Source of the DNA: a virus
IMG/VR virus record: IMGVR_UViG_3300031837_000043
Span: 1 to 29,226 of that record
Length of the DNA stretch: 29,226 nucleotides
Strand: one strand, 5' to 3'
Shown here: positions 1 through 29,226 of the stretch, one piece after another
Position numbering within the stretch: position 1 is the stretch's first letter
Layout: every line of letters begins with the position of its first letter
The notes under the pieces: generated by a model
Told to the model about the DNA's origin: nothing
The model's database searches: none
Seen by the model: only the letters and a program-made list of their open reading frames with translations
Made by a program: the position numbers and the translations under genes

Positions 1-64
1 CTTGCAATTCAATTTTTTGTTTTTGAAGGGAATTTATTTTTAAAATATGACGGGTTTGTTTCAT
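1..64 (-). CDS. Unknown protein, N-terminal fragment cut by the window edge
   Basis: An open frame starts at position 64 on the minus strand and runs off the window after 21 codons without a stop. Its ATG overlaps the TGA stop of the methyltransferase gene (ATGA, 4 nt), an arrangement typical of translational coupling in an operon. The visible N terminus begins MKQTRHILKI and is basic and rich in Lys and Gln. Too little is present to name a function. A partner of the methyltransferase is possible but is only inferred from the overlap. Confidence 0.5.
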   Translation of the reverse strand, partial: MKQTRHILKINSLQKQKIELQ

Positions 65-1164
65 ATCCTCTTTCCTTTTTTGAAATTTTTAAAATCTTCC
101 TCAGTGAATATTTGTTTTGTAAAAAGTTCTTTAGGCAATCCATATTTTGCCACAAATGGAATTTTCAAAAGTATATGTTCTATCACTCCCACCGTGAAAC
201 TGTTGCCCAAAGCCTTTGTTCTTGCGGTATTGCTTACTGTTGGAACGTCAGTATAACCAACTGGAAGATTTTGCAATTGCTCGCGTTCTGCTATTGTTAG
301 AACCCGAACGAATGGCTTTATGGCCTGTACTGTTTCCTCGTTTAAGCTTTTTGTGTAAGCATAATTCCAGTTATTATTGACAGTAAAATTGAAGTCATAA
401 ACTTTATTATCAGTCGTTGCGGTTACTGAGTAATGGAGGTATTGAGTTGATGCGCTAAGTGTGCGCTCAAATGACATTGGATGGTTAAATATTACTTGTC
501 GCTCTGTGCGGTTTCGAGTGAAATAACTTCTAACCGCGCCCCCGATACTATTACAGTACTGTGAGGTCAAAATAGCGCTTTTTTCTTTTTCTGAATATCC
601 GTTTTCCAAAATATGTTTTAAAAATATACCTTGATCCACTGGTTGTTCAACTCCTTTAATGTTTGTCCAGTAAAGCCTATTTCTGCTCTGTGCGCTTACC
701 AATGCGCTATTTATTTTAATTGGCTGAACTCCCAAATGTGAACTAATAATATTTTTGTTGTCGTTGCTCATAACGACGTTTTCCATAATAAAAAGAACAT
801 TGGGATTAATCTCTTTTACCTCATTAAATATTCGTAAAGCCTCAAAAAATAAACTTGACTTTGTACCTTCGGCCAACCCTTCACGTCTTCCGAGTGATGA
901 AAAGTTATTACAAGGAGACCCCCAGCAAAGGAGGTCTGGTATTTCTGGTAATTTTTCAGCCGTGATTTGACAAACGTCCCCCAAATGGATAATATCGGGG
1001 TGGTTGTATTGGCTTATCTTAATGGCGCTCTTGTCAATCTCACTTGCATAGTACCTAACGGGTATTTCAAGATTTTTAAATGCCTGCCGAAGCACTGAAA
1101 TGCCATCGAAAAGGGAAAGTACGACAAAGGGTTTTTCTTCTTGTAAAATTGTTTCACTATTCAT
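61..1164 (-). CDS. C5-cytosine-specific DNA methyltransferase (phage type, DNMT3-like motifs)
   Basis: This 367-residue protein would methylate cytosine at C5 in a short DNA target, most likely to protect phage DNA from restriction. The motifs are in canonical order: motif I LSLFDGIS (16-23), SE(I)D after strand 2 (41-44), motif IV GSPCNNFS with catalytic Cys85, motif VI ENV (128-130), motif VIII QSRNRLYW (159-166), a variable target-recognition region of about 115 residues, motif IX RVLTIAEREQLQNLP (287-301), and motif X GNSFTVGV (320-327). The FDGIS loop, the GSPCN block followed by a GL-EGT stretch, and the LP-GYTDV segment resemble the phage/DNMT3 branch more than classical M.HhaI-type enzymes. 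The gene overlaps the next gene by 4 nt. A TATTTAT motif lies 15 nt before the start. The target sequence cannot be read from the protein. Confidence 0.93.
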   Translation of the reverse strand: MNSETILQEEKPFVVLSLFDGISVLRQAFKNLEIPVRYYASEIDKSAIKISQYNHPDIIHLGDVCQITAEKLPEIPDLLCWGSPCNNFSSLGRREGLAEGTKSSLFFEALRIFNEVKEINPNVLFIMENVVMSNDNKNIISSHLGVQPIKINSALVSAQSRNRLYWTNIKGVEQPVDQGIFLKHILENGYSEKEKSAILTSQYCNSIGGAVRSYFTRNRTERQVIFNHPMSFERTLSASTQYLHYSVTATTDNKVYDFNFTVNNNWNYAYTKSLNEETVQAIKPFVRVLTIAEREQLQNLPVGYTDVPTVSNTARTKALGNSFTVGVIEHILLKIPFVAKYGLPKELFTKQIFTEEDFKNFKKGKRI

Positions 1165-1179
1165 TCTATCGTTTTTTAG

Positions 1180-1186
1180 ATAAATA
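1180..1186 (-). promoter_or_regulatory. TATTTAT start-proximal motif, methyltransferase gene
   Basis: TATTTAT on the minus strand is separated by 15 A-rich nt from the ATG at 1164. It lies inside an inverted repeat, CATTCTAT (1162-1169) and ATAGAATG (1184-1191), whose inner arm includes the start codon. Confidence 0.5.
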
Positions 1187-1217
1187 GAATGATTTTTTTT
1201 AAAAAGTCTGTGAAGGG

Positions 1218-1246
1218 AAAAAAAAGCCCCAAATAAATGAGGCTTT
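1218..1246 (-). terminator. Rho-independent terminator after the secreted-protein gene
   Basis: On the minus strand a 6-bp stem (AAAGCC/GGCTTT on plus, 1223-1228 and 1241-1246) is followed by a run of eight T (A-run 1218-1225 on plus). It lies between the stop of the secreted-protein gene and the methyltransferase start. Confidence 0.7.
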
Positions 1247-1248
1247 GA

Positions 1249-1288
1249 AAAGTTTACTTTTTGTAAAGTTTACTTTTTGTAAAGTTTA
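1249..1288. repeat. 16-bp tandem repeat, 2.5 copies
   Basis: The unit AAAGTTTACTTTTTGT occurs at 1249-1264 and 1265-1280, followed by a partial copy at 1281-1288 that abuts the TAA stop of the upstream minus-strand gene. Each unit can fold as TTTAC/GTAAA around a T5 loop. Function unknown; slippage during replication is a simple origin. Confidence 0.7.
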
Positions 1289-1933
1289 TTATTCAATAAT
1301 AAACTTACCAGAATCAAATGAGCCATCGTTATAAAGTACTCTGTATATATACAAGGTATTTGAGTTAAGGTTGCTCTTATAGTCGCTCATAGAGGCTTGT
1401 TTGATGAAATTACCTATTGCATCATATACGTAATAAGTCCCGTTCTTTGGCTGGGTTGCAATTGGGTTTATTGTCGCCGTTGTTATGGCGCTTGTGAAGT
1501 AAAATGAGTTATATGCAGTTGTGTACTCGCAGTAGTCGTATAAGTTTGTGCAAAAACTGAAATAGTAAAGCCAACTGTTATTATTGGTAAATGTTACCAT
1601 TTCACCCGTGAAATATAACCAGTAAATTCCTGAACTTCCTATTTGGTTTTTTAAAAGGCTCGTTACCTCAACGCTATCCACTTTATAAGCTATGCCACCA
1701 TTTGAGGGATTTTCCAAAGTTACATAAACATAGAGGTTACTTGTGTCAGTCCCGCCTACTGTTCCGCCATATTGCACCTGTACGGCAAGCTCAGTGCCTA
1801 TTGGGGCGCTTGTTATGGGCGTCGTTAAGTTTGAAGCAAGGTAAACCCCGCTATTCTGGTAAAAAAATACCTGCGCTTTTGCACTGGAAAATAGTAGTAG
1901 AATGAATGCGAATAATAGAATAAGTTTTTTCAT
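1289..1933 (-). CDS. Secreted protein with signal peptide and a type IX secretion-like C-terminal domain
   Basis: I chose the start at 1933, giving 214 residues. This puts a compact signal peptide at the N terminus (MKK, a leucine-rich core, then a SSAKAQ cleavage region); an upstream in-frame ATG at 1969 would only add 12 residues. The mature protein is rich in Tyr, Ser, Thr and Asn with alternating beta-strand patterns. The last 55 or so residues read like the type A sorting domain of Bacteroidota type IX secretion substrates: YVYDAIGNFIK, then a linker, then TLYIYRVLYNDGSF and GKFIIE at the end. If so, the protein would be exported by the host Sec and type IX systems and placed on the cell surface, for example to alter surface receptors. 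That role is inferred. It has its own downstream terminator, so it can be expressed alone. Confidence 0.7.
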   Translation of the reverse strand: MKKLILLFAFILLLFSSAKAQVFFYQNSGVYLASNLTTPITSAPIGTELAVQVQYGGTVGGTDTSNLYVYVTLENPSNGGIAYKVDSVEVTSLLKNQIGSSGIYWLYFTGEMVTFTNNNSWLYYFSFCTNLYDYCEYTTAYNSFYFTSAITTATINPIATQPKNGTYYVYDAIGNFIKQASMSDYKSNLNSNTLYIYRVLYNDGSFDSGKFIIE

Positions 1934-2007
1934 AATGAGTTTTTTTAAGTGAATCAGCAATATACGCACTTATTCTCAATGGTGGTCAAAATAAACCACC
2001 ATTCTTG

Positions 2008-2388
2008 TTATTGTCCTGCGTTTTCCTGGAAAAGCAGTGTTTTAACATATTCACGAATAGGATAAGCTCTACGTATTAGAAGTTTATTATCCTCAATTTG
2101 ATCCTCAATGTTAGAGATAGTAATATTATTTGTTTCTTCCAACAAAAAAAAGTTAATTTTATGCCTGAATTTTTTTATGAATGCCAATGACCAAAAACCA
2201 AAACCGCACTGCATACTGATAACATCCCAATCAAACTCAGGAGCGAATTTTTGAATAAAAGAATGGCTTAATTTCTTGTCGAAAAACTTGTGCTTATTTT
2301 TTTCCCAATCAAATGTATCTGCGTTTTGCTCAATATATTTTTCTAACTCTTTTCCATTGAGGTCAATTAGTTTTTTTGTCATATCCAT
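2008..2388 (-). CDS. Small protein with W-IS/LS-FI repeat motifs, function unknown
   Basis: This 126-residue protein carries the pattern LSHSFIQKFAPEFDWDVIS at about residues 41-59, followed by a second, weaker copy ending FIKKFRHKI. The pattern matches the repeat of the 251-residue protein at 5055-5810, so the two are probably distant paralogues. No catalytic motif is visible. A TATTTAT motif overlaps the first ATG (2388), so the second in-frame ATG at 2382 (MTKKL) may be the true start. A terminator lies immediately upstream, so the gene must have its own initiation signal very close to the start codon, or depend on read-through. Confidence 0.65.
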   Translation of the reverse strand: MDMTKKLIDLNGKELEKYIEQNADTFDWEKNKHKFFDKKLSHSFIQKFAPEFDWDVISMQCGFGFWSLAFIKKFRHKINFFLLEETNNITISNIEDQIEDNKLLIRRAYPIREYVKTLLFQENAGQ

Positions 2389-2393
2389 AAATA
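2387..2393 (-). promoter_or_regulatory. TATTTAT motif decoupled from upstream transcription
   Basis: TATTTAT precedes the ATG at 2382 by 4 nt and sits only 7 nt beyond the T-run of the terminator at 2400-2433. This leaves almost no room for a conventional promoter and leader. Confidence 0.5.
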
Positions 2394-2399
2394 GAGGGC

Positions 2400-2433
2400 A
2401 AAAAAAAAGAAGTCAGCTTAAAACCCTGACTTC
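2400..2433 (-). terminator. Rho-independent terminator after the small membrane-protein gene
   Basis: A perfect 8-bp stem (GAAGTCAG at 2409-2416, CTGACTTC at 2426-2433) with a 9-nt loop is followed on the minus strand by nine T. The stem overlaps the TGA stop of the upstream gene. Confidence 0.85.
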
Positions 2434-2683
2434 ATAACTGTTTGTTTATTTTTTTTAAGAAATAATTAATTAAGTCTTCTTTTTTAAAATAAAACCCTGG
2501 GTAAATTGGTATAATATAGTATTTTTTGTCAAATTCTTTCGAGTCCATTTTTGGCAATTCATTTAAATCGTATTTTGTAATAAAACCTTTTTTCACACCA
2601 TTTAGTAATACCCGCAAAAGGTGTAATAAATAGATTGAACCGAAAAAGAAAAATGCGAGAATTAAGCTTATTGTTAGTACCAT
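2432..2683 (-). CDS. Small single-pass membrane protein, function unknown
   Basis: This 83-residue protein has one clear transmembrane segment at about residues 3-27 (leucine-, isoleucine- and phenylalanine-rich), then a basic patch (NGVKKGF), then a soluble tail ending in a Lys-rich helix. No family is recognised. A TATTTAT motif at 2698-2704 lies 14 nt before the ATG, and a strong terminator follows, so it looks like a monocistronic unit. A membrane-proximal role such as superinfection exclusion is possible but has no direct support. Confidence 0.65.
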   Translation of the reverse strand: MVLTISLILAFFFFGSIYLLHLLRVLLNGVKKGFITKYDLNELPKMDSKEFDKKYYIIPIYPGFYFKKEDLINYFLKKINKQL

Positions 2684-2697
2684 AACTGTTTTTTCTC

Positions 2698-2704
2698 ATA
2701 AATA
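2698..2704 (-). promoter_or_regulatory. TATTTAT start-proximal motif, membrane-protein gene
   Basis: TATTTAT followed by 14 nt (GAGAAAAAACAGTT) and the ATG at 2683. Confidence 0.5.
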
Positions 2705-2752
2705 GGTAAAAAAAGAAAAAATTTGAACATCATAACTATCCTTATTATTAAG

Positions 2753-4408
2753 TTAGGCGACCTCTGCCAGCTCCCTTTTTTCTTTTTCTAGAATACGTTG
2801 CAATAACTCATTCCTTCTTTCTTGTTGAGACTTTATTTGAGGCTCAATAGGCGAGCTTACAGGCATTATCTGTATTGGGGTTGAACATTCTATTGGGTTT
2901 GAAATTGCGGGTTCCATTGAGGCTATTTTTGCGTTGTTATTTTTTTGTTTTAGTTCAATCAAACATAAGTCTTTTTTTAGCTCAGTATTGAACTCTTTTA
3001 TCTCTTTTTTTCCGTTGCCGTCAACGCAAAAAAGAAGCCTGTAATAGTCGTATCTGTCTTTTTTAAATGAGGGTTGGACGCCATATTTTTTAAAGGCGCT
3101 TATAATCTCTTGTTGGGTTTCTGCAAAATATTCTTTAGGCACGCTTATTGAATCGTGGATGGTTAGCAACTCCATAGCAGGGTATTTTTTAAGCATATTT
3201 TTTGCCACAACCCTAACAATTAAATCTGATTCCAACTTTTGCAGATTTATCGCCAGCGCCTTATAATTATCTTTCTTTTGTTCCTGTATTATTCGATAAA
3301 GGGAAGGGAATTTATCTTTGAACAAATCAGCTAGTTTATTCTGCATGTGTTTATTCTGGCAAAAGAAAACCTTACCAAAAAAGTCCTGCTTATATTCCTT
3401 CCTTTTTTGCTCAGTCAGTCCATCAAAAATATACTCGTAAAACTTACCTTGCTCGCAAAGACTTACGTAAGTCTTTGCATCTTCTGGCAACTCCCTATGT
3501 CTTTCTTTGTAGTAGCTTTTAACGAAGCAGGCAAAAAACAAAGGTTGGCTGTTACGTATGTCAATAGCCTCAAGGCTCTTGCCATTGATTGTAATATAAG
3601 GACGTAGAATAGCTGGTAGGTTGCTATAATTGGTATGTACCCTAAAGCCCTTATTATCCACTTCAAAGAAAAACTGACCGTGATATATCTTACTTATCAC
3701 GCACAAATTGGATAAAAGAGCCTCAAAAGACATGTTTTCAGTACCCCTCCCAAAAGTTTTTGCTTGTTGAAACTCAGTCATATCAAGGGTTTTAGAAGGG
3801 GTCAGTAGACATAAGAGGGAGTATTTAGATTTGATAGATAAGATTAGATTGTTTATTATAGAATTAATATTAGAAGGTATTAGAGTATGATTTGATATAT
3901 AGAATTTATTTAATACCTCTTTAATAGCTTTATTTAAGTCTATTTGAATAGATTCTAAGTTTACTTTTAAAGAGTTATATAGCCTTATATCTGTTTTAAG
4001 CTCTGATTTATTAAATGCCTTTAGTTTATTTATAAACCAAGAATCATTTGCCATCGTTAAATAAAACATTTCACTTCTATACCTCTCTGTTAACCTATAC
4101 CCTAAACAAAAACTTTTCTCTTTATAAGTACCATTACATTCTATTATTCCCTGATAAATCAAAAAGTTAAGTATTGCCTTATAATAATCACGCCCCAATA
4201 GCTCTATAAGCTTATCTGAGTGAAGTTGTATGAAAGAATCATAACTATATGTTTTATTGATAAATCGTTTAACATACAGCGTATGAATGATGTAAGCGAC
4301 CTTATCAAGGTGGTAAGTCCCTAAATTATCTTGCCCGTGATTTATTAAGAGTTCTTGAAGATTTGCCAAAGATTCTGGCAAGTAAAAATAGATGTTCTCA
4401 GTATTCAT
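2753..4408 (-). CDS. Replication-type protein with winged-helix N terminus and family-A-polymerase-like palm motifs
   Basis: This 551-residue protein shows three blocks in the order expected of a family A polymerase or single-subunit RNA polymerase palm. They are IDIRNSQP (282-289, motif A-like with Asp283), a K-rich helix with KQDFFGKVFF (340-349, motif B-like), and LLTIHDSISVP (414-424, motif C-like with Asp419). The HDS triplet is the form found in T7-type RNA polymerases; DNA polymerase I has HDE. The N terminus (about 60-110) looks like a winged helix, as in plasmid and phage replication initiators. The C-terminal 80 residues are low-complexity, with charged repeats ending in a basic coiled coil. 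It probably acts in phage DNA replication or priming. The repeats upstream (GTGGTAC copies) suggest autoregulation or initiator binding. The polymerase assignment is from motifs only. Confidence 0.55.
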   Translation of the reverse strand: MNTENIYFYLPESLANLQELLINHGQDNLGTYHLDKVAYIIHTLYVKRFINKTYSYDSFIQLHSDKLIELLGRDYYKAILNFLIYQGIIECNGTYKEKSFCLGYRLTERYRSEMFYLTMANDSWFINKLKAFNKSELKTDIRLYNSLKVNLESIQIDLNKAIKEVLNKFYISNHTLIPSNINSIINNLILSIKSKYSLLCLLTPSKTLDMTEFQQAKTFGRGTENMSFEALLSNLCVISKIYHGQFFFEVDNKGFRVHTNYSNLPAILRPYITINGKSLEAIDIRNSQPLFFACFVKSYYKERHRELPEDAKTYVSLCEQGKFYEYIFDGLTEQKRKEYKQDFFGKVFFCQNKHMQNKLADLFKDKFPSLYRIIQEQKKDNYKALAINLQKLESDLIVRVVAKNMLKKYPAMELLTIHDSISVPKEYFAETQQEIISAFKKYGVQPSFKKDRYDYYRLLFCVDGNGKKEIKEFNTELKKDLCLIELKQKNNNAKIASMEPAISNPIECSTPIQIMPVSSPIEPQIKSQQERRNELLQRILEKEKRELAEVA

Positions 4409-4444
4409 TTGTGGTACTTATTTTTTTTTTTTGTGGTACTTATT
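4408..4444. repeat. Two 15-bp direct repeats at 22-bp spacing next to the replication gene start
   Basis: TTTGTGGTACTTATT occurs at 4408-4422 and 4430-4444, an exact 22-bp period (two helical turns) separated by a T-run. The first copy abuts the start codon. The core GTGGTAC appears a third time, inverted, at 4461-4467. Spacing and position fit operator or iteron sites. Confidence 0.75.
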
Positions 4445-4449
4445 AAAGC

Positions 4450-4482
4450 AACAAGCAGGCGTACCACGGCCTGCCTGCTGTT
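4450..4482 (-). promoter_or_regulatory. Hairpin in the leader of the replication gene with GTGGTAC in its loop
   Basis: AACA-GCAGGC pairs with GCCTGC-TGTT (10 bp with one bulged A) around a 12-nt loop that contains GTACCAC (GTGGTAC in the minus-strand transcript). It lacks a T-run, so it is more likely regulatory than a terminator. Confidence 0.5.
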
Positions 4483-4666
4483 AAAACATCAATTGTTTGA
4501 GTGAACTTTTAGACGCTTCTTTTCATAAATAGGGGCAAAAAATAAAATTCCTGCCCGATTAAGAAAAATTTAATCTTTTTCGCTCCTAAACTAAATAGTT
4601 TTTTGTAGTTGATGTAAGAAAAAGCGCAAAATAGATCAAAAAAGGCATAAAAAGCCTCTTAAAAAG

Positions 4667-4724
4667 CCATTCTATGATTTTTATTTATTTTTTGAGATGC
4701 AAGTTTATTTTGAAAATAGAATGG
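4667..4724. repeat. 9-bp inverted repeat CCATTCTAT / ATAGAATGG
   Basis: Perfect arms at 4667-4675 and 4716-4724 are separated by 40 bp. The same 8-bp core flanks the methyltransferase start, and ATAGAATG forms the start of the fibre and gp36 genes. Confidence 0.6.
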
Positions 4725-5054
4725 AGTGAAATTTATTTATTTTTTGAGGCTGGAAAATTCTTGGTTTTGTCCTATTAAAATATAACTATTCAAAGGGAAA
4801 ATATACATTCCTTTGAGTTGCCACTTTAAAAAGAAGAAAAATAAGTTAAAAAATTAGGAAATGACATGCAGATTGATATAAAAGTTGAAACAAGCCGAAA
4901 CTTTTAAAACATACGCACGTATATTATTAAAAACCGCTCAAGAAAAAGCATAGTTCTATTCCCCCTCTAAAAAAATGAGGTTATAGTCCGTATACGTAGG
5001 GGGTTTGGTAGGGTTACAAAATATTTAAGGCTATTTACCTAAAAAGAGTGAATT

Positions 5055-5810
5055 ATGAGATACAATGACGAAGTAATTAATGAACACGCTGACATTATTA
5101 AATGGTCGTCAGTAGCCCAAAGCCCAGATTTAAAATATGTAAGTATTGATTGTTTAAAAAAATACGAATGTGAATTTTCAAATGAAGATTGGGAATTTAT
5201 CTCTCAAAATCAATGCTTGTCTGAGGACTTCATAAGAGAGTTTAAAGATAAAGTTGATTGGACTTTGATTTGCGAAAATCAAACCTTGTCTGAGGATTTT
5301 ATTAATGAGTTTGAAGATAAAGTAGACTGGCGAGTAGTTTCAACTTACTCAAATTATTTTGTGGATTGCAACATAAAAATTCATTCAACTACTTTGTCTG
5401 AGGATTTTTTTAGGAAAAATTACGATAGACTTCCTTTAATTTTATTGGACTCCCTATTTACTATTTCATTTTTGAAGGAACATGCACACAAGTTTAATAA
5501 CTATCAATGGCAATGGGTTTCTGAAAAACAAATTTTATCTGAGGACTTCATAAGAGAGTTTAAAGATAAAGTTTATTGGACTTTGATTTGCGAAAATCAA
5601 ACTTTATCTGAGGACTTTATTAATGAGTTTGAAGATAAAGTAGATTGGAGTTTAATAAGTATTTATCAAAGACCATTTAATAAAAAGTTTTCAATTGAAT
5701 TTTTAAAGAAAAATATAAATAAAATAGATTGGGGTTGCTATTCTGTCTTCCATACTTTAACTACGGAAGAAAAAAAAGAATTTAAAAAAGAACTAAAAAA
5801 AATTAAATAA
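5055..5810 (+). CDS. Repeat protein (W-IS-Q-LSEDFI-EF-DKVDW units), function unknown
   Basis: This 251-residue protein is built from units of about 23 residues with the pattern W--IS--Q-LSEDFI-EF-DKVDW. LSEDF blocks start at about residues 55, 78, 114, 161 and 184, with degenerate units at both ends. Repeats of this kind occur in phages and large viruses without a settled function; the regular Trp, Leu and Phe positions suggest a helical solenoid that binds proteins. At DNA level 5220-5330 and 5538-5648 are 111-bp copies with only about five differences, showing a recent internal duplication or conversion. The neighbours downstream are small unknown genes on the same strand. Confidence 0.75.
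   Translation: MRYNDEVINEHADIIKWSSVAQSPDLKYVSIDCLKKYECEFSNEDWEFISQNQCLSEDFIREFKDKVDWTLICENQTLSEDFINEFEDKVDWRVVSTYSNYFVDCNIKIHSTTLSEDFFRKNYDRLPLILLDSLFTISFLKEHAHKFNNYQWQWVSEKQILSEDFIREFKDKVYWTLICENQTLSEDFINEFEDKVDWSLISIYQRPFNKKFSIEFLKKNINKIDWGCYSVFHTLTTEEKKEFKKELKKIK
5220..5330 (+). repeat. 111-bp intragenic repeat, copy 1
   Basis: Matches 5538-5648 over its full length with about five substitutions. It encodes two LSEDFI units. Confidence 0.9.
5538..5648 (+). repeat. 111-bp intragenic repeat, copy 2
   Basis: Second copy of the block at 5220-5330. One substitution changes the DKVDW of copy 1 to DKVYW; the others are synonymous or nearly so. Confidence 0.9.
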
Positions 5811-5861
5811 AAAACACAGTCAAAAAATAAATTTTAAACAATTAAACAAAATAGTAAAATT
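5811..5861 (+). repeat. Duplicated AT-rich leader, copy 1
   Basis: An AT-rich stretch of about 48 nt (AAAACACA, then AATAAATTTTAAACAATTAA, then AATAGTAAAAT) lies directly before the ATG at 5862. It recurs with few changes at 6172-6221 before the gene at 6250. Confidence 0.7.
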
Positions 5862-6191
5862 ATGTGGTGGATAAATAAAACAGAAAAAACAAGAAAAGAA
5901 ATATTATCTGAAACTAATTATAGTGTTGAATCATTCATCACTATTATGTGCAAAAAAGATAATTCTAAGTACTTAATCCCGCTTGGGTACTTCTCTCCGA
6001 ATGATCTATACGCTACTTATTCACGATTGGATGCCACAGATAATTATCTGTGGCACATCAAAGTAAAAAATAGAAAAAAAAGAAAAAGTGAAAAGTATAT
6101 AGTTAATGCAATCGAACAATACTTTACTCACATGTTTAGAAGGTTTGAACGCGAGAAAAATGAAGAAATTAAAAACACATTGCAAAAATAA
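5862..6191 (+). CDS. Hypothetical protein, 109 residues
   Basis: No family is recognised. The protein is basic and soluble, begins MWWINKTEKTRKE, and has aromatic-rich middle segments (YLIPLGYFSPNDLYATY). It then has a very basic stretch (KVKNRKKRKSEK) that could bind nucleic acid, and a C-terminal amphipathic helix. Its end overlaps the second copy of the duplicated leader. It belongs to a plus-strand run of small genes whose position beside the replication region suggests early expression. Confidence 0.6.
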   Translation: MWWINKTEKTRKEILSETNYSVESFITIMCKKDNSKYLIPLGYFSPNDLYATYSRLDATDNYLWHIKVKNRKKRKSEKYIVNAIEQYFTHMFRRFEREKNEEIKNTLQK

Positions 6192-6221
6192 ATTTTAAAC
6201 AATTAAAAAAATAGTAAAATC
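6172..6221 (+). repeat. Duplicated AT-rich leader, copy 2
   Basis: Second copy of the 5811-5861 leader. Its first part encodes the last residues of the 109-residue protein and the rest is intergenic. It is followed by a TATTTAT motif that copy 1 lacks. Confidence 0.7.
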
Positions 6222-6227
6222 TTAACC

Positions 6228-6234
6228 TATTTAT
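6228..6234 (+). promoter_or_regulatory. TATTTAT start-proximal motif
   Basis: TATTTAT is followed by 15 A-rich nt and the ATG at 6250. Confidence 0.5.
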
Positions 6235-6249
6235 TAGAAAAATAAAATT

Positions 6250-6519
6250 ATGACCATAGAACAAGCTACCCTATTATTAACACAAGTAACATTGCATCCA
6301 ATAGTTGCAATTACATTAACGCCAGAGCAGACGGCGACTATTTATAATAATAAAGATATCCAAAGATTAATTTTGAGTATTGAAGGCTCAGTAATACAGG
6401 GCAACAAGCTTACTTTAAATGTAAGCAAAGTTATTCCTTTTTTTCAAGGTATAAGGCAAGATATAAAAGATGCTATTATTAAAAAAACATTAGAACTCGC
6501 AGGCATTCCCATTGAATAA
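6250..6519 (+). CDS. Hypothetical protein, 89 residues
   Basis: A small protein of mixed alpha/beta character with no recognised family. The N-terminal half is rich in Thr, Leu and Ile (TIEQATLLLTQVTLHP). The C-terminal half is an amphipathic helix (FFQGIRQDIKDAIIKKTLELAG). It has no membrane segment and no motif. The upstream leader repeat and TATTTAT motif support expression. Confidence 0.6.
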   Translation: MTIEQATLLLTQVTLHPIVAITLTPEQTATIYNNKDIQRLILSIEGSVIQGNKLTLNVSKVIPFFQGIRQDIKDAIIKKTLELAGIPIE

Positions 6520-6557
6520 AAAAATATTTATCCTCCAAACCCTCAAAATTTTTGGAA

Positions 6558-6638
6558 GTGATAAAATTTTTGTTTAAATTTTTAAAAAGCAGGAATAAAA
6601 AGAAAAAGGCAATTAAGTGGTTGCGCCTGAAAAAGTGA
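6558..6638 (+). CDS. Possible 26-residue basic peptide (GTG start)
   Basis: A GTG-initiated frame of 26 codons ends with a TGA that abuts the ATG of the next gene (TGAATG). The peptide is strongly basic with a hydrophobic start (IKFLFKFLKSRNKKKK). A TATTTAT lies at 6525-6531, about 26 nt upstream. The tight junction is suggestive, but so short a frame could arise by chance. Confidence 0.25.
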   Translation: MIKFLFKFLKSRNKKKKAIKWLRLKK

Positions 6639-7049
6639 ATGAGTGAAGAAAAACAATTATTGCTGATTGCCCGTGAAATGTTAAATAATATTTTTTCACG
6701 GAAAGAAGTTAACCCACAGTTCAAAAAAGGAACTGAGTACGCAAGTGCCTTAATTAAGCAAGTCGATAATATTACAATGTTATTGGATGCTCCTTTGACC
6801 CGTGAGGACAGGAAGGACGCCGAGGGCTTAATGTATGCCCTAAATCTAATTGTAGAAGATGCCCTAAATCTAATTGTAGAAGATGAACTAATTGGTTTCA
6901 ATTCAGTATCATTACTATCTACTGTCGGTATTGATATTATTGAAAGGTGCCAAAAACTTTTCAAAAAATATTTCACGATTGAAAGCTCTTTGCGAGCTGA
7001 GTTTGTGAAGAAAGATGAATTATTGAATTATATTTTAAACACAAAATAA
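6639..7049 (+). CDS. Hypothetical protein with an exact 8-residue tandem duplication
   Basis: This 136-residue, largely helical acidic protein has no recognised family. Residues 67-82 contain ALNLIVED twice, encoded by an exact 24-bp tandem repeat at 6837-6884. The identical DNA shows the duplication is recent. The gene ends one base before the next start (7051), so they are probably co-transcribed. Confidence 0.6.
   Translation: MSEEKQLLLIAREMLNNIFSRKEVNPQFKKGTEYASALIKQVDNITMLLDAPLTREDRKDAEGLMYALNLIVEDALNLIVEDELIGFNSVSLLSTVGIDIIERCQKLFKKYFTIESSLRAEFVKKDELLNYILNTK
6837..6884 (+). repeat. Exact 24-bp tandem duplication inside a gene
   Basis: The 24-bp unit starting GCCCTAAATC occurs at 6837-6860 and 6861-6884 with no differences, preserving the reading frame. 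Confidence 0.95.
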
Positions 7050-7050
7050 A

Positions 7051-7296
7051 ATGGCAGAAACAATAAACCCTGTAATTTCAAAAAAAGAATATTTGAAGCA
7101 GGCAAGCCCTTTGGTTCAAAAAGGTGATGTTACGCAAGAGTTTGTTAATTCGGAATGGAAAGTATTTAATAGATCGCAAAAAGATTTTGCAATGGAATCA
7201 TACTGTAGATATCGTACTGTTGCTGAATTTTTAATTGAATGGCAAATAATTTTGAAAAGAGGTTATATATTAAATAATATACACTATCATTTATAA
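7051..7296 (+). CDS. Hypothetical protein, 81 residues
   Basis: A small soluble protein with no recognised family. It has charged helices and an aromatic-rich C terminus (FLIEWQIILKRGYILNNIHYHL). It follows the preceding gene with one base between stop and start. It is the last gene of this plus-strand run, before a bidirectional terminator. Confidence 0.6.
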   Translation: MAETINPVISKKEYLKQASPLVQKGDVTQEFVNSEWKVFNRSQKDFAMESYCRYRTVAEFLIEWQIILKRGYILNNIHYHL

Positions 7297-7302
7297 TAAA
7301 AA

Positions 7303-7345
7303 CAAGTACATGTTCCTCTTATCATATATAGGGAGAACATGTATT
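7303..7345. terminator. Bidirectional terminator between convergent blocks
   Basis: TACATGTTC pairs with GAACATGTA (9 bp), and the stem extends inward with one mismatch and two G-T pairs. An A-rich run lies on the left and TTTTCTATTT on the right. It lies between a plus-strand and a minus-strand gene that converge, as expected of a shared terminator. Confidence 0.75.
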
Positions 7346-7363
7346 TTCTATTTATCCCCTTAC

Positions 7364-7753
7364 TTATCCCAACAATTCTTCATCATTAAAATAATCTGGC
7401 AATCCCATATAGTCGCAAATTGCATTTGCAAAAATTGGGCGTAGAACTGGCACACCAAGCGTATTATCAAAAAAGTTAAACTTACCGTCGCTGTTATCAG
7501 CAATCTGCGTTACTGTCTTTGGTACACCTTCTGGGTGAACTAAAATTGTATGCTCTTGGTCAACATAGTAATTGAGAGAAAATTTAATTATTATCTGCTG
7601 AGTTAAATCAGATGTAAACATCTCCTGATACCTCCAAACCTCATATAAATTATAAGTTGGATTTAACCCAGCGTCAATAAATGTCGTACCTGACATTATA
7701 TTAATTGTGTAGGTTCTATTGTCTGTATTTCCTGTAACTGTGTATTGATTCAT
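7364..7753 (-). CDS. Hypothetical protein of the receptor-binding cluster
   Basis: This 129-residue protein has a beta-rich N-terminal half (MNQYTVTGNTDNRTYTINI) and no recognised family. It starts 4 nt after the lectin-like gene ends and is last in the fibre-lectin cluster, so it is probably a virion or fibre-associated protein, or a fibre chaperone. That role comes from position only. Confidence 0.6.
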   Translation of the reverse strand: MNQYTVTGNTDNRTYTINIMSGTTFIDAGLNPTYNLYEVWRYQEMFTSDLTQQIIIKFSLNYYVDQEHTILVHPEGVPKTVTQIADNSDGKFNFFDNTLGVPVLRPIFANAICDYMGLPDYFNDEELLG

Positions 7754-7757
7754 ATTT

Positions 7758-8540
7758 TTAAAATTTAAATTTAAGTCTTAGGTAGTTTTCTACGTCTTGT
7801 CTTTGATTGGTTGTTAAAGCGGTTTCATATATAATAATTTCGGCTAAATATCCGCCAAAACTTGTATTGGCGACGCCATAAGTTCCAATAATTAAATTAT
7901 TACTATTTGCGGTCGCCATAATTCCTGGAACAGGAGCGCCAGAAACTCCATTTATCCAACCTGTAATTGCTCCACTTGACTGTATTATAAATGATAACGC
8001 TTTCCAATGATTCAGGTAGTTATAATTTAAACCTGTTCCATCAAATTGTATATTCCCAGCTATGGCTCCGTTGCTCCCACCACCTTTCTGTAAACCCAAA
8101 ACATTAGCGTCAACATACCATCCGCTTACATTATAATTGCTTTGTCCTTTGTCTAATATTACCGCCGAATTCGCTGTTGTGCTGGTTTGGTATGCAACTA
8201 CAAAAACGGTAAAATTATTATAAAAAGTAAAACCAGAAGCTACACAACTAAGTGTTGGTCCAGTAGCTATATTAAAAAATACAGCATTATAATTAAGACC
8301 ATTTCCGCCTGCAATAAAATTTGTCGCGCAAGTTGGAGCAACAGCTCCTTGTGTTGCATTATAACCATTACCACTAGAATCTGTCCAACTTGTAACGCTA
8401 GAACCATTGGTATATCCAGATAAAGATTCCGCCTTTAACCACAGGGTTAATCCTGAGAAAGTATTAGGCTGTACTATGCGTTGAATAACTTTATTGCTAT
8501 CACTTAATAATATCTTATTGTCTGAGTTCGTTAATATCAT
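7758..8540 (-). CDS. Lectin/LamG-like (concanavalin A-like) fibre-tip protein
   Basis: This 260-residue protein has the layout of a concanavalin A-like jelly-roll domain: SGLTLWLKAESL, then SVTSWTDSSGNGYNA, then FTVFVVAYQ, then GWYVDANVLG, and near the end FGGYLAEIIIYETALTTNQRQDVENYL. The last segment is the classic closing strand and helix of LamG-type domains. The fold binds glycans or proteins, so it is a likely receptor-binding tip. It starts 2 nt after the long fibre gene, suggesting translational coupling. The N-terminal 30 residues (repeated SDNKI and SDSNK) may attach to the fibre. Confidence 0.75.
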   Translation of the reverse strand: MILTNSDNKILLSDSNKVIQRIVQPNTFSGLTLWLKAESLSGYTNGSSVTSWTDSSGNGYNATQGAVAPTCATNFIAGGNGLNYNAVFFNIATGPTLSCVASGFTFYNNFTVFVVAYQTSTTANSAVILDKGQSNYNVSGWYVDANVLGLQKGGGSNGAIAGNIQFDGTGLNYNYLNHWKALSFIIQSSGAITGWINGVSGAPVPGIMATANSNNLIIGTYGVANTSFGGYLAEIIIYETALTTNQRQDVENYLRLKFKF

Positions 8541-8542
8541 CG

Positions 8543-10447
8543 TTATACCCTCGCTAATCTTATGGGTGTATTGTCGGCAACGAAATAATACATATAGGTT
8601 GTATCATAATAGAATTGTCCTTGATATGTGTTGGTTATTGCCGTACCTCCATATACGCCGAGCGTCCAATTACCCGTCGTTGATAAATAACCCTGTATTG
8701 TTCCGTTTGATATTTCCAGACTTGCAGTTTGATAAGATGCGGTTATATTACCGATATTATCAGAAGCCATAACTGTTCCAACTCCATTATTGCCTAAATA
8801 TGGAGCCTGTATTGTACTACCAGTACTACCTATTATAATAGGAGAAGTATTTGTTGTCGCCGTATTTATTGTAAGATAAGACGCGTTGCTGGAAATGTTT
8901 GTTACGTTTAAAGTTCCTCCGCTATTAATATATAATAGTTTATTACTATTCGTATCTAACGTTTGAAATAAATCACCACTTTGTCCAGTGTTTGCTTTTA
9001 TTATTTGTCCAACAGTTGAGGTTGAACCTGGTTGAATTGCTAATTGTGCAGTCGTACCGCTCGTGTTTATTCCAACAGTACCACCGCTTAATATTACCAT
9101 TGAATCATTTACTCCACCAGCCACAACAAAGTGAATATTATTATTTGTTGTGGTTCCAATAGTTAAATCTCCATTTGTAGAGGATAAATAAACAGCGTTT
9201 GATTTATTAAAATTTCCGTTACCAGAAAATGAACTTGAGTTTATTCCAAAATCACCATAAAAAGAACTTGCTGTACTCAAGTTGTTATTAACTACAATAT
9301 CAGAGCTTGCAGTTGCTCCACTATTTGCATTCTGAATTATCAGTTGATTATAACTATTTGTAGAACTTTCTAATGCTTCTAATATACCAGTATCTGAATA
9401 AGTCAAAGTTCCAGTTTGTAAAATTCCTGTATATAATGGATTTGAAACTGGTAAAAACAAATTACTTAGATTTGTTGAACCAGAAAATAAGGTGTTAGCT
9501 GAAATCGAAGTTCCTGAAACTGCACCCGTGAAAGTACCACCACTTAGGTTTGCTTTTGTGTTAAGTTGCGCATTAATTGAACTATTTGTTCCAGCGGAAT
9601 AACTATTAAACGAACTTTGTGATTCAAATAAATTAGATAAATCTGTACTTCCAGAATAAAATGTATTTGCCGAAACTGTAATTGCAGAGATTGCACCCGT
9701 GAAAGTTGCTCCTGATAAATTTGCTTTTGTATTTAATTGACTATTCGTTAGAGCAGAAAAAGAATTAAAATTATTTTGTGATTCAAATAAATTAGATAAA
9801 TCTGTACTTCCAGAATAAAATGTATTTGCCGAAACTGTAATTGCAGAGATTGCACCCGTATTTTTTATATATCTACCATCAGCAAATGATTTATGAATTA
9901 AGCTTAACGGCTCTAACGTAGTAGAGTAATCACTGCCATACATTATACCAACTGGGGTTGGCGTAAAATCCGTAAATGTTGTGTCTCCTTCAGATAGCGT
10001 AAACTGAGTAAGCTCTCCAATAAGAGTTAAGTCGCCAGCGTCGCCAGTAATTCCACCAGGTCCGCCATCAAATTGTATTCCAGTTCCACCATCAAATAGT
10101 ATTGTACCACTTACTTGATTTGCGCTTGTATTACCAGATAAAGGTATATAATTACCATTTGAGTTTGCAATAACAGTCCAATTTGAAGGGTTAAAAGTCC
10201 CTTGCGTTTGGGTTGTGCATTGGTAAAGTATTCCATTGTAAATTGTGGTTGTTCCAGGTGCGTAAACTATTCCAGTAGAATATTGTGTAAGTCCAACAAG
10301 ACTTAGATCAGTTTGCTTATTAAAGCTACTGTCTATTATATCTTGAAACTCCTGCCTAACGTCAAAAGCACTTATAAGCTCAGTGGTATTGTCTGGTATC
10401 CTACTATTATTATTTGCCGTTAAAGCGCTGGTTGGTAATAATGCCAT
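8543..10447 (-). CDS. Long tail fibre protein with internal repeats
   Basis: This 634-residue, Ser/Thr/Asn/Gly-rich protein has several copies of a GAISAITVSANTFYSGSTDL-type unit followed by NLF and LNTKANLSG segments, typical of trimeric beta-structured fibres. Residues 65-95 (YNGILYQCTTQTQGTF-PSNW) resemble a small chitin-binding-type module. The N terminus probably docks on the baseplate. Two exact 85-bp DNA repeats encode part of the shaft. A TATTTAT motif lies 14 nt before the ATG. The next gene encodes a lectin-like tip. Confidence 0.8.
   Translation of the reverse strand: MALLPTSALTANNNSRIPDNTTELISAFDVRQEFQDIIDSSFNKQTDLSLVGLTQYSTGIVYAPGTTTIYNGILYQCTTQTQGTFNPSNWTVIANSNGNYIPLSGNTSANQVSGTILFDGGTGIQFDGGPGGITGDAGDLTLIGELTQFTLSEGDTTFTDFTPTPVGIMYGSDYSTTLEPLSLIHKSFADGRYIKNTGAISAITVSANTFYSGSTDLSNLFESQNNFNSFSALTNSQLNTKANLSGATFTGAISAITVSANTFYSGSTDLSNLFESQSSFNSYSAGTNSSINAQLNTKANLSGGTFTGAVSGTSISANTLFSGSTNLSNLFLPVSNPLYTGILQTGTLTYSDTGILEALESSTNSYNQLIIQNANSGATASSDIVVNNNLSTASSFYGDFGINSSSFSGNGNFNKSNAVYLSSTNGDLTIGTTTNNNIHFVVAGGVNDSMVILSGGTVGINTSGTTAQLAIQPGSTSTVGQIIKANTGQSGDLFQTLDTNSNKLLYINSGGTLNVTNISSNASYLTINTATTNTSPIIIGSTGSTIQAPYLGNNGVGTVMASDNIGNITASYQTASLEISNGTIQGYLSTTGNWTLGVYGGTAITNTYQGQFYYDTTYMYYFVADNTPIRLARV
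9615..9699. repeat. 85-bp exact repeat in fibre gene, copy 1
   Basis: Identical over 85 bp to 9775-9859. It encodes the shaft unit containing FYSGSTDLSNLFESQ. Confidence 0.95.
9775..9859. repeat. 85-bp exact repeat in fibre gene, copy 2
   Basis: Second exact copy of 9615-9699, 160 bp away. It could change shaft length by recombination. Confidence 0.95.
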
Positions 10448-10461
10448 TCTATTTGTTTATT

Positions 10462-10468
10462 ATAAATA
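10462..10468 (-). promoter_or_regulatory. TATTTAT start-proximal motif, fibre gene
   Basis: TATTTAT is followed by 14 nt (AATAAACAAATAGA) and the ATG at 10447. Confidence 0.5.
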
Positions 10469-10479
10469 TCAAGAAAAAA

Positions 10480-11832
10480 TTAAAAACTGTATTTTGTATT
10501 TATCGGGTTTTTTCCGTAAGTTGATTGAAAGTCTTTTTTACCGCCACGCATATAGTAATGAAAGTCAGTTTTTAAAAATTCACAAACGAAGTAATCTATT
10601 GTATCAGAAAAATGGCCGTACTTTTGGTATTTGATCTTTGTCTTATCGTCCGTTGTCATTTCCTTGTACTTTGTGCCGTCAGCGTCCTGTTTCAAATAGC
10701 TCAAATCCTGTATTGTCTTTTTACAGGTAGTATTTATTTTAATGGTAATATCTTGCATCTCACCATCCAACAGTGCGTTTATAAAATTACAACGCATAGC
10801 CACAGAGGGATTTTTTAGCGCAACTCTCATTATCGGGCGAAACTGAGCAAGCTCTTGCTGGACGATAGAGTAGTTGTTAAATCCCTTTTCCCTTGTAGTA
10901 TCGTCTTTTTTTCCTGTGCTATCACCATACACGTACAACCCTGCTTTGTGATTATCGTATTTATACCGAAGCTCCCTACAGACGTCAGCAGTATGATTTT
11001 TTGGATATGGAAGTTGTATTTCATCAATCAAAAAAAGCTTTTTACCTATCGCTTGCCAAACAGTAATTGAACAGCCTGGATTTACGTTAAAGTCCAAACT
11101 TACATGTAACGGTAATTCGGGTTGATATTCCAATTCACAAACATGTCTACTATGACGGAAAGATTTATAAAAGCAACCCTCTGAACTCTCGCGACCCCAC
11201 TCGCCAAGCCCATATATTCTATAGTAGTTTTCATCGTTTTTCATTCGCTTTTCGATAACCGTCTTGTATTCCAAGTCAATTAAAGCATTGTCTTTATAAG
11301 TGCTTTTTACGATGGTGCAATTGTCAACTTTACTGTCAAAGAACTCAGGTTTCAACCAATGATCTTCATTAATTGGGTTAAAGCAGATTATTATTTGCTT
11401 ATAATTTTTTGTTTCGCCTCTTAATCTTAAATCTAATTGTAATAAATCTGTCCTTTCAAGTTCTGTCGCTTCCTCAATCCATATACTAGTAATTCCATCA
11501 ACTGATTTTAATTTTTCAACGTCGTCGCAACCAAAAAAAACAAATTCATTAGCTGTTTTATTGTGCTTTATTTTAAAATCGTTATTTAATATAGTGAACT
11601 CTGAGGTTAAATTATAGTCAGAAATTAATTTTAACAGTAAATTCCAAACAGAACTTTTAATTGTAGCTTGCACCTTGCGTATTACCATTATTCTATGACC
11701 TTGCTCAGTCGTAAGTCTTAATAATAGTTTTTGACACGCAAAATAAGATTTGCCAGAGCCAGCACCACCAAATAATACCAAATACCTGTCTTGATTTGCT
11801 AGCAATGGAAGATATATCTTATTTATTTCCAT
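10480..11832 (-). CDS. terL: Terminase large subunit
   Basis: This 450-residue packaging ATPase/nuclease has Walker A GGAGSGKS (22-29), a Walker B strand SIWIEEATE (116-124) with the catalytic Glu pair, and a coupling motif near IICFNP (148-153). It also has an RNase H-like nuclease with Asp247 (SLDFN), the DE pair at 270-271, and Asp304 (YGDST). Length and order fit the terminase_3/PBSX-type family. The start overlaps the end of the small-subunit gene by 14 nt, so the two are probably coupled. It would dock at the portal and drive DNA into the prohead. Confidence 0.95.
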   Translation of the reverse strand: MEINKIYLPLLANQDRYLVLFGGAGSGKSYFACQKLLLRLTTEQGHRIMVIRKVQATIKSSVWNLLLKLISDYNLTSEFTILNNDFKIKHNKTANEFVFFGCDDVEKLKSVDGITSIWIEEATELERTDLLQLDLRLRGETKNYKQIIICFNPINEDHWLKPEFFDSKVDNCTIVKSTYKDNALIDLEYKTVIEKRMKNDENYYRIYGLGEWGRESSEGCFYKSFRHSRHVCELEYQPELPLHVSLDFNVNPGCSITVWQAIGKKLFLIDEIQLPYPKNHTADVCRELRYKYDNHKAGLYVYGDSTGKKDDTTREKGFNNYSIVQQELAQFRPIMRVALKNPSVAMRCNFINALLDGEMQDITIKINTTCKKTIQDLSYLKQDADGTKYKEMTTDDKTKIKYQKYGHFSDTIDYFVCEFLKTDFHYYMRGGKKDFQSTYGKNPINTKYSF

Positions 11833-12175
11833 CTTCTTTTGTTATAGTTTCAATCAACAATTCTTTTTCACGCAATTCTATTACATGCTTTGGTTCGGCT
11901 TGCTTTATTACCCAAGTCCTTAGTTCTTCTTTCGTGCTGGTAATATCAATTGTCTTTTCAGTCTGTTTTGGGGTTAGGTATGGTAGGGCTTTAACAATAA
12001 CGTTAAGCCTATCCAATGGCTCAAGGTTATATAAGTCCAATTCAAACTTATCGCTCTTTAAATAGTAATCAACAACCTTAGCCAGCTTTTCTTTAATATC
12101 ACTGCCAACCTTGTTTTTGGCACCCTTTGGCCTGCCTCCCTTTGGGGCTTTACCTTTCTCAAATTGATGGGACAT
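11819..12175 (-). CDS. terS: Terminase small subunit (probable)
   Basis: This 118-residue protein has the N-terminal basic signature KGGRPKGAKNKV that is common in phage small terminase subunits of this type, followed by helical segments. It lies directly upstream of terL with a 14-nt overlap. It would recognise phage DNA for packaging. It has a TATTTAT motif 11 nt before the start, in the divergent control region shared with gp36. Confidence 0.75.
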   Translation of the reverse strand: MSHQFEKGKAPKGGRPKGAKNKVGSDIKEKLAKVVDYYLKSDKFELDLYNLEPLDRLNVIVKALPYLTPKQTEKTIDITSTKEELRTWVIKQAEPKHVIELREKELLIETITKEDGNK

Positions 12176-12220
12176 ACTTTTTGATTATAAATAAGCTGAG
12201 TTATTTATAAAGAAAATAGA
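12176..12220. promoter_or_regulatory. Divergent control region with two TATTTAT motifs, packaging and portal operons
   Basis: In 45 bp there are two motifs in opposite orientation: TATTTAT on minus (12187-12193, 11 nt before the terminase ATG) and on plus (12202-12208, 12 nt before the gp36 ATG). Each is followed by an A-rich spacer. There is little room for any other promoter. Confidence 0.6.
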
Positions 12221-12784
12221 ATGTACTTTTTACAACCAGCAGATTATAATAAGCAGATAAGAGGCGACAACCTTAATTTAATTACTGATAATGATTATAC
12301 TATACTGCCAGCGGGTGAGCTTGTGGCACTGCAAGAAATGACCTCCTATTTAACCCAAAGGTATGATACAAGTTCAATATTCGCTTATACCAATCAATAC
12401 AGCAATACTGTAACCTATAATGCAGGAGACAGGGTATATTCATCTACCACGGCAAGCACATTATACTTCTATTCCAATTTAAGTGGTAATACTGCAAACG
12501 ATCCATCAAATACAATTTATTGGACGCAAGGCGATAATAGAAATCAACAAATAGTATTATACGCAGTTGATATTACTCTTTACCATATACACAGTAGAAT
12601 AAGTCAAAGGCAAGTTCCTGACTTGCGAGTAACGAGGTATAACCAAGCTATTGACTGGCTGAAGATGGTTGCCAAAGGGGATATTACGGCAAATTTACCA
12701 CCTATTCCAAACGCAAGTGGTCAAACTGGATGGTCAATACGTTACGGAACGGGTTATTTAAGCTCTAATAATTATTTCGCATAA
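12221..12784 (+). CDS. gp36-like head-tail connector protein with an inserted module
   Basis: This 187-residue protein resembles Mu gp36 (DUF1320): an N-terminal helix-rich part (1-55) and a C-terminal part with QIVLYAVDITLYHIHSRIS and RYNQAIDWLKMVAKGDI, the most characteristic segment. Between them, about residues 56-107 form a beta-rich module (VTYNAGDRVYSST, then IYWTQGD) resembling small chitin-binding-type domains, which the standard family lacks. The protein is expected at the head-tail interface. It precedes the portal gene with 32 nt between. Confidence 0.7.
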   Translation: MYFLQPADYNKQIRGDNLNLITDNDYTILPAGELVALQEMTSYLTQRYDTSSIFAYTNQYSNTVTYNAGDRVYSSTTASTLYFYSNLSGNTANDPSNTIYWTQGDNRNQQIVLYAVDITLYHIHSRISQRQVPDLRVTRYNQAIDWLKMVAKGDITANLPPIPNASGQTGWSIRYGTGYLSSNNYFA

Positions 12785-12794
12785 AATTTTCTAC

Positions 12795-12801
12795 TATTTA
12801 T
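12795..12801 (+). promoter_or_regulatory. TATTTAT start-proximal motif, portal gene
   Basis: TATTTAT is followed by 15 nt and the ATG at 12817, in the short gap after the gp36-like gene. Confidence 0.5.
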
Positions 12802-12816
12802 TTAAAACAAGATTCA

Positions 12817-14133
12817 ATGGCATTAAAAGATATATTCTCAATATTTAATAAAACGGCGCCGATAAAAAACGCATTACAACAATCAAGCTTGATGCAATTG
12901 CAGGAAATGAAAAATGAGCCTGCTCCCGTGGTTGATGTAAAAAAACAGTGGATACCAACACAATTAATTAGGCAAGAAAGCGTTGATGCTAAACGGTGGT
13001 TTAGCGCTCTGAGGATGGCGGAAAATATAGTTAACCCAACCCGCTATAATCTGCTAATGATATATAACGATTGTATCACTTACGACCCTCATTTGTTTTC
13101 TCTCATTTCAACACGAAAAAATAAAGTTTTATCAAAGGAGTTTAAAGTAGTAGATAAGGAAGGTAATGAGCTGTTTGATAAAACGGAACTATTAAAACAT
13201 AGTTGGTTTTTCAACTTTATGGATTTGGCTCTGGATTCAACCTATTTCGGACATTCACTAATTCAATTTTCCGATATAGTAGACGGTAACTTCACAGAGG
13301 TTGAACTTGTACAAAGGCAACATGTACGCCCTGAGTTTCAAATAATAGTTGATACATACGCTCAATTTACGGGAACAAATTATAATGACCCAAATAATGC
13401 TATTAGTGAATGGGTGATTGAGTGCGTTTATAAAAATAGGCACGAATTAGGATTGCTAAATAAAGTCTGTCCTTATGTTCTATATAAAAAATTGGCAATA
13501 CAAGCGTGGGCGGAACTAACTTCACGCTTTGGAGTACCTCTAAGAATTGGTAAGACTGCAAATATTCTGGACGAATCTTTACGCAACAACATGCAAAACA
13601 TGTTACAAAATATGGGTAACAGTACTTGGGGCTTGTTTGCGGAAGGGGATGAAATAGAGATAATAGAAACCAAAGTAAAAAATGGAGAGATGTTCGAGAC
13701 GCTGTTGCGTTATATTGACGAACAAATATCTAAACTTGTTCTTGGCGGTACAATGGTAAGCGATAATGGTAGTTCGAGAAGCCAATCAGAAGTACACGAA
13801 CGTACGGCAGAAGAATACTGCTCAGCTGACTTGCAATTTATAACAAGGCTTGTTAATGATAAGCTATTACCATTAATGAGCTTTCACGGGTTGGGCTTTG
13901 AGAACTTGTTTTTTCAGTTTGATAATACCGAAAAGGTAACCATTGATGAACAATTTGCTTTTGACAGCAAACTGTTAGATTATTATGATATACCAACTAA
14001 TTATATTTTGCAAAAGTATGGTACTCCCGTTGAGGCAAAAGCGCAACCAGCGCAATTTAAACAAGAGATAGCAAGCGAAGATGAACTAAAAAACTACTCA
14101 CCTCTAAATTTTCTGAAGCCACAGCGACTATAA
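12817..14133 (+). CDS. Portal protein (DUF935, Mu gp29-like)
   Basis: This 438-residue protein reads as the Mu gp29-type portal: NPTRYNLLMIYNDCITYDPHLFSLISTRKNKVL near the N terminus, WAELTSRFGVPLRIGK at about 229-244, and KLVLGGTMVSDNGSSRSQSEVHERTAEEY at about 308-336, the conserved portal block. It forms the ring through which DNA enters and to which the tail attaches. Its last codons contain the canonical slippery heptamer A_AAA_AAC (14088-14094). A -1 shift there would continue in the frame of the MuF-like gene for the whole of that protein, so some ribosomes may make a portal-MuF fusion. Confidence 0.92.
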   Translation: MALKDIFSIFNKTAPIKNALQQSSLMQLQEMKNEPAPVVDVKKQWIPTQLIRQESVDAKRWFSALRMAENIVNPTRYNLLMIYNDCITYDPHLFSLISTRKNKVLSKEFKVVDKEGNELFDKTELLKHSWFFNFMDLALDSTYFGHSLIQFSDIVDGNFTEVELVQRQHVRPEFQIIVDTYAQFTGTNYNDPNNAISEWVIECVYKNRHELGLLNKVCPYVLYKKLAIQAWAELTSRFGVPLRIGKTANILDESLRNNMQNMLQNMGNSTWGLFAEGDEIEIIETKVKNGEMFETLLRYIDEQISKLVLGGTMVSDNGSSRSQSEVHERTAEEYCSADLQFITRLVNDKLLPLMSFHGLGFENLFFQFDNTEKVTIDEQFAFDSKLLDYYDIPTNYILQKYGTPVEAKAQPAQFKQEIASEDELKNYSPLNFLKPQRL

Positions 14134-14147
14134 ACGGTTGTTGTGGC
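14088..14147 (+). promoter_or_regulatory. Candidate -1 frameshift signal: A_AAA_AAC heptamer with downstream hairpin
   Basis: In the portal frame the codons CTA AAA AAC form heptamer A AAA AAC at 14088-14094. After a -1 slip the frame stays open from 14094 through 14936. A hairpin follows: GCCACAGCGAC (14118-14128) pairs with GTTGTTGTGGC (14137-14147), 11 bp with two G-U pairs and an 8-nt loop that contains the portal stop. The 23-nt spacer is longer than the usual 5-9, which weakens the case. Confidence 0.5.
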
Positions 14148-14213
14148 GAAACTAATATTTACAATTACGTAACTGGCTCAACCTTCACGGCTATAAACGC
14201 TCACGCCGAACAA

Positions 14214-14936
14214 ATGGCAAAGGACGTTTACAACAAAAAAGAACCCGATTCTATTGTTGATGAATCTCTTGCTTTGCTTATCGCATCCGCACTAATAAAA
14301 GAGTTTGAAGCTGAAACCAAAGTAACGACTTTACTAGTAGAAGAAAATCTAACTCAATTTGCAGTTCACAAAGCGTTTTGGAATGAGAAAGAAATAAGGC
14401 AGTTAATAATAGCAAACCCAAATATAAGCTTTGAGGCATTTAAGGAACAGGCAAAAAAAATAAATGAGTTATACAATGATACTCACCTAAAGACTGAGTT
14501 CGATACCACGAAGCGAAGCGGTGAAATGTTTCGGCAGTGGCAAACGATAGAATCAGAAAAGGAAACAAAGCCATTCTTACAGTATAAAACGCAGGAAGAT
14601 AGTAGAGTTAGACACGACCATAGTTTATTAAATGATATTATTAGACCTGTAGGAGATGATTTTTGGCTTACTTTTTTTCCTCCTTGTGATTATAACTGTC
14701 GTTGCTACGTTATCGCACTTGAAAAAGCGACAGTAACGCCCGTGAATATCGTTAACAGGAACTTACTGTTAAATAAAAAAATATCAAAGCAAGACGTTGA
14801 TCCCGTATTTAGGAATAACGTAGGTAAGACGAATGAAGTTTTTACAAAAAAACACCCTTACTTTAAGGGTATCAGTAAAGAAGAAAAAGAGGTATTGGCT
14901 AAGACGACAAAAAAAATATTGGCGCGTCTTCAATGA
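14214..14936 (+). CDS. MuF-like head morphogenesis protein
   Basis: This 240-residue protein has the MuF/SPP1 gp7-type C-terminal block: KPFLQYKTQEDSRVRHDHSLL, then FWLTFFPPCDYNCRCYVIAL with the paired Cys of the family. MuF proteins enter the prohead with the portal. The first ATG is at 14214, 80 nt after the portal stop, but the frame is open without any stop from 14085. The upstream in-frame translation (including GCCGETNIYNYVTGSTF) looks like protein but has no ATG, GTG or TTG start. It may therefore be translated mainly by -1 frameshifting from the portal gene. Its end overlaps the convergent baseplate gene by 7 nt. Confidence 0.85.
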   Translation: MAKDVYNKKEPDSIVDESLALLIASALIKEFEAETKVTTLLVEENLTQFAVHKAFWNEKEIRQLIIANPNISFEAFKEQAKKINELYNDTHLKTEFDTTKRSGEMFRQWQTIESEKETKPFLQYKTQEDSRVRHDHSLLNDIIRPVGDDFWLTFFPPCDYNCRCYVIALEKATVTPVNIVNRNLLLNKKISKQDVDPVFRNNVGKTNEVFTKKHPYFKGISKEEKEVLAKTTKKILARLQ

Positions 14937-15451
14937 AAAGCCCTTTGGTCGAATGCAGAGGAAAACCCACTTCCAAAAGCTAGTTTAGGATAGGCAGTAG
15001 CAAAGTTAATCCCTTTTGTGGTTACATAAGTTACCAAAGTCTGAGCGCTAACATTACCATAACCATTAGGCAGAGCTATTGTATTGTTAAATACGTTGGC
15101 GTTCATATTTCTAAAACCGTTTTGCATCATTAATTGATAGGCCGTTGATACGTCGCCATTAACCTGTAATGCCAAATCAAATAAACTCTGAGCTTCATAA
15201 GTTGAGTAAGTAGTGGCCGAAGGTGGCGAAGGGTTATTACTTACATTAAGAGTTACGTTATTTTGAATAACAGTAGAATCGTAAGCCAAACTATATTGAG
15301 TTGTCGCGCTATTGATTGCGGTTATTCCTGAGTTATCCAATAATAACTGATAGGCATATTCTGGACTGCCATAAACCAAAGTGGCCACGTCAAATAAATT
15401 TTGTCCGTCCCTAAGTAGGTAATTACTGTCTAGTGGCATCGATTTGAACAT
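14930..15451 (-). CDS. LysM-like baseplate protein
   Basis: Two segments resemble LysM repeats: LLRDGQNLFDVATLVYG-PEYAYQLLLDN near the N terminus and YEAQSLFDLALQVNGDVSTAYQLMMQNG in the middle. Such proteins (like Mu gp53-type baseplate parts) help assemble the baseplate. The start is uncertain: ATG at 15493 would overlap the previous gene by 71 nt, so 15451 (given here, 173 residues) or 15439 (MPLDSNYLL) is more likely. It is last in the minus-strand tail operon and overlaps the end of the convergent MuF-like gene. Confidence 0.65.
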   Translation of the reverse strand: MFKSMPLDSNYLLRDGQNLFDVATLVYGSPEYAYQLLLDNSGITAINSATTQYSLAYDSTVIQNNVTLNVSNNPSPPSATTYSTYEAQSLFDLALQVNGDVSTAYQLMMQNGFRNMNANVFNNTIALPNGYGNVSAQTLVTYVTTKGINFATAYPKLAFGSGFSSAFDQRAFH

Positions 15452-15719
15452 TAAAAAATTGATCGACTGTAATTGAGTTAACAGTAAAGCCATCAGATTG
15501 TAATTGCACCGTGATTAATCGTTTTAATTCACCAGCCAGCCCAGGAGAGTTTAAGTACTGTTCTATACCAACCCCAAGAGTGGGGAACTGCTTCCAATAT
15601 CCTGCATAAGCGTTTATTGTATCTTGAATATTTTGTGGATCGCTTGCGCCAACAACAAAATCCCCGTTTTCAATTAATAAATCCCCATTACTATCAAGTA
15701 AAAAATCCTGTGCCTGCAT
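15423..15719 (-). CDS. gp25-like baseplate wedge protein
   Basis: The sequence DFLLDSNGDLLIENGDFVVGASDPQNIQDTINAYAGYWKQFPTLGVGIEQYLNSPG fits the Bacteroidota variant of the gp25/GPW baseplate family. A longer frame starts at 15746, but I chose ATG 15719 (98 residues) because a TATTTAT motif followed by ATAAAAAGAAT ends exactly at that ATG, and the longer start would overlap the upstream gene. It would sit in the baseplate wedge near the J-like protein. Confidence 0.75.
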   Translation of the reverse strand: MQAQDFLLDSNGDLLIENGDFVVGASDPQNIQDTINAYAGYWKQFPTLGVGIEQYLNSPGLAGELKRLITVQLQSDGFTVNSITVDQFFNVQIDATRQ

Positions 15720-15726
15720 ATTCTTT

Positions 15727-16206
15727 TTATATAAATAGGTTGGCAAGCCGACCTGAGATTGTAGTTAATTCAGTTACGGCAGTTGTGAAGCTTACTAAAT
15801 TAGCTGGTTGCGTGGTATTCGCTCCAAAAGATGAAGCTATTACTGTTATTTCAGAACAAGCGGTTGCAACATTACTAATTTGAGTTATCAAGTCTTTTAA
15901 CAGTTGGTTTAAATCGTCCGTAGATGTTTTTAAAGAGTAACTTTGAACCTGAGAAAACATACTGATAAAAGCATTTTCTTTGCTTAAAAAAGTAACCATA
16001 ACAATAGAATTAACCATAGGAATTACAACAAAGCCAGTGTTAGTATTGTCAGGTGAGAATTTAACGTCAAACAGTTGAGGGTCGCCATTTATAGGCGTTA
16101 CCACGCATACGTTATTGGTTGTATCAACCGAATTAACGGTACACAATAATGAGTATGTTTCTTCATCGTCACTTGCCAATATCTTAATTGCATCCTGAAT
16201 ATTCAT
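15727..16206 (-). CDS. Baseplate spike/OB-fold protein (gpV-like), probable
   Basis: This 159-residue protein has an N-terminal beta-rich region (YSLLCTVNSVDTTNNVCVVTPI, then GFVVIPMVNSIVMVTFLSKENAFISMFSQV) that looks like the OB fold of gpV/gp5-type spike proteins. A C-terminal Thr/Ser/Ala-rich helical region follows. It starts one base after the hub gene stop, in the usual hub-spike-gp25 order. The spike identity rests on fold pattern and position; no iron-binding tip motif is visible. Confidence 0.5.
   Translation of the reverse strand: MNIQDAIKILASDDEETYSLLCTVNSVDTTNNVCVVTPINGDPQLFDVKFSPDNTNTGFVVIPMVNSIVMVTFLSKENAFISMFSQVQSYSLKTSTDDLNQLLKDLITQISNVATACSEITVIASSFGANTTQPANLVSFTTAVTELTTISGRLANLFI
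15731..15737 (-). promoter_or_regulatory. TATTTAT start-proximal motif that decides the gp25-like start
   Basis: TATTTAT is followed by 11 nt and the ATG at 15719. It overlaps the last codons of the upstream gene. Confidence 0.5.
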
Positions 16207-16207
16207 T

Positions 16208-17191
16208 TTAGCTTAATCTTTGATCTACTGTAATGGTTTGCCTGCCTCCATCAATTCCAAATCTTGTTTCAACTTCTTTTATCAAATAGTTACCATTACG
16301 CTCAGGTACTGCGCTGGATGAAAGATTGCAAACGTATTGGTGTCTTGCCTGTGGCATTAAGAAGGTCGTGAAACTCCCCTCAAAGCCCGTGTATTTGTAT
16401 TTTGGCAACTCATTATTACCAATAGTCGCCAAAGAACTGTCAGGCATATCAAAAACATAGTAAGTGCGTTCTTCGCCATCCCCGTCGCCAACTTCAAAAT
16501 TTGTTTGCTTATTTGTAAGAGTATTGATGTTAACCACCTTCAGTTTTATTTTCACATCGCTTGCGTTTTGAAATAGTAAATCATTTTCAATTATAACGTC
16601 CTCAAAAGCGTAACTTACCGTTTGTTGTAATGAAGGATAATAAGCAAGTCCAACGTATAGCATACCATCACGAATGAAACTATTTATTCCATAGTCTTTC
16701 CGCAACATGTCCCAGACCTGCGCACCCGTTACATTCTTTAATCTTATTTTACCAAGATCAATTGAAGGAATTTGCTTGCTTACTGTTAGTGCAGGCCATA
16801 AAGTAGAGCTTGTATATTGCGAAATGATATAATTTACCAGTTGTAAAAGGGTTGTATCTTTAAAGCTCGCTGAAAAACTTTTTGTTTTGAAAATATACAT
16901 TAAGTCCTCACATTCAATAGTAATTGGAAGTGATGGGTTTACTGTTTTAACATAACCATCAAAGTAAGTTGCGTAAACTCCATTGTAACCCAGTTCTATC
17001 TTTACCCGTTGGCCATTATGAAAAATGCTGTTTGTACCATTTGTAATTGGCTTGCCATTGAAGTTTATTTTTTTCGGAATTATAATGGTGCAAATGTCCG
17101 TTAGGTAAGTCCACGAACTTTTAATAGTAATATCAGTTACAAAGTCGAATACATAAGTACCTATAGTTATTTTACTGTTGAGATTAAACAT
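16208..17191 (-). CDS. Baseplate hub protein (gpD/gp27-like)
   Basis: This 327-residue protein has features of late control D/gp27 hubs. It has beta domains with GQRVKIELGYNGVYATYFDGYVKTVNPSLPITIECED (about 61-97), a helix with TLLQLVNYIISQYT, and a later beta domain ending NGNYLIKEVETRFGIDGGRQTITVDQRL. The hub joins the tail tube to the spike. It starts one base after the upstream gene and ends one base before the spike-like gene, so the operon is tightly packed. Confidence 0.75.
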   Translation of the reverse strand: MFNLNSKITIGTYVFDFVTDITIKSSWTYLTDICTIIIPKKINFNGKPITNGTNSIFHNGQRVKIELGYNGVYATYFDGYVKTVNPSLPITIECEDLMYIFKTKSFSASFKDTTLLQLVNYIISQYTSSTLWPALTVSKQIPSIDLGKIRLKNVTGAQVWDMLRKDYGINSFIRDGMLYVGLAYYPSLQQTVSYAFEDVIIENDLLFQNASDVKIKLKVVNINTLTNKQTNFEVGDGDGEERTYYVFDMPDSSLATIGNNELPKYKYTGFEGSFTTFLMPQARHQYVCNLSSSAVPERNGNYLIKEVETRFGIDGGRQTITVDQRLS

Positions 17192-17192
17192 G

Positions 17193-17816
17193 TTATTTTA
17201 ATTGTAAAGACAAAGGCGCATCGCTCCAAGCCGAAAAATCATAAGCTATTGCATTAAGCATACCTTCCACCATTTTAAAAGATTCACTTGTAATTACTAT
17301 TTGATGAATGTTGAAGATGTTGTTAAGGAAATTAGAAACAACCACCAAAGATTGGTTTTGTGTTAGCATATATTCTAAAGCCTTTGTGTCAGTCAATGGC
17401 ACAACATCAGGAGTTTGTGATAACAACAATCCCCTAAAATTTATCGTCCAGTCGCCCAAGTTTATATATTCCTTAATTGATGAATCTCTACCCTGTACAA
17501 AAGTTCTAATAACATTATGCTCACGTTGTACATCAACCAGTACCGTTTGCAATATCACTGGATGCAAAAAAGAGGTATCACTATTTAGATAAAGTCGAAC
17601 GTCTACGAATACTGGCGTACCAATATAACTAGTAGAAAGAGGGGTGTCTGTTTCGGTTTGTTCTTGTTGGTTCTGAAATTTCTTAACTATAAGAGGCAAA
17701 CCCAAACTTGTAAGCGTAAGTTTTGCTTGGTCAAATACAACCGTTCCAGTACCTTTTGGAAATGGGTTAAAACTTTTATTATTAGCTGGCTGTTCTGGTG
17801 GTAATGTAAAAGGCAT
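17193..17816 (-). CDS. Baseplate-region protein, DUF6046-like, probable
   Basis: This 207-residue protein lies between the tape measure and hub, where contractile phages carry a LysM/gp53-type or tail-initiation protein. The central part (TPVFVDVRLYLNSDTSF, then ILQTVLVDVQREHNVIRTFVQGRDSSIKEYINLGDWTINFRGLLL) and the C-terminal helix pattern fit the family I know as DUF6046 in Bacteroidota phages. A proline-rich N terminus (PFTLPPEQPANN) precedes it. TATTTAT lies at 17845-17851, about 28 nt upstream. The name is tentative. Confidence 0.55.
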   Translation of the reverse strand: MPFTLPPEQPANNKSFNPFPKGTGTVVFDQAKLTLTSLGLPLIVKKFQNQQEQTETDTPLSTSYIGTPVFVDVRLYLNSDTSFLHPVILQTVLVDVQREHNVIRTFVQGRDSSIKEYINLGDWTINFRGLLLSQTPDVVPLTDTKALEYMLTQNQSLVVVSNFLNNIFNIHQIVITSESFKMVEGMLNAIAYDFSAWSDAPLSLQLK

Positions 17817-17859
17817 TTATATAAACGCTTACAAGGCATTTCATATAAATAATACTTAG

Positions 17860-19491
17860 TTACGCAGGTCGTAATCTCTGAGAATCGTTAATTGCAGTAC
17901 CCAAAGCCTCAACAACCAGTTTATAAATTTGCTGTTTGCTCTCTGTCATATTATTTGTTGTTATCTCAAATTTATCAATTAACTTTTCAATCGTTATACT
18001 CACATTGCCACCGTGAGCGCGCTCATTGCTTATACTGCCAATATCACTCCCAAGCTTTCCACCAGTACCAGAACCGCCACCTTTACCACCGCCCGCATCT
18101 GTCGCCATTTGTTCAATGGTTTCATCTTTTGCTCCCGCTCCTTTTTTTGCTCCAAAGAAATCTTTTATTTTTCCGTCATAAGCAAATCCCTCCTTAAAGC
18201 CGTCTACTACTTCCTTGCCAATGGTAAACGCATTATTATTTGCTATGGCTTTAACTACATTGGCAGTACCTTTTGCAACCTGCTCAAATGAGCCATTATA
18301 TGCACCTGCAATTATATCGCCAACTCCACCAAATATTTCTTTTACCATATTGGCAATGCCAACAAATACGTTTCTTGCAACCGTCCACAGAGACAGTAAC
18401 CACCTTATAACTATTTTATTTCTATCCGCAAAATCAATCATTGCAAAAATAATTTTCATAACGGCCTCATAAACCGTAAATATTATATCTCCAAGAGCCT
18501 TAAATACTGGTGCAAGCCAACTCATAACCGCACCAATGGCGTTAAATATTTTTTCAGTACCTTTGCCATCACTATTAAATGACTGCCAACGCTTTTGTAA
18601 GTCATTTAAAATATTTATTATCGGTTGGAATGCTTCTTTTAGAGGCGCAAATATTCTTTTTAAATTGCTCCAATTGTCCTGTAGCCATTGTATAGCATCA
18701 CTGCCAGCGTCTACTATCTTACCAAAGGGTTCAATTAAACTTTCACCTATCTTTATACCATTGTTCTTCAGATTATCTACAAGCGTACTCCAGCGCCCTT
18801 GTAAAGTCTGACTTTGCTTATCCATCATATTAAAGAACATACCACCTTTGGAGGTCATACCAACAAAAGCTTTTTGAATATCGCCAGCGCCAACTTTACC
18901 GTTAGTAATCATTTTACTCAGTTCAGCGCCCGTTACTCCATACTGCTTTTCCAACTGTTTCATTATAGGTATTTGGCCACCCTCAACTAGTACATTTAAA
19001 CTTTCAAGGTCAGCTTTACCCTTTGATAGTATCTTGCCATAGGCGCTAGTAATACTGTCAAGTTTCTCAGCGCTACCAGCAGATAAGTCACCAAGAGTTT
19101 TTAGTGTAGGCAATATCTGATTTGCTGAAACCCCAAAGTTTAACAGTAAAGTTGCGGATTTTTTTAAATCCTGAAATTCAAAAGGAGTTTTGGAAGCGAA
19201 AGTCTGTAACTGTTGGATTAAAACATTGGCTTTTCCAATGTCGCCTAAGAATGTCGAAAAGGTTACGCGCGTGGTCTCCATATCTGCGCCTAGTTGCAAT
19301 ATTTCTTTACCAACGGCGAATGCACCCAAAGCAAGCCCAACCCCTCCCAAAGTCCCTATAAGTCCTTTAAGTGGATTGTTTAGTTTAGTTACTTTTGATT
19401 CAAAACCTGATAGGTTACTTTGAGCTTGTTTAAGTCCAGGGCTGAACTTATCTTGCAAGCTAATAATATAATTTACTTTTTCTGAAGCCAC
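17860..19491 (-). CDS. Tail tape measure protein (GTG start)
   Basis: This 543-residue protein begins SEKVNYIISLQDKFSPGLKQAQSNL, has the hydrophobic block LIGTLGGVGLALGAFAVGKEIL (about 43-64), then the tape-measure domain with TRVTFSTFLGD, TPFEFQDLKKSATLLLNFG and VEGGQIPIMKQLEKQYG, long helical stretches and a Gly-rich segment near 480. It sets tail length and is threaded through the tube. The start codon is GTG; a TATTTAT motif 9 nt upstream and the conserved N terminus support it. The short length predicts a fairly short tail. Confidence 0.93.
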   Translation of the reverse strand: MASEKVNYIISLQDKFSPGLKQAQSNLSGFESKVTKLNNPLKGLIGTLGGVGLALGAFAVGKEILQLGADMETTRVTFSTFLGDIGKANVLIQQLQTFASKTPFEFQDLKKSATLLLNFGVSANQILPTLKTLGDLSAGSAEKLDSITSAYGKILSKGKADLESLNVLVEGGQIPIMKQLEKQYGVTGAELSKMITNGKVGAGDIQKAFVGMTSKGGMFFNMMDKQSQTLQGRWSTLVDNLKNNGIKIGESLIEPFGKIVDAGSDAIQWLQDNWSNLKRIFAPLKEAFQPIINILNDLQKRWQSFNSDGKGTEKIFNAIGAVMSWLAPVFKALGDIIFTVYEAVMKIIFAMIDFADRNKIVIRWLLSLWTVARNVFVGIANMVKEIFGGVGDIIAGAYNGSFEQVAKGTANVVKAIANNNAFTIGKEVVDGFKEGFAYDGKIKDFFGAKKGAGAKDETIEQMATDAGGGKGGGSGTGGKLGSDIGSISNERAHGGNVSITIEKLIDKFEITTNNMTESKQQIYKLVVEALGTAINDSQRLRPA

Positions 19492-19500
19492 TTTTTTATT

Positions 19501-19507
19501 ATAAATA
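19501..19507 (-). promoter_or_regulatory. TATTTAT motif before the GTG start of the tape measure gene
   Basis: TATTTAT is followed by AATAAAAAA and the GTG at 19491. A terminator lies about 28 nt further upstream. Confidence 0.5.
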
Positions 19508-19534
19508 ACTTCGTGGTATCATTAATTAAAGGGC

Positions 19535-19564
19535 AAAAAAAAACTGAGTGGAGGAAACTCAGTT
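19535..19564 (-). terminator. Rho-independent terminator between tail chaperone and tape measure genes
   Basis: A perfect 8-bp stem (AACTGAGT at 19542-19549, ACTCAGTT at 19557-19564) with a 7-nt loop is followed on the minus strand by nine T and then GCCC. Confidence 0.85.
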
Positions 19565-19626
19565 ATGCTATACAGTTATGAATTATGTTATACACTTAAA
19601 AATAAAACAGCTCTCCTTTTTAAAGA

Positions 19627-19794
19627 TTATTCTTTTTTGTTTTCCATTGTTCGCACCCATACTAATTGCTCCCACTTGTCGGCAAATTCGTCGTCGCTTA
19701 ATTGCTCTGGGAATGGTATGTGAAACATATAAGATAGTAAAGCATTCTGCTTTCTTATTTCATCATTATCGCTTATTCTGTTTCTATCGAATTT
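19627..19794 (-). CDS. Tail assembly chaperone C-terminal extension, read by -1 frameshift
   Basis: In the -1 frame after the nine-A run at 19792-19800 there is an open frame of 55 codons ending in TAA at 19627. It has no start codon of its own near its beginning. The translation includes NALLSYMFHIPFPEQLSDDEF and DKWEQLVWVRTMENKKE, a helical Trp-rich pattern typical of the second tail-chaperone product (lambda GT-like). Read with the upstream gene it gives a 146-residue fusion. It lies between tail tube and tape measure, the classic place for this frameshift. Confidence 0.8.
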   Translation of the reverse strand, partial: KFDRNRISDNDEIRKQNALLSYMFHIPFPEQLSDDEFADKWEQLVWVRTMENKKE

Positions 19795-20066
19795 TTTTTT
19801 AGCTCGCCTTTCGCAAGCTCAACTAATTGTATAGCCTGCATACATGCGCCATTGCGTAAAAATTCATTTGTCTTAATCTCTGAATCACCGTCCAACCACT
19901 GTTTTTGTAGCAGAATATCACCAGCTAGTATATAAGATGGATTACCATTTAATGGCATCATAAAGCCCAATACTGAGTTTAGTGTAAATCTATCCACTTC
20001 TTTTTTTAGAATGCAAGAATACTGTTGTCCAGTTTGGCCCGAAATAGTTATTGTATAAGTTTCCAT
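19773..20066 (-). CDS. Tail assembly chaperone, short form (lambda G-like)
   Basis: This 97-residue protein begins METYTITISGQTGQQYSCILKK and has RFTLNSVLGFMMPLNGNPSYILAGDILLQKQWLDG, a pattern of chaperones that coat the tape measure during tail assembly. Near its end the codons CTA AAA AAA AAT contain nine A, a -1 slippery site. Most ribosomes should stop at the TAA at 19773-19775; a fraction should shift and make the 146-residue long form. A TATTTAT motif lies 14 nt before the ATG. Confidence 0.85.
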   Translation of the reverse strand: METYTITISGQTGQQYSCILKKEVDRFTLNSVLGFMMPLNGNPSYILAGDILLQKQWLDGDSEIKTNEFLRNGACMQAIQLVELAKGELKKNSIETE

Positions 20067-20080
20067 TTTGTTTGTTTTTA

Positions 20081-20087
20081 ATAAATA
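20081..20087 (-). promoter_or_regulatory. TATTTAT start-proximal motif, tail chaperone gene
   Basis: TATTTAT is followed by 14 nt and the ATG at 20066. Confidence 0.5.
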
Positions 20088-20147
20088 TTACGAAAAAAGT
20101 TAAAACTTCATTTTATGAAGAAAAAAACAGTTTTCTTAAAATTTATT

Positions 20148-20561
20148 TTATTCCTGAATGTCAGCTACCACCAATTCCAAATCAACGCCTATCATTGTAT
20201 CACCTTGTGCAATGTCAAACCCTGTAGTTTTGAAACGACACTGTTTTAGGATAACTTGCGCAGGTGATAAATTAGCAGAAAGAAAAGAATATACCACTGT
20301 AAAGTTAGGTATATCCATTAAATTTCGGGTAGGTATAAGAGCTAAAAGTTGTTGTAATGTGTCAAACAATATCGTAATTTTACCCGTGAACTCATAATTG
20401 CCATAACCGTAACTAATAGGTTTTGAGCCAGCCCCATAGATGGGTTCTATTTTTCTCGTCTTAGTATAAGATATTTTTTGAACGCCTACTATCTGGTTAC
20501 CAAGCACATTTATTGTGCCATCGCCCCAAGCGTAATTTTCTAAACCATTTATTAAAGCCAT
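20148..20561 (-). CDS. Tail tube protein
   Basis: This 137-residue beta-rich protein begins ALINGLENYAWGDGTINVLGN and contains VQKISYTKTRKIEPIYGAGSKPISYGYGNYEFTGKITI, a pattern of the inner tube protein of contractile tails (gp19/XkdM-like). The end DTMIGVDLELVVADI is the usual closing strand. It lies directly downstream of the sheath gene with a terminator between, and has its own TATTTAT motif 13 nt before the ATG. Confidence 0.85.
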   Translation of the reverse strand: MALINGLENYAWGDGTINVLGNQIVGVQKISYTKTRKIEPIYGAGSKPISYGYGNYEFTGKITILFDTLQQLLALIPTRNLMDIPNFTVVYSFLSANLSPAQVILKQCRFKTTGFDIAQGDTMIGVDLELVVADIQE

Positions 20562-20574
20562 TTCTTTTTTACTT

Positions 20575-20581
20575 ATAAATA
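20575..20581 (-). promoter_or_regulatory. TATTTAT start-proximal motif, tail tube gene
   Basis: TATTTAT is followed by 13 nt and the ATG at 20561. Confidence 0.5.
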
Positions 20582-20609
20582 AGTTGCGTTTTTACACGTG
20601 AAATGGCAT

Positions 20610-20634
20610 AAAAAAAGAGGCTGTTTACGCCTCT
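20610..20634 (-). terminator. Rho-independent terminator after the sheath gene
   Basis: A 6-bp stem AGAGGC (20616-20621) / GCCTCT (20629-20634) with a 7-nt loop is followed on the minus strand by seven T. Confidence 0.75.
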
Positions 20635-20675
20635 ATAAATTTAATTGATTGTATTATTTACTATTTATGACACAG

Positions 20676-21881
20676 TTATGAAATAGAAGTTACAAAGCCT
20701 ATGTTTACTGTTATTGTAGTAGCGCATCCGATAGGTATTATTGACATACTTATACTAAGGTTACCAGTAGATAATACATTTTGAGATGGATCAATAGTAA
20801 CGCTCAAATCAGAAATCTCATTATTAGACTGCATATTAATTTGCAAAGCGTCCTCGCCCAATGATTCAAAAGCGGAAATAGTATCACTGGTTAATGTACC
20901 ATCACCGTTAAAGTTCAAAGGAGAGTTCAAATAAGGGGCATAAGCCACTCTTAAAGTCCTTATTGCCTTATCTATCGTTCTGTTGTTATGAATAGAATCA
21001 TAAGAAGAACTTGAGCTTGTGCATGTATTATCAGAACTGTTAAAAGAACCAACATAACCCACTTGCTTGTTCATAAATATATAGCCGTTAGCGTCCAAAG
21101 CGGATAAAGCAGAAGGTGAATAAGTACGATAAAGCGACCCATCAATAAACCCGATACTATCGTTCTCTAACGTGCCATAAAAAAGGTTTGTACCATCAAG
21201 ATTGAACTTACCAACCCAACCTATATTATCTGATACCTGAGCGAATGAAACTGAACCCAAAACAGAACCAATGTTACTTACTGTCGCTCCCGTGGTTGAT
21301 GTTGATGTTAAGCCCGTGAATAAAGAGTAACCAGTACCCCCCAAGTCCTGCCCAATAACAACCGAAACAAAGCCAGAATTAAGGGTTGAAACATTTGTGT
21401 AAGTAGAAGTTGAACCCGTTCCAAAGTTTGCCGTATAAAGAACAGAAAGAGGCTGGTAGTATTGTTGTTCCAAAGTTGAGGCAATAGAATTAAGCGCCGA
21501 AACGTCAGAAGTAGAAAATAACTTACTGTTTTGATAAACGGCAACCTGTCTTATGCTACCATTGGAAAAAGACTGTAAAGCCGTAACCTCGCTAAAAGTA
21601 TAACCTGTTGGAACTTTATTAAAAGAGACATATAGAACCCCTTGTGGTTGCATTCTAAAATACTCAGTTATATGGTAAAATTCAACAGGGAATGAAGTAC
21701 TGTTAATACCCAATGCTATTGCATCTTGGTATTGGTAAATTACCGCTTGGTTGTTGCTCACGGTCATACCTGACGGAGTACTATTATTGTAGGTAATAAA
21801 CCCTGAATAATGATCTTGACCAGGCAACGGTGAACCAAGTCCGCCAGACTGTTTGTTAAATGTTAATTTTGCTATTGCCAT
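20676..21881 (-). CDS. Contractile tail sheath protein (DUF2586-like)
   Basis: This 401-residue protein has an N-terminal handshake region (AIAKLTFNKQSGGLGSPLPGQDHYSGFITY), a beta-rich Ser/Thr middle, and a C-terminal domain with HNNRTIDKAIRTLRVAYAPYLN (about 295-316). The segment DTISAFESLGEDALQ, typical of sheath C-terminal domains in Bacteroidota phages, follows it. It forms the outer tube that contracts to drive the spike into the host. It is upstream of the tail tube gene, as expected. No TATTTAT was found before its ATG, only an A/T-rich leader directly after a terminator. Confidence 0.85.
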   Translation of the reverse strand: MAIAKLTFNKQSGGLGSPLPGQDHYSGFITYNNSTPSGMTVSNNQAVIYQYQDAIALGINSTSFPVEFYHITEYFRMQPQGVLYVSFNKVPTGYTFSEVTALQSFSNGSIRQVAVYQNSKLFSTSDVSALNSIASTLEQQYYQPLSVLYTANFGTGSTSTYTNVSTLNSGFVSVVIGQDLGGTGYSLFTGLTSTSTTGATVSNIGSVLGSVSFAQVSDNIGWVGKFNLDGTNLFYGTLENDSIGFIDGSLYRTYSPSALSALDANGYIFMNKQVGYVGSFNSSDNTCTSSSSSYDSIHNNRTIDKAIRTLRVAYAPYLNSPLNFNGDGTLTSDTISAFESLGEDALQINMQSNNEISDLSVTIDPSQNVLSTGNLSISMSIIPIGCATTITVNIGFVTSIS

Positions 21882-21899
21882 TTTTTATATTTTTTTAAA

Positions 21900-21935
21900 A
21901 AAAAAGGAGAGAAGTAATTACCGCTCCCCTTTTTT
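21900..21935. terminator. Terminator hairpin between capsid and sheath genes
   Basis: AAAAAAGGAGAG (from 21900) can pair with CTCCCCTTTTTT over 12 bp with one A-C mismatch, with T-runs on both strands. It lies 25 nt downstream of the capsid stop and 19 nt before the sheath ATG on the minus strand. Confidence 0.7.
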
Positions 21936-21960
21936 AGAGTTTTATTTAAAAATTATTTAA

Positions 21961-22863
21961 CTATTGAGAGATAAGATACACGCCCAAGCCGTCTTTTCTT
22001 ATTGAAGTACCTCCAAATAAAGCAAGCGCGCTCATTACATCACCTTGGTACAATGGATGGTTTGCTTGATAAAACAAGTCAATAGCGCCCTTTGCAATGG
22101 CGGTATATTGTGGATGCCAAGCTATACCAGCAAGATTATCCGTTGCAGTACCACCACTAAATCCAGTAATAAGAGCATTTACAGAACCTCCTGAAGTTAT
22201 TGAACAAACAGTAGGACGTTTCATTACATCAAATCCCATAATGTTCTTAACAGTACCATCAGGTAACACGGCAGAGCCATAAGAATATGCTTGTTTAATG
22301 AATGGATCGTTAAGCAATTCGTAATACATAGCAACAGGCAGTAGCAACTTACGTTGTCCGTCGTCAGGTATGTTATCATTATCCATTTGCGCTTTTAGGT
22401 TTATCAAATCCGTAGAAGTTATTGCGCTTCTTGAACCTGTTGCCCCTGGAGCTGACGCCGTTACTGCATAACCAGAAGTTTTTGTAATTGCACTTGAAGC
22501 TGTAGAAGCCCATTTACTAGCGGTATAATCGCCCATTGCTTTTTGCAGAGTTTGAACAGTGTTGTAAATAACAGAGTTCATCTTACTGTACGAAATCTGA
22601 GCCTGCTCAAGATCAGTTACGAAAAATGCGTTGGTTGCGTAACCATCGATTGTGAAAGTAAAGTCTACGTCAGTTCTTTGTACAGCATTGATAGGGTAAC
22701 TGGTTGGGTTAATAGTAATAGTAGGTACAGTGTTATTGAAAGGGACGTGAACTGTCTTGTAATTACAAAAACTCGAAAAATCAATTGCGTACTGGGTGAA
22801 TAGATTGGAAGGGTAAAGTACTTCCTGTATCTGTTCAACCCATATTTCTTTTAGTAATGCCAT
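21961..22863 (-). CDS. Major capsid protein (HK97-fold)
   Basis: This 300-residue protein begins ALLKEIWVEQIQEVLYPSNLFTQYAIDFSSF and continues with KTVHVPF-NNTVPTITINPTSYP and a DVDFTFTIDGYATNAFFVTDLEQAQ strand pattern. It has ITSTDLINLKAQMDNDNIPDDGQRKLLLPVAMYYELLND in the middle and NIMGFDVMKRPT near 210, the usual P-domain loop of HK97-fold capsid proteins. It follows the protease-scaffold gene in the classic order. No TATTTAT precedes the start; the A-rich leader has a related AATATTTAAAC word. Confidence 0.9.
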   Translation of the reverse strand: MALLKEIWVEQIQEVLYPSNLFTQYAIDFSSFCNYKTVHVPFNNTVPTITINPTSYPINAVQRTDVDFTFTIDGYATNAFFVTDLEQAQISYSKMNSVIYNTVQTLQKAMGDYTASKWASTASSAITKTSGYAVTASAPGATGSRSAITSTDLINLKAQMDNDNIPDDGQRKLLLPVAMYYELLNDPFIKQAYSYGSAVLPDGTVKNIMGFDVMKRPTVCSITSGGSVNALITGFSGGTATDNLAGIAWHPQYTAIAKGAIDLFYQANHPLYQGDVMSALALFGGTSIRKDGLGVYLISQ

Positions 22864-22924
22864 TTTTTATTGTATTGTTGTTTAAATATTATTGTCTGAT
22901 TATTTTTTCTTGGAGATGTTACTT

Positions 22925-23497
22925 TTAGAACTTCACTTCCTGAATTGAATTTTTGATGTTACTATTAACTTCATTTTTGAAAATGTCTAATAGTGCGTTG
23001 TACATTTCTGGCTGTTCTTTTTCCAGTTTTTTAAGTCCTGAAGGATCGTTTTTTCTCCAGTCTTTAAAAGACCAACTAGCTCTTACTAGGTCAAGGTTGT
23101 TTGTCATATAATTTTTAGTTGTATTATTAGAATTTATGTTATCAGTTATTTTTACCGCTTGTTTGTTTACCACGGTGGGCGTTATTGCGCCAAAGCTTGT
23201 TTTAAAAGCCTCTATGTTACTTTTTGCAAGAATTATCATTGATTCTTTTGCATCAGATTTGAATTTTCCAGACTGAATTGCATTTTCAACAACCTCTAGC
23301 GCCTCTCTATCAAGAGATTTTTCTTTTTCTATTTTGTAAGCTTTAAGCTCATCTTGTAGTAAAGCCAGCTTGTCTTTCAAGTCTGTATTTTCGGTTTCAA
23401 TAGAAGTATCTTTGGTTTGAATCTTTTCAATAGCTTCTACTATCGCGTCTTCACTCGCTTCATTTTGAAGCTTTAATTTGTTTGTTATTTTGTCCAT
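22925..23497 (-). CDS. Candidate nested scaffold protein, in frame within the protease gene
   Basis: An in-frame ATG at 23497 (Met216, MDKITNKLKL) begins 190 residues that make up exactly the scaffold-like, coiled-coil part. Its upstream sequence TTCAAAAAAAACGA is A-rich like other starts here, and a TATTTAT lies at 23531-23537, 33 nt before the ATG, inside protease coding sequence. This is the only intragenic case I noticed where the motif and an in-frame Met at a domain boundary coincide. It remains an inference. Confidence 0.55.
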   Translation of the reverse strand: MDKITNKLKLQNEASEDAIVEAIEKIQTKDTSIETENTDLKDKLALLQDELKAYKIEKEKSLDREALEVVENAIQSGKFKSDAKESMIILAKSNIEAFKTSFGAITPTVVNKQAVKITDNINSNNTTKNYMTNNLDLVRASWSFKDWRKNDPSGLKKLEKEQPEMYNALLDIFKNEVNSNIKNSIQEVKF

Positions 23498-24142
23498 TCG
23501 TTTTTTTTGAATTATGGATTTGCAGGCGTTATAAATAGTAACTGCACAATTTTCCTGCGTATAAATAGATTTGTTTTTTAAAACTGAATTTTCTACTAGT
23601 TTTTTGGTGAAATTATCTATAGGTAGTATTTCATCAACAAGCCCGTACTGTTCTTTGGCTTCTTGTGCCGTAAAAATTGTTTCCTTTTTCATTAATGATT
23701 CAACTTGATCTAGTGGCAATTTTGACCTCGTAGAAATCATAGAGGCAAGAGACGCTCTAGTTGATTCAAGTAAGTTTTTTATTTTATCCGTTGCCGTAGC
23801 TTCTGTGTATGGTTCGTGGATTAAAATAGAACTGTAAGGCTGTGCATATACTTTACTACCAGCCAAAAGAATAATAGAAGCTATACTGCCAGCCATACCA
23901 TCGTTATAGGTAGTAACAAACATCGAACTTTCCTTTATGGCGCTGTAAATGCTATAACCATCCATCACATTACCACCATTACTATTAATTCTTACGTCAA
24001 GGGTTTTATAGCCTTTGTTTTCAAGATCAAGAATAGCTTGTGCGACCCTTGCCCCAGATATACCAGTACCATCCTCATTAACTCCAATGTCGCCATACAG
24101 TAGAATTGTTGGCGTTTGTCCTTTATTAATTATTTCGTTCAT
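22925..24142 (-). CDS. ClpP-fold head maturation protease fused to a scaffold-like region
   Basis: Residues 1-185 form a ClpP/crotonase-fold prohead protease: RINSNGGNVMDGYSIYSAI (51-69), GMAGSIASIILLAG with probable nucleophile Ser86 (82-95), SILIHEPY with His109 (105-112), and a YGLVDEIL segment with Asp170. From about 216 to the end the protein is charged and coiled-coil-rich (IEKIQTKDTSIETENTDLKDKLALLQDELKAY), typical of a scaffold. The arrangement matches the lambda C/Nu3 type, where a scaffold is nested in the protease gene. A TATTTAT motif lies 6 nt before the ATG, next to GGAG, a rare Shine-Dalgarno-like word here. Confidence 0.9.
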   Translation of the reverse strand: MNEIINKGQTPTILLYGDIGVNEDGTGISGARVAQAILDLENKGYKTLDVRINSNGGNVMDGYSIYSAIKESSMFVTTYNDGMAGSIASIILLAGSKVYAQPYSSILIHEPYTEATATDKIKNLLESTRASLASMISTRSKLPLDQVESLMKKETIFTAQEAKEQYGLVDEILPIDNFTKKLVENSVLKNKSIYTQENCAVTIYNACKSIIQKKRMDKITNKLKLQNEASEDAIVEAIEKIQTKDTSIETENTDLKDKLALLQDELKAYKIEKEKSLDREALEVVENAIQSGKFKSDAKESMIILAKSNIEAFKTSFGAITPTVVNKQAVKITDNINSNNTTKNYMTNNLDLVRASWSFKDWRKNDPSGLKKLEKEQPEMYNALLDIFKNEVNSNIKNSIQEVKF

Positions 24143-24177
24143 CTCCTTATAAATAAGTTTTATTTATAATTCAAAAA
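24143..24177. promoter_or_regulatory. Divergent control region with two TATTTAT motifs, capsid and neck operons
   Basis: A 35-bp gap holds TATTTAT on minus (24149-24155, 6 nt before the protease ATG) and on plus (24161-24167, 10 nt before the ATG at 24178). Confidence 0.6.
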
Positions 24178-24594
24178 ATGAGCGCTACTATTAAGAGGGT
24201 TGGTAAGGGGTTTCAGTTCGATAAAAAAATAGCTGAATGGAATAAGCAAAAGCCAAAACTATTAGAAGAAATAAAAGATGAATCTTTGAAGTTCTTCAAA
24301 GACAACTATAATAAAGAGGGCTTTGAAGATAGCGTATTTGAAAAGTGGAAGCCGAAGAAAAGGCCAAACGGACAGCCTACGCTTGTAGCCACTGGATTAT
24401 TAAGGAAGTCTTTTAAGGCTATTATTGGAAGAAATAAGGTTACTATTTCAAACCCCGTGGCGTATGGTTTGTACCATAACCAAGGCACAAGCAGACTACC
24501 TAAACGTAAATTTTTAGGAAACAGCAGAGTTTTGGAAGTCGCAAACGCAAAAAGAATTATCAAACATTTACACCCGATTCTATTTAAAAAATGA
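24178..24594 (+). CDS. Virion morphogenesis / tail completion protein (Mu gpG-like)
   Basis: This 138-residue basic protein has the pattern of the Mu gpG / HK97 gp10 group: KWKPKKRPNGQPTLVATGLLRKSF, then VTISNPVAYGLYHNQGTSRLPKRKFLGNSR. The TGLLRKS and YGLYHNQGT-PKRKFLG blocks are the usual signature. It acts at the head-tail joint or in tail completion. Its stop overlaps the start of the next gene by 4 nt. Confidence 0.8.
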   Translation: MSATIKRVGKGFQFDKKIAEWNKQKPKLLEEIKDESLKFFKDNYNKEGFEDSVFEKWKPKKRPNGQPTLVATGLLRKSFKAIIGRNKVTISNPVAYGLYHNQGTSRLPKRKFLGNSRVLEVANAKRIIKHLHPILFKK

Positions 24595-25088
24595 TTTATC
24601 AAATATACACGGCTATAACTAGCCAGCTACAAACAATAACTGGTTCCTCCCAAAATGAAATATGTCAGATAGGGATATATAATAGCCAGTTCGATTATTT
24701 GGGGGATGAAGGGGAAAACAGTAAAGTAAAAGAATATGTAGTAACGCCTGCCGTCTTCATAGAATTTACGCCTATTACTTACAATCAACTTGGGTTGAAT
24801 GTTCAACAGACAGACCCTTTTACTGTCAGAATACACTTAGGAACTGAAGTATATACTGACAATTCATTGGCTATTCTACGCCTTAAAGAGAAAGTACACG
24901 GGCTTTTACAAGGTTACCAGCAACAAGGATTTAATAAGCTTACCAGAAAGAGCGAACAACAGGATATTAACCACTCCAATATTTACCACTTCATAATGGA
25001 ATATGAAACAGTTTATCGTGATACCACGACTTATTTATATCCAACTAGCGGTACTTTTTCAGGTACTACTATTCAATATTCTATTTAA
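24591..25088 (+). CDS. Tail terminator / neck protein, probable
   Basis: This 165-residue protein has the alpha/beta layout of tail-terminator proteins: an N-terminal helix (IYQIYTAITSQLQTI), strands with TPAVFIEFTPITYNQL and FTVRIHLGTE, a helix AILRLKEKVHGLLQGYQ, and strands with YHFIMEYETVYRD. It starts with a 4-nt overlap with the gpG-like gene and lies between it and the baseplate J-like gene. Identity is by fold pattern and position. Confidence 0.55.
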   Translation: MIYQIYTAITSQLQTITGSSQNEICQIGIYNSQFDYLGDEGENSKVKEYVVTPAVFIEFTPITYNQLGLNVQQTDPFTVRIHLGTEVYTDNSLAILRLKEKVHGLLQGYQQQGFNKLTRKSEQQDINHSNIYHFIMEYETVYRDTTTYLYPTSGTFSGTTIQYSI

Positions 25089-25091
25089 GTA

Positions 25092-25922
25092 ATGGCTCAA
25101 AGCGTAAACGATATACAAAATGCAATATTAACGGCTATAACCGCTAATGCTATACTTGCCAACCTCAACAGTCCATCACAGACTAGTTATTACAGGCTTT
25201 GGACTTTTATTTCTGCCGTTAACTATCAAATTGAACAACAAATGTGGGATGAAACTCAGGCGCAACTTCAAAATCTACTATTTCAAAACGCCCCTGGAAC
25301 TCCCCAATGGTTGCAACAACAGGTTTTAAATTACCAATATGGCTATACAGTTCAATTAAACAGTAATTACCAACCTTATTATCCAGTAATAGACACGGGA
25401 GCTACTATCGTTACGCAGTGTAGTGTAACGCAGGACGACGCTAGGAATGTTCTTGTAAAAGTTGCTGGTGGTACTCCTGGAAGTCTTACGCCAATTATGA
25501 CAGGTTCTCCTATCAATGGTTTGATCGCTTACCTTGATGCAATTTCTTTTTGTGGAATAAATATCGTGGTAAGTAGCAACCCTGCCGACCAGATATATAT
25601 TCCAGCTCAAATATTTTACAATGGGCAGTATGTTGAAGCAGACGTACAACAAAACGTTATAGATGCAATCAATCAATATCTTTTTGATATGCCATTTGAT
25701 GGTACAATTTATTTAAGCAGGCTCGAAACGGCAATTTTATCTGTGCAGGGAGTTGACGACGTTCAATTTGGAACGGTAACGGCTCGTAATTATTCAACTC
25801 CTTATGGCGCTGGTAATCCTGTCATTACTAGGACGTATGTAACCCAAGCAGGTTATATAATTGGTGAGCAGACAAGCGGATATACTTTACTTGATTCAAT
25901 TACAATGCAATTAAGCCTATAA
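25092..25922 (+). CDS. Baseplate J-like protein
   Basis: This 276-residue protein shows the J-like C-terminal domain: GINIVVSSNPADQIYIPAQIFYNGQYVEADVQQNVIDAINQYLFDMPFDGTIYLSRLETAILSVQGVDDVQF (about 153-224). The N-terminal part has helices with QIEQQMWDETQAQLQNLL. Such proteins build the wedge periphery of contractile baseplates and contact the gp25-like protein encoded on the other strand at 15423-15719. It starts 3 nt after the upstream stop. Confidence 0.75.
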   Translation: MAQSVNDIQNAILTAITANAILANLNSPSQTSYYRLWTFISAVNYQIEQQMWDETQAQLQNLLFQNAPGTPQWLQQQVLNYQYGYTVQLNSNYQPYYPVIDTGATIVTQCSVTQDDARNVLVKVAGGTPGSLTPIMTGSPINGLIAYLDAISFCGINIVVSSNPADQIYIPAQIFYNGQYVEADVQQNVIDAINQYLFDMPFDGTIYLSRLETAILSVQGVDDVQFGTVTARNYSTPYGAGNPVITRTYVTQAGYIIGEQTSGYTLLDSITMQLSL

Positions 25923-25926
25923 AAAA

Positions 25927-26439
25927 ATGGCAACTCAGAACGTCTTTCAAATTGATTATACGCAGACCACGCAAGCGCTTATGCCACCTGACAAGCGCAC
26001 TCCAATACATTTCGCTTGGTTATCCGCTTTATCAACTCCATTGCAAAATGACCATAACTATAGGTTTAATAGCGTCGTTCCCTCGCTTTTTCAGCAAGCC
26101 CATTATAATAGTCAGAAAATAGTATTAACTGCTATTTTAAACAACACCATTATAAGCGCCGTAACAAGCCCTTATATTTATATTGTAAATAATAGCGGGG
26201 CGACAAATAATTCTACTTTTATATATGGTAAAAGTGAGCCGTATAAAACTGTCTATATATACAGTAGGAAAGAATCACAACCAACGGCATTTTTAAACAG
26301 TAGAATATCTGGAGGGACTTATCAGGAAGACTTTACTGTATTCGTTCCTAATACATATTCAGGTTCAACGCCTCAAATAAGGGCTACTTTAAATGAGTAT
26401 GCAATTGCGGGGGTAACTTGGGAGATAAATTATTATTAA
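25927..26439 (+). CDS. Baseplate-periphery or fibre-base structural protein, unassigned
   Basis: This 170-residue protein contains a distinctive MPPDKRTPIHFAWLSALSTPLQ-HNYRF segment (about 18-46). The rest is beta-rich and ends AIAGVTWEINYY. I do not recognise a named family. Its place between the J-like protein and the collar-domain fibre suggests a structural part of the baseplate or a fibre adaptor. It starts 4 nt after the previous stop. Confidence 0.6.
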   Translation: MATQNVFQIDYTQTTQALMPPDKRTPIHFAWLSALSTPLQNDHNYRFNSVVPSLFQQAHYNSQKIVLTAILNNTIISAVTSPYIYIVNNSGATNNSTFIYGKSEPYKTVYIYSRKESQPTAFLNSRISGGTYQEDFTVFVPNTYSGSTPQIRATLNEYAIAGVTWEINYY

Positions 26440-26464
26440 CAATAGAATTGATAAAAAAAAATAA

Positions 26465-27406
26465 ATGGACAAAATTATAACTCCAATTCAGGCTGGCGGT
26501 TTTCCTCTTTTTGAGGAAGAAGTTGTAGGCTGTTTGCAAGATCAAATATATAATGCTTATTTTTCGAGCCTTTATAGGTTCACAAATGAAAGCTTTGTGC
26601 TGTCTGGCTGTGAAATAAGTAATATTATTACCGCTTCTACCACCGTTAATATTAGCGCTGGTTATGTATTCTTAAACAACTCAACAAATGGCACTGACAT
26701 TGTTTACTTTTCTGGCGTTACTAGCGCAACATATCCTTGCTATTTAAGCGAGGGCGCTCAAATTGTAACTGATTTGGAATTTCAAAACGGAACTGAGTTG
26801 CCAGCTTTAAGCACAAAGCAAATAACGGTAACAAATTCTATTCCTGCGACCTCTTATATTGAATTTAATCCATATACCTCAAAGACGCTTCAAAAACTAA
26901 GCCAAAGATATAATAGATTCATTGGTGAGGTGTTCGATTATGTAGGAAGTCTCACAAATAGTAACGGCTTTCCTCTATTTGACAATACAGGAAAGGGACT
27001 TGATTATTTTGACGGGTTTGCCCTATGCAACGGGAATAATGGTACGCAAAATCTTAATGGTAGGGTTACCATTGGGATAGGCGGTTGCACGGATATAAAT
27101 GGTAATACCCAAACATTTACATTTAATGAGGTAGGTGGTGAATTATCACACTTAAATACTAGCGCTGAATCTGGTTTACGAACCTTTCAGGTACAATTAC
27201 CTATACTTTCAAGTGGTTCGGGAGGCGGTTATACTGAGCCAACTGATAATAGTCCGTCGAATGGCAACGCCGTTTATACCTCGCTTGCTAACGGGGTCGT
27301 TAACGTTGACGGGGTTAGTGGTAGAAATGGGGCGCAAGACGCTTTAAACTATCACAATAATTTACAACCTTACTGCACTACTTATAAAATCCAACGGATT
27401 AATTGA
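26465..27406 (+). CDS. Tail collar-domain fibre protein
   Basis: This 313-residue protein has a phage tail-collar-type domain at about 153-207: GEVFDYVGSLTN, then FDGFALCNGNNGTQNLNGRVTIGIGG. This matches the pattern G-I--YAG----GWALCNG--T-NL-GR---G. The N-terminal 130 residues are beta-rich and probably docking. The C-terminal part is Gly/Ser/Asn-rich with YHNNLQPYCTTYKIQRI at the end, typical of short fibres and collar proteins. It ends the plus-strand neck-baseplate operon. Confidence 0.7.
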   Translation: MDKIITPIQAGGFPLFEEEVVGCLQDQIYNAYFSSLYRFTNESFVLSGCEISNIITASTTVNISAGYVFLNNSTNGTDIVYFSGVTSATYPCYLSEGAQIVTDLEFQNGTELPALSTKQITVTNSIPATSYIEFNPYTSKTLQKLSQRYNRFIGEVFDYVGSLTNSNGFPLFDNTGKGLDYFDGFALCNGNNGTQNLNGRVTIGIGGCTDINGNTQTFTFNEVGGELSHLNTSAESGLRTFQVQLPILSSGSGGGYTEPTDNSPSNGNAVYTSLANGVVNVDGVSGRNGAQDALNYHNNLQPYCTTYKIQRIN

Positions 27407-27427
27407 TCTTTATATAGTGAGGATTTA

Positions 27428-28078
27428 TTAATCTTCTTCTGGTAAATCATTCATAGCTTTTCTTATATCAAAGTTTTTTTTGATATAAGCGTTGGCGTTT
27501 TTTAAGTTTGTGTTGAACTCTTTCATTGACATATTTAAATCTTTTCGCATAACGTCTTTTTTGGTTGTAACTTTTCTCTTTTTATCAAAAGGAGAGATTT
27601 TTTGTTTTAAAAACTTTTCCGTATAAAACAAAATCCAAACTTGATATTCCTTGTTAGAAAGTTCCCTTTTTGCGAACGCATCCAACGCAATAAAAGCAAG
27701 ATCGTATTTATCACTGGAGGTTACCTCAGCTTGTTTGAACCCCTCATTATCATTAGTTAAATCAACCTTTTCAAATACATACTTATCGCCGTGCTTGTTT
27801 TTCTTTTTAATAACAAGGTTGTTATTAATCAAATTCTTGGTCAAACTCGAATAAAAGTAGTTCAGAAAGTCCTTCTCAGTATTGGCCTTTATTCCTTTTT
27901 TTAATAAAGAACGCCTTACCATCCAGTAGGTAAATTGAAAAGTATCTTCAGCGCTCTCTATCGTATCGTGGTAATTTGGTTGCTTGGTATAGATGTGGTA
28001 TTTGAAATGATGCAATATTTTATCGTAATTCTTAATAATAATAGAATCGAAAATATCTAATTGTTCTTTATTTGTCAT
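27428..28078 (-). CDS. Sigma-70-family-like RNA polymerase factor, divergent
   Basis: This 216-residue, Lys-rich protein resembles ECF-type sigma factors. At about 38-85 lies a region 2-like block (DTIESAEDTFQFTYWMV, then DFLNYFYSSLTKNLINNN), the counterpart of the D--QETF--AW and arN-i-- motifs. At about 136-200 lies a region 4-like block (AKRELSNKEYQVWILFY, then a helix-turn-helix-like KDVMRKDLNMSMKEFNTNLKNANAYIKK). It could direct host RNA polymerase to phage promoters, with the TATTTAT motif as candidate target. The similarity is weak and from pattern only; another DNA-binding role is possible. It is a lone minus-strand gene between plus-strand late genes. Confidence 0.55.
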   Translation of the reverse strand: MTNKEQLDIFDSIIIKNYDKILHHFKYHIYTKQPNYHDTIESAEDTFQFTYWMVRRSLLKKGIKANTEKDFLNYFYSSLTKNLINNNLVIKKKNKHGDKYVFEKVDLTNDNEGFKQAEVTSSDKYDLAFIALDAFAKRELSNKEYQVWILFYTEKFLKQKISPFDKKRKVTTKKDVMRKDLNMSMKEFNTNLKNANAYIKKNFDIRKAMNDLPEED

Positions 28079-28084
28079 ATTTAT
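28078..28084 (+). promoter_or_regulatory. TATTTAT motif in the divergent gap beside the sigma-like gene
   Basis: TATTTAT on plus, followed by 21 nt and the ATG at 28106. On minus the same site overlaps the start codon of the sigma-like gene (TATAAATATG). Confidence 0.4.
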
Positions 28085-28105
28085 AGTAGTTACTATTAGA
28101 TAATT

Positions 28106-28477
28106 ATGAAAGAAAAAATAAAAAGCGCTGAAACCTGCGCAAATATTGATAAAATAAAGAACTATTTACTATCAAATATGAAATTTTTGGCTGGAAACTA
28201 TAGTAATAATGAGTTTTACCACTTGGTAAATGGCATAACTGAGACAATATTAAATGAATCTTTCATTATAGGTAAACAGATAGAGTGGGATTACTATTCC
28301 AGTTCTATTTATGGGTATTTACACTGTTGCGATGTAACATTTTTGTCCATCGCTATTGATTTAATAGATGTTTTGGAGCGTGAAGCTCTAACGCAGTTGA
28401 TAATAGTTGAGGAATTTTTGACTTGCGCTAATATTAAAGAGGCATGTAGAATATTCAGAGAGATTTTTGAAAAATGA
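28106..28477 (+). CDS. Hypothetical protein, 123 residues
   Basis: A mostly helical, Cys-containing acidic protein (SAETCANIDKIKNYLLSNMKFL, then DVTFLSIAIDLIDVLEREALTQLIIVEEFLTCANIKEACRIF). No family is recognised and no membrane segment is clear. It lies between the sigma-like gene and the lysis genes. Confidence 0.6.
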   Translation: MKEKIKSAETCANIDKIKNYLLSNMKFLAGNYSNNEFYHLVNGITETILNESFIIGKQIEWDYYSSSIYGYLHCCDVTFLSIAIDLIDVLEREALTQLIIVEEFLTCANIKEACRIFREIFEK

Positions 28478-28480
28478 ATC

Positions 28481-28487
28481 TATTTAT
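28481..28487 (+). promoter_or_regulatory. TATTTAT start-proximal motif, small lysis-region gene
   Basis: TATTTAT is followed by 10 nt and the ATG at 28498. Confidence 0.5.
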
Positions 28488-28497
28488 AGATAAAACT

Positions 28498-28650
28498 ATG
28501 AAAAAGTTATTCTACTACCTGTTATCTCTATTTGGATTCAATAAAGTTGAAACTGAGGTTAAAACAGCAGTTTCAAAAGTTGAAACAGAAGCGAAAACAG
28601 CCGAAACACAGGCAAAGACTGACATTCAGGACGTAAAAAAAGAAATATAA
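28498..28650 (+). CDS. 50-residue membrane-anchored coiled-coil protein
   Basis: A short frame starts with MKKLFYYLLSLFGF, a likely membrane anchor, and continues with heptad-like repeats of KVETEVKTAVSKVETEAKTAET, a charged coiled coil ending DIQDVKKEI. It has a TATTTAT motif 10 nt upstream, which supports a real start. Its place before the holin-like genes and its anchor-plus-coiled-coil layout recall inner-membrane spanins, but it is much shorter than known ones, so this is only a possibility. Confidence 0.6.
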   Translation: MKKLFYYLLSLFGFNKVETEVKTAVSKVETEAKTAETQAKTDIQDVKKEI

Positions 28651-28676
28651 ACAAATGGACATAATAGCTATATAAG

Positions 28677-28886
28677 ATGCACCAATTACAATTAAATATA
28701 CTCGCTATAGCAGGGTCTATTATTACTTACTTTGGTGGTATAGCAACTGGAATACTACCAGCAGGCATATTAACCACGATAGTAACTACTATAATTATAT
28801 GCGTAACGGCGTTCTTCACCAACTGGGCGCTGAGAAAGATTTTTAAGACAAAAGAAAACGATCATATCGAACATAACGGCTTATAA
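28677..28886 (+). CDS. Holin-like small membrane protein
   Basis: This 69-residue protein has two transmembrane segments (about 7-27 and 31-50) joined by a short GILPAG turn, then a basic and polar C-terminal tail (RKIFKTKENDHIEHNG). This is the usual layout of a small holin that opens the inner membrane for the endolysin. It is followed two bases later by a second small membrane protein and then the lysozyme gene. Confidence 0.7.
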   Translation: MHQLQLNILAIAGSIITYFGGIATGILPAGILTTIVTTIIICVTAFFTNWALRKIFKTKENDHIEHNGL

Positions 28887-28887
28887 T

Positions 28888-29118
28888 ATGGAGTTCAAAC
28901 TAGCAAACTATGGCAAAGGTAAGAGCAAGCTACTATTACGATTATCAATGTTTTTCAAGGGGGTTACAGGATTGCTTGCGGTAAGCACATACATTATGGC
29001 AAATCCAACCTTAGCCATTGTAATAGTAGTAATAGGGGCTGTTGCCACTGAGCTTGTTGAATTTATTAAAGAAGAACAAAAGGAAGATGCAACCCCAGAT
29101 TCAACAAAGCACGATTAA
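28888..29118 (+). CDS. Second holin-like membrane protein
   Basis: This 76-residue protein has a basic N terminus (KLANYGKGKSKLLLRL), then two hydrophobic segments (about 20-37 and 42-58) and an acidic tail (EFIKEEQKEDATPDSTKHD). It could be a holin partner or antiholin. Its last 32 nt overlap the lysozyme start in another frame, a coupling often seen in lysis cassettes. Confidence 0.65.
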   Translation: MEFKLANYGKGKSKLLLRLSMFFKGVTGLLAVSTYIMANPTLAIVIVVIGAVATELVEFIKEEQKEDATPDSTKHD

Positions 29119-29226
29119 CTTTTTAAAAAAGGAAGAAAGCGAGCGCTACAAGGCTTACCGTGATAGTTGTGGTAAATGGACAATAGGCATAGGCCACCTT
29201 ATTAATTTAACTACGGAACATGCCTT
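29087..29226 (+). CDS. T4-type lysozyme (endolysin, GH24), N-terminal part cut by window end
   Basis: An ATG at 29087 begins MQPQIQQSTINFLKKEESERYKAYRDSCGKWTIGIGH. The spacing of Glu17, Asp26 and Thr32 equals that of the catalytic Glu11, Asp20 and Thr26 of T4 lysozyme, and GIGH follows as in the family. It would cut the peptidoglycan glycan chain. It overlaps the end of the second holin-like gene by 32 nt. The frame stays open to the window edge. Confidence 0.9.
   Translation, partial: MQPQIQQSTINFLKKEESERYKAYRDSCGKWTIGIGHLINLTTEHA

Follow-up and report, generated by a model that had tools for sequence, protein, structure and literature searches.

A TATTTAT box ahead of transcription-unit starts in a Winoviridae-like phage contig, a candidate late promoter shared with other phages, probably of Bacteroidota

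The window, by which we mean the whole stretch of DNA analyzed here, is an IMG/VR virus record of 29,226 bases for which 39 gene starts were curated. Its terminase (~37% identity), head protease (26–28%), and tail sheath (38–41%) are related to those of Flavobacterium phages of Winoviridae; in the phage collection, every sheath relative whose host is named infects Bacteroidota. Replication genes of the kind carried by the Winoviridae relatives were not recognized in the contig, which is therefore probably incomplete. The heptamer TATTTAT precedes genes on both strands. In the left part of the window, it is found on the minus strand at 1180–1186, 15 nt before the methyltransferase gene (61–1164) and with a terminator upstream; at 2387–2393, where only 4 nt separate it from the ATG at 2382 (TATTTATGGAT followed directly by ATG), a terminator-like hairpin recognized by eye lies directly ahead of it, and the transcript is predicted to be leaderless; at 2698–2704, 14 nt before gene 2432–2683; and at 10462–10468, 14 nt before gene 8543–10447, which is fibre-like by size and position and gave no family match. 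A plus-strand copy at 6228–6234 lies 15 nt before gene 6250–6519.

The virion genes served by the motif lie on either strand, and those for the adaptor, portal, protease, and tape measure were identified by family match, the others by position. The first divergent gap holds a minus-strand copy (12187–12193) 11 nt before gene 11819–12175, named terminase small-subunit-like from its position before terL, and a plus-strand copy (12202–12208) 12 nt before the head-tail adaptor (gp36-like) gene 12221–12784; the portal gene (12817–14133) follows, 15 nt behind a plus-strand copy at 12795–12801. Four minus-strand copies belong to the region downstream: 17845–17851, 28 nt before gene 17193–17816; 19501–19507, 9 nt before the GTG start of the tape measure gene (17860–19491), where a terminator at 19564–19542 is immediately upstream so that terminator, box, and GTG all fall inside ~75 nt; 20081–20087, 14 nt before the tail chaperone-like gene 19773–20066; and 20575–20581, 13 nt before the tail tube-like gene 20148–20561, with a terminator at 20634–20616 immediately upstream, the latter two genes being named by position. 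In the second divergent gap, a minus-strand copy at 24149–24155 lies 6 nt before the head protease gene (22925–24142), and a plus-strand copy at 24161–24167 lies 10 nt before the gpG-like gene 24178–24594 (named by position). The preliminary description of this DNA had stated that each gene bordering these two gaps has its own copy facing it, which is indeed the case. Near the right end, a plus-strand copy at 28078–28084 lies 21 nt before gene 28106–28477 and extends into the start codon of the divergently oriented neighbor 27428–28078, and another at 28481–28487 lies 10 nt before ATG 28498, the start of a 50-residue lysis-region gene; the earlier assignment of the motif to this last gene holds provided that ATG 28498 is the start. 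This start was one of two that were corrected, the other being the second ATG, at 2382, of the gene previously given as 2008.

The proposal that the motif is enriched near starts was confirmed by shuffled controls. The window holds 47 copies on both strands, compared with 20.1 ± 4.4 expected from dinucleotide shuffles, none of which reached 47 in 100 trials, and among all 7-mers TATTTAT is the most enriched upstream of the starts. It lies in sense orientation and entirely within 22 nt upstream of 14 of the 39 genes, where 0.5 are expected (Poisson p ~5e-16), and within 40 nt of 16 of them; when each upstream sequence was shuffled separately 2000 times (33 nt), the mean was 0.7 and the maximum 5 against the observed 14. 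The distances from the end of the motif to the start codon are 4, 6, 9, 10, 10, 11, 12, 13, 14, 14, 14, 15, 15, and 15 nt, plus 21 and 28 nt, which puts the minimum spacing in the window at 4 nt and revises the earlier count of about 16 genes to 14 within 15 nt and two with farther copies. The flanks are also looser than the YTATTTATAA first proposed: position −1 accepts any base except G (G in 0 of the 15 copies near starts), and at the fifth position downstream of the motif, A is present in 87% of these copies versus 41% of the others. Both rules, no G at −1 and enriched A at index 11, are common to the window and two jumbo-phage genomes described below, although the latter partly reflects the A-rich stretch that precedes starts.

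The Winoviridae-like relatives of the window phage hardly share this usage. Among 76 sheath-bearing viral contigs, TATTTAT occurs very rarely ahead of starts, even where the GC content is 30–33%, and comparable use was seen only in L007, a fragment 100% identical to the window; another identical fragment, L002, was found with the terminase. The Flavobacterium phages lotta8-1, pippi8-1, and FPSV-S1, of Winoviridae and relatives, resemble the window in terminase, protease, and sheath (26–41% identity) but differ in having mostly co-oriented genes and no TATTTAT before starts, whereas in the window the coding strand changes from block to block and many units come with a proposed promoter of their own. 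Relatives that were inspected closely likewise have mostly co-oriented genes, with some TAnnTTTG promoters. When set against lotta8-1, three parts of the window (terS-terL, the portal block, and the block from protease to tail) appear mutually inverted, as judged from gene order and family matches rather than full alignment, and both divergent gaps that hold a pair of boxes sit at such inversion junctions. In L025, a Winoviridae-like relative of 40% GC, CCTATTTATTA precedes the protease and capsid genes only (4219–5480), too few cases for a claim. An enrichment of GATTTAT or AATTTAT in L011, L012, and L080 was discarded, as most of these words lie inside the coding ends of upstream genes.

The motif recurs in T4-like and jumbo phages that are unrelated to the window phage and probably infect Bacteroidota. 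A scan for divergent pairs led to the jumbo phages, and because such a scan selects for the word itself and biases the loci fetched, complete genomes were examined afterwards. In the jumbo phage G002 (340 kb, 26% GC), TATTTATA occurs before starts 31 times compared with 2.75 expected; its consensus is TATTTATWAWTAAA, and a second class, TATATCTTTGTA, exists alongside it. A-rich words are enriched too, as expected ahead of starts, and upstream of the box there is only a mild T-rich bias. Among its 231 unit-leading genes, 38 carry the TATTTAT class and 69 the TAnnTTTG class, while only one carries both (11.4 expected, p = 1e-5). In a second genome, G003, TATTTAT stands at 43 of 143 leading versus 7 of 102 internal genes, and exclusion of the early class was not significant there. 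Both genomes encode sigma factors, including one that is gp55-like; the G002 protein matches the late sigma (gp55) family with E = 9e-4, and both it and its G003 counterpart match gp118 of Flavobacterium phage immuto, which dominates their named relatives, along with a Microcystis phage in the case of G003. Immuto, whose host is Flavobacterium sp. LMO8, is T4-like and possesses gp20 and gp23. TATTTAT precedes its genes for terL, the gp20 portal, sheath, tube, hub, and tape measure, and its early region uses a different box, TATATTTAGGTA. Of 91 leading genes, 21 have the motif and 25 the early class, and none has both, where 5.8 would be expected from these counts. Immuto thus provides a link between the motif and late genes in a phage that has been isolated, and its gp118 (L244:18174–18872), annotated as hypothetical, is a probable gp55-like late sigma candidate. 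In addition, many early genes of immuto share TATATTTAGGTATCAATAATTAAAAC.

We consider it likely, with a probability of about 0.7, that TATTTAT is the core of a phage-directed, T4-like late promoter that consists of a −10 box only. What the sequences provide for this reading is the enrichment, the sense orientation, the restriction to unit starts, terminator-motif-gene cassettes at some sites, the near absence in relatives, and the recurrence elsewhere. T4 late promoters consist of a single 8-bp TATA box, TATAAATA, with no −35 element and AT-rich sequence downstream, occur on either strand, and are read by gp55 together with gp33 and the clamp gp45 (PMC2988020). The element in the window would resemble them in having one 8-bp AT box, located roughly a helical turn ahead of the start, without a −35 element, with AT-rich DNA directly downstream and late genes on either strand, and also through the gp55-like proteins of other phages that carry the motif. 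It differs in sequence, since the sense box here is TATTTATA, with AA changed to TT at positions 4–5 of TATAAATA, so that the sense word TATTTAT(A) equals the T4 box at 6 of 8 bases but is not the T4 box itself. It also differs in that the boxes are so near the start codons that leaders of 0–11 nt are predicted, and in that the window phage is small and Winoviridae-like, not T4-like; gp55, gp33, and gp45 were not identified in the contig.

The phage-directed promoter would work as a single −10/−7-type box, read in sense orientation without a −35 element, that fires genes singly or in short operons on either strand. By inspection, no upstream hexamer is conserved in the window that could represent a −35 element. 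Transcription would probably start at an A ~5 nt after the box, leaving leaders of 0–11 nt for most genes; with A as the start point, a box at 4 nt would make the transcript begin at the ATG itself, as predicted for the gene at 2382, which would explain why no copy lies closer in the window. The reader would most likely be host RNA polymerase with a phage-encoded sigma factor, possibly the protein of gene 27428–28078. The late timing of these genes would follow from gene identity and analogy, because the early region is apparently missing from the contig. A point against the promoter reading is that the exact heptamer is missing at 11 of the 27 unit-leading genes, including those for capsid and sheath, although the sheath gene may be read through from the capsid gene.

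A less likely explanation, which nevertheless deserves attention, is that the box is a variant −7 box of the host, read by its primary or an alternative sigma factor without any phage factor. Bacteroidota primary promoters carry TAnnTTTG at −7, and TATTTATA fits this box in part; both are AT boxes shortly upstream of the start, the start position deduced here suits the TAnnTTTG register, the motif is common to phages of different lineages, and the sigma factor of the window itself is a candidate only. However, the cores differ at positions 6 and 8, with A instead of T at position 6, the motif is not used by relatives whose structural genes are homologous, and in two phages, G002 and immuto, genes with the motif and genes with the TAnnTTT-type early box form mutually exclusive classes. 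Within the window, TAnnTTTG was found within 70 nt of the start at none of the 36 called genes.

It is improbable that the motif acts in the mRNA as a translation-start element, either an unstructured AU-rich enhancer or a binding site that replaces Shine-Dalgarno, even though most start-proximal copies lie 4–15 nt ahead of the start codon and a Shine-Dalgarno-like sequence was seen at hardly any gene of the window. The motif is present at 16 of 27 unit-leading genes and absent from all 12 genes packed behind a same-strand neighbor (p = 4e-4), which equally need translation; this result uses a gap limit of 20 nt, picked after one start had been corrected, while a limit of 25 nt gives 15 of 26 leading versus 1 of 13 internal genes (p = 0.005), and a partial confounder is that internal genes leave little noncoding space ahead of them. 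In addition, a terminator is present in the 60 nt upstream of the motif at 3 of the 15 start-proximal copies versus 0 of the 32 others, the spacing varies from 4 to 28 nt, and relatives with homologous genes nearly lack the motif. The preliminary description had left the choice between a promoter giving short leaders and a translation element, and the former is supported over the latter because the motif follows transcription-unit starts, excludes the early class in two other phages, and in several cases lies directly behind a terminator. The least probable reading is a literal T4 late promoter on the other strand, prompted by the earlier remark that the reverse complement contains TATAAATA: in the divergent gaps this word does lie upstream of the opposite gene, but in all nondivergent cases it is antisense and would drive transcription away from the gene, and we rejected it as the active word because antisense copies (ATAAATA) precede only 4 of the 39 starts.

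The protein encoded on the minus strand at 27428–28078 (P0001, 216 amino acids) is a candidate divergent phage sigma factor, and on the strength of fold hints we put its chances of being one slightly below even. By eye it is ECF-sigma-like, with AEDTFQFTYW... and a helical C-terminal half. Its single-sequence AlphaFold model is of low confidence overall, with a pLDDT of 49 that reaches up to 81 in the N-terminal part; the leading PDB fold matches are mostly sigma factors (SigR region 2, TM 0.68) and the viral fold matches include several sigmas, none of them significant in either set, and a helical control protein from the window had no sigma among 39 fold matches. The sequence gave no Pfam, NCBIfam, or ECF-profile match and no significant match to a gp55-like profile, and against a profile of 24 Bacteroidota sigma proteins 1629 of 1996 shuffles of P0001 scored at least as well. 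A search for relatives in viral contigs, phage records, PDB, and 396 Bacteroidota genomes returned only the identical fragment L007. Eighteen marginal genome matches (E 0.015–0.1) were set aside; two are ECF sigmas by inspection, and the other readable ones are unrelated. An inverted repeat, ATAGTAGTTACTAT, lies at 28078–28105, where the candidate sigma gene and gene 28106 diverge, and is a possible operator.

As a more tentative picture, which we regard as possible but rather doubtful in its entirety, the co-oriented late operon of a small Winoviridae-like phage might have been split into numerous short units, several of which possess a terminator of their own and all of which are under a T4-like late promoter read by the phage's own very divergent sigma (27428–28078), a system that would have converged on, or been captured from, the late system of T4-like Bacteroidota phages. 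Keyword searches of open-access papers did not turn up any account of late promoters in Bacteroidota phages, although such an absence is no proof. The motif offers a testable late-gene signal for a large and poorly understood group of phages, one that is the same in quite different lineages and can be mapped in the isolated phage immuto.

Several minor features of the window were also observed. Rfam and tRNA scans of it were empty, and a Sigma70-type promoter scan did not rise above shuffles. The 646-nt noncoding divergent gap 4409–5054 contains repeated GTGGTACTTATT and three TATTTAT copies away from starts, and may be a control or replication region. A 251-aa protein encoded at 5055–5810 contains repeated LSEDFI(R/N)EF(K/E)DKVDW units and matches phrog_3532, a phage family of unknown function, and a T9SS-like tail at 1289–1969 is a weak match (E 0.006). 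In the tail chaperone-like region, 19627–20066, an overlapping open frame follows the gene and an A run lies near 19800, a layout that resembles tail chaperone frameshifts. The capsid-sheath gap (21882–21960) holds a terminator-like hairpin with a T run, and lotta8-1 and FPSV-S1 are similar at the same place.
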